DNA of 64,000 bases from Bugulina stolonifera (Eukaryota; Bryozoa; Gymnolaemata; Cheilostomatida; Bugulidae). Of the stretch, positions 1 to 64,000 are shown piece by piece. Within the stretch, counting starts at the first letter, position 1; each line of letters begins with the position of its first letter. The notes under the pieces were generated by a model, which saw only the letters and a list, made by a program, of their open reading frames with translations, did not search any database and was not told the origin of the DNA. Location of the stretch: assembly GCA_935421135.1 (NCBI GenBank), contig OW285187.1, forward strand, positions 14,595,929-14,659,928. Reading direction: 5' to 3'. Position numbers and translations under genes: made by a program.

Positions 1-1772
1 AACATTAACCCAAGCAGATTTACTTTTCTTGCACCTTTCAATAGTCATAACCACATGGGAAATTAGAATATCAGTAATGTCAGCTGTCTTTTGGCTGTGG
101 AACTTTTCAACGTTTGCCAAGGCACTGGTCTCGAATTTTGCCAAGTTATCACCACTAGTTTTCAGCTTCTCTTCCAACTCCACAATTTGCTCATCAAGTT
201 GTTTTAACTTCTCTTCTTTTTGCTCAGGGGTTCCTGCTCCAAACATCTTGGCCTTGAGACCTCCTTTTAATAAATAATATTAACATAGAACATTTTGCTT
301 TCCTAAAACTGCTCATAATGCAGATGGGAGTGACTGTCATGCAAATTAATAAACTGTGGACCATTGACTAGCTCCAGTTACTATGGACAACTGGAAATCT
401 ACTACATATATATACCCCTGTTTGTTTACCTACAATTCAATACAACGCAGTTACAATAATAGAATTGACACTTCGTCCCAAGAGTCTACATTCATTCACA
501 GCTAATCAAAGAGTGTTTAAAGTTGAATTAAAGTGAGTGAATGGTTACAACAATTCAGTATGGACATATATATTATAGGCTTACCAAATATGCCAGTCTT
601 TCCTTGTGAAAAATTTTCACGTTCCAACTTTTTACTTTCTAAAGCACCTTCACATTGTTCAAGATCCAGCTCTAATAGCTCTTGCTTCTTGCAGATATGA
701 CGCAAAGACTCACAGTATCCATAGTATTCTTTCAACTGATCTGCAAAATCTTCCTCACTTTCTATGCTTGTATCAATATCCTGCAACCATAAAGCACAAG
801 AAATTGTTAACAAACTTCCAAATAAGTAACATGGCTAGTTTATGACATTGCACACATGCTGCTTGTCAGGAAGTTGTAGATATAAGCTTACCTATGCAAG
901 GCTGCAAACCCATTAAAAGTGAAACCTGTGAATCAACCTAAAATTGTAGTTACCTGCGCAAAAGCATCCAAATATTGTCCTATTTTCTGCAAACTATCAG
1001 CTATGTCTTGTCTTTCTAATGAACTCCATTCACTAAACTCTCTACCATAGTTTGCGTGGATCTTGTGGACACCATAGAGATGTTCGGTTGTCTTAGCTCT
1101 AATCTTCAGCAAATTCCCAATATGCATTTCTAGATCATTTGCATATTTTTTAATAGTCTCAAATTTTTCATTGGGTCTTTTGATCCTGTACCCTGCACTC
1201 AGAGCTTTCAAACGCGAGTCTTTCAGTGACTGATACTTGGAGGAATAAACAGACTCTTTCCAATCTTCTTCTAACTTCAAAAAGGCCAAGACAATAGGAT
1301 CCTGAGAAACTTCAGGTAAGTCTGTAAGTCTTTTCAAAAACTGTTCGAGATAAACTCGTCGTCTTTCTATAAATTCAGGATCAGTTTTGTCGGAGATGGC
1401 AGCTGTCCAAGCACTTACAGCACGTTTTTCTGGTAGGGGAGGAATGACAACTGACGGGAATGCAACCAACAAATAGTCTCTTAACAAGTCAAACTCGCTG
1501 TACCTCCTCCACACAGTTAAAACTTCAGGAACTGAGTCGCTGTCTGTTCCATCTTGCCAAGCATCACATATTTTGGATTGATCATGAATCTTTGTTTCCA
1601 CTAGATATACCATATATGTGTCTTGTATTTTAAGCGTTGTGACAGTCCTGCGAGTAGGCTCTTTTACTAGCACCTTCAGCCATGAACTTAATGGAAGCGA
1701 ACTTGCAAAGTTGTTTACTAGACTATTTACATCCAGGGATTGATTTTCAGCTTTTTGCTCCTCTTCCGCCAT
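1..1772 (-). CDS. SNX4: Sorting nexin 4 (PX-BAR endosomal sorting protein), 3' end outside window
   Basis: SNX4 recycles cargo from early endosomes by binding PI3P through its PX domain and curving membrane with its BAR domain. Three exons are visible: 954-1772, 585-780 and 1 to about 260. All junctions keep frame and give about 425 residues; human SNX4 has 450, so roughly the last 25 lie beyond position 1. The PX domain spans about residues 33-170, with the phosphoinositide-binding RRYSEF at 89-94, PPLPEK at 111-116 and ERRR near 136-139. The rest is the helical BAR region, with LYGVHKIHANYGREFSEW in exon 1 and a C-terminal KMFGAGTPEQKEEK segment. I chose the ATG at 1772 (MAEEEQ) because the frame extension upstream of it has no ATG. 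The exon 3 acceptor is uncertain by 3 bp. Identification rests on strong similarity to remembered vertebrate SNX4 throughout. Confidence 0.95.
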
Positions 1773-2647
1773 ATTGACAAATAGCAAATCATGTGACCTA
1801 GACCGAGTCTTCTGAGCAGAGCCGTTTTATTCACAATCAACGGCTCTGAGCAACAATGAACATCTATGCAATTCTATATTTTCGCGCCGCAAGGTTCCGT
1901 ATGATGGGTGTTAAGATATTGTGGCTATAATTATTTTTGATCTTTCACAAACATCGGAAAGAGTTGATGTATAACCGTTACTTTTTCAGCCATAAAATAA
2001 CTGGCTACGTACTTGATATAAAGTTCTAGCAGGCAGGGGAGGCAATTTCATACATACAAAATGCTCAACCCATAGAGTTATCTCCCCATGGGGTGTTACC
2101 TCTATGGCTCAACCGCACAATGGACCTTACACCTTGTTTTCAAATAAAATGAAGTGCATTATTAGCCCGCCATCAGGCTTGCCAAGTTTGACTGATGGCA
2201 ATCAGAGAGATTCAGCATTTGGGTGGGGTACCAAAATTTGAGTTGAAAATCAGGGAGTCTCCTGCAGAATCACGAATCAGGGAGACTTGTTAAGCCTGCC
2301 CGCCATGCAGACGAGGGTGATAAAATATGTTGGTAAGCATTGAACAGCCAGTGTCCCAGCAGCTATGTTGAGTCTTTTTCATATTCAATATGGTTGGCAG
2401 TGAGCATGTTCAGTCCCCAAAGGATAGTCACCTTGTAAGTGTATTTCATCATGTTTCATACAGAGTTTATTACATAAAAATATTGCTTTGATTGCAATGC
2501 GGGCAAGTGTGGTACAGTGAAAAGTGAGAAAGGAATTTGGGAGTTGTTCATCTTGTATATTTATACAAAACAATGTAAATAGTGCTATTCCATACAAATT
2601 GCAAGCAATTCTCAATATACATGCACAAGTATCAACTAAATTTATAT
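1773..2647. other. Intergenic region between SNX4 start and Jagunal end
   Basis: No gene seen. It holds the SNX4 upstream region, a 32-bp hairpin insertion (1817-1848) and a small inverted repeat at 2069-2107, where CCATAGAG and CTCTATGG flank CCCCATGGGG. Around 2245-2292 a motif containing ATCAGGGAG occurs twice, which looks like old repeat DNA. Confidence 0.5.
1817..1848. mobile_element. 32-bp CAGAGCCG...CGGCTCTG inverted-repeat insertion
   Basis: A near-palindrome with arms CAGAGCCGTT and AACGGCTCTG and about 12 bp between, lying 45 bp upstream of the SNX4 start codon. The same arms recur at 37138-37169 and, in variant form, at 28610-28636. The latter is flanked by a perfect 8-bp duplication, so this copy is read as a member of the same hAT-like group. 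No target duplication is visible at this copy. Confidence 0.5.
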
Positions 2648-5435
2648 CTATTTTGACTTTTTGGTAGTTGCACTCCAGGCGCCTAAAAGCTGTTGAGCAA
2701 AATACATTTGGAAAACATGCACTTGAAATGCAATGGCCAACCAGCTACATATCAAAACCTCAAAAATGAAACCGAAAGATTTTTTATCTGGAACTAGGTC
2801 ACCCTGGATATAGTCTTGCACAGTCGGATATATGTAGGCAAATCCTGCCATCACTGGCAACAGTCCTAGAAGGAAATTCCCTGCAAAAGAAATAATGAAC
2901 TTGTGTCTATAAATGGGTAAATGGAGCCTTTATTTGATAATAAGAAGTTATCTTCTCTCAATTTTTAGGAGAGGAAAACTTCTGATTATTACAAGTTTCT
3001 TAGAATTGACATGTGGATATTTGAACAATATTCACATAAACCCTGGCTAGCTTAGGCCTATACACAACATAATTTTATTATATTTTGCAATCAAATATAA
3101 AATATAAACACCTAACAAGTACATGGTACATTAGAACATTCCAGGTGTTTAGTGAGGAGCAGTGAGTAGGCCTAAGTAAGTCCCCTGTAAACGTATTGTA
3201 AATAACATAATAATGACCCAATTAAACTTTACCATCATTCTTAGAAATATATACACGTAGGCCTATTACTGATAACAAAATGTTTCTACCTCCACATCAA
3301 ATATACTGAGTAAGCACATGGCGTACTAAATTAACTAAAAATCAATGCACTTATCATTGGCCATATTATACTGTATATACTACATGCACTATATATGGGC
3401 ATAGAATGTATAGCAAACAGTTGGGAACAGTACGTGACACGTGTATTCACACATGATACCTCTAACTGGTTGTCTGAGCCAGTCTCAGAGAGGGTGAGCC
3501 TATCACGGCCAAATGTAAAGCTATTGGATAATGAGTAACCAATAGTGTTCAACTATTCACTCTATTGGCTAGTTCCAAACTGACCACTAGCTCTATCAAC
3601 TACTGATTCCTCTCCCTGAATTTAACCTCTGCGTTTAGAAAACAACTCTTGTAGAGCTCAGTGATCAAACGGTGATCCACTGCACCCATCGCAAAACACC
3701 ACCAGTTTTCGTACCTAGTAAAGCTTGCCATAATAGTGAGGAGTTATTCCTCTTGAGAGATAGGTGTGCGAACATGCTGCTCATTATCGAGGGAATCCAG
3801 GCTAGCTCCCACAGCTGTGGAGGGGGTAGCTCAAGCTGAACGAGAAATGATGGAGGTGTAACTTGAACAAGACGACAGAAATCTGCTGACAATCTGCCTA
3901 CTACCAGGAAGAACAGCATCCAGTGGATCAATATAGTCCATTTGATTCTTCCCTTATTCAGTGCACTACAAATATATGTACAAACCTCTATATTCTAGAA
4001 TAATGTACATATGGTATATATACCTACATACATCAGCTATACACATGGTGTAGGCCTACATACATGTACATGTTGTATAGTGAAATACAATTTATACAGG
4101 CCCTGCTAATGAATTTGCAAACATAAGTTGGTACTATTGGAGGTTTACAAGTATTTTAGGTACATATCTCAACCTTCTATCATACTACACTACACTAAAT
4201 ATATGTTGATATAACATACTATACTACACTAAATATATGTTGATATAACATACTCTACTACACTAAATATATGTCGATATAACATACTATACTACACTAA
4301 ATACATGTTGATATAACATACTATACTACACTAAATATATGTCGATATAACATACTATACTACACTAAATACATGTCGATATAACATACTATACTACACT
4401 AAATACATGTTGATATATCATACTATACTACACTAAATACATGTTGATAAAACATACTATACAACATTACACATACATATATGCAGTGTGATGCAGTGCA
4501 ATGTAGTATAATAATTCTGGCATAGTTACCAGTAAACTTATATGTATATTTACTTACATTTGGTGAAATTTACTCAATTTAGCTTCCACTTGGTCATTCA
4601 TTATATTAAATATTAACTACACCCAGTATATGATAGATGACAGCAGTAATCACGTAGGTAAAGTACGGATATACTACTGCATATCGTATATCAATACAAC
4701 ATTCTAACTAATACTATTAGGCTACTACATAACAGCAGTACACTGTAGAGATGAATAAGTACACTACTGACAAATGCTAATGTACACATTGCTTGTGTTC
4801 ATACATTGTGATACAGATATCAAGCAAATGTCAGCACTGACTTAGCTATAAGCCAGTATAACCCATACAGCCATACTCATCATAGATGAGCATTAATTAG
4901 GAGGTAAGTGGTTTTATGTAAGATGAAATACCCTGCACTGCACAGAATAAAGCATACCAGCTTGTTTACCTTATTAATATCTTCTTCAGCAGAATTAATT
5001 ATAATAACATTACAGCAAGTGTAACAGTTAGATTTAGATTTATATATATCATCAACACTAATTCACTGCATATTTTTACTTGTATTTCCAGTTAATCACT
5101 TAATGAAAACACCTATCATGTATAAGACCCTGGAGAATATTAACTTTTACTGGCTACAGAATGTAATGCGGAGTTGTCCTCTATCTCCTTTCTTTGGTAC
5201 TGTTTCAACTAGCTAATAACTAACATACTATTTTACACTCCCAAAATTGATGGAAAGCTACTAGTTCCGGCTATGTAGGCTAACTAGGTGATTCAACAAA
5301 AAAATAATTACTCTGATCATATAAGGTATCATATGTAAATAGATACCTCAATGAATAGTGACTAGCAACTCTTTCTCTGTGCATAAAGTCAGTCCCATCT
5401 GTTCCAGCTGCCCTTTGGCCTCCCCTCGATGCCAT
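2648..5435 (-). CDS. JAGN1: Jagunal homolog, ER membrane protein
   Basis: Jagunal is a four-pass endoplasmic reticulum protein needed for ER organisation and secretory trafficking; in mammals it supports neutrophil function. Three exons, 5347-5435, 3715-3965 and 2648-2880, join in frame (phases 2 and 1) to 190 residues; human JAGN1 has 183. Exon 1 gives the hallmark N terminus [17 protein letters not shown] followed by RERVASHY. Exon 2 carries two hydrophobic segments and the KRNN turn (human has PRNN). Exon 3 carries two more hydrophobic segments, [15 protein letters not shown], and ends in a lysine-rich KKSK tail like the dilysine end of the family. Intron 1 contains a 34-bp tandem array. 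Confidence is high because start, end and interior all match the family. Confidence 0.93.
4180..4462. repeat. 34-bp tandem repeat, about 8 copies, in Jagunal intron 1
   Basis: Repeats of a unit containing CACTAAATAYATGTYGATAT with period 34 bp. Copies differ only at a few C/T positions, so the array has expanded recently. Confidence 0.9.
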
Positions 5436-7386
5436 TATATCAACAACTACATAACACAAAAGTTTCAATAACAGCAGTCCTTTTTAAAATCAGTTAGCAC
5501 AGCAAAATAAATGATGCTGTGAGAGTCTAAACCATTTTATCTGTTATAAAATATTACAACTTTCATCAGGTCCCAAACAAACTTTAAAAAGAAAAAATTA
5601 ATATAACTTAATCAGTATTCATGCTGATTCGTTGAAAACTCTATGGCTTGAATTTTGGCTTTACAAATTTAAAACATAAAATTCAGTATTAATACAACAT
5701 TATAAGTTAAAGTATATTTTATATTAGGTAACTTCCAATGAATATTAATAAATGACGAATAGGGGCCGGCCATTTCCAGATCCTTTAGAAATAAATTTTA
5801 TTCAATTCACACAAAAGCAAAAGTGAAATAAAATGACTCGGTAACAGAATCATCTGCGTAGTCAAGATGGTTTCCGTAATAATGTATGCTGACTGGTCAA
5901 CTTTGGAGTAGAGAGAGTGTGGACAATCACCCCAGTTGCTTTTGTAGTTGATGGTAAAAAATATAGGCTTTTTGTTGACAATGTATTTGTATACAATTAT
6001 ATAATCTTTCCTATAACTGACAGTAAGTTTTATTCAAGTTCACAAAAGGAGCTGTGCTCTCCTTACAGCATAGTATATATTGCATAATCAAACAAGATGG
6101 CAACTTTCACAGTCAGCCATATTGCCGTAGAACTTCATTGTTCTTCCAGCTACCAAATAAACATATCAAAACATTGTTATCAAGACAAACACAGATTCAT
6201 TCCATTGTAGGTCAAAAGAAAAACTGTGTTTGACTTTAAGACGAAACTTGCTTCATAAACTGTTTAATAGTGGGATGTTCAGGAAGCATAGTGTCTTAAC
6301 AATATTAAAATTACATACATTGTACAATCGAGACTTCTACAATTATGTGTCAGAGATATCTCAGCAGATATATCAATGGACCCAACAACAACCCACCAGA
6401 ACAAAATTAATCCTATTTTGTTCCTTCGGTCAGCAAAAGAATCAAATGATCTCATATTTCTAACCTACGAAAAGTGAAACCAACCTTTGCTGTTAAAAAT
6501 AAAGTGCAAATGCTCGATTCTGAACTTGTTCTAATGCAGATTTTTTCAAGTATGGGCAGTAATGATATAACTGAATGACTTCAGGTAAATACACCTCCAG
6601 CAGAGGACAATTAGACAAGAGATTGGCCATGACCCAGCGTAGTAGCTAAGCAAACAGGAAATCCAAATTCAATTGTAAAATATCAATTCAGTGAAACTAG
6701 CAATAACATGAGAGCACATGCTTGCTGATTGTGTGCCCAGTAGTACAGAGGTAAGTACATGATATAAACTTTCATGTACTCTCGCTTCGAACATCAGGTA
6801 AGAGTCTAATCAGTGTGATATAGGCTTGCTTGCAGGTATTTTCATCAGCATCTTTTAGCGCTCCTAGTAGTTTTTTAGTCCTAACAATTGATAGAATATA
6901 AGTCAAATTTTATATTAGCCTAAAACTAAACCCCAAGACACTTACTTGAGGTAACTTTTCAGGTTTCTCATTGCAAGCTAAAACATATTTTTGCACTGAT
7001 AAACTTTTATTTCCTATCCAAGTCTTGTGACCATGACTAGGTGGTAAAGGCATTGATAACTATGGGGTCATTACTACTTGTATGGTACAAAATTACATCG
7101 TCAATAAAATTTTACATTTTAAATCAGTTGTTTTATGTAGGCCATTAATGTATATGGGCAACAAAAAAACTGAGGTTCAAGGGGCAAGGACCAAACCTTT
7201 CCTTGGGTTTGAGACACCTAGACACTCCTTACATCACACTCACAGATTTGAAGCTAGGGTTGTAGGGTTCCGGTGGCAGCGCGGTTAAAAATTCGTCTCT
7301 GAAAAATAAATATTTTCAATTCCAAATATTATTCGTATAGAGAATAGCATTGATAATTTCTTGACCTAAATCATAAGAGAAATTCT
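5436..7386. other. Intergenic region, no gene seen
   Basis: AT-rich with only short open frames that lack splice context or protein-like composition. The stretch at about 7250-7330 directly precedes the LINE ORF1 and is probably its 5' UTR. The true 5' boundary and any target duplication were not found. Confidence 0.5.
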
Positions 7387-8322
7387 GTGAATTTCACCAT
7401 GTCCCCTGGCAAAAAATCTAACGATGTGTGTCCAACTTGTAACAAGAAAGATACGCTCGCTCGTGATCAAATAATGATCAGCTGTGATTGTTGTGAAAGG
7501 TGGTTTCACAATAACTGCCAAAACTTAACTAAGCAAGAAGCAAACCTTGTGGCCAAGTGTGCACCCAAGGGTATCAAGTGGTTTTGTAGTGGATGCAACC
7601 CTGGATTAATGCTGATGGCCTCCAGTAGTAGTAATTCCAATAACAAGTCTACTGATGAAAAGCTAGATTTCATCGCTCACTTTGTTAAGAGTATAGATAA
7701 TAAGGTCACCAAACCTACCTTATCTGAAAACAGTGAGCCTACCGATCAACCCTACTATAAGGCTCTGATGTCTAGCGTTGAGAACCTGAACAAGGTAGTA
7801 TCGGAAAACAAAGAGAACATACGGAAGTCTCAGGACATCGTTCAGCAATCGCTGGACCAGACTGATGCTGATATGCGCAGAAAGAATGTTATTCTGTATG
7901 GTCTTGCAGAAAAAGAAAGTGAGAAAACCGTAGAGGCTGTGAATGCATTTATGAACAACGCCAGTATGAACAACTCCCCCTCCCCTACAAGTGTTTTTAG
8001 GCTAGGGAGTAAAAAAGATCGTGAGACTCCTCGGCCAATCAAGCTAGTATTCCAGAGTGAAGAGAACAAGTGGGAGTTTCTCAAAAGAGTCAATGCCAAC
8101 TTTAAAGGACAAAACATTTTCTGCAAGTTAGATTTGAACAAACAACAACGTGAGCAGGAATATGAACTTAGACAAGAAGTTAAGAAACTGAAGAAAGAAC
8201 AAAGTGATGTCAAGTTTAGGATTCGAGACTTGAAAATCCAAACATGTCGGCCATCGGGGGACTGGGAACTTTGGAAGCCAGTAGCTTTGGCAACACATGC
8301 CAGTCCACATTCTCAAATATAA
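7387..8322 (+). CDS. LINE ORF1 protein with PHD finger
   Basis: Nucleic-acid-binding ORF1p of the LINE, up to 311 aa; a second in-frame Met at residue 5 could be the start. Residues 15-70 form a C4HC3 PHD finger: C15, C18, C33, C36, H41, C44, C67 and C70. A serine/asparagine linker and a helical segment (about 95-160) follow. Then comes a basic region beginning RRKNVILYGL, which resembles the RRM-like domain of LINE ORF1 proteins (about 165-250), and a charged C-terminal helix. Its last 79 bases overlap ORF2 in another frame, suggesting coupled or reinitiated translation of ORF2. Confidence 0.9.
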   Translation: MNFTMSPGKKSNDVCPTCNKKDTLARDQIMISCDCCERWFHNNCQNLTKQEANLVAKCAPKGIKWFCSGCNPGLMLMASSSSNSNNKSTDEKLDFIAHFVKSIDNKVTKPTLSENSEPTDQPYYKALMSSVENLNKVVSENKENIRKSQDIVQQSLDQTDADMRRKNVILYGLAEKESEKTVEAVNAFMNNASMNNSPSPTSVFRLGSKKDRETPRPIKLVFQSEENKWEFLKRVNANFKGQNIFCKLDLNKQQREQEYELRQEVKKLKKEQSDVKFRIRDLKIQTCRPSGDWELWKPVALATHASPHSQI

Positions 8323-11045
8323 ACCTATTCTATGCGAAATGCAGATCTGCTAAAGGAAAGTCACATGAACTAACTGCCCTAACGTCTGAATACGATATTA
8401 TTTGCTTATCTGAGACCCATCTTGATATCTCAATTAATAGCAGAACCATAATAGACAGAGATGACTTATTGTTTTTCCGAAAAGACCGCAATATCTATGG
8501 CGGTGGAGTTCTCATTGCCATAAGTCAGCACCTACATCCTTGTCCGATAGACATCTCTGATTATGCTAACGATGAGGAACTAGTATTTGTTAGAGTAAAC
8601 GACTGTATAGTTGTTGGCTGTTATTACCGTCCACATCAAGGCCAACCTATAGATAAATTTAAAATTGTGGTGTCTCATATAATAAACAAATTTCCCAGTG
8701 ACCATATCTTGTTAGTGGGTGACATGAATCTCCCTGGCTTCATTTGGGAACATGGCACTATCAAGCAAAACTGCCAATATAAATCATTACATCGAGATTT
8801 CCTAGGCACTCTATGTGAAAACAATTTGACTCAGATAATTGATGAACCAACTCACGCTAAGGGCAATACACTTGATCTGTTATGCTCTACACACCCCTTG
8901 AATGTAACAGCTAGAGTTATGTCACCTGGAGTTAGCGACCACCACATCATCTCGGTTGAGCTCAGGCACTGCAAGCCATTCGTTGCCAACTCCACTTACT
9001 CATTCAAACTTTACCGAAATGCTGATATTGATAGGTTCCAGGATATAATGTGGCCCACACAATGTGAGCTTGCTGAAATGTGCGATGTGGAAACTATGTG
9101 GAATTTCTTTGTCCAAAGACTAAGTCATGCAATAAATGAATCTGTTCCCATCAAGCGATGCAAACCCAAGCCCCCAAATGAACCCTTATGGTTTGACAGA
9201 TCTGCTAGGAAAATTGTCCAAAAGTATCGAAAAACATATAATCAATACAAGAAAACGGGGAATCCGTTCTACCTCAGAAGATACTGTGAGGAAAGACGGG
9301 CTGGCAAAAGAGAACTTAAGCTCATCAAAAAATCGTACCTTAAGAATAAAATATGCGAACCTCTTGGATCGGGTAACAACAAACCCTTTTATCGCCACCT
9401 CAAGTGGGTTCAGAACTATGCTAGATCTCCGCTAAAGCTCACTACACCCAATGGCATTTGCACAAGTGATCCGCTTGAATGTGCGGATCTGCTCAACAAC
9501 TTCTTCAGTCTGCAATTTTGCTCACAACACCAAATTGAAGATGACGCACACTATGTTACAACTAATAACAATGATATCAGTATTGGTACAGAGGGCGTAG
9601 TAAAGCTTATTCGAAGCATGAAGAATGGGAAATCACCAGGTCCTGATGGCATTCGCAAAGAAGACTTGATGATTGACCCAATACTGGCAGCAAAATGTCT
9701 TTCCCACATATTCAATGCTTCTATTTCTAGCTCAAAGCTGCCTTCAGCATGGAAGACTGCATTTGTTAGTCCTTTACATAAGAGGGGTGCTACCGACCAG
9801 ACAAATAACTATCGCCCGATATCCTTAACTAGTCTACCCTGCAAACTCATGGAGCATATCGTTCTTCACCATCTCAATGAATATCTAGATGACTACCTAC
9901 ACAATCGCCAACATGGCTTTCGGAAGGGATTGTCTTGTGAAACCCAGTTGTGTGGAACCTACCATGATATCACGCGATGTGTGGATAGTGGTGATACTGT
10001 ACATGCGGTTGTGATGGACTTTGCTAAAGCTTTTGACAAGGTCCCACATCAGCTATTAATGTCAAAATTGTCAAAGGTACCCAACATAAACTGTAAAATC
10101 CTCATGTGGATTCATGACTTTCTAAGAGGCCGTAAACAAAGAGTTGTTGTGTCCAGGCACAAATCACGGGAGCTACCAGTGACATCTGGTGTTCCTCAAG
10201 GGTCTGTGCTGGGTCCCACTCTATTTTTAATATATATTAATGATTTACCAAGTCGCATCAACTGCCACCTTAGCTTGTTTGCCGATGACACTCTTGTCTA
10301 TCAGACTGTTAACTCTCCTGCTGATAGCCTCAAATTTCAATTGAACATCGATGCCATGGAGGAATGGGCTGACACTTGGCTAATGTCTCTTAATGTTGGC
10401 AAATGCGCAATTATGACTTTTAATCAAAAGCAAGATTCACCGTCTCCTAAATATTCCCTGGCCAACACGACACTCAGTGTTGTTAATGAATCAAGATACC
10501 TAGGGGTGATAATCCAAAGTAATCTTAAGTTCAACACTCACATACAGACCAAGATTGCCAAAGCCAAAAGGCAGCTTGGCATGATTAAGAAGGTTCTCCA
10601 GGGTGCCCCTAGGGATGCCAAACTTCTTGCTTACACAAGTTTATGTCGACCACATCTTGAGTATGCTTCGTGTGTATGGGATCCTGCCTTGGGCTACATG
10701 ATCCATGACTTAGACATGGTGCAGAATTGTGCTGTTAGGTTTATAAGTGACCTGAAAGGTCGGGAAAGTGTATCGGATGCAGCGAGTGAATTAAACATTG
10801 GCACTCTAGGTGATCGTCGTAAAATGAGCCGACACAACCTTCTTATGAGGGTCCTCTCAAAAGAGGACAACCATCCTGCTCTCCTAGAGTCTTATGAGGA
10901 ATTGGTGGATATAGAGACCAATGTCCAAGCCATTACCAGAGCAACTGCCAGAGGGGAACCCCCAACCATCTATGCCAGATCGTCAGCTTACCACAATAGT
11001 TTTCTGCCAAAAACCATAAGAGAGTTAAAAGCTAAAACCCTTTAA
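8244..11045 (+). CDS. LINE ORF2: AP-like endonuclease and reverse transcriptase
   Basis: Supplies target nicking and target-primed reverse transcription. It is 933 aa from the ATG at 8244; the protein could begin slightly later within the overlap. The endonuclease domain (about 25-240) shows ICLSETHLD, GGGVLIAI, VGDMNLPGF and VSDHHIISVEL. The reverse transcriptase (about 450-740) shows KSPGPDG, NYRPISLTS, HGFRKG, VMDFAKAFDKVPH, SGVPQGSVLGP and the catalytic FADDTLVY. The C terminus carries YLGVIIQ, the thumb-type RPHLEYASCVWDP and a final SFLPKTIREL motif. The frame is complete with all catalytic residues present. Confidence 0.95.
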   Translation: MSAIGGLGTLEASSFGNTCQSTFSNINLFYAKCRSAKGKSHELTALTSEYDIICLSETHLDISINSRTIIDRDDLLFFRKDRNIYGGGVLIAISQHLHPCPIDISDYANDEELVFVRVNDCIVVGCYYRPHQGQPIDKFKIVVSHIINKFPSDHILLVGDMNLPGFIWEHGTIKQNCQYKSLHRDFLGTLCENNLTQIIDEPTHAKGNTLDLLCSTHPLNVTARVMSPGVSDHHIISVELRHCKPFVANSTYSFKLYRNADIDRFQDIMWPTQCELAEMCDVETMWNFFVQRLSHAINESVPIKRCKPKPPNEPLWFDRSARKIVQKYRKTYNQYKKTGNPFYLRRYCEERRAGKRELKLIKKSYLKNKICEPLGSGNNKPFYRHLKWVQNYARSPLKLTTPNGICTSDPLECADLLNNFFSLQFCSQHQIEDDAHYVTTNNNDISIGTEGVVKLIRSMKNGKSPGPDGIRKEDLMIDPILAAKCLSHIFNASISSSKLPSAWKTAFVSPLHKRGATDQTNNYRPISLTSLPCKLMEHIVLHHLNEYLDDYLHNRQHGFRKGLSCETQLCGTYHDITRCVDSGDTVHAVVMDFAKAFDKVPHQLLMSKLSKVPNINCKILMWIHDFLRGRKQRVVVSRHKSRELPVTSGVPQGSVLGPTLFLIYINDLPSRINCHLSLFADDTLVYQTVNSPADSLKFQLNIDAMEEWADTWLMSLNVGKCAIMTFNQKQDSPSPKYSLANTTLSVVNESRYLGVIIQSNLKFNTHIQTKIAKAKRQLGMIKKVLQGAPRDAKLLAYTSLCRPHLEYASCVWDPALGYMIHDLDMVQNCAVRFISDLKGRESVSDAASELNIGTLGDRRKMSRHNLLMRVLSKEDNHPALLESYEELVDIETNVQAITRATARGEPPTIYARSSAYHNSFLPKTIRELKAKTL

Positions 11046-11240
11046 TAAATGCTAACATAGCATGAACGATAACCACTTAATAAAATCTTATTCTCAAAAC
11101 AAGAGGCGTACCGCTTGCCACACCGGCTTTAGTACGTACTAGCAAAGAACAGAACAGGCAAACAGCTTAAAGCTTAGGCCTAAAACTAAACTGTAACCGT
11201 AAAATAATATGCGAAAGATTATAATTGTAAATAATAATAA

Positions 11241-12288
11241 TAATATTAATATACTATAATTATAATTAACATTTACATTAACATAACATCACAAACATAA
11301 CTAAAAGCCATAAATTTTTAAATAAATAAAAATAAAATAATTAAAAACGGACTGTTCTGAAAATTTCAGAGTTCATCATAACAACGTATTCGCTTTATAA
11401 AAATCGGCTGTTATTATGGGTGTCCTGTGTCACGTCACAAAATAAATTTACAAAGGAGAAACAAACAATAAACATGAAAAGTGTCCCTGCTTTGCAAATA
11501 ATTAGAGAAAATAAAAAAGTTATTATCCTTGACCTTGAATTCGTGTGACGTTGTTTCTCTAAAGGGCGTCAAAAGGAGTCACCCAGCTTTATGCAAAGCG
11601 GATACAGAACCTAGGGTACAACTGGCTATGTAGCTAAAGTTCGCTATTCCTATCGATGGAACATAGTGTCTGTACGACAAGAATACGATAGGATCTATAA
11701 AACTTGTGTAAAATGCGCTTGCGCGATGGTTACCCGTGACAACTAGGTTACTGAAAACTCATTTTTCAATAGTGATACAGTCACTGTGCTGAATTAGAAT
11801 AATCCCGGATTCAGACATTTTAAACTCTTAACAACTGCTAAGGTAAATTGTGTTTGCAATATACGGCAAATTTCTATAGTTCTCATTATTTTATCTAGTG
11901 TTTCAATGTTTTACAATCATAAATATCATGTGAAATAATTCAGTGATTACTGATCGGACTAACAGTACACTTGACTTCTGAATCAATCGACTAAAAGTGC
12001 TTCCAGGACAACTTATTATTCTATATTTTTATAATTATGACTGCTAAATGTAAGAATTGATAGAAAATGTAACTTTTCTAATAATTATATTCTCATTTTT
12101 TTACATACATATTAGAGCACAAATAATGTAACATTGAAAATTGACAGAATAGACTGTGCCTTGTCAAACTAGAATAATTTTAGTCGGGATCAGAAATTGC
12201 GCATCTGGAATATATAGTTTAAGGTGGCAATACTTTGTGCAATCTGCAAGTGAAATATGGTTATGTTTTATGTTGCAGTTCGGCCAAT
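11241..12288. other. Upstream region of CFAP57
   Basis: AT-rich, no gene. TTGCAG at 12275-12280, just before the CFAP57 ATG, could be a splice acceptor, implying a non-coding first exon upstream. No promoter element is convincing. Confidence 0.4.
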
Positions 12289-15200
12289 ATGTCGATAGCT
12301 ATAGCTCAAGCTCGGCATATATTTGGAGTGAAGACTGGTGTAGCAGGTAACATATGCTACCAAGATGAGCAGACTATTGTGTACACCTCTGGAGCTTATT
12401 GTGTTCTGTACAACATTGACCAAAAGCTACAGAAGTTCATTCCCGTTAGTGAGAAGGATAATTCTATGACAGCTATTGCTGTCAGTCCAAACCGTAGATA
12501 TGTTGCCATTGCCGAGAAAGGAGAGCGAGCAATCATAACAATATTTGATCTTCATTCCTTACGACGAAAGAAAGTTCTTAGTTCATCAGAAGTTGAATCT
12601 AAAGAATATGTTAGCTTGGCATTTTCTCCTGATTCCAAATACCTGATTGCACAAGGCGGCAAGCCAGACTGGACTCTACTTTACTGGACTTGGGAGAAAG
12701 CCAAGATCATGGCTACCACCAGAACTAGTAATCCTCAAGGATCTCCTCCAATATACCAGGTTTGCTTAACTCCAAACTACGTATATATTTACCAGTATAA
12801 AAATTTGGCAGTTATATCTCATGGAAAGTAGTGCACACATTCAGCAAAGCTATCTTTGCATGCGTTACAAACATTTATTGCTAAAACTGTCCAATCTGTG
12901 AAATATTATAAACGAATTAAATTTTTCCTTTTTTACGTGAGTGTAAGAATAAGCTACACACAACTGTTTATCTATCATATATCAATTTTATTTTTACTAT
13001 TTTTTCCTATATTAATTCATAGGTAACTTTCAACCCACAAGACAACACACAGATTTGTGTGGTTGGGAACGGAATCTTCAAACTATTCCGATACAGTGAA
13101 GGCAACCTCAAACAGTTCGCATTTCAAAAGTTAGAGCCACAGAACTACCTGTGCCAGACTTGGGTGTCCGATGAGCGAGTTGTGGTAGGAACAGACAATG
13201 GTAAACTATTACTCTTTGAGGCTGGAGAACTGAAAAATGAATTCAACCTTTCCATGCAAGTCACCGATTCAGAAAATAAGTACGTAGGCCTAAGTATACT
13301 GTTTCTATCAATAATTTGCAGTGAGCACTCTACACTAATTGATTAGTATTTTGCTAAGTACTTTCCTATTTTCCATAACATGGCAGAATTATAACAGTTG
13401 TACATGTATATTTACATGCTTCTTATATTTGCAGAGGAATGCCTGGAATCAATGAGAATCAGAATCTTGGTCCACCACAGATCACTTCCATTGTTTCGTT
13501 CTCTAAAGGATTCGCCTGCTCATGTGGTCCTGGAACTGTGGCCTGGTTTGAAAAGAGTGACGATAAGGAGTACTTCAAGAAGGTAGACAAGTTTTACTGC
13601 TTTTGAGAAGTTTTTATAATGGTGAAATTGTTCCATACACTTTTACTAGATTATACATTATGGTACAGGTCATAACTGTGTGTGCTATTAGTGGAAATCT
13701 ACATGCATAGATCAGTTAGTATTGAATGGTTTGCTTTGGTGATATATATTTTGAACATCTAGATGATAAAAATATTGTCACCTCCTTATTGTATACACCA
13801 TTGCGAAGTAATAGCGGACATGTAGCAATATAATGGTAATGAAATAGTTAAATCTTATTAATAGCTCATCTATCCTCATTTATTATCAGGCAAGAGAGAT
13901 CAAGATTCCGCAAGACAATAATAGTGCTGACCCTAGTAAGGCAGAGCAGCAGATAGTCTGTGCCATGGCAGTCAGCCCATCTGAGGAGACTCTGGTGGTA
14001 GTAACAGACTCCAGTCAGCTGTACCAGATTACTATGTCCAGTGCCGAACTTGGAAAGGTACATAATAGGGGGATGTGGTAAAGAATGTTTGGTTAAACTC
14101 TCATTGTTACTAATGCAAATTGACAAGTGGCATGTGTAACATAATATGGAAGTACAATGTATATTTTAGCAACAAGGGGAGCAGACGTTCTTTGAGTTTC
14201 TAGCACAGCCATTCCACTCTGGTCAGGTGACTGGTCTAGATGTGTGCTTGAGGAAACCTTTGGTAGCCACATGCTCCAATGATCGTTCGGTTAGGATCTG
14301 GAACTATGAGTCATGGTGAGTCTTCAGATAATAATAGTAATAATAATACCCGTGGCGCCAAACACAATTCTTTAACGTGGCTGCCCCATAGCAGAGCTAG
14401 TCGAGGGTCACCACAGCTCCTAGAGCTGGATATTATTATAGTTCGATCTGGCATAAAAGAAAAACCATCTTCGGGATGAAAATCTCCAGGTCATTAGTGG
14501 GACTTGAACCCACGTCCTTGCAGATAACTTGCGTCATTATGCTGCAAGACCAGAGTTACTAGTGCTAGACCACTCGGTCACCAACACCTATGTGATCATG
14601 TCTGTAGTTTTAGAAATAAAAATATTAATTGTGGTGTCGACCATTGTAACTGTTTTAATTAAAACACTATTCTGATTTTCAATAAATTATAATATTCTAG
14701 ACTTAGGTAATCTATTGCATGTAACTCATTGAATATTCATATTTGTACTTCCACAGCAATCTGGAGTTATATAAGGAGTTTGCCGAGGAAGCATTTAGCA
14801 TTGCACTGCATCCATCTGGTTTGTATATCTGTGTCGGCTTCAGTGACAAACTTCGTCTCATGAATCTTCTCATTGATGACATCAGAACATTCAAGGAATT
14901 TCCCATAAGAGGGTGTAAAGAGGTGTGTGCTCTATAATACTAGCCATTTGAAAAGATGCTAGCTTAATTGTACATCTCTGCATGGAGTATTGGAGCTTAT
15001 AAATAATGCTATGCCAGCGTTTTATGGTAGTTTTGTTTTTGTGTATCAAAAATGATGAGTTGTAGCATTCTAATTTGTCTGTTCAAAACACATTAATTGT
15101 TATGTTAAAATACAAGAAAATCATGGTTAATATTTTATGTTGTATTGCAGTGTGCTTTCAGCCATGGAGGACATTTCTTTGCGGCTGTAAACAGCACAAT

Positions 15201-18200
15201 CATATCGATATATTCTTCCACTACATTTGAGAACGTGTCGAATCTGAAAGGACACAATGGAAAGGTTAGGTCAGTAGTGTGGAGTGCAGACGACAGCAAG
15301 ATTGTATCCTGCGGTATGGATGGAGCCGTGTATGAGTGGGATGCCTATTCCGGGAAAAGAATAGGTGAGAGTGTGCTCAAGTCCTGCAGCTATAGCGGTG
15401 TAACCATAACTCCCGACGGTAAGAATACCTACGCTGTTGGCTCCGACAAAACCATTAAAGAGATCAATGATTCGCAGGTGAGTGCCTGGTATGATCACTT
15501 GCGTTTTACATTCAGTTAATGTAATAATGTTGTGGAATACTATGATGTCGTCTATTATTTAGGGGAAATGCATTGTACATGTACATTGTTGTTGGTGCTT
15601 TAGTAAGACAATATTATCGCAATTGCCAAATACTTTATATACGCTGTACATGCATATGTAATGCTGTTTGTTTTTTACCTGCACGACATGCTATTCAACC
15701 TTCAGAAATACAGTATAGAGTACAATATATTTTACTTACAACTTTGCATGTTGCTGTAATATCTGTAGATCTTGAGAGATGTGTCATCCGACGATGTGAC
15801 TTTCACCACAGTAGCTCTCTCACATTCTGGTAGAATGTTGTTCTGTGGAACGTCTGCAGGTACACTAAGATCTATCAAGTTCCCTCTTACCAATCCTGGA
15901 GAGTGGCAAGAATACCAAGGACACTGTAAACAAATTGGTGAGCTTGATAATATTTTATTAATTGGCCAATTAATAGTCTTGATGGAAGTTGTCCTCTCTT
16001 GGAATAACTCTTCTAGATCAATTACATGTGCGTGGATGCATGTACAATATAACTGATAGTTCTGCAGCTCATCTCATCCTAGATCAGCCACATAACATCA
16101 TATTCATGTAGTATAATGACACGCTTGTGTATTGTGTATTGTGTGCATATGACATAACTTAATATCGTATGCTACTCGTATAATAACACAGTGAAGATGA
16201 AGGTGACCTATGACGACCTTTACCTAATTACTGTATCGGAGGACTCCACCATCATGATGTGGAAGATACAGGACAGAGAAGGTAGAACTATGAAGAGAGA
16301 AAAAGACGTCGGCTGGGCAGAAGAGATTCTCATCACCAAAAGCGATCTGGAAGAGAAGGTATGGAGGGCTGCAGGGAAATATTCTACATTACGAATTTAT
16401 ATATGAAAGTTCTATTCTGAAATGACAATGCATTGCCTTCATAAGTAATAGTGCATATTTTGGTTTCGTATACATACATCTGTTTTAAAAACAATTCAAC
16501 CGAAAGATAGTTGCAGCCGTGTAAATGTGGATGACCTATCAGAAGTATTTTACCAAATTATACTTGAGTACATGTCTCATTCATCTCGAAACTACTAAAT
16601 GTCAACAACTGTGTACAGGTGCATGTGCATACGACTATACAGACTATTGATTTACTTTGTAGAACTCGACTATGCAAGAGCTACTGCAGAGAGTGGAAGA
16701 ACTGCGTATGGAGAATGACTATCAGCTACGACTGAAAGACATGAATTACAATGACAAGATAAAAGAGCTGACTGAGAAGTTCATCCAGGAAATGGAGTCG
16801 CTAAAAACCAAGAATCAAGTTCTGAAGACAGACAAGGACAAAGAGGAGGCTAAGCATGAGGAGAAAACTGCAGAGCTCATGGAGAAGCAGAGTAACGAAG
16901 TCAGAGAACTTGGTATGTGTATATACATGTGAATATTGTGTTGCATGTAACATGTGTGGAGGAGGGTGGTGACATGCATCCCCTATACTGGTTATTTAAA
17001 CAATTAAGTTTAAGTTATAATACTTCCTTTTAATACCTTCAATGAAAATTGTTTCACCAAAATGATCTCATCAACTAGAACTGTATTTGCAACTTCAATT
17101 AGTAACACTCCGTCTTGAAACTTATCGGTTATCATACAATATTATTGTTACCATGATAACAGTTTTAGAATTTGTCTTCTCTCTAACTTGATGAAGAAGA
17201 GAGAAGATAACTTTGACATTGCGATCCATTGTTGGTATAGGTCCCTCATGTTTTACATATTTTTACACCAACCATATGATTGTATATATGTATATAAGTT
17301 TAATGAAATGGCTGGACACTATACTTATCTGTAGAATCTGCCAACAACCAGAAGTTGATGCTGGAGTATGAGAAATACCAGGAGTTGCAGACCCGAAGCA
17401 TGAGGATGCAGGAGGACTATGAGAAACAGCTGACAGAACTAGACGACCGAAGCAGGAAGGCTCAGCAGGAGCTCGAGGAGCACTATAACAGGTTAGTCAG
17501 TGCTATAATGTTAGCACATCAATTCAGAGTTACTAGAGGAAGTTATACCTGAATTTACAAAAAGGTACTCAGGAGAACAAATTACAATAGAAATAGTAGT
17601 CTTTCAATAAACTTATTTTGTTGCTAATGCATAATTTCTTTTACCAGTGTAGCTTTGATATTAGTCATCGAAAAAATTATGTCCAGGAAGAGTGTAAGTA
17701 GTAAACAATATCTATGTACAAATGTATACTATTTTGCTAAAATGCCAGAATTTTATGCACCAGAAGTTGATATACTATTTTTCTCTGCTAATAGCAAACT
17801 CGAAGAGAAGAACCAGCAGCTGGAGCAGGCCAACGATGAGAGCAGACAGAACCAGAAAGAGTACGAAGAGACAAGAAGGCAGATAGAAGAAGATGCAGAC
17901 AGAGAGATTCTGGATATCAAGAATAAATATGAGAGACGTCTGCGGGATGAAAAAGAGGCAAACAGTCGCCTAAAAGGAGAGACTGGTATTCTTACTAAGA
18001 AGGTATTTACTAACTAAACTACTTGTTTAAAATGGGTGTGGCTTTGATGGAGAGCCCTCTCAACTGTAAATGTGTGACTTGTTGCCAACCACTGTATATG
18101 AACATCATTTATATAAATTCCTAGGCAGAAGATTGTCATGCATAATAAAGTTTGCCTATAAAGCTGTGTTTCTGCACATAAAGTCAAGGTAATAATTGTG

Positions 18201-20498
18201 TTTGTAAATTTATTCATAGTTTACTTCATTGGAAAAAGAGATTGAGTCACACAAGGAAGAGATCAAGAAATCTCAAAGTGAGGTTGCGAAGCTCAATGGT
18301 GTTATTGCCAATCTGCAAAAGGACATTCAAGGACTGAAGAAAGAAATTCAAGAAAGAGATGAAACTATTCAGGTACTCTCAAATCTGTGTATGTTTATCT
18401 ACCGCTGACTTGAAGTATAAATAACCTAGAAAGACTTGTATATACTGGCTGTAATGTAGAGATTGAAATGTTTTTACAACACTTTGTACAGGATAAAGAG
18501 AAGAGAATCTACGATTTGAAGAAGAAGAATCAGGAACTTGAAAAGTTTAAGTTTGTACTTGACTATAAGATCAAGGAGTTGAAAAAGCAGATAGAGCCAA
18601 GAGAGGCAGATATCAAAGCAATGAAGGAACAAATACAAGAGGTGACAACTTTTATTAAGTAAAAGTGACTGCCATGCTACATGTGAGCAATGAACTCCTC
18701 TAGAGAGTTAGCTCCACCATGCATGCCTATTAGCGTATGTCAGGCGACAAGAATGTAATGGCTAAATTTTATTACACCTACGTGTGCCTGAGCCAAAGAA
18801 ATTCAAAGTTTAATATTTTAGTCAATTATACAAGGGTATCTTTGCTGTATAAATGGTATCTGTAACTAAACCAACAGAGAGAGGACAACTTATAGAGCAC
18901 GATTCAACTACATGTAAAGTATACCACAAGCACCTAGCTGATTGTCACTGCAAGGTGTATATTGTTATGTGTGTTGTTCTGCAGATGGAAAGTGAACTGG
19001 AGAGATTCCATAAACAGAACACACAATTGGAGCTGAACATTACTGAGCTGAGACAGAAGCTGAAGGCTACAGATAAGGAGATGCACATGGAGAGGCAGAA
19101 GGTCAGAGACGTTGAGGCTGTGGTGAAGAGGTTCAAGACAGATCTCCACAACTGTGTGGCCTTCATACAGGAGCCTAAGACCCTAAAGGACAGCATCAAA
19201 GCTCTCTATACCAAATATGTTCAGGAAGACATTGTAAGTTTGCTTAGCTAGTGTGTAGGTAGAATCTGATTTGTGAAATGAAATGATTTTTCAAACATAG
19301 CCAAAGTTGTGTTTCACAGGCAACTTGTATATTGTAGTTAGTGTAATATATTGGTTAAAGCCTATGTTGCATTTTAGTAAAACAATAATAATTTCAGACT
19401 GAAACGGCAACAGGAGATGCTGAAATACAGAATGAATACAGCAGACAGAGAGAACATCTAGAGAGATCAGTGGCTTCTCTACGTAAGAAGTTGGCTAAAG
19501 ACTCAGAGATTCACAGGGCTGATAATGTTAGAATCATGCAGGTAGGAGTCTTTTTACTATAGCCATTTCATTTGCATTAGTGTGTACAGCGGACACTTTT
19601 ATGAGTCTTTTGGAGTTGTCCTTTCGTTGATTATTGAAGCAACTCTAAAATGTGGTTTGTGCGGTAGAATTTTCCTGAATGAGATTAACCTATGATGATT
19701 AGGTATCTAGTTAGTGCGCGACTTTGATTATTAATGAATATATCTGCAATGATGTCTTTAGGAAAACGTATCACTCATCAAAGAGATCAATGACCTGAGA
19801 AAGGAGCTGAAGATAGTGAGAGTGAAGAACCACGATCTGGAAGCAGCTCTTGGCCTGCACAGGAAGAACAATAAGGATGTCTCACAGTTACTGCAGGCTG
19901 TTACTTCACAAAATAAGAATGCTATGATGGAAGAGGACTTGAAGGAAAAGGGCAAGGTGAGCATGTTTGTTGGTTTTGTTGGCTTTTTGTATTTAAAATA
20001 AGTTTGATGATTGATGGCGTCATAGTATTATGAATTCCCTCCTTTATGTCTACCTTCATGGTTGATTAACAATTCACATCACATTCAGGTGTACACACAT
20101 GATATTTCAAGTTATGTCTTACAAAGAAGTTGTCCTCTCTCAGCTTCTCCTGTTTTCTGAATGGAAAATCTCATGGAAAAGAGAATGAACAGTTTCACCA
20201 TTTTCCCAGTTTGGCTCAGAAAGAAACTACTTTGAGCTCACATATCTGATGTATTGGCATACTTTTAGTAACATGTGCAATATTACTACGTCACACACAC
20301 TGTAGCCTACATGTACATGTATATCATATTTCTAGGCACTAGCACATGATATGAGTGTATCTCTGAGCTGTTTCGTTGTAGATTATTGATATTCAAAGAA
20401 TGGAGATCAAGAAACTAAGATCACACGTAACAGAGTTAGAGTTAACGGCACAACGACCTGGCTCAGGTCAAAGATTACCTCCGATGCAGACAGTCTAG
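12289..20498 (+). CDS. CFAP57: Cilia- and flagella-associated protein 57 (WD40 plus coiled coil)
   Basis: CFAP57 (WDR65, FAP57) is an axonemal protein that helps anchor inner dynein arms in motile cilia. Eighteen coding exons join in frame: 12289-12759, 13023-13279, 13435-13582, 13890-14057, 14170-14315, 14757-14922, 15151-15477, 15769-15937, 16192-16358, 16663-16912, 17335-17491, 17795-18002, 18220-18372, 18492-18641, 18985-19233, 19398-19541, 19762-19956 and 20382-20498. The product is 1213 aa; human has about 1250. The N-terminal half (about 1-670) is WD40 repeats, and the rest is a long charged coiled coil with [19 protein letters not shown] and [18 protein letters not shown], both nearly invariant in the family. 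The start [13 protein letters not shown] matches the family N terminus. All introns are GT-AG. One intron holds a SINE head. Confidence 0.96.
14480..14592 (-). mobile_element. tRNA-derived SINE head in a CFAP57 intron
   Basis: On the minus strand the sequence has a polymerase III A-box-like GACCGAGTGGTCTAGCA, a long variable-arm-like segment and a B box GGGTTCAAGTCCC. This is the layout of a class II (Leu/Ser-like) tRNA. Stem pairing is imperfect and it lies inside an intron, so a SINE head is likelier than a functional tRNA gene. Confidence 0.6.
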
Positions 20499-21055
20499 AT
20501 CATTGTGTGGTTTACAAGACTAAATCCCTTACATTACACACATATACAAACATTATAATGGTTCGCCACTGTATAAGGATTAGTTGAGAATGAATAACTT
20601 TGTATCAGGGATTGTGGAGTTGTGTATCCTATTACACGGAGTTGTGTAACCATTATGACTCATTATCTTATGTTATCAGACTCATTTGCTATGAGATAAT
20701 ATAATGAGGATTTTCTGAGACATACATTTAGTTTATCATCACACAATGCTGTTATCATTGAGTTATTGACTCATATATTCTATCAATTATTATGAGAATA
20801 GCAGATCTATACTATTTAATTATTCTTCATTTTACTAAATTTATTATATGGAAAGTTACAGTATAAGATATGATTGTGTACAAAATATATAAAAATATAA
20901 TATGTATATGTATATGTTATAGTAATTTGATGAAGATTGATTAATATAAAATGGGTGTGGAATTCTATCAAGACTACTTGTAGACCTGCACTGTAGTCAT
21001 ACTACTACGCTTATATACATGTAGTAGTAGTTAATTGTCCATGTAGTATATTCTA

Positions 21056-23939
21056 TCACAGCTGATCCATCTTTATTTTACTAAAAAACTTGACCTTTTG
21101 CTTTGCCCTCATTTTCTCAAAACGTTCAAGATGGAATGGATTGAAGCTGAGTTCCTTGTTTGATTTATTGCTACCTTGGCTGAGACCACTCCTAGACCCT
21201 TTTGAGGCCCTCCTCTCCGCTAGCTTCTCTAGCTGGGTTATAAATACTAGATGAGCATCAGGTGATGGTGACCTTTGAACTTCTCTGAGGAGAGCAATTT
21301 TTTCTTTTCTTTTTTCTTCAATTCTCCGCTGTGCTTCCTCTTCGTTTCTGCTGGCTGGTCTATGGTAAACGACAGCAAAACTAGATTGTACGAGTGAAAA
21401 TATAGATTTGTCAATGCATGCAGCTCAAAGTTATTGTGTTATACAGTAAGGCATGTACATGTTATTTGCAATTTTTGATGTAAGCTTAACTAAAGTAATC
21501 CTTTACATGTGTATGTTAGGTATTAGTCACAGACCGCCTACATGATAATACACAAGCACCTGTCTGTTTAGCAGGTTCATATCACTATATTAGATTCTAG
21601 TTCGAGGTGGTAACTGGGTATAAAACCTCTTACTGTATCTACATAGTCTTTATCTCCTTTTGAGGAAAAGTGGCATTAAATTTTCCTTGCAAATAATTTA
21701 CTAGATCACACCACAGCTTGTCACCCCCACAAGAATTTGACAGGGACTTTACTTTTTTTTGTAAATTATGTCTGATTAAAGAGCTTGCTCATGCTGATAA
21801 TAGAATATTTCATGTACCATGACTAAACAAGCTCCTTATCTATAAATCACTTCTGCATCAGACACAATGACAAACACTATAACCTAGTAGTAGGACAGGT
21901 TGTTTATAGTTAGCCCAGGTCCCAGGTCTACAGTTTCATAAAAGAAAGGGAGCTCGCTATCCCTCCCTAATTTGAACAAAACCTTGGAAAGGCTAAAACT
22001 TAGAATAGTTACATTATATTAGACTATTTTGACAAATTACCGATAAGTTGCATATCCCTTGTCCAGTTGTGTAAGTTCCTCGCCATTCAGTGGAGGCGAT
22101 TGCATGATGATACTTCGAAATTTCATATTCATATCCTCATCTGTGTATTTTGTCTCCCATATGTTCTTGGTCTTCCTCTTTAACACAGTGAATGCATCAA
22201 TTTTTGGCGGCATTTCTGGCACATCGTCAGGCACATCTTTTCTTTTAATGGCTATAAAATGTACAATTTGTCCAGTTTCAACATACAAATTTGGTGAAAA
22301 TATCTATCTTATTTATAAGGGGTTTCCTGTTAGTAATCCACGTGACAATTATCTGCTTACCTGCGCTTGGCTGAGTGAGAACATTACAGTCTGAGATTAT
22401 AATCTTTGAGTTGTCCTCTCTTTAAAAGGGTTTATTATTTAGCCTAATGCACTAATGAGTATACTCTCAATAGCTTGAGAACTAAAATATTTGCTAGGAT
22501 GCATTATTTAAAAAGTACTCTGCAGTAACTGTATGGCACTTAGCCCAAAGTTCCAAAGAAATTAGCCCATTAGTTCTAACCTCTTACATAAGAATTTACA
22601 TAAAAATATTTATAAAGTCTTTTTGTGAGTATTTCAGACTGCAACCTCCATGTGCATACTAGATATTACATGATTTTACAGTATGTGTATTTACAAATGT
22701 ACATGTCCCTGAATTAGAGTTTAATTAGATGTAGTAGTATACAAATCTTACGTAGCATATAGTGTTGTACCGGTTCCTTGCTGGAATCTGGGTTCTTTTG
22801 AGCTGGTGATGGAGGTCTCTCAATAAGAATAGTTGGCTCCAGGTTGTATATAAGCCTACAAAGCAATACATCATGTATGAAACCAGACAGCACTGCTCAG
22901 CGTTCATGCAATGTTACTGGACCATTTGCTTTGCTTTATACAGTAGGCTATATGTAGGCCTAATAGCGCCTGGTTGCTATGCGAAGGGATTTTTTTCACA
23001 AAGATATCTCTCGTATTAGGATTCCTATTGCAACTTTTGATTACGTGATCTATAAAATTTCAGGGTTAAATATTTTGAATAGCAACTTGTAACCACATGC
23101 AATCGCTGCAATATAGTTTTTGGTGTAGAAAACCGGTTACAAAACACTTTGTGATTTATCCCAGATTCCACACTGCAGCATAAAACAGGCGTACCTTGAC
23201 CGCTTGAACATCTTCTTGTCATTATCAATCAATGAAGAATTTTTCTTTGATTCCACATCTAGTCTTTTAGCTTGAAGTTCTAAAATTCTGTCTGGGAATT
23301 TGTTTTCATCAAGCACCACCTATTTTGCATAAATAATATTATGGTAAAGATATGCAAGCTAATACAGAGCAAATATAGTCAATACATGTTGGCTACACTG
23401 CAATGATATTTTAATGCTCTCTAATTGTGAATTTGTGTTGGAAATAAATGTATTGCCAGCTTTGATTCCCATGGTTTAAAACTCTATTCAGTAGTATAAA
23501 TTATACAAGCATGTCGATGGAGACCGAGTGCCCTTCCTAACATCTCTGGTCTACAATGATATTTGCTCTACTCTGTAAGCCTTGTCCTAACTTTAACCAC
23601 AAGACTACCGAACCACTGAACCACTGAACCACTGAACCACTGAACCACTAAACTGGTCAATGTGTTCCATTCACTTTCTTGAATACTAGGATTTTATTGG
23701 GTCAGCAATCATACTCTGCTGCACATTCTTGCTAATCAAACATGCCTTCACATTGTCAAACTGTTGGCTGCCGACATGACTTGTATCAAAGTTAGACAGA
23801 GAGATGCAAGTCACTGCATGCTAGATATTACTGCGCTGTTAGTTCATCTCACCTTTCCAACTTTACTATACAGTATATTCCTTGCCGTCTCTAAAGCACG
23901 TCTGCGTTCCATAATACCAATTCGATCTGTGTTTGACAT
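21056..23939 (-). CDS. Uncharacterised charged coiled-coil protein, 5 exons
   Basis: I do not recognise this protein. Five exons (23853-23939, 23195-23319, 22752-22855, 22041-22251, 21056-21359) splice in frame with GT-AG junctions to 276 aa. It starts MSNTDRIGIMERRRALETAR and is rich in Lys, Arg and Glu. It contains a proline-rich stretch (ERPPSPAQK), a helical EEEAQRRIEEKRKEKIALL segment near residues 180-200, and a basic C terminus ending KIKMDQL. No signal peptide or membrane segment is seen. It lies tail to tail with CFAP57, about 560 bp from its stop codon. A cytoskeletal or ciliary role would fit composition and neighbour, but that is only a guess. The splicing model is supported by phase agreement at all four junctions. 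Confidence 0.75.
23609..23649. repeat. GAACCACT 8-bp microsatellite, 5 copies
   Basis: Five perfect tandem copies of GAACCACT in intron 1 of the uncharacterised gene. Confidence 0.9.
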
Positions 23940-26900
23940 TTTCGATCCTTTTAGTGTTAACTGAATCTCAACAATTGGATAAGGTAGGTATTTGTTTATA
24001 CAGTTTACTTCCTTTGTACTCCACTCAATCTATTCTTCTGCTTCACTGACCGATCTGAAACATTCAAACAACATGGTCTTTTATCATAATCACATTATAA
24101 ATATATACAAAGTATATCACTGTTACCTAATATAAACTAAATAAGATTCAATTATTTTTATCGTTTCGTGTTGAATAAACTCCATCTTTGATGTCTTGAA
24201 TATTTAATTATAGCAAATATCGATTATTGAAACTTGATAGGACGGACTTTACAGGTCCAACGAGTCCGCAGACGGTTCGAACCTGCATCTATTGGGTTCA
24301 GACTGCTAAACAGATGTGAACGTTGGGCCTACAGTTCCAGCTACTAATTGTACAAAACGCACCACTGTACTATGTACATGTACTCGTATGCAGCTATATA
24401 CATGTACATACATATAACACTATATACATGTATATACATACAACACTATATACATGTACATACATATAGCACTACGTACATGTACATACATATAACACTA
24501 TGTACATGTATATAGAAAACTGTGTATACATGTATGTGCAAACATATAAAACTTTGTACATAATATGAACATATAACTTCTGTAAGGGGATATTGTACTA
24601 TTTGTTATTAACCTGATAACTTGTATCAACTTCTTTACATCACTTATGCCAGAAATATATTTTATACAAGTACCAGTTTTTGGTACCAGTTTAAAAAAAG
24701 AGTAAATCGACTATTTTAAGTGAGCTGTTAATAAGCATGTCTGTTTACAGCTCACTTACAATAAAAGTATATTTATCCTGTGTAGCCCCCACTGTTTCAG
24801 TTATTTAGCTGCTATTGGTTTTGCTGCTGAAGATGGCTGTAGAAAGTATATTATTAATGTACAAGTAGAACAAATTTACTGTGATGGGTGTTATATCGGC
24901 AGAAATACTACTAGACAGTGATTATGTCTTAGTAGACAAATTAACAGGCAGCTTAAGTAAATTTCAATTAGCTTTCTTCAAATTATTTTTATAGTCATAA
25001 TTTAATGTAAAATAATCACAGTCTTTGTGGTGTTGGTTAAGGGCAGGTTGGACATCTACAAGCCAGAGATTCCTATCTACACCATTTACCATCTTTGATG
25101 TGAGCTCAGGCCTATCTATCAGTGGTTAGCCTCAGGCCCATCTATCAGCGGTTAGCTTTAGGTTCACCCATTAATACAGAACCATGTCTGGGACTACTCC
25201 TCAACTTTTTAGCCTTAGGCCTATCACCTACTACTCTGTTAGCCTACATAATCAAGTGGTTCTGGTACAGCCTCCCTCTAGTTCCTCTGGCAATGCCCAA
25301 TGCCATGGTTATATTGGTTTTTACCTGTATATTAATTGGGAACGTTGGATATAGTGGATAGTGGCTGAAGATCTAACTGGTTGTGTTACTTTGGCTGAGA
25401 GTGGTGCAATGACTCATGAATGTTCATTGCATTTGCCCCAAAAATATTGGATTATTGCTCTGTAGAACTGGACATAACTGCTGAGATAGTTGATCAATTT
25501 TGTACTTTGGTTTTCCTTTCGACTAAGCAACTAAATTGTAGATTATATTATGGACTCAGGTGTTGTATAAGAGACAGCACGCCATGTGCTTGTATATCCA
25601 ACCTGAACAGGCTCACATGATACCAGTAATTCTGGAATAAACTTGGTTCAGCGATGTTACACAATGTTTGACTCTACTGGAGGTTTTTTAGGCTAAATGC
25701 CAACATTCTAAACCAGATTAGCCTATATATCTCATGAAGTGTTTCTATTGGCTGGAGATTTCAATTCCTCCTGCTATGATTGGTTAATAGACAACCTATT
25801 GTATTGTGTCTAACAATAGTGCCAAATTTCAGTGGAAAGAATAATAAATTACGACATTTTAATTCCGATTGAAACAAATAAATAACCACTAATAATCTAT
25901 TATTTAATTATAAAAATAGTAACATGATACATGAAGTACTATTATTATAACAGATATCAAACATCAGGTACGATTAAAAATATCCAATGAATTGCTGCTT
26001 TACCCCAGCACGGGTAAACTAATATTTTTTCATGCTGAATATAGCCTACTTGTATTTATGACAATGGTTACAATTCTTGAGCTGAAATTAGATGACCAGC
26101 CGTAATATGTTTTGGTGAGCACACCGTACTTCGTCAATACCATCAGTGGGAAAACCAATCAGTCTCCAATGCAGCGTTATATGTATATTTCACACCCACT
26201 TGCTGCCCTAAGTGCAAGTGTACCACAGCGCTAACGTTTCCCTAACAAGTAGTGCTAACAGTCAAGCGTGATAAATGTCATTTGTTTCACCTTTTTTTCT
26301 TGTTTAAAGCTTTCCAGCTTGAAGCATTTTTAGTTTCGAGGAAAAATACCAAATATGATTAGTCATGTAGCCTACATGTACATTTTTTTCACAATAGATT
26401 TCTATAACAAGTGACAGGTACACTAACATAAGAGTAGTAATAAGTAATACTTGCCTGAAGTGATAGAGCACCTAGACAATCCTTGGAGTACCTTGTAGCA
26501 CTGGTTACTAATTGCTGTCACTAGCTGCCACAGTCTACTATCTGCTGCCATTACACAATTCCCTAATTAGCCTTATTAACTTCTTAGCAGAGTAATAACA
26601 GTAAACTAATAGAAACCTTTGATAACCTTATTATTACAAATGAAAAGGATTAACAATGGACCATATTACACAGTAGGGCAACATAATTTATTCAGTATTT
26701 ATATACTGTGATTATAAGTGCTATATGAATGAATTAAAGGGGTAGAGAAAGGATTAAATAACAACATGTAATATTGGCAGAAGTCCTTAGAATGCTATTT
26801 ACAAATTCTCCTGCATATATATTACTGTAGAACTTACCACTTAAGATAAATAAACTTGAAATTCTCTTAGTATAAATTTGCTAAATATTTTGCAAAAGAA

Positions 26901-27335
26901 AGTATGATAATGTAAAATTATCATGTCTGAACGAAGTAAAGCACCACTCCACAGTATAGAATGATTATAACACAATGTCAATAGAAGTATTACATAATAT
27001 GTAATGTCATTTCAGTGGCCTAAACTGAATAGTGCTGAATATAGCCCTATATAATTCGTGTGTCCTATCCTTTGCGTGACAGTTTCAGTTTTATAGTAGA
27101 ACTGTTAGTAGGCTTACATCTACAATTACATTGTTGCAAAGTATTCCATGTATATTATTATATATATGGCATGCTTCATAATAAAAATTGATAAATTCAA
27201 AAATTACAAGTATTCACACCCAAAATAAAGAGATAGAATAGACTCTTCTGAGAGAGAATATACTAAAATACGGTTGCGTAAATAAGGGGTAAACAAAATT
27301 TTGCTATGTAGGCTAAGGACTGCTAGAAGAAAATG
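23940..27335. other. Intergenic region, 3.4 kb, no gene seen
   Basis: Separates the uncharacterised gene from the 3' end of lysozyme-like gene A. It holds a TACATGTA-rich array (24360-24540) and two near repeats at 25105-25165 built on CTATCAG(T/C)GGTTAGC. A GGTTCGAACC B-box-like palindrome at about 24274 has no matching tRNA structure. Open frames up to 79 codons look random. Confidence 0.5.
24360..24540. repeat. Tandem array around TACATGTA / CATATAACACTA units
   Basis: About six imperfect copies, period roughly 26-30 bp, each containing the palindrome TACATGTA followed by TACATACATATAACACTA-like sequence. Confidence 0.75.
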
Positions 27336-30300
27336 TTACATTGTAATGTCTGTATTACAATATTCATCTGCTATTGTAACGTTTTCCACATAGGTGATTG
27401 GTGGAGAAACACTTTCACCTACATTCCGAGGTGCTGGTTTAGGAGCCTTACTAATGTTCACACTGCCAGACGCTGACTTAGTGCTCTGTGTAGCTACCTG
27501 TATGTCTGTGTTTGCATAGAGATGCTCCATGGCTAAATTGTCCTCCTCAATGGCCACTGCGGCAGCAGCTGCTGTTGACGTACTGTCATCATGCACTTCA
27601 GAACCATCCAGAGTTTCTACTACCGTCTTGTGGTAGGGTATAGGTTGTTCATACTGAAGGTCATATGGAGGTGAAGCAGTAACATTCACCAAATAGCTGG
27701 CAGTTGTCGGTGTTGGACTTGTTGGTAGATTTCTTTGAGACAATATAGGGTCTACTGCAGGGGCTCTGTGCTGTGGAGGGAGTGAAGCATTCTGGGAAGG
27801 CTGCTGTGATTGGACATTCATTGTGTACATGTTGTTAGTAGAAGCTCTGTTGAGCGCACCCTTTTCTGTAAATGGTTTCAGGTTGTCTGGTTTACCTTTG
27901 AATCTCATGTTTGCCATTTCGTTATCTATATAACAATAAACATACAGTATGCGTTACTGTACTGTTACTAGGGCTGGAACGAATCCAAAATTTTTCGAAT
28001 CTGACGATTCCGATTCCTGACACCATGCAGATTCTCGATTCCGATTCCTAAACGATTCCGCGTGGAATTACTCGTTTTAACAAATTCAATATCTTTTGTC
28101 ACCAAATAAACCATGTAATCAAATTGTATAAGCATATTTCATCTGCTATTCACTGTTAGTTTGTAGATGAGGACATTGATGAATGGCTACTGATGTACAG
28201 CTCAGCTTCAACCTGTATTTTTTATTAATAATGAAATAATTTTATAAATAATTGCTACAAAAAATAACAAAAAATTTACAATGTTGGATTCGAAACTGAG
28301 CATTTTGGAACCGAGATTCGGAACCGTGCCTAAGGATTCGGAATCGGATCCGGATCCGTGGATTTGTCACAGCCTTAACTGTTACTGTACGAAATAACAC
28401 TTTTTTCTTGCAATGACCAGTTATTATCCGCTTATACCTGAAGCACATATAGTTCGAATTGAGGGGTTTATTCACAGCTGAATAAGAAGACTTGTTAGCT
28501 GCTGTTCCGAGAGTTGTCTTCACTTACTACCTGATAGTGAATGGTTTTTATCAATGGATTTTCTAGTGCTGTACCCTTACTATATTGCAATAAGCAACAT
28601 AGAGAGATACAGAGCCATTTATTGGGTACGGCTCTGGAGAGATAGTATAGTTACGTCATATTCCTCAGAATAGGCTACAAAGTAGCTTAGTTCTCTCCCA
28701 AGCCAATAAACTGTATGTGTGGTTCAAATACTTTTTTAACAAATTTTGCTTATGTTGATGAAACAGTTGATCAGAAATAACACAGAACTTTTATTACTCG
28801 GACGTTATATGATATTTCCAAGTACCTGCAGGTATGCGTCGTCTGTGAGTTCTATGGAGATAGCAGAGACATCCTATAACAGCACAGAGTATTATTATTC
28901 CACATGGTAGTAGAATATACAGGAGGAGAAGAGGATCCTGTCCTGGTGCTTCTGTAGAGGTGGTGGTGGCTACAGTTGTGGTTGTGGTGCATTCCCCGTA
29001 GACAGCTGCAATACAATGGCAGTTTGCCTGTTATGTACTATTTGTACAGAAAAAAAGTTTACTTGGAACATATTTTAATAAATGTTGCAGAACGGAATTT
29101 TTAAAGAATAGCAATCACATCTTTCCTAAACAAGCAGAATGCTCGAAAATGGAAATAAAAAAAACACTCATAGTAAGCAATAACACCATGTGGACCATCT
29201 AATTATTTAATAGAACCATCTGGGACTAGTTATGGTTGTAAACAATTTTAAACTTCAGTGTCTACCAGCATTTGTTTGGTTATTTTTACACCACGGTTCA
29301 GTACTTGGAAACCTAGCTTGGTGGAAGGTGGAAGGCGGAAACGCGCATATACTGTTGGCTACATATAACCCTATATTTAGAACTATTAAACATCATGATG
29401 GCATGTATCCAAAATGCGAAAACGCATATTAGGAAGTTCTGTTACTATAGAAAATAAAAAATCAATCACAAAACACTACCTACTAGCATTACTAAATACT
29501 AATATGTAATCACACATGTATAACAAAATATAAAATAATAATATGATATGAATGTATATGAATATTATATAAATGTAATATATCTATTTATACATGAGTA
29601 ATCACTGCGTGATTATTGAACATTGAACATTATTCAATTTGTGGTATATAATAAAACCCAAAGGCTGCAACCAAGAATGCCATTGGTTAGCATCACGTTA
29701 GCGCTACATCCAAGATGGAGAGGAGGAATGGGAAGGAATTCCAGTCTCAAACATTCCTCTTCTGATATATAAGACTCAATTGAATTAATTTATGACAAAC
29801 TACACAGTACAATGATTCATATAATTCTCTATTTCATATAACATACATTGTATATAATTATGTTAAAACACCAGGACATTACTACACTGATTGCAGACTG
29901 CCACAATCAGGAAACTTTTTCAAATACATCTTCTGAAATTGCAAAATGATTACAAAATAGTTCAGACAGAAAAGTCAAACTCGTGAAGTTATTCCTTTGA
30001 TTGCGAAGTTGTTTATTAAAATGCTGGAAGGCATTTCTCAAAATAATATTGAAATGTCTACTGTTGACCCAGAGTTCTTCATGGATTTGGTGCAGTACCA
30101 CTCGATAACTTGACATTCGCAATTACTTGACAGTTCTCGGTACACTTGCATAATATTTTAACTAATTACATAACTTATACATGTACCTTACCTCATGTAT
30201 GCATAAGTAGCTCACACCAATTAATGTATGTAGTATTTCTAGAACCTACCTTAAACAGGTATATACATGTACATGCATATCTGAATCAAGTTCCACTATA

Positions 30301-33300
30301 ATTCTAGAGGGACTAGTTACCAACATTATTATGTGTACATTCTAACTACATTGTACTTGTTTAATATCATCACCTGTTGCCTGTCTGACTAGAAAGACTG
30401 ACCATACTTTAGTCTATTGTACCTAGCGTCAAACTTTTTGATAATTATATTGTATATATACATATATATAGTGTGCTCTTTTAACAAATAAAGTGCATGT
30501 AATACTAGTCTGGGCCTTTTTACACCGATAGTGATACAGCCCAGCCCAGTTGCACCTACCACAGTTCAGAGGCGGGTTAATTTGGTATAAATAGAGCTCC
30601 ATTTCTTGTTATTTTTCAGTCTACTTCTACACTAGCAATACAGTAAGAGCTCTCTACTTATACATGTAGCTACTGGGTACTTATATTACTGACTAGGAGC
30701 CTTCAGTCGAGTTCCGCTTAGGTACTAATACTTTGGACCCCCTCGACCAGTTAAGAAATTATAATAACAGCTTGGATCTGACAAAGTGATGTCAGCTCTC
30801 TCACTTGTGTCAGAGTATTCATATAATACATGTGAATCTTGTACAATAGTCTACAAAATACCACTCTGGATGTCTTACCACAGCTCTTTACCATTCTGAA
30901 GCCCTGCCTAACAGCCTAATGTCTATGCTCAGTATTTAATACTCACTTTTACAGCCGCAAGTGTCCTCAAGTTCCGCAAAGAAAACATCAATATCTCTTC
31001 TTCCTTCCTCCCAGGCACAAGATCTTATCCCAAACACATGCATTCGAGCGTAGTCGGCACACCGGAGGTATTCATAGTCCTCACCCAACCTCCTTTGTCT
31101 CCCAGCCAAGCACCCGTCTTCATACCTATTCTGATACACCTTCACACACTCTGTAGCACAGGCTAAATCACTCGTACAATTCTTATAGTCTGGGTCTAAA
31201 ATAAGTTTAAAATTTGTTATGAGACTGAGAGAAGAATTACATGGATTTCACCATCACACGATGATTGTAATTGTAGCCCCTCCTCTCCCTCCTCCCTTTA
31301 TGTCAAGTTCCAATTCAAAGCAGAGATTGCCACGGAACTAGCGACCTGTGATGCCAGTTGACTTGAATGACAGAACAATTGCCAATAGTGCTAATTTTAG
31401 CTTCATAAACGCCTACATGTAAGCTGTCGGTAAAATCTCTTGTCTAAAAGATTTCTGGATTATGGGCTCTTTACCAGCTGTCACCTTTCTATGTTTTTTT
31501 TAAATAATTAATTAATAATTATTGTAATTACATATTTTCTAAACTTCCTTAATGTTTAGACCTGCCTTGTTGATGTACATGTATATCACGGTGGATGTAC
31601 GTGAGACCTATATTGAGACCTAAATTGTACATTCACTTGTATACGTACATGTATCTGCATGCTGTGTGTTATGTATATGTAGATTGTACTCAATTAATAT
31701 AATAATTTATACAATATACAATATAATAAACGTACATTCATATATTCATTTATACCATAGTTGTAGTAGTGTACATGACTTGCATATTATTTCCTGGTAT
31801 AATGTACAGCACAGAATGTACTACACGTACATCTACATGTATATGTGACCCAGGAAAGAAATTCTAGTATAAATAAACACTTTCTGTTGAAGTAGGTGGT
31901 AATTGCTGTGTGTGGGCTCCGTGGGAGTGACAATCACTTCACAGTTCACACAAGGCATTGAATGTATGCGTAGCAGAAATTGTTACATAGTTTATCCTTT
32001 CAGAGCCGATTGAAACCTCTCATAGCATACAAATATCTCTATAATATATCCTCTATATACATCTTGCATGTATGTTGTACATCATAATTATACATGTACA
32101 TGTATATGTAATGTATGTGTATAAAGGTTACCTGATACAAAGTTTCTGCAGTCATCAAAGTAGCCCTCAGATATTCTATATGGTCCGCAGAAGAAGCCTC
32201 TTATTGGGTCAGTGACGCAGCCATCTTCCGGCCTAATCTAAACAATGAAATCATATTCTAATAAACATAAAATTGGACACGACATCTGGTTAGCCTTAGC
32301 GCATGACACACGACATCTGTTTAGCCTTAGTCCATGAGACTAAAGTAGAACTACATTGTACATAGCAGACGCTAAGGTTCTAATACAATGCCATCTTCCG
32401 GCCTAATCTAAACAATGAAATCATATTCTAATAAACATAAAATTGGACACGACATCTGGTTAGCCTTAGCGCATGACACACGACATCTGTTTAGCCTTAG
32501 TCCATGAGACTAAAGTAGAACTACATTGTACATAGCAGACGCTAAGGTTCTAATACAATGTAATATTATGTTGAACGCCAGCATACTCTAATGTGTAGAC
32601 TGACAACGTATGCCAATCAGTGACAATAGCGATGATACATATTCAAATATCAGTTCATATTGTGACCCCTTCTGTCAGAATCGGACATCGAGAGGTCCAT
32701 AAAATCATAGCAAGGCCAATTTTAATCAGCAGATATGTCCTACTTCTAACCAATTCACATGCTCATTAGTAGGAACACACACAATAAAGATAACAAATTG
32801 TCAGTGCTATCAAAAATTACTTCATGTAAATCGTGTATGATTAGTGGTTAAAGTTGAACTTTACAAAATAATAACGCTTGGCCTTCCCGATGTCTGATTC
32901 TGATAGCAGGGATCACATATTATATACTTGTTTTTATTACTGTGAGAGATGACGGCTGACAAAGTAGTTTGTCATGTTCAGGTCAGCAAAGGTAAGTTTC
33001 CAAAATGTCGGTTTGTTTAGGAAATGTACATGTTCATGTCTGCCTACCTGCGCTAGAATGAATTCCTACTTGAAGCAAATTGAAACTGAGATAGTATTTC
33101 TTGAAACTAAATTCGGGGTTTGTACAGTGTATTATACATAACCAAGTAAGAAGTAACCGTAGTAAGTGAATTTATGTGTTTTGGAACTAGGTCATTTTCA
33201 AGCATGGTCATGTTTCCTCTTGTATAGTACTGGTTTAGGTAAGTGTACTCTCGAATTGTCCCAACCAGCTATTGATTAGAGTGAATGGTAGTGAACAACC

Positions 33301-34603
33301 TAGATTTCAAATCGCTTATTCGTGTTGCCCGGTGCACCTGTTTCCATGGCTGGCACTAGTGGCAGAAGGGCATTCTTCTAGCCAATGCTTTCCAGTCTCC
33401 TTGCGGCGATCTTTATTTCAAGAAACACCATGTGCTTCTTTAATGAAATAACACAGAAATTCGATTACTATACTCATACATACCAGTGTTAAACAGTTGA
33501 GACATCTTGCTGATGCATGGCCATCTGCAACTGTAAAATACATGTACATTGTATGACACTACTGCACATGTAGCATACGACACTACACAGTTAGCATACG
33601 ACACTACACAGTTAGCATACGGCACTACACAGTTAGCATACGACACTACGTAGTCAGCATATGAAAAACCTAGAGACAAGCACTTATAGTTATTTGTGAA
33701 TTTAGGCTACTAGATAGTAAAAACAACTCATTGATATTATACATTATGATTTGATTGCATCCATGTATGTATACGCTTATTTATATGTGTGTAAATCAGA
33801 CATGGGCACTCGAGTCATTTTACTCGACTCAAGTTAACTCAAGCAACAGCTTTTCATTACTTTTAATTGACTTGTGCTTTTGTATTGTGTGAAAGCTGGG
33901 AATTGACTTTTACTTCTACTCTCCTACAAAGCATGATGCTTGACTCTTACTTTACTCTAATCTCTCAGCTATCAATGATAATTCTATTGGTTTGGTGTAA
34001 TTATGTAATAAGTCTTGTCCACCATAGAGAAGCTGAGAGGCTTATAGATAAACAGACCTACCACTATAACAAGTGCAAATTTAAAGTAGCCTGTGTTCCT
34101 CAGAATTACTATAACTGACAGAAAATCGGATCTAACACTAAGTATTACCTATTGTGTGTTGTCACACTTGTATACATCAGAAATTTGTGTTATACAAAAT
34201 TCCCATTGGTATTCTCTTTGACATACCGCTGTACTTTTGACTCTACTCTGACTCTAGCATTTTGGCACTAGTTGCTTGACTCTTACTTTACTTTTCAAAA
34301 TGGCTGTTTATTTACTCTTACTCTACTTTTGAATTGCTTCATCCGATGAGTTGACTCTAAATTACTTTTTATCAATTGGGAATATATACTCTTACTTGAC
34401 TCTTGACTTGAGTATTTGTCTGCTTGGCACATGTCTGGTGTAAATGTAATAATTGAATAGAAATATCATTCTATACTAAACCACTATAAAATATACTATA
34501 GAATATACATGTAATAGTATTATGACAGAGTATGTAGCTAGTAATACGACTTACTTTGGAAGTAAATGAATAGAATCCCAGCACATAGAATCTGTCTCAA
34601 CAT
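27336..34603 (-). CDS. Gene A: membrane-anchored i-type lysozyme-like protein with signalling tail
   Basis: Six exons (34555-34603, 33484-33530, 32132-32237, 30947-31195, 28826-29005, 27336-27925; phases 1-0-1-1-1) give 406 aa. Residues 1-16 are a hydrophobic signal peptide. Residues 26-150 match the i-type lysozyme/destabilase pattern: CLNCL, PEDGC, FCGPYRIS, DDC, CATECVKVYQNRY, and CADYARMHVFGIRSC. E36 and D42 sit at or near the catalytic Glu and Asp positions. The loop between C39 and C49 is shorter than in typical family members and lacks one Cys. A Thr-rich stalk (157-170) leads to a transmembrane helix (about 176-200). The 206-residue tail has YLVN, LYANT, the PxPxPR motif PKPAPR (372-377), ITYVEN (Y389) and EYCNT (Y399). 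i-type lysozymes hydrolyse peptidoglycan, and some also cleave isopeptide bonds. Whether A is active is unknown. Exon 3's acceptor lies in a 170-bp tandem duplication. Confidence 0.86.
27969..28377. mobile_element. hAT-type MITE, 409 bp, with perfect 8-bp target duplication
   Basis: Terminal inverted repeats TAGGGCTGGAACGAATCCA and (reverse complement of the right end) TAAGGCTGTGACAAATCCAC, flanked by ACTGTTAC at 27961-27968 and 28378-28385. An 8-bp duplication and T/CAGGG-type ends are hAT hallmarks. The interior is rich in GATTCCGATTCC-like sequence with no coding capacity. It lies in the last intron of gene A. Confidence 0.9.
28610..28636. mobile_element. 27-bp hAT-like insertion with perfect 8-bp target duplication
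   Basis: CAGAGCC and GGCTCTG are inverted ends around 13 bp. GAGAGATA flanks it directly on both sides (28602-28609 and 28637-28644). It lies in the last intron of gene A. It looks like a terminal-repeat-only insertion of the hAT type. Confidence 0.75.
32220..32559. repeat. Perfect 170-bp tandem duplication over the exon 3 acceptor of gene A
   Basis: Positions 32220-32389 and 32390-32559 appear identical base for base. Each copy holds the splice acceptor and first bases of exon 3 (32132-32237). The second acceptor copy, at about 32407, is followed by only a fragment of the exon. Inside each copy a 31-bp unit containing ACGACATCTG(G/T)TTAGCCTTAG is itself repeated. Confidence 0.97.
33570..33661. 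repeat. 21-bp tandem repeat, about 4 copies
   Basis: Period 21 bp, unit ACAGTTAGCATACGACACTAC, in intron 2 of gene A just inside the exon 2 donor. Because 21 is a multiple of three, it creates a spurious open frame on the minus strand. Confidence 0.9.
33797..34437. mobile_element. hAT-type MITE, 641 bp, with perfect 8-bp target duplication
   Basis: Inverted ends CAGACATGGGCA and (reverse complement of the right end) CAGACATGTGCCA. The 8-bp direct repeat GTGTAAAT sits at 33789-33796 and 34438-34445. The interior is rich in ACTC/GAGT repeats, with no transposase. It lies in intron 1 of gene A. Confidence 0.88.
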
Positions 34604-35147
34604 CCTGCTTATTACTACTGATAACACAAGTTCGCAGGGTGACTGTCACTATTGAATTATGTGTACTATATTAGCTGTACTGTAATATAATGTGCAATAA
34701 TAACAGATAATACTAACAGTTATACTGGTATTACTACATACAGACTATGATATTATTATGAGGAAGACAGATAAGACTGGTAGTGGTGCAGATGTAAGCT
34801 GGAATGTGAACAAACTGTGTGATATATGACAACATCACATTACATGATGCTATTTATGTTTACTTCACAAACAGTTTGGCAGTAACCATGGCAACTGAAT
34901 ATTTAATAATAATTGCCTTGTGATTTATGACTTTATTATTTTATAGGATTTTATCAAGTTTTAGATTAGTTTGTATATTGTTCAATCTTTATAATATAAT
35001 TTGGTATAATTATTTAGACAGCACATATGTATAAGTGCCTAGGTGTGGTGTAACAGTTGTAATGTATCTATGCCCATTCCATATTTCATAGCATATAAAT
35101 GATCCGTTTTTTGTAGCGAAAGCTGAACACAAAAACAAGACTCTGTT

Positions 35148-35390
35148 GATAGGCTAGGGTTAGTGAGTTGACCAATAATGTCGATGAGCTAGGGTTAGTG
35201 AGATGACCAGTAATGTCGATGAGCTAGGGCTAGTGAGTTGACCAGTAATGTCGATGAGCTAGGGCTAGTGAGTTGACCAGTAATGTCGATGAGCTAGGGC
35301 TAGTGAGTTGACCAGTAATGTCGATGAGCTAGGGCTAGTGAGTTGACCAGTAATGTCGATGAGCTAGGGCTAGTGAGTTGACCAGTAATG
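35148..35390. repeat. 35-bp minisatellite, about 7 copies
   Basis: Near-perfect tandem copies of a 35-bp unit beginning GATGAGCTAGGGCTAGTGAG, between the starts of genes A and B. The first copies carry small differences; the later ones are identical. Confidence 0.95.
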
Positions 35391-36000
35391 CTTTTGGTCT
35401 AAGTGGGGTGGGCATCTTGACACCTTAGTGCTTTAGTATGACAGTTTGCTAATACACCACCATTTTACTACAGGAAAATGCGTCCACCATAACTATTTCT
35501 ATTTAAATCAATCTTTTACTTTTTGGATAAACATTAGCAATAATTACTAGTATTGATTCTATTAGACAGCAACTATTTAGCTGTCACATTTATAGAGTTG
35601 TCTTTCTATAATAGTCGTGTCTTCAAATAGTTTTTAACTGTGGTGGCAGTTCAGCTGTTAGCAGGGAGGTCTAGGCAATAAGAAAATTTGGATTATTTCC
35701 AAGTTGTCAAAAGAGGCAAATATCTTAGGTTGACGTTTCTCTGACTAGGTGGTATGATGGCAGACTATTACCTTGACCAGCATTGGTGGCATTAACATTC
35801 ACTAAATGTGTGATAAGAAACTTTTTATATGTTATAATGTAGTGAATACTTTGCAAATCTTCAAAAATGAGAGTTGTCTTCTCTTCATTTTGTAAGTTGT
35901 CCGCTCTTACTCCCGACCTCGACCTCAACATACAGACGTTTCTTAGCACTTGTTTAGTAACTGATAATTCCTGAGCATTGGTACGATGTCCATTACTAAC

Positions 36001-36059
36001 ACAGTAGGGTTGATGTATATGTGGTGTTACTAACACCACATATACATCAACCCTACTGT
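36001..36059. repeat. Perfect palindrome, 29-bp arms, 1-bp spacer
   Basis: Positions 36001-36029 are the exact reverse complement of 36031-36059, around C36030. TACTAACA occurs at 35994-36001 and again at 36028-36035, so an 8-bp direct repeat brackets the 26-bp segment 36002-36027. Confidence 0.95.
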
Positions 36060-36445
36060 AAATACAAAGGGAAAACAACTCCCTACTTTTAACACTGCTT
36101 TTGTTCCTATGATTGTGTCAGTATACCAAATAATATAATATCACACCATGGAGCACTTTTAAAAGTGCAATGAACCTTGACACTATAACCCCACTTAAAT
36201 TTGCTATCCCACCCTCAATTTCTCCTGAGTCCTGAGACTAATTTTTACTACAATCTGATTCACATTCAGTTACCATGGAAACCTATGACATACATAGAAA
36301 ATATTTTTAGTTTTCAAATGGCCACCTCTCTTCCTGGTAGCATTCCTAGTAACGTAAGAATAACATTGTCATATATAATAGTGAAAATGATCATTATACA
36401 GCTAGCTGCATTAAAACCAGGACTAGCATTAGACGGATTCCAAAT

Positions 36446-39400
36446 ATGAAACGCATGTATTTACAGATATTCATCTCTGGACTACTGATCTTCATCAACT
36501 GTAAAGGTACGTTTCTGTATGGATATGCTACAAATTAATGTGGGATAATATTGTAGGTGTACACAATATAGCTTCTGTAGTAATATGTACTGTAGTAGTA
36601 AACAGCAATAAAAGAGTATGCACTTGTGGTTATCTAATGAGTGCCAAAGTGGAGAAACTTAAAATAGCCTTTATTCTTTGCCAAAACTAGAGCAGGAGAA
36701 GTCATCTTCTCTACATATCATTAATTGACCCAAACAAAAACCGCAGACAAGGATCTAAGGCTACCAAAACTTCTCTACTACTGCACAGAACATCATCTTT
36801 TAGCACAATGATTATGACTGTAAGTTATATTCTTGCAATATCAAAGTGTAAGTTTTTAAGTAACGAAGAGTAAAGATATTATACTACAGGTTCACATGCT
36901 TTCAGATGTAAGCGCATTCACCTACAGGAAAGTTCTTTTCCTGAAGGATTAGAAAGTGTTGGATTAACTGCTGATTGTTACAAAGAAGTTCTGTACATAT
37001 TCATTCTGGGGCAATAATCTTATGTCCCCCATAATCTCTGTTGTTAGAGTTAATACAGATGGACTCTGTTTATTTGTAGTTGTTAACGGGTCTGCTTCCG
37101 TAAGCTGTTTGGACTGTTTGACCAAGGTAGGTGGGAGCAGAGCCGTTTATTGTGACATAAACGGCTCTGGGTAGGAGGTGAGATCTCAGGCTAGGTCTAT
37201 GCTATTTAGTGGGGGCCAAAAGTGGACACCCTGATGGACAGGGAATCTTATTCCCTTCTTTGATTAGATTCATTGGAGCCCCGACTGGTTTTGATACGTT
37301 ATTATAGTGGGAGTGTGCAGTGAGATAATATGTATATGACATAAAATTTTGCATGTGTTTGGTCTACATGATAAACTAGCAGGAGAATGTTTTTAATAAA
37401 TATTTTCGAAAATCTGCCCCTTCTTATTTATATTCCTCTAAGAGTTGCACCACGGCTTTATCATAGGTCCAGTTTTGATTGCTGCAGATCTTATTAATTA
37501 TTATTGTATTACAGATCCAGCCAGAAGATGGTTGTGTTGTTGACCCCATAAGAGGCCTATTCTGTGGACCATACAGAATATCTCAAGCTTTCTTTGAGGA
37601 CTGTAAGAACTTTGTACCAGGTAATAAGAGAGCAATTGATAATAATAATGACATCACTTCCTTCTACTGATAGGTACTTCCTAAAATGGAAGACAATTTG
37701 CTACTACTTGATTCATATTAAAATAAATAGATAAAATAGATAAATCTGACTAATACTACACTAGTAGTATGACGATATAAACCGGGGTGGAAAGTTGAAT
37801 CAGGACTTTTGTTTGACTTATCTTGAGTGATTGCCGAAAATTCAATCAATATGGCGTCTATTTTGAATGTCTTGAATATTCTGTAATCGAAAAAATGATT
37901 TCTTCAATTTGTAGATCCAGATTTTAAGAACTGCTCAAGCGATCTATCCTGTGCTACAGAATGTGTCAAAGCATGGCAGGAGAGGTTTGAGGGAAGATGT
38001 TTAGTTGGGAGACGAGTAGCTATTGGAGAAGACTACGGTGCCTTGCGCTGCGCCGATTATGCTAGAATGCACGTGTTTGGCTCGAGGTCATGTGGTCAAG
38101 ACGATACTCCAGCGATTCTACAAAAGCTTTCTACCCTTGAGAAGTCTTGTGGTTGCGACAGTAAGTGCTGTGTAAAATACATGAAGTTGTGTAGTCCTAC
38201 AGTCACCCGAGCAGGAGTAAGATGTCCCGTGTTTTAGGCAGGTGCCGGACAAAACGAGCATTGTGAATAATGAAGCTGAACTAATTTTAAGACGAGGGTA
38301 GCAACAGGTACAGACGATATTTATTGTAGGTTGTGTAGCACTACTGGGATCGTCTTCATAACGTATTAACCTATTCTGGAAAATCTGGGCAGCTAATGTA
38401 CAATACATGTACATTACACAGTCATGTAAATAATTACTAGAGCGTACAGGTTCACTGTATAATTCGTGTTTTTATTGTCACGTGTATTTGGTATAGCATA
38501 ATAAGGAATGTGAGGAACTTCAAATAGACAGGTTTGGCAACAGGTATACATCTTCTACAACACATGTTATCTTCAGTTTGATTTTGTCAACAATTTACAG
38601 ATAGGAGGAATGTGTTACAAACAACACAAGATAATTGAACTCATATTGATGGATACAACATAATTATAATGACAATATTAATTTTAATGTACAATATAGA
38701 TGATCAATTACAGAGAGGGGGGGGGGAGCTTCACCCTGAGATTCGGTTTTGAATTTATCTGCTGGTAGCCAACACACAACAGGGATGTCTATTATTAGCT
38801 CAGATTGACACACAGAATGACAAACAGGGTTACACTTTAGGGAAGTGTAGTACTAGTACATTGTGTACTTAAACTTAGCACCATTCACCAAGGATTAGTA
38901 ATGGTTTAACAGTGGATTAGTGCTTGCTCTTATGTTTGTGGTCCTTGCAGTAAATAACAAAAATGCAGTGTAGCAGTAATTGTCCACTCTGGAATTACTC
39001 ACTTTATTCCATTTAGTGATTATTAGCCCAATTAGAGCTCTTAGGTTGGAAAACCCTGGGAAAACCTTACCAATGTGCTACTTGACGTTTCACCCAGGAG
39101 GCCTCCCTTGGAGTTGCACCTTTACAGAACTATCAAACCTCTCTCAACTGCTCCCCCAGGAGGCAGCTGCTATCATTTCATGTAACTGTAGGTCTTTGTT
39201 AGTGATTGGGTCAACTGGGCTGGGGTGACACCATGTGAGGCAGAAAGTAACTGTTCATATCTGGAATTTCACTGAAGAACTCTGGCTATGTCAAAACCAT
39301 GTACAATTAGACCTACATGTGCCTCTTATGATTATGTTGCAGCGTTGTATGGACAGGGGAAGTCGTGTCCCACTACCACAGTTGTACCGGCCAACAATGC

Positions 39401-40577
39401 ACCAGCCGCCAAGAACAAGTCACTTCTGCTTCTCTATATCCTCTTACCGTGTGGAATAGCAATCATCTGTGCAGTAGCAGTGTGTATCTGCTTTATATAC
39501 AGGACTCGACGTACTGGTCGCCATGAAGGTATGCCTGGTTAAACTTGCTTAGAATATTTGGTAGTTTTTAATCTTGCTGGAGCAGCAATTGAAGCAGACT
39601 ATATTGTCAACTTACTCCCTGGAGTTGTTAAAATTGTTTGTACCTGTTACCTGCTTAAAAGCTCACAATACTGACAACATAAAATGATAAATAACTAAAT
39701 TAAAATATTATCTCTAGCTAATACTACTAATAGCCAATGATATGCATTATTACAAGTGTGTAAATTGTGGCAGATGCAATAAATGTAATTATATAATCAT
39801 GTATCAGCTGACAGTTATAGGTATAGCATAAATAAAATAATAAATAAAAATACTTAGTTATAATTATTTGTAAATAAAATGCACATGATATAATGGGTTA
39901 GTATACAATATACGTACAATATTGTACACATTATAAGCCAATGTTACCTCGTCCTCGGCTATTTTTAGTATAAAACTATGATACAAAATGGTGTAATATG
40001 CTGGATGATCTCACTTCAGCTGTATCCATGGCAAACATGATATGAATATAGATCATATAATACCAATGTAGATCATTTTGAGTATCTCACTATCTATCCA
40101 ATTATAATATATATTGGTGTAGCATTGAAGACGCATGTATTTCTCTTTGTAGAAGACGAGACAGCCCACAGGTTAAAAGCTAAGCAGAATGATAGGGGTA
40201 CCAGAGCGGCCATTGACACACCAGCTGCCATGTACACTGTGGGTGCTCAACCCCGAAATCCTTCACTGCCATCCAACCCAGCGCCTTTACCTCCCCAATA
40301 TAAGAGCTACAACATAGACCCTGGTGTTTGGTCTCCGAATAATCTACCAACCAGTCCAACTTCTTCTGCTGCCTACCTGGTCAATAGTACAGCTCCACCT
40401 CTGTTTGATCCACCATATGAAAAACCAATCAGCACACAAACACCAGTACCATCAGACAAACCCAAAGTAAAGGCACCGAAACCAGTTCCGAGGAAAGAAG
40501 CTCGAGGAATTAAACCACCAATCACATATGTCGAAGATGCAGAGTTAGCAGACAATCAATATGCTAATAAGTTGTGA
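36446..40577 (+). CDS. Gene B: membrane-anchored i-type lysozyme-like protein with signalling tail
   Basis: Paralogue of A. Six exons (36446-36506, 37080-37126, 37515-37620, 37915-38160, 39343-39528, 40153-40577) with the same phases give 356 aa. The signal peptide is residues 1-20. The lysozyme-like domain (30-153) has CLDCL, PEDGC with E40 and D46 at the catalytic places, FCGPYRIS, CATECVKAWQERF and CADYARMHVFGSRSC. A short stalk leads to a transmembrane helix (about 181-205) containing LLLLYILLPCGIA, nearly identical to A. The 151-residue tail conserves LPTSPT, YLVN, PKPVPR (324-329), PPITYVED (Y341) and ends QYANKL (Y352). Exons 2 and 3 have exactly the same lengths as in A (47 and 106 bp), indicating an origin by gene duplication. 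It is transcribed away from A. Confidence 0.88.
37138..37169. mobile_element. 32-bp CAGAGCCGTTTAT hairpin insertion beside the exon 2 donor of gene B
   Basis: The arms CAGAGCCGTTTAT and ATAAACGGCTCTG enclose 6 bp. The flanking octamers are GGTGGGAG (37130-37137) and GGTAGGAG (37170-37177), a 7/8 target duplication. The insertion starts 11 bp after the exon 2/intron junction. Confidence 0.65.
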
Positions 40578-42500
40578 TAGCAGTAATATTGCAATGTAAC
40601 ATCCTATAATATGGCAATATAGAGATTGAACTAGGTCACTCATGTTTCTAGGAAGGCAGATTACAACATAAGGATCTAAATAGTGACGAATAACAACGTT
40701 TGAGAATGCTTGGTGACATATGACATTAGTAGAGTGAAAGTTACTTGATGGATGCTAATATTATATAATATATCTCACATCTATTGGTTGCTGACATCTA
40801 CATGTAAATCTACGGCTCTACGAATCACTCTGTCCAGATGGTGGCTTCTCTTTACTCTCAATTTATAAGACACTGCGCCATCTGTTCCTCCATGACTTAT
40901 CACTATCAGCGCGGCCCCATCTCTGTAGCTGGAGGTCTCCCATGTTGGTCTCTCCATTGAGGCCTACTAACAATTATTTATAATGCATGTAGGTATAAAT
41001 CATAAGTTTATAGTACTACTTACTGTATTATCATTATTGGCAATTTATATTTATATTTTTCTTACTGGATACAATCATATATGATGTAATATTTTACTGT
41101 ACAATGTATTTGTACAAATTTCATCAGTATATACTATCTCTATTTTATATACAAATGCAGCTTATAGGTGGGCTACGATATTGTATATAGTGTGCTAAGT
41201 GTTGACTGCGTTCTAATCATTAACTTGTCAAGTCCGTATCAGGAAAATGACATACTTACCAAAAAAACTTACCAATTTTAGTTCCCGCTATTTATCTCAG
41301 GTAAGAAAGCAATGATCTAAAGAGATGACCTACTGCTATGTACATGTATATACGGAGCATACTAGTCTGGCGGGATTACCACGACAAATTTATTGTATTT
41401 CCATAGTGCCATTACCTGTCTACATGTTTCCTCCACCAAACTACATGTATTTTACAAAGTTTGACTCAACTATATCATTCTGACCTTGTATGGCACATAT
41501 ATTAGGGCTCTAGGTACACATATGTACATGTAATGTATGTACATATTATTTTGTCTATTTGAACTGCTGTACATATTTATGTTGTGCATCTATCATGTAC
41601 ATGACAACATCACAATAAATATTACAAGTCATATTATATAGAACTGTCTACATGTACATGTAGGGCCTACTGTATATAATTATAGAATCATTGTTTTTCA
41701 TCAATTCACATTCAAGGATTCACCATGTCCGAGTACAATATCGCACTTCAGTTACAATCGAAACTTGTCTATTATTTGTGTATGGTGCCACCAATACTCT
41801 GTACAATAGCTAACAGGGATAACTTAATGTGTTGTTTATGCTGTTATAGTAGTGAAATTGTCTCCTTTGGCTTCATAATTAGCAGCCTATGAGGACTGTT
41901 GAATTAGACTCTCATAGTTCATCTAAATCAAACTCTGTTTATTTTCACCTTTAATATAGGGTAACATACACGTATCTACTCTCTGCTTCTCTAGTCTTAC
42001 TTCTTGTATATTATGTACACTATGTTATATTAATGTACAATATTGTAGGTGGTGATCTGACAGTTTAAACTTAGAATGCATTATAGTCATATCATACACA
42101 TATATACTGTGCATGTACCTTCACAATAAATCGTATTACATCGTCTATGTTTTAAAATTATCCCAGCTGTTAACCTTATTCTTTGTTGACATGGTCTATG
42201 TCTTATACTTGTAGTTTTATCCAGTGTAAATCAATACTTTAAAGTCCATGAACACTAATCACTTGTGTTACTAATGTAGCTATTTGCGGTCTTGATTTCG
42301 ATTGGTCTGTCTGTAAACATATTATTATGTATACAAGGACCCGCATTACCTTGTGCAAATCCACAACAATATTACAAATTTGATATGTAACCTTGCAGAG
42401 TTATCAGCACCTGAGTACAATATGTGCATACTTGTACATTGGAGAGAAGACAACTTCAAGTTGTAGATATGAACCGCATGTACATTGTGCATCTAACTAC
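40578..42500. other. Region downstream of gene B with a minus-strand coding-like island
   Basis: Mostly AT-rich DNA with TACATGTA motifs. At 40781-40963 on the minus strand, 61 codons stay open after an acceptor-like TTAGTAG; the composition looks protein-like. It could be a terminal exon of a minus-strand gene, perhaps gene C, but its open frame is phase 0 whereas C needs a phase-1 acceptor. Nothing else is seen. Confidence 0.35.
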
Positions 42501-44530
42501 TAACTGGTAGCGGCTAGCTGGTAGCGGCTAGCTGGTAGCGGCTAGCTGGTAGCGGTAGTAACTGGTAGCGGTAGTAACTGGTAGCGGTAGTAACTGGTAG
42601 CGGTAGTAACTGGTAGCGGTAGTAACTGGTAGCGGTAGTAACTGGTAGCGGTAGTAACTGGTAGCGGTAGTAACTGGTAGCGGTAGTAACTGGTAGCGGT
42701 AGTAACTGGTAGCGGTAGTAACTGGTAGCGGTAGTAACTGGTAGCGGTAGTAACTGGTAGCGGTAGTAACTGGTAGCGGTAGTAACTGGTAGCGGTAGTA
42801 ACTGGTAGCGGTAGTAACTGGTAGCGGTAGTAACTGGTAGCGGTAGTAACTGGTAGCGGTAGTAACTGGTAGCGGTAGTAACTGGTAGCGGTAGTAACTG
42901 GTAGCGGTAGTAACTGGTAGCGGTAGTAACTGGTAGCGGTAGTAACTGGTAGCGGTAGTAACTGGTAGCGGTAGTAACTGGTAGCGGTAGTAACTGGTAG
43001 CGGTAGTAACTGGTAGCGGTAGTAACTGGTAGCGGTAGTAACTGGTAGCGGTAGTAACTGGTAGCGGTAGTAACTGGTAGCGGTAGTAACTGGTAGCGGT
43101 AGTAACTGGTAGCGGTAGTAACTGGTAGCGGTAGTAACTGGTAGCGGTAGTAACTGGTAGCGGTAGTAACTGGTAGCGGTAGTAACTGGTAGCGGTAGTA
43201 ACTGGTAGCGGTAGTAACTGGTAGCGGTAGTAACTGGTAGCGGTAGTAACTGGTAGCGGTAGTAACTGGTAGCGGTAGTAACTGGTAGCGGTAGTAACTG
43301 GTAGCGGTAGTAACTGGTAGCGGTAGTAACTGGTAGCGGTAGTAACTGGTAGCGGTAGTAACTGGTAGCGGTAGTAACTGGTAGCGGTAGTAACTGGTAG
43401 CGGTAGTAACTGGTAGCGGTAGTAACTGGTAGCGGTAGTAACTGGTAGCGGTAGTAACTGGTAGCGGTAGTAACTGGTAGCGGTAGTAACTGGTAGCGGT
43501 AGTAACTGGTAGCGGTAGTAACTGGTAGCGGTAGTAACTGGTAGCGGTAGTAACTGGTAGCGGTAGTAACTGGTAGCGGTAGTAACTGGTAGCGGTAGTA
43601 ACTGGTAGCGGTAGTAACTGGTAGCGGTAGTAACTGGTAGCGGTAGTAACTGGTAGCGGTAGTAACTGGTAGCGGTAGTAACTGGTAGCGGTAGTAACTG
43701 GTAGCGGTAGTAACTGGTAGCGGTAGTAACTGGTAGCGGTAGTAACTGGTAGCGGTAGTAACTGGTAGCGGTAGTAACTGGTAGCGGTAGTAACTGGTAG
43801 CGGTAGTAACTGGTAGCGGTAGTAACTGGTAACGGTAGTAACTGGTAACGGTAGTAACTGGTAACGGTAGTAACTGCTAACGGTAGTAACTGCTAACGGT
43901 AGTAACTGCTAACGGTAGTAACTGCTAACGGTAGTAACTGCTAACGGTAGTAACTGCTAACGGTAGTAACTGCTAACGGTAGTAACTGCTAACGGTAGTA
44001 ACTGCTAACGGTAGTAACTGCTAACGGTAGTAACTGCTAACGGTAGTAACTGCTAACGGTAGTAACTGCTAACGGTAGTAACTGCTAACGGTAGTAACTG
44101 CTAACGGTAGTAACTGCTAACGGTAGTAACTGCTAACGGTAGTAACTGCTAACGGTAGTAACTGCTAACGGTAGTAACTGCTAACGGTAGTAACTGCTAA
44201 CGGTAGTAACTGCTAACGGTAGTAACTGCTAACGGTAGTAACTGCTAACGGTAGTAACTGCTAACTGGTAACTGCTAACTGGTAACTGCTAACTGGTAAC
44301 TGCTAACTGGTAACTGCTAACTGGTAACTGCTAACTGGTAACTGCTAACTGGTAACTGCTAACTGGTAACTGCTAACTGGTAACTGCTAACTGGTAACTG
44401 CTAACTGGTAACTGCTAACTGGTAACTGCTAACTGGTAACTGCTAACTGGTAACTGCTAACTGGTAACTGCTAACTGGTAACTGCTAACTGGTAACTGCT
44501 AACTGGTAACTACTAACTGGTAACTACTAA
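42501..44530. repeat. 2 kb minisatellite with stepwise unit change (14, 16, 16, 14 bp)
   Basis: Starts with three copies of CTGGTAGCGGCTAG (14 bp), then about 80 near-identical 16-bp units GGTAGCGGTAGTAACT to about 43827. Three GGTAACGGTAGTAACT units follow, then about 24 units GCTAACGGTAGTAACT (43876-44257). About 18 units of TAACTGGTAACTGC (14 bp) end the array near 44510. It lies between the 3' ends of genes B and C. Confidence 0.98.
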
Positions 44531-45557
44531 TTAGGTTTAAATAGTAATGTACATTATGGATTCCGACATTCGCATTTGGAAATTGTATTACTAGATTGGA
44601 AGTTGCTGCATTCAGGTTTATGTGAGCTATTACTAATAAGTAGTAATTGTAGAGTCAAAACATTTTACACTATTTGTAAAATTTATCAGCAAATTGAAAT
44701 CTATGGTTGAGCTAGAAAACAACAATACTGCAGTATGTTTTAATGAATGCCGTTTTACTTTATTGTTTATGTTGAAAAGTGTTACATATATAATGTACAT
44801 TTCGATGCAAAATATTTGTAAATACCTACAGCGCAAAAAGTTAATATTTATATTACAGCTATGAGTGCTGTGATATCTAGAATATACATATAAAAATGCT
44901 CTTTATGCATGATTTCTGCCTTTAGAATCTAAAATTATAAAAATAATATAGTTAAACAACTTTACATGCACAATATAATGTACGAGTAATATATAAATAT
45001 AATCTCTATTTACATAGTTTTCTTATAGTGTTGAGAACAGATACAATCAGCGTAGTAAAGGGTGAAACCTTAGAATGATATTTAGCTCATATATATAATG
45101 GTGAAAATCGTGACAAGAAGCTAAAGCAATTGAGGTAAAGCCTGAATGATTGTCTCTATAATCTATCCTGCAGGTAAATTTTCATCTATTTGCGCATATT
45201 GCATTGCAAAAGCATTACTATAAATCTTCTACACCATCATTAGCATGTTGATTGCGAAAGCTTTGGCTCACCACTTTTTTATCACCTAAAATATTATCAA
45301 GATTCGCTTTGAGTGAATGAAAATGTTTTGATATGAGCTTGTTTCAATGTTTATTTGTTTTGAACAACGTTATGGTATGTCTACATTGGGCAAATAGAAT
45401 TTAATCTTAAACATGATCAACCAGATCACTCACAGTTACCCTGTTTAATCATACCTAGAAGGTTGTAGGCGAGTACAAATTATAATCAAACCACACTATG
45501 AAGTTGTTCTCTCTATGTGGACACAACTTCTCTATTTAGTTTACATTCTAAGCTTAC

Positions 45558-48500
45558 CTGAATGAGCAATCAACCCTCTAGATTTCCTGTGAGTGCAGTA
45601 GACTGCCAATGCTATAGTCACGATTATTATTACTATAGCGGTCAGTGAAACGCCCACAATGGCACCGATATACCTTTGGCTATTAGCAGGTGGCAGTGGA
45701 TCATCAAGTGGGTCACCCGTTCCTTGAATCACTAGACAATTCTCCCGACTCTCGTGAATAGCTAAAACATAATAGCATACAACGTCTACCTACTTGTTGG
45801 AATATTTGTGTCAATTCATTTGTAAAATACAGAAGTTATCCTCACTGTGACCTATATTTCATTTGGATATTTTAGGGCAGACATCTTTGAGTTTTTTTAT
45901 ACTGCTTCTGTTACTATTACCCGAGTGTTGCAAGGTTTAATTAAAGGCTGCAACGTGGAAATTCAGCACCCTAACCGCTAGGCCATGGCTGCTCCATAGG
46001 TGAAACAGAGATGGTACCTTTATTGAAACAAATTTGGAGTTTTCTCACCCTGAGACATGAGCAAAAATATCTCAATAACAGGATATAGCCAACCCACTGT
46101 TATGATCAATCCAACTAATATTTAGGCCTATATATTTTTTGTGGTTTTCATATTTTTACTCTAAATTTAAGGCAAGACAATCTCAAACTGGTAGCACTGT
46201 CATCTAAAGTGGTTAGACATTGGAGAGTCCTGGCAAATGAGGATATGACTTAGAGGAGTTTGGAATGTAATGAACCGCAGTCATGAATGCCACGGCTAAA
46301 GGTGAAACATACCGAGCAGGGAGTTGTTCCTACAATTCAAGTACAAGCAAGTTATGTATAGAAAGAGCGAAGGTGTACAGGCCCAACAATCAGGGGGCGA
46401 GATGGGCATTATTTGCCTCCCCAGAAATCTGTTAACACACAAATATTTGTTGGATTGAACTTTGAGTACATTGATCACAAATATATGGCCAGTGTTATAG
46501 TCTGAAAGACAGTGTAAGCAGCCTGTGATCCTGCGTATTTGTTTGAATTGGATAGAGTCTAGAGAACTTTTAGCATCGGTCTGGACAATCCCTACATGTA
46601 TACTCTGATCTGGGCTTTTTGCCCCCTCAGCCAAAAATAGTTGTTACAGTGCTGATGGTGGGAATAAAAGTAATTGCCAGTTATATTGAAATGTATGTAG
46701 TGGGAGTTTGAGAGAAAGAATGTTGTTTCATTACAAGGTAACATACATACAAATTGGGAGAGGACAACTTCCAGCTGTGTAGCATCAAAAGCCTAGATTA
46801 TTTATAATGCTAAATTGAATAACACCAATATGACTTGCATGTGACCTGTATAGCAACATCACAGTGTACATGCTATATCTATACATACATGTACATATAT
46901 GTATATTATTGTAACAAGGAAGCCTACAGTGATTCAGCCGATCTGTGGAAACTATTATTGTAAAATGTCCAAAATATTAATGTCCACACTGAGACATGAG
47001 TATAATGGAATGTGGTAGGAGAGGGAAATTTTGTGTTAGATTGACTGCCAGTTTTTCCAGAGTTCCTCATTCAAATATGGGAATATGGACGCTCAGGTAT
47101 GGAGTAAGAGGCAAATACTACATACATGTACATGCACATGTACTCTACCAAACCCTAACTATAGCAAATACTACATACATGTACATGTACTCTACCAAAT
47201 ACTTACTATGGGAAATACTACGTGTGCTCTACCAAACACGTAGAATCATTTTAGTAGAGTACTGTAGTGCATTATGCAACCGTGTTTCCATGGAAACCAA
47301 TAAACATTCTATAAGATGTTTATCAATAACTGATGGGACAGAGTTTTCCCAAATCCCAAGCGTTGACTCACTTTGACAGCCACAGAGTAGTGACATGTTT
47401 GTGATGATCTCAGTGGGCACCTGCTCCTTCTGTCCACAACTAAGAGGACCTACGAAATGTATCTGTCCATAGTCTGCACATGTCAAGTCTTTAACATCCC
47501 TCATAGAGTCGATACAACTCTCTCCGTAATGATTGTGGTAAGCTCTCACACATTCTCTACTGCAATCCTCATCTTTATAGCACTCTTCCCATGTGTCCCA
47601 CTCATCTATACACAACACACAGGACAGTATACACACAACATGTAGTTTAGATACATTATACCATTGGTTTTCGTCAGACTCTCCTGTCTATAGTCAGTCT
47701 GCCTACAGGGTGCCTGCTGGGCACCTGAAGGGCACTTGCTGGGCACCTGGCAGGTTATGTTTCCACTCAGCAGGTCCACTCCAAACTTTTGAAATAAACC
47801 TGTGGTGACATGCCAGTCATAGGCTGATGAAGATTGATAAGCCATAGACTCTCAAGCTAACACCGAAGGTTTCCACCGCCAGGCATAGGTTGATCGGTTC
47901 ACCCCTGGGTCAAAACTTGCTAACCGGAAACCAAGCTTTAACACGACAATTGAGGAAATAAAAGAAGGAAACAAACTACATGACTGTGTAGTGGTAATGT
48001 GTCACTCGCATATAAATTAGCATTTATTAATATTGCAGTTTACATAGCCATTGAATGATAATGGCATCGGAGGCCTGGTGCGCGAGTACCTATAGCAACA
48101 CTCTGTCAATAATATAGTTAGTTTATAGTATGACATCACATATGTTTAAATTTGGATATTTACCAATAACAAATGCTATTACATTGAGAAACTAGACCAC
48201 AAATACTATGATTATGTTCTGGTATAACCTATAATAGTCCTATACTTGAGGGCAACAAAATTATAACTTACCAGTAAAGTTGGTGTACTTGCTGCAGTCC
48301 TGATAGAATGAGATGGTCATTTTAAAAGGTCCACATTGTTCAGAGTCAACAAGTGAGGGATGGGGTATACATTCCTCATCTGGAGAGGGCTGGACCTGTG
48401 AGTAACATACTCCACAGTGTACAAGGTATACATGTATATATAATACACCAGTTATGTTTCAGACTACCAAGTTTTTTCACTCAGGATCAAAGCAAGTTAT

Positions 48501-50979
48501 AAATTATACATGTACATAATTCTTTACATGTACATAACAACAACTGTAACCCACAGAAGATAATTTGAGAGAATTCAGATTAGTAGACGCTATGAATAAT
48601 AACGCTGGCCGTTAGCCGCAATATGCTTACTAAGGAACTATGGTTCTGCCTATACAAAATGCTCAGTGAATGTTATAATGGCGCAGGTGTTCAGCTAAAA
48701 CAAACATTTAGCATCAGTAGTTAGAAAGATGCAGGGTTTAGGGGCAGATGGTGATATTGGAGGTCTTAACTTGGAGAAAGTAAATTGTGTAGAAAAAGTC
48801 AGGTTTTAAAACATTTGTATACATAATATAGCATAGTTATGCAATTACTGCATAGTATTGTCTTGTGGTTAGAACTGTACAACTGCGCCGAGTGGGCTAA
48901 TCACCTCTATTGAGTACTTTGCTAGAAAACTTTCTATATGCATTAGCATTTGCTCAATCTGCTGCAGAGGAAGTTAGCCAACCAGAGTGTTGAGGAGATA
49001 AACCTGTAGCCTACCTATTGTAGACGAGTAGCAGGTCTGAAGAAACCTATTTTTTTTGGGTGGAAAATTTTGTGATCAGCAGTAAGTTGGCAGGGAATGG
49101 TAGAGTCATTCAGTACAGATGTTTTTATCAACACTCTTCCAATCGCGCAGTGAGCCCCACCCTCAATATCATACTGGTGCTCTCTCACACATGAAGTAAA
49201 GTAGTACATCTTTAATGGTCACCATTGATTTAGCTTCAAATAAATTTTTCATCTGACAAAGCGAACTAAACGCCTAGGGCATCCTTACTACCCTCTCCTC
49301 AACAATGTTTTGTAAGATCTGATACTCAAGCTACTTTTGATCATACCGTTCTACTGCCCATGTACCATCAACGACAGGTAAGTGCTATTTGATGTCCCTA
49401 CAAGTGGTTAGATATGGCTACTTGTGATAAGACAGTAGAATATCAACCATTGTTCCCCTATAAGCACATCGTTGAAGTAGCTGGAACATGGCAAGGAACC
49501 AACCTCTGTTCACATTATATGGTGGTTTAAAAATATGTACCTTATATATACTCACTGGTATGTTGGTAATACATGTAGGTACTCACGAATCTTAATCTTC
49601 AAATCATTTAGAAACGTCAAGTTAATACCAACTGCAATTTGTGAAGCTAATACCAGACATTTCGCACAGCTTGAAACATGAGTATCGGGTAGTGAGTGAT
49701 ATACAACAGCAGCAGGCAATGACATAAAGTAGTAGCGGGCATCATAAGATGCAAGTGCGCTAATGGTCAAATGTCAATACCCCATAATGGACAACGTAAG
49801 ATATTAGTGGACATTGAAAGATGGTAGCTTACCCGTTTTAGACAGTCAATGCAGATGTCAGATATTTCACGTACAACTCCATTGTCACACTCTAAAGAAA
49901 TGAATGGAATACAATACATTATTTGTACATGGAAATCATGCCTATTAGAACGTTGTCTTTTGAGCTATTAGTGTCTTCGCAACTTCTTGGCCTGGGTCGC
50001 AATTAAAAAACGCTAGATGGCTGCTCACCCTAGGCTGAAAGGGCGATTGACCCGGGATGTTGCTTGGTCGAATGAACCCATCCCCAGATCATCAACATAT
50101 CCAGGTTTCTCACAAAAAATAAGGATTTTACGTTTGGCTCAGGCCATTGTGTTCGGGACTCGGTGATGGGAGTGGGCTGGAAACTTCTCGAGCAAGTTGG
50201 CCTGTGGCTGAAATTATGTCGTGGAGACACTATACACATGTACATGTAATGTAATAATTACACTAGAGTGAGTACTGCTACTACTACTGCTACTACTACT
50301 ACTGCTGCTACTAGAGGGGATTAATCTTCAGATGTAACTAGTAGCTTACAGTTTTACTAACTTAGGTTACACGTACATGATTAGTGTCAGACATGACTCT
50401 GTAATGATGTGACAAGTACTTACAATATCCATGGATACATTCTGGCTTCTGGATATGAGAAGGGAATGAGGACATGTTCACCAATGTGGTCATCTCCTTC
50501 ACTGGTCAACACGTCCTTCATTCTCTTCTGGTGGTCATTTTAAATTACTTACTAACTGAAGATGGATTTCTCATCATATTGTATCAATTTTTTAGCATAT
50601 GCAAATGAAATATAATAGTCATTCAGTGTGAATAGCATAACATACTACATATAGTACATACATGTACATGTACATGGTGTTCAAGGTCACAATTTAATTT
50701 AAATTTTTCCGAAAGTTGATTGTGAACAAACTCCCAGATTCATAGCAAATTTCTGTTTGAGAAAGTTGAATTACAATGGATGTACCAAATGTGAATAGAA
50801 TAGATGTGGATACACAATACACATATTTTTATACCTCATTATAATCTTATACGAAACCCAGATTCTCAGATGTGTTGTTTGAATTGGAAGTCAGTAATAG
50901 CCTATCATATCAACTTACCAGTAAACTGAAGAAAGTAGACAGATAAGAGCCAAGCTGAGATCAGTTTATAGTTTGCCAT
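45558..50979 (-). CDS. Gene C: divergent membrane-anchored i-type lysozyme-like protein, tail not found
   Basis: Third paralogue. Five exons (50919-50979, 49833-49891, 48272-48395, 47372-47605, 45558-45761), with the same phases as A and B, give 227 residues plus one base. The signal peptide is 1-20. The lysozyme-like domain spans about 34-159: CIDCL, PDEEC, QCGPFKM, QDC, CSRECVRAYHNHYGESC and CADYGQIHFVGPLSC. The catalytic Glu position is Asp (D46) and the Asp position is not acidic, so it is probably not an active lysozyme. A stalk and a transmembrane helix (about 191-214) follow. Exon 5 ends at a GTAAGC donor, and a cytoplasmic tail exon was not found. An acceptor near 45173 would give an immediate stop, making a tail of about a dozen residues. 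Confidence 0.76.
45915..46002 (-). mobile_element. Degraded tRNA-derived SINE head
   Basis: Minus strand reads GGAGCAGCCATGGCCTAGCG then GTTAGGGTGCTG, a clear A box. The expected B box is decayed. It lies in the intron upstream of the gene C transmembrane exon. Confidence 0.45.
46374..46645 (-). mobile_element. Non-autonomous relative of the hAT element at 60673-62374
   Basis: About 270 bp in inverse orientation. On the minus strand it contains TAACAACTATTTTTGGCTGA near one end and a GCCCCCTGATTGTT-type other end, as in the large element. Its middle GACTATAACACTGGCC joins the sub-terminal parts of the large element directly. No clear target duplication. It lies in an intron of gene C. Confidence 0.65.
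47110..47240. repeat. Imperfect tandem repeat, about 3 copies of roughly 50-60 bp
   Basis: Copies of GCAAATACTACATACATGTA followed by CATG and CTCTACCAAA, in the intron after the large cysteine exon of gene C. Confidence 0.7.
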
Positions 50980-52196
50980 GACAAGCAATTAATTGTGCAA
51001 AAGTATTTGTAAGCAAGATAAACTGGAGAATTACATGTAGAACTATGAACTGCCAGTGAACTATAATAGTCCAAGTATGTGTAGCTTAGTTTCGCTACAA
51101 CAAGTCTGCATACGGATGCACTATATGAAGGTTACAGCCTATTGGTTGTATAGCTCAAACCCTCCCACCAAGGTGGATGGCTGTATATGTGCTACAGGGA
51201 ATGTATAACTTTTAGGTGTGATTCTCTTTAGATATTCTATCATTACCCTTATCTCTGCTCCAGACCAGACATAGTAGACTCCTAGGTGTCCCACTAATTA
51301 ATATCAGAGATATCATGCTAAAGGACAACTCCAACAAGTCAATGAAGATGGTTCTCTTTGGAAAATTTCAGCACTCAAAATATCTGCATGAATAAATAAT
51401 ATAAACAAGCGAAGAAAAACAGGATGCAAACTTGGCAGCTCGCCACTTCCCTCAATAGTAATAGCATGGGAGGAGTTATGTTACCCTACACATCCAATAG
51501 TAATATGATGGTTTCCCACAAGTTTACAACGTTGCACTGTCCATAATGTAACATGAATAATTCTGATGGGAATAATGACCCTAGGTCAAGTCAGGCTCAT
51601 GTTTATTATATGTTTTTTGGAAGTCTGTGATGCTATCAGTCAATACTCTGTGATTAGTCAGCAACACCATAACTACTTGCAGTAGCCAACAACTGTATAA
51701 GTAGGGAGGTAACTAAATGTACACCCTCACCTCATAGTAGGACCTGCTTTTTGCCAACTGCTGTCACATGAAAATATTCTTCAAACTAGAGTTATCTCCT
51801 CTCCCTCCCTTTCATTTTCGAATTAGAGTTATTTCCCTTTTCATTAGACTTAGTCTCAATTAGGAGATTTATTGGAAAGAAGATTGTGCACAAGAAAGAG
51901 AGCAGTATGCACCCACTGGGCTACTCATAAATACTAATATCACTAAGATTACATAATAAAATATCTGTTCCACAGATTAATTATATGAATGCAGTAAAAA
52001 ACTAACACAAATAATATACAGAGATGTAGTCGGCTATCTGTGACAGATTCTAGCCTGAGATTCATAAAGATAAGTAGAATACTGGTTGTAGGGTCGCACC
52101 TGGTGGGTCACATCGTACCTAACAGGTTGGGAAGGCTGATTGGGAATAGAGGAAATGATTTGCTACCTATATAGATTGTTCATCCAGTCATAGCTG
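50980..52196. other. Intergenic region between gene C start and BTB/kelch gene end
   Basis: No gene seen. Contains the gene C upstream region and one AAGGACAACTCC motif at about 51322. No convincing core promoter. Confidence 0.45.
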
Positions 52197-55100
52197 CTAT
52201 TTCTCACCTTCATCTTCACCTATAACAAACAGTGCAGGAATATCACTATAACAAGACTATATCTACTAATGTCTAGTTAACACACAAACATGTGGAAAAA
52301 ATTTTCTTGATAAAAAACCTAAAAGTGATTAGGGCTATGCTGCTATACACAACCATTCTAGTATTAACTTTCAAATAGCTGACCGATAGTATTATTTTGA
52401 CAAGGTTTGTTCCCAATACAAAACTTTATAAAATTAATATTTTATATGATTATATCCATTTCAATCTAAAAATATGCCCAGAACTTGGTGATTCATATCC
52501 TTTACAAACGACCCAATCAGTATACTACTGCCATCATAGATTCTAACCATCTCAATGAATTGGAGACTGTCGAAAGGAATGACCAAGACGAGGTACCTCG
52601 ATGGTTTAGTTATACTTTATAACTTACCACTAGACGGTTCCAGTTTGTCACAGCCTTTATGTTTCAACTTGGGTATAGTAAAATCTGGGTACCATACAGT
52701 CTGTTTCTGCCCACTATTTACTATAGCAGCAACTTCTTCCTCATCGGCTACCTCTATTTCTTCCCATCCTACCAAATATACTAATAAATGTAGACAATAT
52801 GTAATTCAATACAATATACAATACAACATGCAAATTCAGGATGGGCCAGTGTAGTGAGCTTACAGATGTATGTACATGTAAGTTAGACACACTGTACGTA
52901 CATAGCTGTATATTTACACACATGTTTAATATAATATTTCACAATTTAGTTAAAGTTGGCATGTAAATGTATTTATGTTGATATCTAGGTTTGGCACATA
53001 CATAACATTCATTGGTACATTAACCAGTGTAGTGTGTGCCTGCCACTAACTCCCTTATAACTGTATATATGCTATATAGTAAGTATACCAGTATACCTGC
53101 TATATAGCATATACTATCTACTACCTACAACACCAGTGTTGCCATATACACTGTATACTGTGATATACAATATATATTTCAACAGACACCATACAATGAA
53201 CACAGTACATGTACACTGTATTTATAAATAGAACTATGATACTGTACCAGCACGTCTTCACAACTGACATCATTATTTAGTAAAACAACAACATCTATAT
53301 CAGTTATATGGAGCAAAACCAGAATGAGATAAAGGCCATGTCATACCAGTAAAGTCAGTTAATATTTCAGCTGTACTGCACTGTATTATATGTGTGTATA
53401 TTATAGTATAAGTTTGTAGCCTACTTGTACAATTATATAAATTGAGTACAGCTATGACAACATTCACACTTAGATAGTTCCGAGATATTTTTTGTCAAAG
53501 AGGTTGTTCTGAGACGGTTCTCTATATATAGCAAGGTGGCCATAGAGGAGCACAGTTGGTTCAGTGCACAGGTCTGCCCTCCAGTGAAGCTTCCTTACAT
53601 TAGGATGCTGAGCTGGTGTAGTGGTAATGTGTTCTGACCATTGTGCTAGGCTATTAGGTGCTGTAGAGGCCTCAGGTTCAAACCCCAGCTGGGGATGGAC
53701 TATTTTTACAGATGTGGAACCAATTCCCTGACTAGCCAGAAAAACCCCTTGCAACTAAAGATATCTTACATAAAAGGTATGGCCAACCCGCCTTATATAG
53801 TTAGCCTATGTGTTGGTAACATCCATTTAGCTGCTAGTGTGAGCTGATATAAGAACTAGGAGAGGTAGGTTACAGGCTCTTAAATCTGTAGCATGCTATC
53901 TGTCATAATGGGAATATAAAAAGCTACCCTTCAAAAGTATAAAAATGTATACGTTGTATAACAATGAGTTGTCTTCTTCCAAATTTACCTTCCTGAGAGA
54001 GGACAACTCTTTACTATAATCAAGAGCACGCGGCCAATGCAAAAAGTACATTATTAGAGTTGTACTCTCTTTACCCATATAGTGCAAAAGAAGACAACTG
54101 CGGAGTTATACTCCACACATACAGTACATTCTGTGAACCAAAGGCTATATCTGTCAACCAAAGGCTATGTCTTGTTTATTAAAACTAGAAGGTAGTATGA
54201 GACATATTTTTATGATATATTTCTAACATTTCAACAGAAAGTTTTATTTTCCTCTGATGATGGCACTAGGACTAGTGGCAAAATATTAGGAATAAAGCAT
54301 AAAAAATATGCGTCTTGTACTACTGTTTATTATATCAATCTACCCACAACAACATCTTCCAATATCATGATTTAAGTGTAACCACCGTGTCTTTTTAAAT
54401 CATTGCCTTCTTACCTGGGATTAATATTGTTTCATGGGGCCATGAGACCTCTCTACCACCATTCCATAGATATAGGCCACATATGTTGGCTCACACTCCT
54501 CTAAACACATACTATCAGTCTAGCATCATGAACATACGAGGGACGTTCAAAAAATTTCCGGGAATGTTTCTCTAATTTCAAAATTACATGTAGCTTGTGC
54601 ATGAATTTTTGGTAATTGCCAGCCCCATTTCTTCTAAGTATCTGTTTAAAAAGCTGATGCTGGGCAACACATGGTTCCCTACTTATAGCAAAGAGAGGAA
54701 AAGGAAAGAGGGATCACCAAACACGCCCAATTTGGCGGTACCGACGTGCCACGATCCACTTTCCTGCCAGTTGCCTACTGATATTTTGGATAGCTGTTCA
54801 ACTGTAATCGCATGTTGTTATAATTAGGATTCTGTATTGATATCTCGTTAATGTAGACCGAGGGTTTATACGAGTCCGTTGCAAGGAAGCGCATCCTATT
54901 GGTCCGCGGAACACCAATCATCACAGCGGAATTGTACACAAGGTAGCACAACTCCTTACTTAATCTATACCACGTTTGCAGGCCGGAGGGAGACACTTTT
55001 TGGCGGGAGTGATCCCTCTTTGCTTATACCCTTAGATTTAATGTGACCTTGACAGCACTTTACTAATTTTGCAAAAATGGCTGAATTTTCTGTTGTTGAA

Positions 55101-57502
55101 GAGCAGAGGTGTGTGATAAAATTCTTGGTAAATACTGAAAATACATTTGTAATAGTAAGAAATAATATATATGTACATGTACTTACGTGTGCATTCCAGA
55201 AGGTCTAGTTCATAGTAATCAGGGTCATGTTTAACTATTAGTCTCATGTTTTCCTCATCAACAATCAGTGCATCCGGAAACATGAACGGCAGGCTAGGAA
55301 GTTCAGCACACTCGTGACCTGAAATACAACAGTTAAGTCATGATAACATATTTTAATGTACAATGTAGATATATCAGGGTATACACTTAAGCATATACAT
55401 GTATATCTGAGATGAGTGGACCAATCTGTTTTCCTTCGCCATTTTGCACCTATAGATAGGAGCCAATGGGCCCAAGATTTAACTATTCATTGGGAGGATA
55501 AGAAAGGTTCCACCAACACCCTGTGCAAGAACGAAACACACACTTTTCATACCTTTAACTACACTGACCAGCACAGAATATGCGATAAGCTGGTTGACCC
55601 ACCTGGTGCCAGAGATATCTGGTACACAGTGTCCATGTTACATCTGTATTTGTTCACTCCACCCGCTATATACAGGTGATGCCCGCTACAGCCCGACCTA
55701 TGATGTCGTCTCTTCTCGGGCATGAAGCCAACAATCTTCACCTCTCTGGACATGGTGTTCAACTCGTATACATATGGATTCCATATTCCTCTACCCAGAC
55801 CAAACTCACCACCAGAAATGTACAGCATTTCTTCTACAAGTATTACAGTAAACTAGCATTTGAGTATATCAACATAATGAAGGTCTTCAATGGTTTGCTT
55901 CACTTAGTGATGTCATTCAGGACGAGACCTCATTCAGGACGTGACCTCACTCAGGTCGTGACCTCACCCAGGTCGTGACCTCACCCAGGTCATGACCTCA
56001 TTCAGGTCGTGACCTGATTTAGGTCGTGACCTCATTCAGGTCGTGACTTCAGTGTGCACCCATTTGGGCTGGTTATAAGCTAACAATCTAATGCTTCATA
56101 GCAAAGTGTAGCAGCGTACTATTGACCACAGATCAGTGGTGGGCTCTACTCCTGCTCAATCAGTGCATAGATTCACAGGCCTCTGAAAAACTATACAGTG
56201 TAAAATGGATAGAACAATCAAAAAATTATTTTTGAACAAAAACTTACGATATCTTGACACATGATAGCCTTTAAATTCTTGGGTAGCACTAGGGTTAGTA
56301 TCTGGTAGACTGTGGTCAAATACAACTGTAGGAGTAGAGTCTGGTAGGCTATCACCTTCCACCAATTGGACGTGGTAACTTCTCTCCGTTTCCACATATT
56401 TCATCTGGAGATTAAGTAGCTTATACGGCACTTTTTTTCCCTAAACAAATATCATACGGAATATGATATACGTGGGCATCCTAAAGTGTACCATGTACCG
56501 AGATGTTTCTTATTGAAAAATATGACAATGATAACAATCCCAAAGGCACTAAGCAACTCTGAACGCCATACAATATCTACATGTACAGGCCTACATGTAT
56601 ATGGTGATCAGTTAAAATCTGTCATAATATAGGCCTACAATTCTTACCGGTTACCTGTAGACAAGTAAATCACTCGGTTTGCTAGACCTACTGCCATTAC
56701 CACACAAATGACATACCATGTGACCATCCCATATTTCCAACAAATCAATGGTCAGCATAGAATAGTATACCTGGCTATCAGAACTGCTCGGAATCCATTC
56801 AGTTGGATCATTCCTCATAGGATGCCTCAAATAGTAGTGCATTAGATCAGAATACTCGCTTTTTAAATATTTCTTCACCTTCTCTTCATTTTCCGTGTAA
56901 TGACCATAGTATAAGGCATATCTTAAAGCCTTTGAAAAGACTTCTTCGTTTGTATACGAGTAGCCGCACACCATTAAATCCACACAGTTAGTTGGTGAAA
57001 TACTATCTAGTATATACTGCATACTCTTTGTATAAACACAGTCACTCTGAAGGTAGACACTGATTTCTATCAATCTACTCAACATAGCATTGTTATGAAC
57101 GCTACAGAAGTCACACTCAGCTATTGGATCTCCATTGGCGTGAACGAGTATATGCAAGAAATCAATAAGCCAAATGTCGTGAAGTTTCACCTCTCTTGTA
57201 TGCGATTCCTCCATATTGCATTCAAACATAGCTTTGAAATAATTGAATTTTGTTGTCAGAAATTTTAAATCGAGTGTAACAGTGCTTGACCCTAGTCTAA
57301 CTAAGAGATTTAGAGGTTGAGTGAAGTGTTCGAATAGTCTTTTGATGATATTTTGCTCTGTCCGCACACAAGAGACTGTAATTAGATTTTCAACATAAAA
57401 TTTTGCAAGAGCAACAAATCTTTCACACTGCTGGCTCTTCTTGTCTGTGATGATTGATTCATTGCAGAACATGTGTACATCAACCTCCTTGGTGGATGAC
57501 AT
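52197..57502 (-). CDS. BTB/kelch-like protein, candidate Cullin-3 substrate adaptor
   Basis: Six exons (56717-57502, 56248-56440, 55603-55833, 55187-55318, 52628-52768, 52197-52219) join in frame to 501 aa. Residues about 65-125 resemble a BTB domain (STVTLDLKFLTTKFNYFKAM, then REVKLHDI). A helical BACK-like region follows to about residue 250. Exon 3 carries kelch-type signatures (LYISGGEFG and HLYIAGGVNKY about 60 residues apart, with RRHHRSGC between). The C terminus is acidic and ends GEDEGEK. BTB-kelch proteins usually link substrates to Cullin-3 ubiquitin ligases. This one has only one or two visible kelch repeats instead of five or six, so binding mode and function are uncertain. I ended exon 1 at the GTATGT donor (ATG|GTATGT) because it alone keeps phase with exon 2. 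The start is the ATG at 57502. Confidence 0.8.
53555..53770 (-). mobile_element. tRNA-derived SINE
   Basis: On the minus strand, GCTGAGCTGGTGTAGTGGTA is an A-box region and GGTTCAAACCCC a B box about 60 bp later. A non-tRNA body follows towards 53480. It sits in an intron of the BTB/kelch gene. Confidence 0.6.
54683..55028. mobile_element. Inverted-repeat element (MITE-like) in a BTB/kelch gene intron
   Basis: TATAGCAAAGAG ... AGAGGGATCACC on the left mirrors the reverse complement of the right end, TATAAGCAAAGAGGGATCAC. The left arm carries an 11-bp insertion. No reliable target duplication. Confidence 0.45.
55914..56050. repeat. 17-bp tandem repeat, 8 copies, containing AGGTCRTGACCT
   Basis: Unit CTCATTCAGGTCGTGAC with small variations. 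Several junctions form the palindrome AGGTCGTGACCT or AGGTCATGACCT. It lies in the intron between exons 2 and 3 of the BTB/kelch gene. Confidence 0.92.
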
Positions 57503-58866
57503 CACGATCTACAGCAAACAAGTAAAAACAGAGAGTAAATAAACAGCTACAATATCCATACTTGAGGTATACAGTCAATAAATTAGTTTTGTAGACAACC
57601 CCATGGCTCATCTTGATATGGAGGAGGTTGTGTTGAATGGGCTGCGTACAAGGTGAATAAAGACATGCCAAGAGAAACCTTTGAAATGGAATGATGCCAA
57701 ATGAACACAATTAATTCAGGGCGTTTTCGGCTACAATGCGATGACTTATGAAAAAATATTATGGAGGTAATGGGATGGAATAAATAACTTTTAATATCAA
57801 TTTTTAATCACGCATTAATCACTCATAATTGATATATACTCATCGCATATATATAATAGAAATAATTATTTTCATGCATTTTGACCGAACACCCTCTCTT
57901 ACGCAAGTCAGTGTCACCAAATAAAGACAGTCAGATTACTCTGTTTAGAGAACAAACATTCCAAGTAATCCTTCATAATCTATCACTCAGTATTTGAAAA
58001 CTTCATTTAAATATCAAATGAATATCAACAGCAAGTTTTTAGATTGTAGACCACATATAAATGGTACAAATTTGTATACTGCAGTGAAATAGAGGTGATG
58101 AACCTTCAGCAAGTGAGTTTACCTGCACAGCATTGTGCCACAACCACATTAACATCTGTCACTCTATTGATCAATCATGGAATAGGCTGAAGACCGTGAT
58201 GAGAATTCATAATTGGTTTTGATTGTTTTCTTGTTGTTGTTGACAACAATGACAATTTTGATAACAGGACAATAATGTATAACATAACAAACACATGAGA
58301 AAGAACAACATATTATTTATATTAAATAAAATAAATATTTTATCAACTCCAAATGCGAAGAGTCATCGCGTTGGCAAAAAATAATAAATTTAACAACATA
58401 ATATTTCTTTTAAAAATTTATTCAATGCACTACCAAACACCATCACATTTTTATGTCTATGCGATCTATTACCAAACACCATCAAAGTTTTTACAATTAT
58501 GCTATCTATTATCATTAATCATAAAAATTTTTGTTGTCTATAATAGTATATTTTGGTTGAAATCCGCTAGACAACCTCTGTTGATTACATCTAAAGTGAA
58601 AATGTAAACATTATTGTCTGTAGTTAGAAACATCAGACTAGGAAGGGAAATCTCTAAACAGTATTGATGTTAACTCAGAATTTATGCCCCTTCTTATAAG
58701 TGAGACGGGTGCTCTGTCTAGTAGTTGGTAGACGACTCAACCTTCTCAAGAATAATAATCAAGAGTAGTTGTTTGTTTTTCAACAGCTGTAATACTCCAG
58801 TCCAGGTGGGTTAGCTGCGTTGAACTTTTCATGGATTGAGAATTGCTTTTAACAAGGAGTAAGAGT

Positions 58867-59708
58867 GGAAGGAGGCTCGTCTATGAAAACCTGTATATTT
58901 ATGTTACAATGAGCTTCTGATGTTCGATGTGCGCCTCGGGTACTTGGTAAAGTCAGATGAAAAAATGATGGTTATTTTTAAAAAAGTAAAATTCACACAT
59001 CACCTAAAATTAAAATAATAAACAATGTCAACAATTGGTAACACTCTAATGAACAAGCTGACTATATACACACTACCTATTTCAATGGGATACGATAAAT
59101 ATCGGCAAGTAAGTACGCCAGGTTTGAAGAAAATTGCGTATTTCAACATAGAATGACACTTTTTGCAAATACCAACATGCTCAACAAAATAAGCAAAAAT
59201 AATACTAATAGATTTAAACTTGCTGCAATTGGTAAAGTTGAAATCCAAATTTAAACTTTGCTCCTTCATAATAAAAAAAATGTAGAAACGCTGAAATCGC
59301 TGTTAAAATGAGCAAATTTGTGCAACACGTTTCTCTAACATTAGGACTCCATATACTTAATTTGATTTATGGTGTATTGCTCAGATACTATTTTAGTTGG
59401 TAGGCTAGTTTGTGGGCCCTACAACATGCCCACACTAAATGAAAATAGTGCTCAAACTATAGGCTATGTCAATAAGCAATAATGTTCATCTCTCCATAGA
59501 AATGATTTTTATTGGATGCTCTAACTGTGACGTAATAAGCACCAGAGCCGTGCACATGTGCATTGCTTTTATATCTGTTTAGCAATGAGGAAGCCCATTA
59601 CGATTCAACGGAGCTGTCTACTCGCTTGATGCCAGCGACTCATGTGCTTAGATTTTCAAACCGAAGAGCACATCGAACACAAAATTCTCATAGACTAGCC
59701 TCCTTCCC
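58867..59708. mobile_element. Possible DNA transposon remnant with about 80-bp inverted ends
   Basis: GGAAGGAGGCTCGTCTATGA at the left mirrors GGGAAGGAGGCTAGTCTATG (reverse complement of the right end). Further in, GTTCGATGTGCGCCTCGG mirrors GTTCGATGTGCTCTTCGG. No transposase or clear target duplication. Confidence 0.45.
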
Positions 59709-59810
59709 TCTCTAACTCCTTGGCTAGATATAAATAATTATATTTAGTAGTTAAATAGTTGATAAAGAATTGAATTTTAGCTTGATCTAGGTAAGGTTAA
59801 CTTCGGAAGA

Positions 59811-59892
59811 ACTTCGAGTTTCTGGGAACTTAATAAAGAGTTTTGAATAGTAGCCTAAATAATCACAAAAAGGAACCTTGCTGGTAAATATA
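59811..59892 (+). mobile_element. LINE 3' tail fragment, 5'-truncated
   Basis: Contains ACTTCGAGTTTCTGGGAACT and ends GGAACCTTGCTGGTAAATA. About 97% identical, inverted, to 60302-60382. Confidence 0.7.
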
Positions 59893-60301
59893 GATATTTC
59901 TACATTGCACAACTAAAATAAAAATTAAAATATAATAATTAATATAAATATTGTTAATATAAATATCCTTTTTTTAAAAGTTTAGTGGATTGTTTACATG
60001 GACTTACATGAAGCTCATTGTCACGCTAGACCATCTAGGGGATGGAAGGGGCGTGCCATATATGGGACAGTGGACAACATGAGTTGTGACAGTAGTTCAT
60101 GTATTAGTTTAGGAATTATTAAAAGTTGATCTGTACAGGTTAGTGCCACCTGTCATTTGGGGATTGCTTGAGGTATCAGTAGGATTGTCTTGTCTTGATG
60201 TGAGTTCCTAGACCCCTTTTGGGGAAAAGAGGAACTATCAGGTTCACAGGTCTTCTGTTAGTCTGCTATTATTTCTCCAGTGCGGCGCTCCCTTGCTATC
60301 C

Positions 60302-60670
60302 ATATTTACCAGCAAGGTTCCTTTTTTTGATTATTTAGGCAACTATTCAAAACTCTTTATTAAGTTCCCAGAAACTCGAAGTGCTATCTTTAAATCTCGA
60401 ACTGTTCTCGGTAGAAAGCTGTAATAGGACTGGTTGTAGTTGGTTCTGACTTCTGATGGATCTTGGTATGCCTCTGGTCTGGGCTTTAGTCTGTATCTGG
60501 CTGTTGTTGAAATGTTGCTGGACAAGTTCATTATATGAGGCGCTCAATGCTGGGTGCGAGTCTTCATGTGACAGGACGTTCATCAGCAGGTTCACCCTTC
60601 GTTTTTTCCGTTTCTCTTGTTGTAGAAGTAGAAGTCCAAGCTTCTGTTTTACAATATTTAATCAATTGAA
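60302..60670 (-). mobile_element. 5'-truncated CR1-like LINE fragment (ORF2 C terminus)
   Basis: The minus strand encodes NLLMNVLSHEDSHPALSASY, closely matching NLLMRVLSKEDNHPALLESY of the intact LINE ORF2, then a shifted remnant of the terminal SFLPRTVRDLK motif. Stops and frameshifts make it a dead copy. Its 5' end abuts the target duplication of the hAT element at 60673. Confidence 0.8.
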
Positions 60671-61017
60671 CCCAGGGCTGTAACAACTATTTTTGGCTGA
60701 GGGGGCAAAAAGTCCAGGCCGGAGTATCGGGCTGCCCAGACTGACACTAAAAATAGCTTAAAATGTTCTCTATCAAATTCAAGTAGATATACAGGATCAC
60801 AGGCCGCTTAAACTGAGTCCAGACTATAACAATTTTATGGACGATTCTTGGTTTTGATGAAATCGTTCTTGTGTGAACGGAAAAGCGGCCAATTTGTTGG
60901 CTCTAGAACCATTTTGGCCTGGTTATTTTCGTGCTGCAATATTCGCCCGATTATGTTTGCGTTGACCAATCAGGAAGCGCTTCGTGTTACTACAGAAACG
61001 TCAAGTCATAAAACAAT

Positions 61018-61215
61018 ATGTCGAAGTTAAGACAAGTCATGCAAAGTTTGGTAGGTAATTTGGAGCTGTATCCAGCTATATGGGACTCAAATGAGCAGGA
61101 CTACATGAATAGAGACGAGGAAAAGAGCCTGTTTAAAGGGGTTATGACATGTGGTTTATGTCTATGTTCAAAGCAGCATCTCTTACTTAGGTTTATTGCA
61201 TTTGTGCTACTATAA
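61018..61215 (+). CDS. MADF/Myb-SANT-like fragment inside the hAT element
   Basis: A 65-codon frame beginning MSKLRQVMQSLVGNLELYPA and containing IWDSNEQDYMNRDEE. This resembles the start of MADF DNA-binding domains (LV..V...P.IWD......NR). Such domains occur in transposon-associated proteins. It is short and the rest of the domain is not in frame, so it is probably a remnant or one exon. Confidence 0.4.
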   Translation: MSKLRQVMQSLVGNLELYPAIWDSNEQDYMNRDEEKSLFKGVMTCGLCLCSKQHLLLRFIAFVLL

Positions 61216-61588
61216 GCAGAGTTGTGTCCTCTTGCCCATGCTTGACTCATTAGCACTATTGGATGCTGATCCAAACGCAACTTTGTTATGAAGACGCAAC
61301 TGCGTGCTTTATGTCATATAGAGAAAATTGTTGAATTCAAGCTGTTTGCATAGAAAGAGTACAGTAGTGAACAAATGATTGCACAGGATTTACTAATATA
61401 GCAGTAGGATAACTTGTGCAAGTTTTTGAATTTTTCTGGGCTTTACTTTTGCTGGCAATAATTAGCTGCCTTTGTTGGTAGGTCCGGTATTTCATCTGGC
61501 CACACTATATACAGCGGCTATCGTTGCGTTATTCTACATGCCTAATACATTGCGTTGTGGTCTAGTTGTTCTAAATATAGCCCGGAAG

Positions 61589-62032
61589 CAGGGCTCTCAA
61601 GTTGCTCAGTCAAAAAATCCGAGCAAATGTAGAATGTACTGCAGTGTAAGCGGTGTAGCAGTATTACTCTACCAGCAATTGGTCAGAGATATAAATAAAG
61701 CTGTTGATCACTTACATGCACATATCTATTGCTCTACAGAGTTAGCCTAACTAATTTCTCAAAGCCTAATAATCCCAGTACATACATGTAATTCAGTCTT
61801 TGCCCTTGGAAAGTAATGGAATTAGTAGCTTTTTCCTAAGTAACTAACAAGCTATGAGATAAACTGAAGATTAATTTGGAGATTTAGAGCATTTCAATTC
61901 AAAATATAGCTAATGTGAGAAAATCTCCCAAAATCCGAGCAGATCATCAATAATGGAAAACCTCCCGAGCTCTCCGAGCAAGCACTCAAAATCCGGACTG
62001 CTCGGGGAAAATCCGAGAACTTGAGAGCCCTG
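61589..62032. mobile_element. MITE nested in the hAT element
   Basis: Terminal repeats CAGGGCTCTCAAGTT and AACTTGAGAGCCCTG; the 7-bp repeat CCGGAAG flanks it at 61582-61588 and 62033-62039. The interior has several copies of AATCCGAGCA/AATCCGAGAA. No coding capacity. Confidence 0.85.
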
Positions 62033-62419
62033 CCGGAAGCCGCACGCATAGTATAACTAACAGTACTAGAATAGTAAATATCTAGGCACTCAATATATTG
62101 TGCCACTAGATAGCTGAGTGCGTCTTAATGCTACCTGAAAACACTGGCATAACCCCTTTAAAGAGCTAGCAAAGTGCTGTGGGACAGACGTGGGGGACAT
62201 CGAGAAGAAGTATGCTACGCTGCGCACTGCGACTCAGACAATAACACTGGCCCTAAATTTGTGATCAATGTACTCAAAGTTCCATTTTGCAATTTGACAC
62301 CAACAAATACGTGTTATTGGACAGATTTCTGGGGTGGCAAATGCCCACCTTGCCCCCTGGTTGTTACAGCCCTGATTGAACCTATACATTTGGCGGTGTG
62401 GGAGTGCGCTACACCACCT

Positions 62420-62456
62420 CAAAGTGGTACAATAACAGTGTTATTGTACCACTTTG
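62420..62456. mobile_element. 37-bp perfect palindrome flanked by perfect 8-bp duplication
   Basis: 18-bp arms starting CAAAGTGGTAC and ending GTACCACTTTG, with a single central G. CACCACCT is repeated directly on each side (62412-62419 and 62457-62464). It is read as a terminal-repeat-only hAT-type insertion. Confidence 0.75.
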
Positions 62457-62464
62457 CACCACCT

Positions 62465-63304
62465 CCACCCTGGTAGGTACCACTTCCGACAAAACCTCCC
62501 TATATGGAGTAGTGGTAACTGCTCTGGTCATGTATGATAGTGCCGTCTAGGGAAGGTGACCCAGTGTCTTTCCACAATTTTTGAATTTGGTGGCAAGTGA
62601 AGGGAAGTCCCGCTCGTTTAGGCCGGGTGCAAGGAAATACTAGGAATGGCCCTCCTAAAACTACTCATAGCATCTGTTGAAAAAATAATACTGGAGTATA
62701 CAAGCTAATAGATCGCCAACTAAGAAAATCATGCGGAAGATGTTAGAAGTATTATTCGGCTCACCAATTCGGCATGGTACTAATAATATGACAATAACAG
62801 AATTAAGGTCACTCGCCAAGAGTCACCCGATTCGACCCCGCTCTCAAGTGGCATGTCAAGGACGATGTAATGATTAATTTGGAAACAAGTTCAAGTTGAA
62901 GTTCATCTAATTTCTTTACTTATCACTAATAAATAAATACAAATAAAACACGTAAATCGTGAAGTAGTTGCTTTCTAGCCAACTTAAGCTTAGACAGGTA
63001 GGTTAATTGGGACTCAGCAAGCGAAACCTATTGAATTAGTGGTTGGAATGTCTGTCAAATCTCCAGGTTTTACAGGGAGGTTCCCACTTGACTTTACTGA
63101 CTTTTTAATCTTTAATGGCACCCCCAGGGCACTTGGTGACTTACGAAAACCTCCATACCTTCCCCAGGTTTTATGGCATTACATAAAAAAAATAAAAATA
63201 TTTCTCCATTATTTTTGTTTAAAGTCAGAAGTGTCATCCCCAATCATGCAACTTTTAAGCTGGACATTCATATTGATATTAATAATATTAATTAATCGAA
63301 GTAC
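62465..63304. other. Non-coding region, nothing recognised
   Basis: No exon-like frame, repeat array or element end is seen between the 37-bp palindrome and the LINE remnant. Confidence 0.4.
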
Positions 63305-63852
63305 ATGCCTTGCATGGACAGAACAGAAACCGTCAAATACCTAGGAGTAATAATTCAATCAGATCTTAAGTTTAATCAGCACATACATGAGAAATGCACA
63401 AAGTCTCATAAAATACTTGGAGGAATCAAATATTTAATGTACTATGCTCCAAAAAAAGGCCAGGCTACTGGCTTACACAAGTATATGCAGATCTATACTT
63501 GAGTATGCAGATGTAGTATGGAACCCTTCAACTAAGAACAAGATCCATGATATAGAACTCATCTAGAACAGTGCCATACGGTTTATAGCTAACCTAAGGG
63601 AGCATACTGACAGTGTATCAGAGGCGAGAGATTAGTTAGAGATCCGGACCCTGAAAAATAGAAGAAAAACCCACCGCCTGTGTCTACTGGCCAGGATTCT
63701 TCAGAATGACGAACATGATGATATTGTGGGTGACAGAGAGATGGTAGCATTGACCACTAGAGCAGCTGCCAGAGGAGAGCCAACCTCAATATCAGCCAAA
63801 AAATGTATTTACCACTCTAGTTTCCTGCCACGAACAATTCGTGAGATAAGAT
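63305..63852 (+). mobile_element. Decayed CR1-like LINE fragment (ORF2 C-terminal third)
   Basis: Encodes TVKYLGVIIQSDLKFNQHIH, LEYADVVWNPSTKNKIHDIE and SSFLPRTIREI in succession, matching the order in the intact ORF2. Internal stops (e.g. after HDIELI and before LEIRTL) and a frameshift near 63460 show it is a pseudogene copy, truncated at its 5' end. Confidence 0.85.
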
Positions 63853-64000
63853 GAGAAACCGACCTCCAATCCTAAATGTGATATACTGTAAAAATTGCAG
63901 ACCCCCTAGTCCAAGAATAGTTTAAACTAGAGGCTCCCTTATAGATTTACATGAAATTGCTGGCGGAGTCCTACCTCATCTGAGGTAAAAAAAAGTACAA

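What the first reader, a model, noticed from the sequence alone, without database searches (positions are those of the whole stretch)
27336..50979. Cluster of transmembrane i-type lysozyme-like proteins
Seen: three genes each encode a signal peptide, a cysteine pattern of the i-type lysozyme/destabilase family (C-x2-C-L, PEDGC, CGPYRIS, C-x3-CV-x-A/V-Y/W, CADYARMH) and one membrane helix. Known: i-type lysozymes are typically short secreted enzymes. I know of no described receptor-like, membrane-anchored branch. Inference: the enzyme fold acts as a cell-surface sensor or tethered effector for bacterial wall fragments.
Basis: partly seen in the sequence, partly recalled or inferred. Interest (0 to 1): 0.88.

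Follow-up and report, generated by a model that had tools for sequence, protein, structure and literature searches.

The report
Lysozyme-like cell-surface receptors in a bryozoan
Three neighbouring genes of a colonial sea animal (a bryozoan) put a lysozyme-like domain that has lost its key catalytic residue on the cell surface, and sister genes join the same domain to a tyrosine kinase, which suggests that an antibacterial enzyme was turned into a signalling receptor.

Summary
The window lies on chromosome 1 of the bryozoan Bugulina stolonifera (exact scaffold-length match). Three intact six-exon genes (TLYZ1-3) encode a hydrophobic N terminus, a Pfam Destabilase domain (E 1e-14 to 1e-16), one membrane helix and a cytoplasmic tail, with identical intron phases. 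TLYZ1/2 have partly conserved tyrosine/proline-rich tails; TLYZ3's tail is short and lacks tyrosine. An intron-anchored alignment shows the catalytic Glu replaced by R/Q/Q in TLYZ1-3 but kept in 9 of 9 other loci of this genome where that exon was found: they are probably not muramidases. Two tandem genes on chromosome 3 (LRTK1/2) join the same domain and membrane exon, in the same phases, to a complete tyrosine kinase. Another bryozoan, Watersipora subatra, has an annotated, uncharacterized protein of that architecture. Six searches listed no paper on such receptors. Best reading: a bryozoan family of pseudo-lysozyme receptors, some of them receptor tyrosine kinases. Ligand, expression and signalling are untested.

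The parts
34555..34603 (-). TLYZ1 exon 1: ATG and hydrophobic signal-like segment (MLRQILCAGILFIYFQ)
   Evidence: found by a scan for ATG, hydrophobic stretch and phase-1 donor; spliced
33484..33530 (-). TLYZ1 exon 2: CLxCL segment of the lysozyme domain
32132..32237 (-). TLYZ1 exon 3: active-site loop; starts I-R where secreted paralogs have V/I-E
30947..31195 (-). TLYZ1 exon 4: rest of the Destabilase domain
   Evidence: Pfam genome scan E 1.8e-5 for the exon alone
28826..29005 (-). TLYZ1 exon 5: Thr-rich linker and membrane helix
27336..27925 (-). TLYZ1 exon 6: cytoplasmic tail with 8 tyrosines, stop at 27336-27338
36446..36506 (+). TLYZ2 exon 1: ATG and hydrophobic signal-like segment
37080..37126 (+). 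TLYZ2 exon 2: CLxCL segment
37515..37620 (+). TLYZ2 exon 3: active-site loop; starts I-Q
37915..38160 (+). TLYZ2 exon 4: rest of the Destabilase domain
   Evidence: Pfam genome scan E 4.9e-6
39343..39528 (+). TLYZ2 exon 5: linker and membrane helix
40153..40577 (+). TLYZ2 exon 6: cytoplasmic tail with 7 tyrosines, stop
50919..50979 (-). TLYZ3 exon 1: ATG and hydrophobic signal-like segment
49833..49891 (-). TLYZ3 exon 2: CIxCL segment
48272..48395 (-). TLYZ3 exon 3: active-site loop; starts V-Q
47372..47605 (-). TLYZ3 exon 4: rest of the Destabilase domain
   Evidence: Pfam genome scan E 1.4e-7
45558..45761 (-). TLYZ3 exon 5: linker and membrane helix
45218..45285 (-). TLYZ3 exon 6: short tail without tyrosine, stop
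34604..36445 (.). 1.8-kb head-to-head interval between the TLYZ1 and TLYZ2 start codons
   Evidence: from the coordinates; promoter function not tested

Best explanation
TLYZ1-3 are membrane proteins whose extracellular part is an i-type lysozyme (Destabilase, GH22i) domain that lost its catalytic acid and is kept as a binding module. They belong with LRTK1/2, in which the same ectodomain and membrane exon sit on a tyrosine kinase. Likely mechanism: the pseudo-lysozyme groove binds a glycan (peptidoglycan or chitin fragments are the natural candidates for this fold); binding clusters receptors; LRTK or another kinase phosphorylates tyrosines in the LRTK C terminus and the TLYZ1/2 tails; SH2/SH3 adaptors dock there. 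TLYZ3, whose short tail has no tyrosine, would be a co-receptor or decoy. Shown by sequence: gene structures, domain membership, membrane helix, replacement of Glu, kinase relatives, conserved tail blocks. Inferred: binding without catalysis, signalling, ligand, cooperation of LRTK and TLYZ. Odds by step: architecture real 0.95; no muramidase activity 0.85; signalling receptor 0.7; microbial or chitin glycan as ligand 0.45. The confidence below is for 'non-enzymatic signalling receptor', whatever the ligand.
For: Full Destabilase domain in 3 of 3. Identical intron phases in 3 of 3, shared through ectodomain and membrane exon by LRTK1/2. Compatible membrane exon in 5 of 5 receptor-type loci and 0 of 9 others. 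Catalytic Glu R/Q/Q in TLYZ1-3, E in the 11 other rows of a 14-row alignment, anchored by a shared phase-0 intron. Kinase domain 7.3e-80 and 6.6e-81 with Destabilase 9.6e-12 and 4.7e-12 in LRTK2 and LRTK1. Watersipora subatra P0001 has Destabilase, membrane helix and kinase in one annotated protein. pN below pS in ectodomain, membrane exon and tail of TLYZ1/2; third-position excess. Positive residues follow the helix on the C-terminal side, which by the positive-inside rule puts the lysozyme domain outside (read).
Against: No transcript, protein or binding data. No TLYZ relative outside this species was found. The signal exons of LRTK1/2 were not found, and P0001 begins without an evident signal peptide (read). 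The receptor clade has only moderate support (82/90). TLYZ1/2 keep the Asp of the dyad, and TLYZ1-3 have other Glu/Asp nearby, so some residual activity is not excluded. LRTK1/2 keep the Glu. dS between TLYZ1 and TLYZ2 is near saturation. Tail motifs are short and named from memory; no ITAM or ITIM was seen by eye.
Confidence: 0.65

Rival explanations
1. Surface receptors for self or protein ligands (for example allorecognition or cell-cell signalling in a colonial animal), with the lysozyme fold used only as a scaffold.
For: The receptor architecture is the same as in the best reading; the active-site loop is rebuilt, and is longer in LRTK1/2 and P0001, which could abolish sugar binding too; LRTK ectodomains are far more diverged (58-70% DNA identity in exons 2-5) than kinase exons 6-9 (90-98%).
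Against: No population or ligand data. The His and the cysteine framework of the fold are kept, as expected if the groove is retained.
Confidence: 0.25
2. Membrane-tethered antibacterial enzymes or agglutinins: the domain acts on or sticks to bacteria at the cell surface and the tail only anchors or sorts the protein. Reading through the donor of exon 4 could also give secreted forms.
For: TLYZ1/2 keep the Asp. Without splicing at the exon-4 donor the TLYZ1 frame ends a few residues later (CGCKSEY). TLYZ3 has a tail of about 29 residues.
Against: Catalytic Glu replaced in 3 of 3 and Ser51 in 3 of 3; constrained tyrosine-rich tails in TLYZ1/2; kinase relatives.
Confidence: 0.12
3. Gene-model artefact: lysozyme exons and membrane exons belong to separate transcripts.
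For: No transcript data. TLYZ1 carries a 170-bp tandem duplication (2.0 copies, 100% identical) over its exon-3 acceptor, which offers a second, frame-breaking acceptor.
Against: Same order, splice sites and phases in 5 of 5 receptor-type genes; constraint on membrane and tail exons; an independent annotated Watersipora protein with lysozyme, membrane helix and kinase.
Confidence: 0.03

Closest known systems
i-type lysozymes / destabilase (Pfam PF05497, GH22i), e.g. Hirudo destabilase 8bbu and Tapes japonica lysozyme 2dqa
   Same: Full-length domain homology, cysteine framework, CGPY-like motif, conserved His
   Different: Catalytic Glu and Ser51 replaced in TLYZ1-3; membrane helix and cytoplasmic tail added; i-type lysozymes are otherwise short secreted enzymes (general knowledge)
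LRTK1/LRTK2 of the same genome and Watersipora subatra P0001 (uncharacterized)
   Same: Same ectodomain family; LRTK1/2 share exon order and intron phases through the membrane exon
   Different: They carry a tyrosine kinase and keep the Glu; TLYZ1-3 have no kinase
MET/RON-type and other receptor tyrosine kinases
   Same: LRTK1 kinase is closest to MET among solved single kinases (about 5e-58; the top row, an EGFR entry at 1.6e-88, sums two stretches)
   Different: Ectodomain is a lysozyme domain, not the Sema/PSI/IPT of MET (recalled)
Drosophila PGRP-LC and tobacco CHRK1 (both recalled, no call)
   Same: Same logic: a wall-degrading enzyme fold without catalytic residues used as receptor ectodomain; CHRK1 joins a chitinase-like domain to a kinase
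   Different: Unrelated folds (amidase, GH18), other signalling parts, other lineages

Membership tests
i-type lysozyme (Destabilase) domain family | Significant match over the Destabilase profile | tested here: met
   3 of 3 over the cut-off, nearly full profile
i-type lysozyme (Destabilase) domain family | Shared gene structure (phase-0 intron before the V/I-E residue) | tested here: met
   Same position in TLYZ1-3 and in 9 of 9 other loci with exon 3 found; the exon-2 end was located in 8 of those 9
Active i-type lysozyme (muramidase) | Catalytic dyad Glu34/Asp46 (numbering of PMC10126035) | tested here: not met
   Glu replaced by R/Q/Q; Asp aligned in TLYZ1/2, not in TLYZ3. So I do not file them as active lysozymes
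Destabilase-type isopeptidase | Ser51 with His112 | tested here: not met
   Ser51 column F/F/Q in TLYZ1-3; His kept in 14 of 14 rows
Single-pass membrane receptor | One membrane helix with conserved cytoplasmic tail | tested here: met
   Helix in 3 of 3; tail conservation tested for TLYZ1/2 only; TLYZ3 tail has no partner to compare
Single-pass membrane receptor | Cleavable signal peptide | tested here: inconclusive
   Hydrophobic N termini by hydropathy; no signal-peptide predictor available
Receptor tyrosine kinase (LRTK1/2, not the window genes) | Ectodomain, membrane helix and complete kinase in one gene | tested here: met
   independent annotated relative P0001. N-terminal exon missing
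Receptor tyrosine kinase (TLYZ1-3) | Kinase domain | tested here: not met
   No kinase match in Pfam up to E 1
Peptidoglycan or chitin receptor | Binds the glycan | not testable with these tools
   Needs a binding assay

The most novel reading that the evidence does not exclude
Bryozoans evolved a receptor system from an antibacterial enzyme: catalytically dead lysozyme ectodomains sense microbial or chitin glycans and signal by tyrosine phosphorylation, through lysozyme-headed receptor tyrosine kinases and kinase-less co-receptors with docking tails.
Probability: 0.38. Interest if true: 0.92.

Novelty: new variant of a known kind. Interest (0 to 1): 0.78.

Why it matters
A lysozyme-domain receptor family with receptor tyrosine kinases among its members would be another route, beside the PGRP receptors, by which an animal turned a wall-degrading enzyme into a sensor, and would link microbe sensing directly to tyrosine-kinase signalling. 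It gives named genes with which recognition in an under-studied colonial phylum can be tested.

Tried and rejected
Sponge origin: suspected at first; dropped when the scaffold length matched Bugulina stolonifera exactly.

Loss of one cysteine pair as a mark of the receptors: dropped, because the secreted-type genes of this genome also lack the CIC cysteine and the cysteine after the Glu.

'Exon-4 frame stops soon after the last cysteine' as a mark of secreted genes: dropped, because TLYZ1 and LRTK2 would also stop soon if left unspliced. Replaced by the donor-plus-membrane-exon control.

Homologs of TLYZ elsewhere: single-protein search (1550 candidates, none at E 0.001) and profile search A2 (3489 candidates, only P0001 at E 0.01). 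The search is word-based and length-limited and misses distant relatives; no other bryozoan genome could be searched.

Structure: a model of P0001 with six single-exon window rows gave mean pLDDT 40.9, pTM 0.23, 20 of 598 residues at 70 or more; discarded, no fold search run.

Signal exons of LRTK1/2: the scan gave no candidate for LRTK1 and six doubtful ones for LRTK2. Exon 3 of two secreted-type loci (C7e, C2) was not found.

Expression: PMC7534450 (zooid transcriptomes of this species) has 0 occurrences of lysozyme, destabilase or tyrosine kinase in the main text.
Full report
WHERE. The genome behind the window has 27 contigs and 234,951,659 bases; contig C1 has 36,811,656 bases. The genome note of the bryozoan Bugulina stolonifera (PMC10213821, passages) gives 36,811,656 bp for its longest scaffold, and its chromosomes 2, 3 and 7 (28.45, 26.37, 19.49 Mb) match C2, C3 and C7. 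The window is chromosome 1, 14,595,929-14,659,928.

THE THREE GENES. Spliced by hand from the sequence: TLYZ1 (-, 406 aa), TLYZ2 (+, 356 aa), TLYZ3 (-, 249 aa). Each has six exons: signal-like segment; short CLxCL segment; active-site loop; rest of the lysozyme domain; linker plus membrane helix; tail. Introns lie in phases 1,0,1,1,1 in 3 of 3, all GT-AG. Pfam gives Destabilase at 1.1e-14, 3.4e-15 and 1.4e-16 over nearly the whole profile. The best-scoring solved structures for TLYZ2 are four i-type lysozyme sequences.

ARE THE MEMBRANE EXONS REAL. Genome-wide, TLYZ2 finds the TLYZ1 membrane exon (5.7e-10; this match runs slightly into the intron) and tail exon (2.3e-9). Between TLYZ1 and TLYZ2, pN is below pS in ectodomain (0.25, 0.74), linker and helix (0.33, 0.73) and tail (0.32, 0.66) (dS near saturation). 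Third-position excess is significant in each part (2.0e-9, 2.4e-4, 9.8e-5). This test covers the TLYZ1/2 pair; TLYZ3 has no partner close enough.

FAMILY IN THIS GENOME. The Destabilase scan finds 14 exon-4 places, 3 of them in the window. DNA around the other 11 was fetched. Two of these, at C3:20.52-20.54 Mb, have a membrane exon and further on tyrosine-kinase exons. A control run over all 14 looked for a phase-1 donor after the domain plus a compatible hydrophobic exon within 3 kb: found in TLYZ1-3, LRTK1 and LRTK2 (5 of 5) and in 0 of the 9 others (thresholds set after the receptors had been seen, and 3 of the 9 do have a possible donor). I call the 9 'secreted-type'; that is an inference.

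LYSOZYME-HEADED KINASES. Splicing gives LRTK1 and LRTK2, ten coding exons each from the CLDC exon on, open to the stop, with the TLYZ phases through ectodomain and membrane exon. Pfam: kinase 7.3e-80 and 6.6e-81, Destabilase 9.6e-12 and 4.7e-12, for LRTK2 and LRTK1. The usual kinase motifs (GRGQFG, AVK, HRDIALRN, DFG) are intact by reading. Signal exons were not found. Among solved single kinases MET is nearest (about 5e-58; the top row, an EGFR entry at 1.6e-88, sums two stretches).

OUTSIDE THIS GENOME. A search with the LRTK1 ectodomain, helix and juxtamembrane (404 candidates) returned one protein: an uncharacterized protein of the bryozoan Watersipora subatra with Destabilase and kinase domains. 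Identity is 52% in the ectodomain and 73% in the kinase. This is an independent gene model of the architecture. For TLYZ nothing outside this species appeared.

ACTIVE SITE. In destabilase the muramidase dyad is Glu34/Asp46 (PMC10126035, passages). In this genome a phase-0 intron lies just before the residue preceding the Glu: exon 3 begins V/I-E in 9 of 9 loci outside the window in which it was found (7 secreted-type, LRTK1, LRTK2; not found in C7e and C2). In TLYZ1, 2, 3 it begins I-R, I-Q, V-Q. In a 14-row alignment the Glu column is E in 11 rows and R/Q/Q in TLYZ1-3. The Asp column is D in TLYZ1/2 and 8 other rows, not in TLYZ3, LRTK1/2 or P0001. The proposed isopeptidase Ser51 is absent from all six receptor-type rows, and also from two secreted-type ones (C7d, C7f). 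The His is kept in 14 of 14. TLYZ1-3 are therefore most likely pseudo-enzymes; for LRTK1/2, which keep Glu, the case is weaker.

TREE. The six receptor-type domains form one side of the best tree (82/90; 89/87 after TLYZ3 and C7f were left out). The tool's reading is 'not shown, not rejected'. A single origin of the membrane form is favoured, mostly by the shared exon phases.

TAILS. TLYZ1 and TLYZ2 tails have 8 and 7 tyrosines, TLYZ3 none. Shared blocks: YLVN, YE[QK]P, KAPKP[AV]PR, PPITYVE[ND] and a C-terminal Y[CA]N. From memory, not from a call: Y-x-N resembles Grb2 SH2 sites, Y-x-x-P Crk-type sites, P-x-x-x-P-R CIN85/CD2AP SH3 sites. This suggests adaptor docking and no more.

IN PRINT. 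Searches for 'i-type lysozyme + transmembrane' (25 of 29 papers listed), 'lysozyme + receptor tyrosine kinase + sponge + ectodomain' (2), 'bryozoan + lysozyme' (15 of 38 listed), 'lysozyme domain + tyrosine kinase domain + transmembrane + invertebrate-type lysozyme' (3), 'i-type lysozyme + tyrosine kinase' (4) and 'destabilase + transmembrane domain' (8) list no paper whose title or abstract describes such receptors. I looked inside two of the listed papers by term (PMC11083476; PMC4704728) and found none; the others I saw as listings only. A holozoan tyrosine-kinome survey (PMC8662651) has 0 occurrences of 'lysozyme'. The library holds open-licence papers only, so this is weak evidence of absence.

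VERDICT. Sensor is favoured over tethered enzyme. What is sensed is open.

Noticed in passing
G000 C3:20520338-20535796 (loci L019, L020): LRTK1 and LRTK2 kinase-side exons 6-9 are 90-98% identical in DNA while ectodomain exons 2-5 are 58-70% identical and the introns between them hardly align; kinase dS is 0.22 against 1.27 in the ectodomain, and the Watersipora ectodomain groups with LRTK1. Looks like exon-wise gene conversion of the kinase between old duplicates.
   Followed up: partly
window 32220-32560: A 170-bp tandem duplication, 2.0 copies, 100% identical, spans the acceptor and first 18 bases of TLYZ1 exon 3; the extra acceptor copy would break the frame if used.
   Followed up: partly
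window 42501-44530: About 2 kb of short tandem repeat (16-bp unit, 110 copies, grading into related units) between TLYZ2 and TLYZ3; it makes three long chance open frames.
   Followed up: no
window 7357-11042: Non-LTR retrotransposon with two long open frames: a PHD-finger ORF and an endonuclease/reverse-transcriptase ORF. Described only.
   Followed up: no
window 936-1826, 2651-2929, 12223-12828, 55562-55852: Neighbouring genes: PX-domain protein, Jagunal-like protein, WD40 protein (CFAP57-like by eye), kelch-repeat protein.
   Followed up: no
G000 C3:13204417-13217016, C7:7349270, C1:2237462 (loci L009, L010, L012, L013): Five secreted-type i-type lysozyme loci keep Glu, Asp and Ser51 in the alignment; others (C7d, C7f) have rebuilt active-site loops.
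   Followed up: partly
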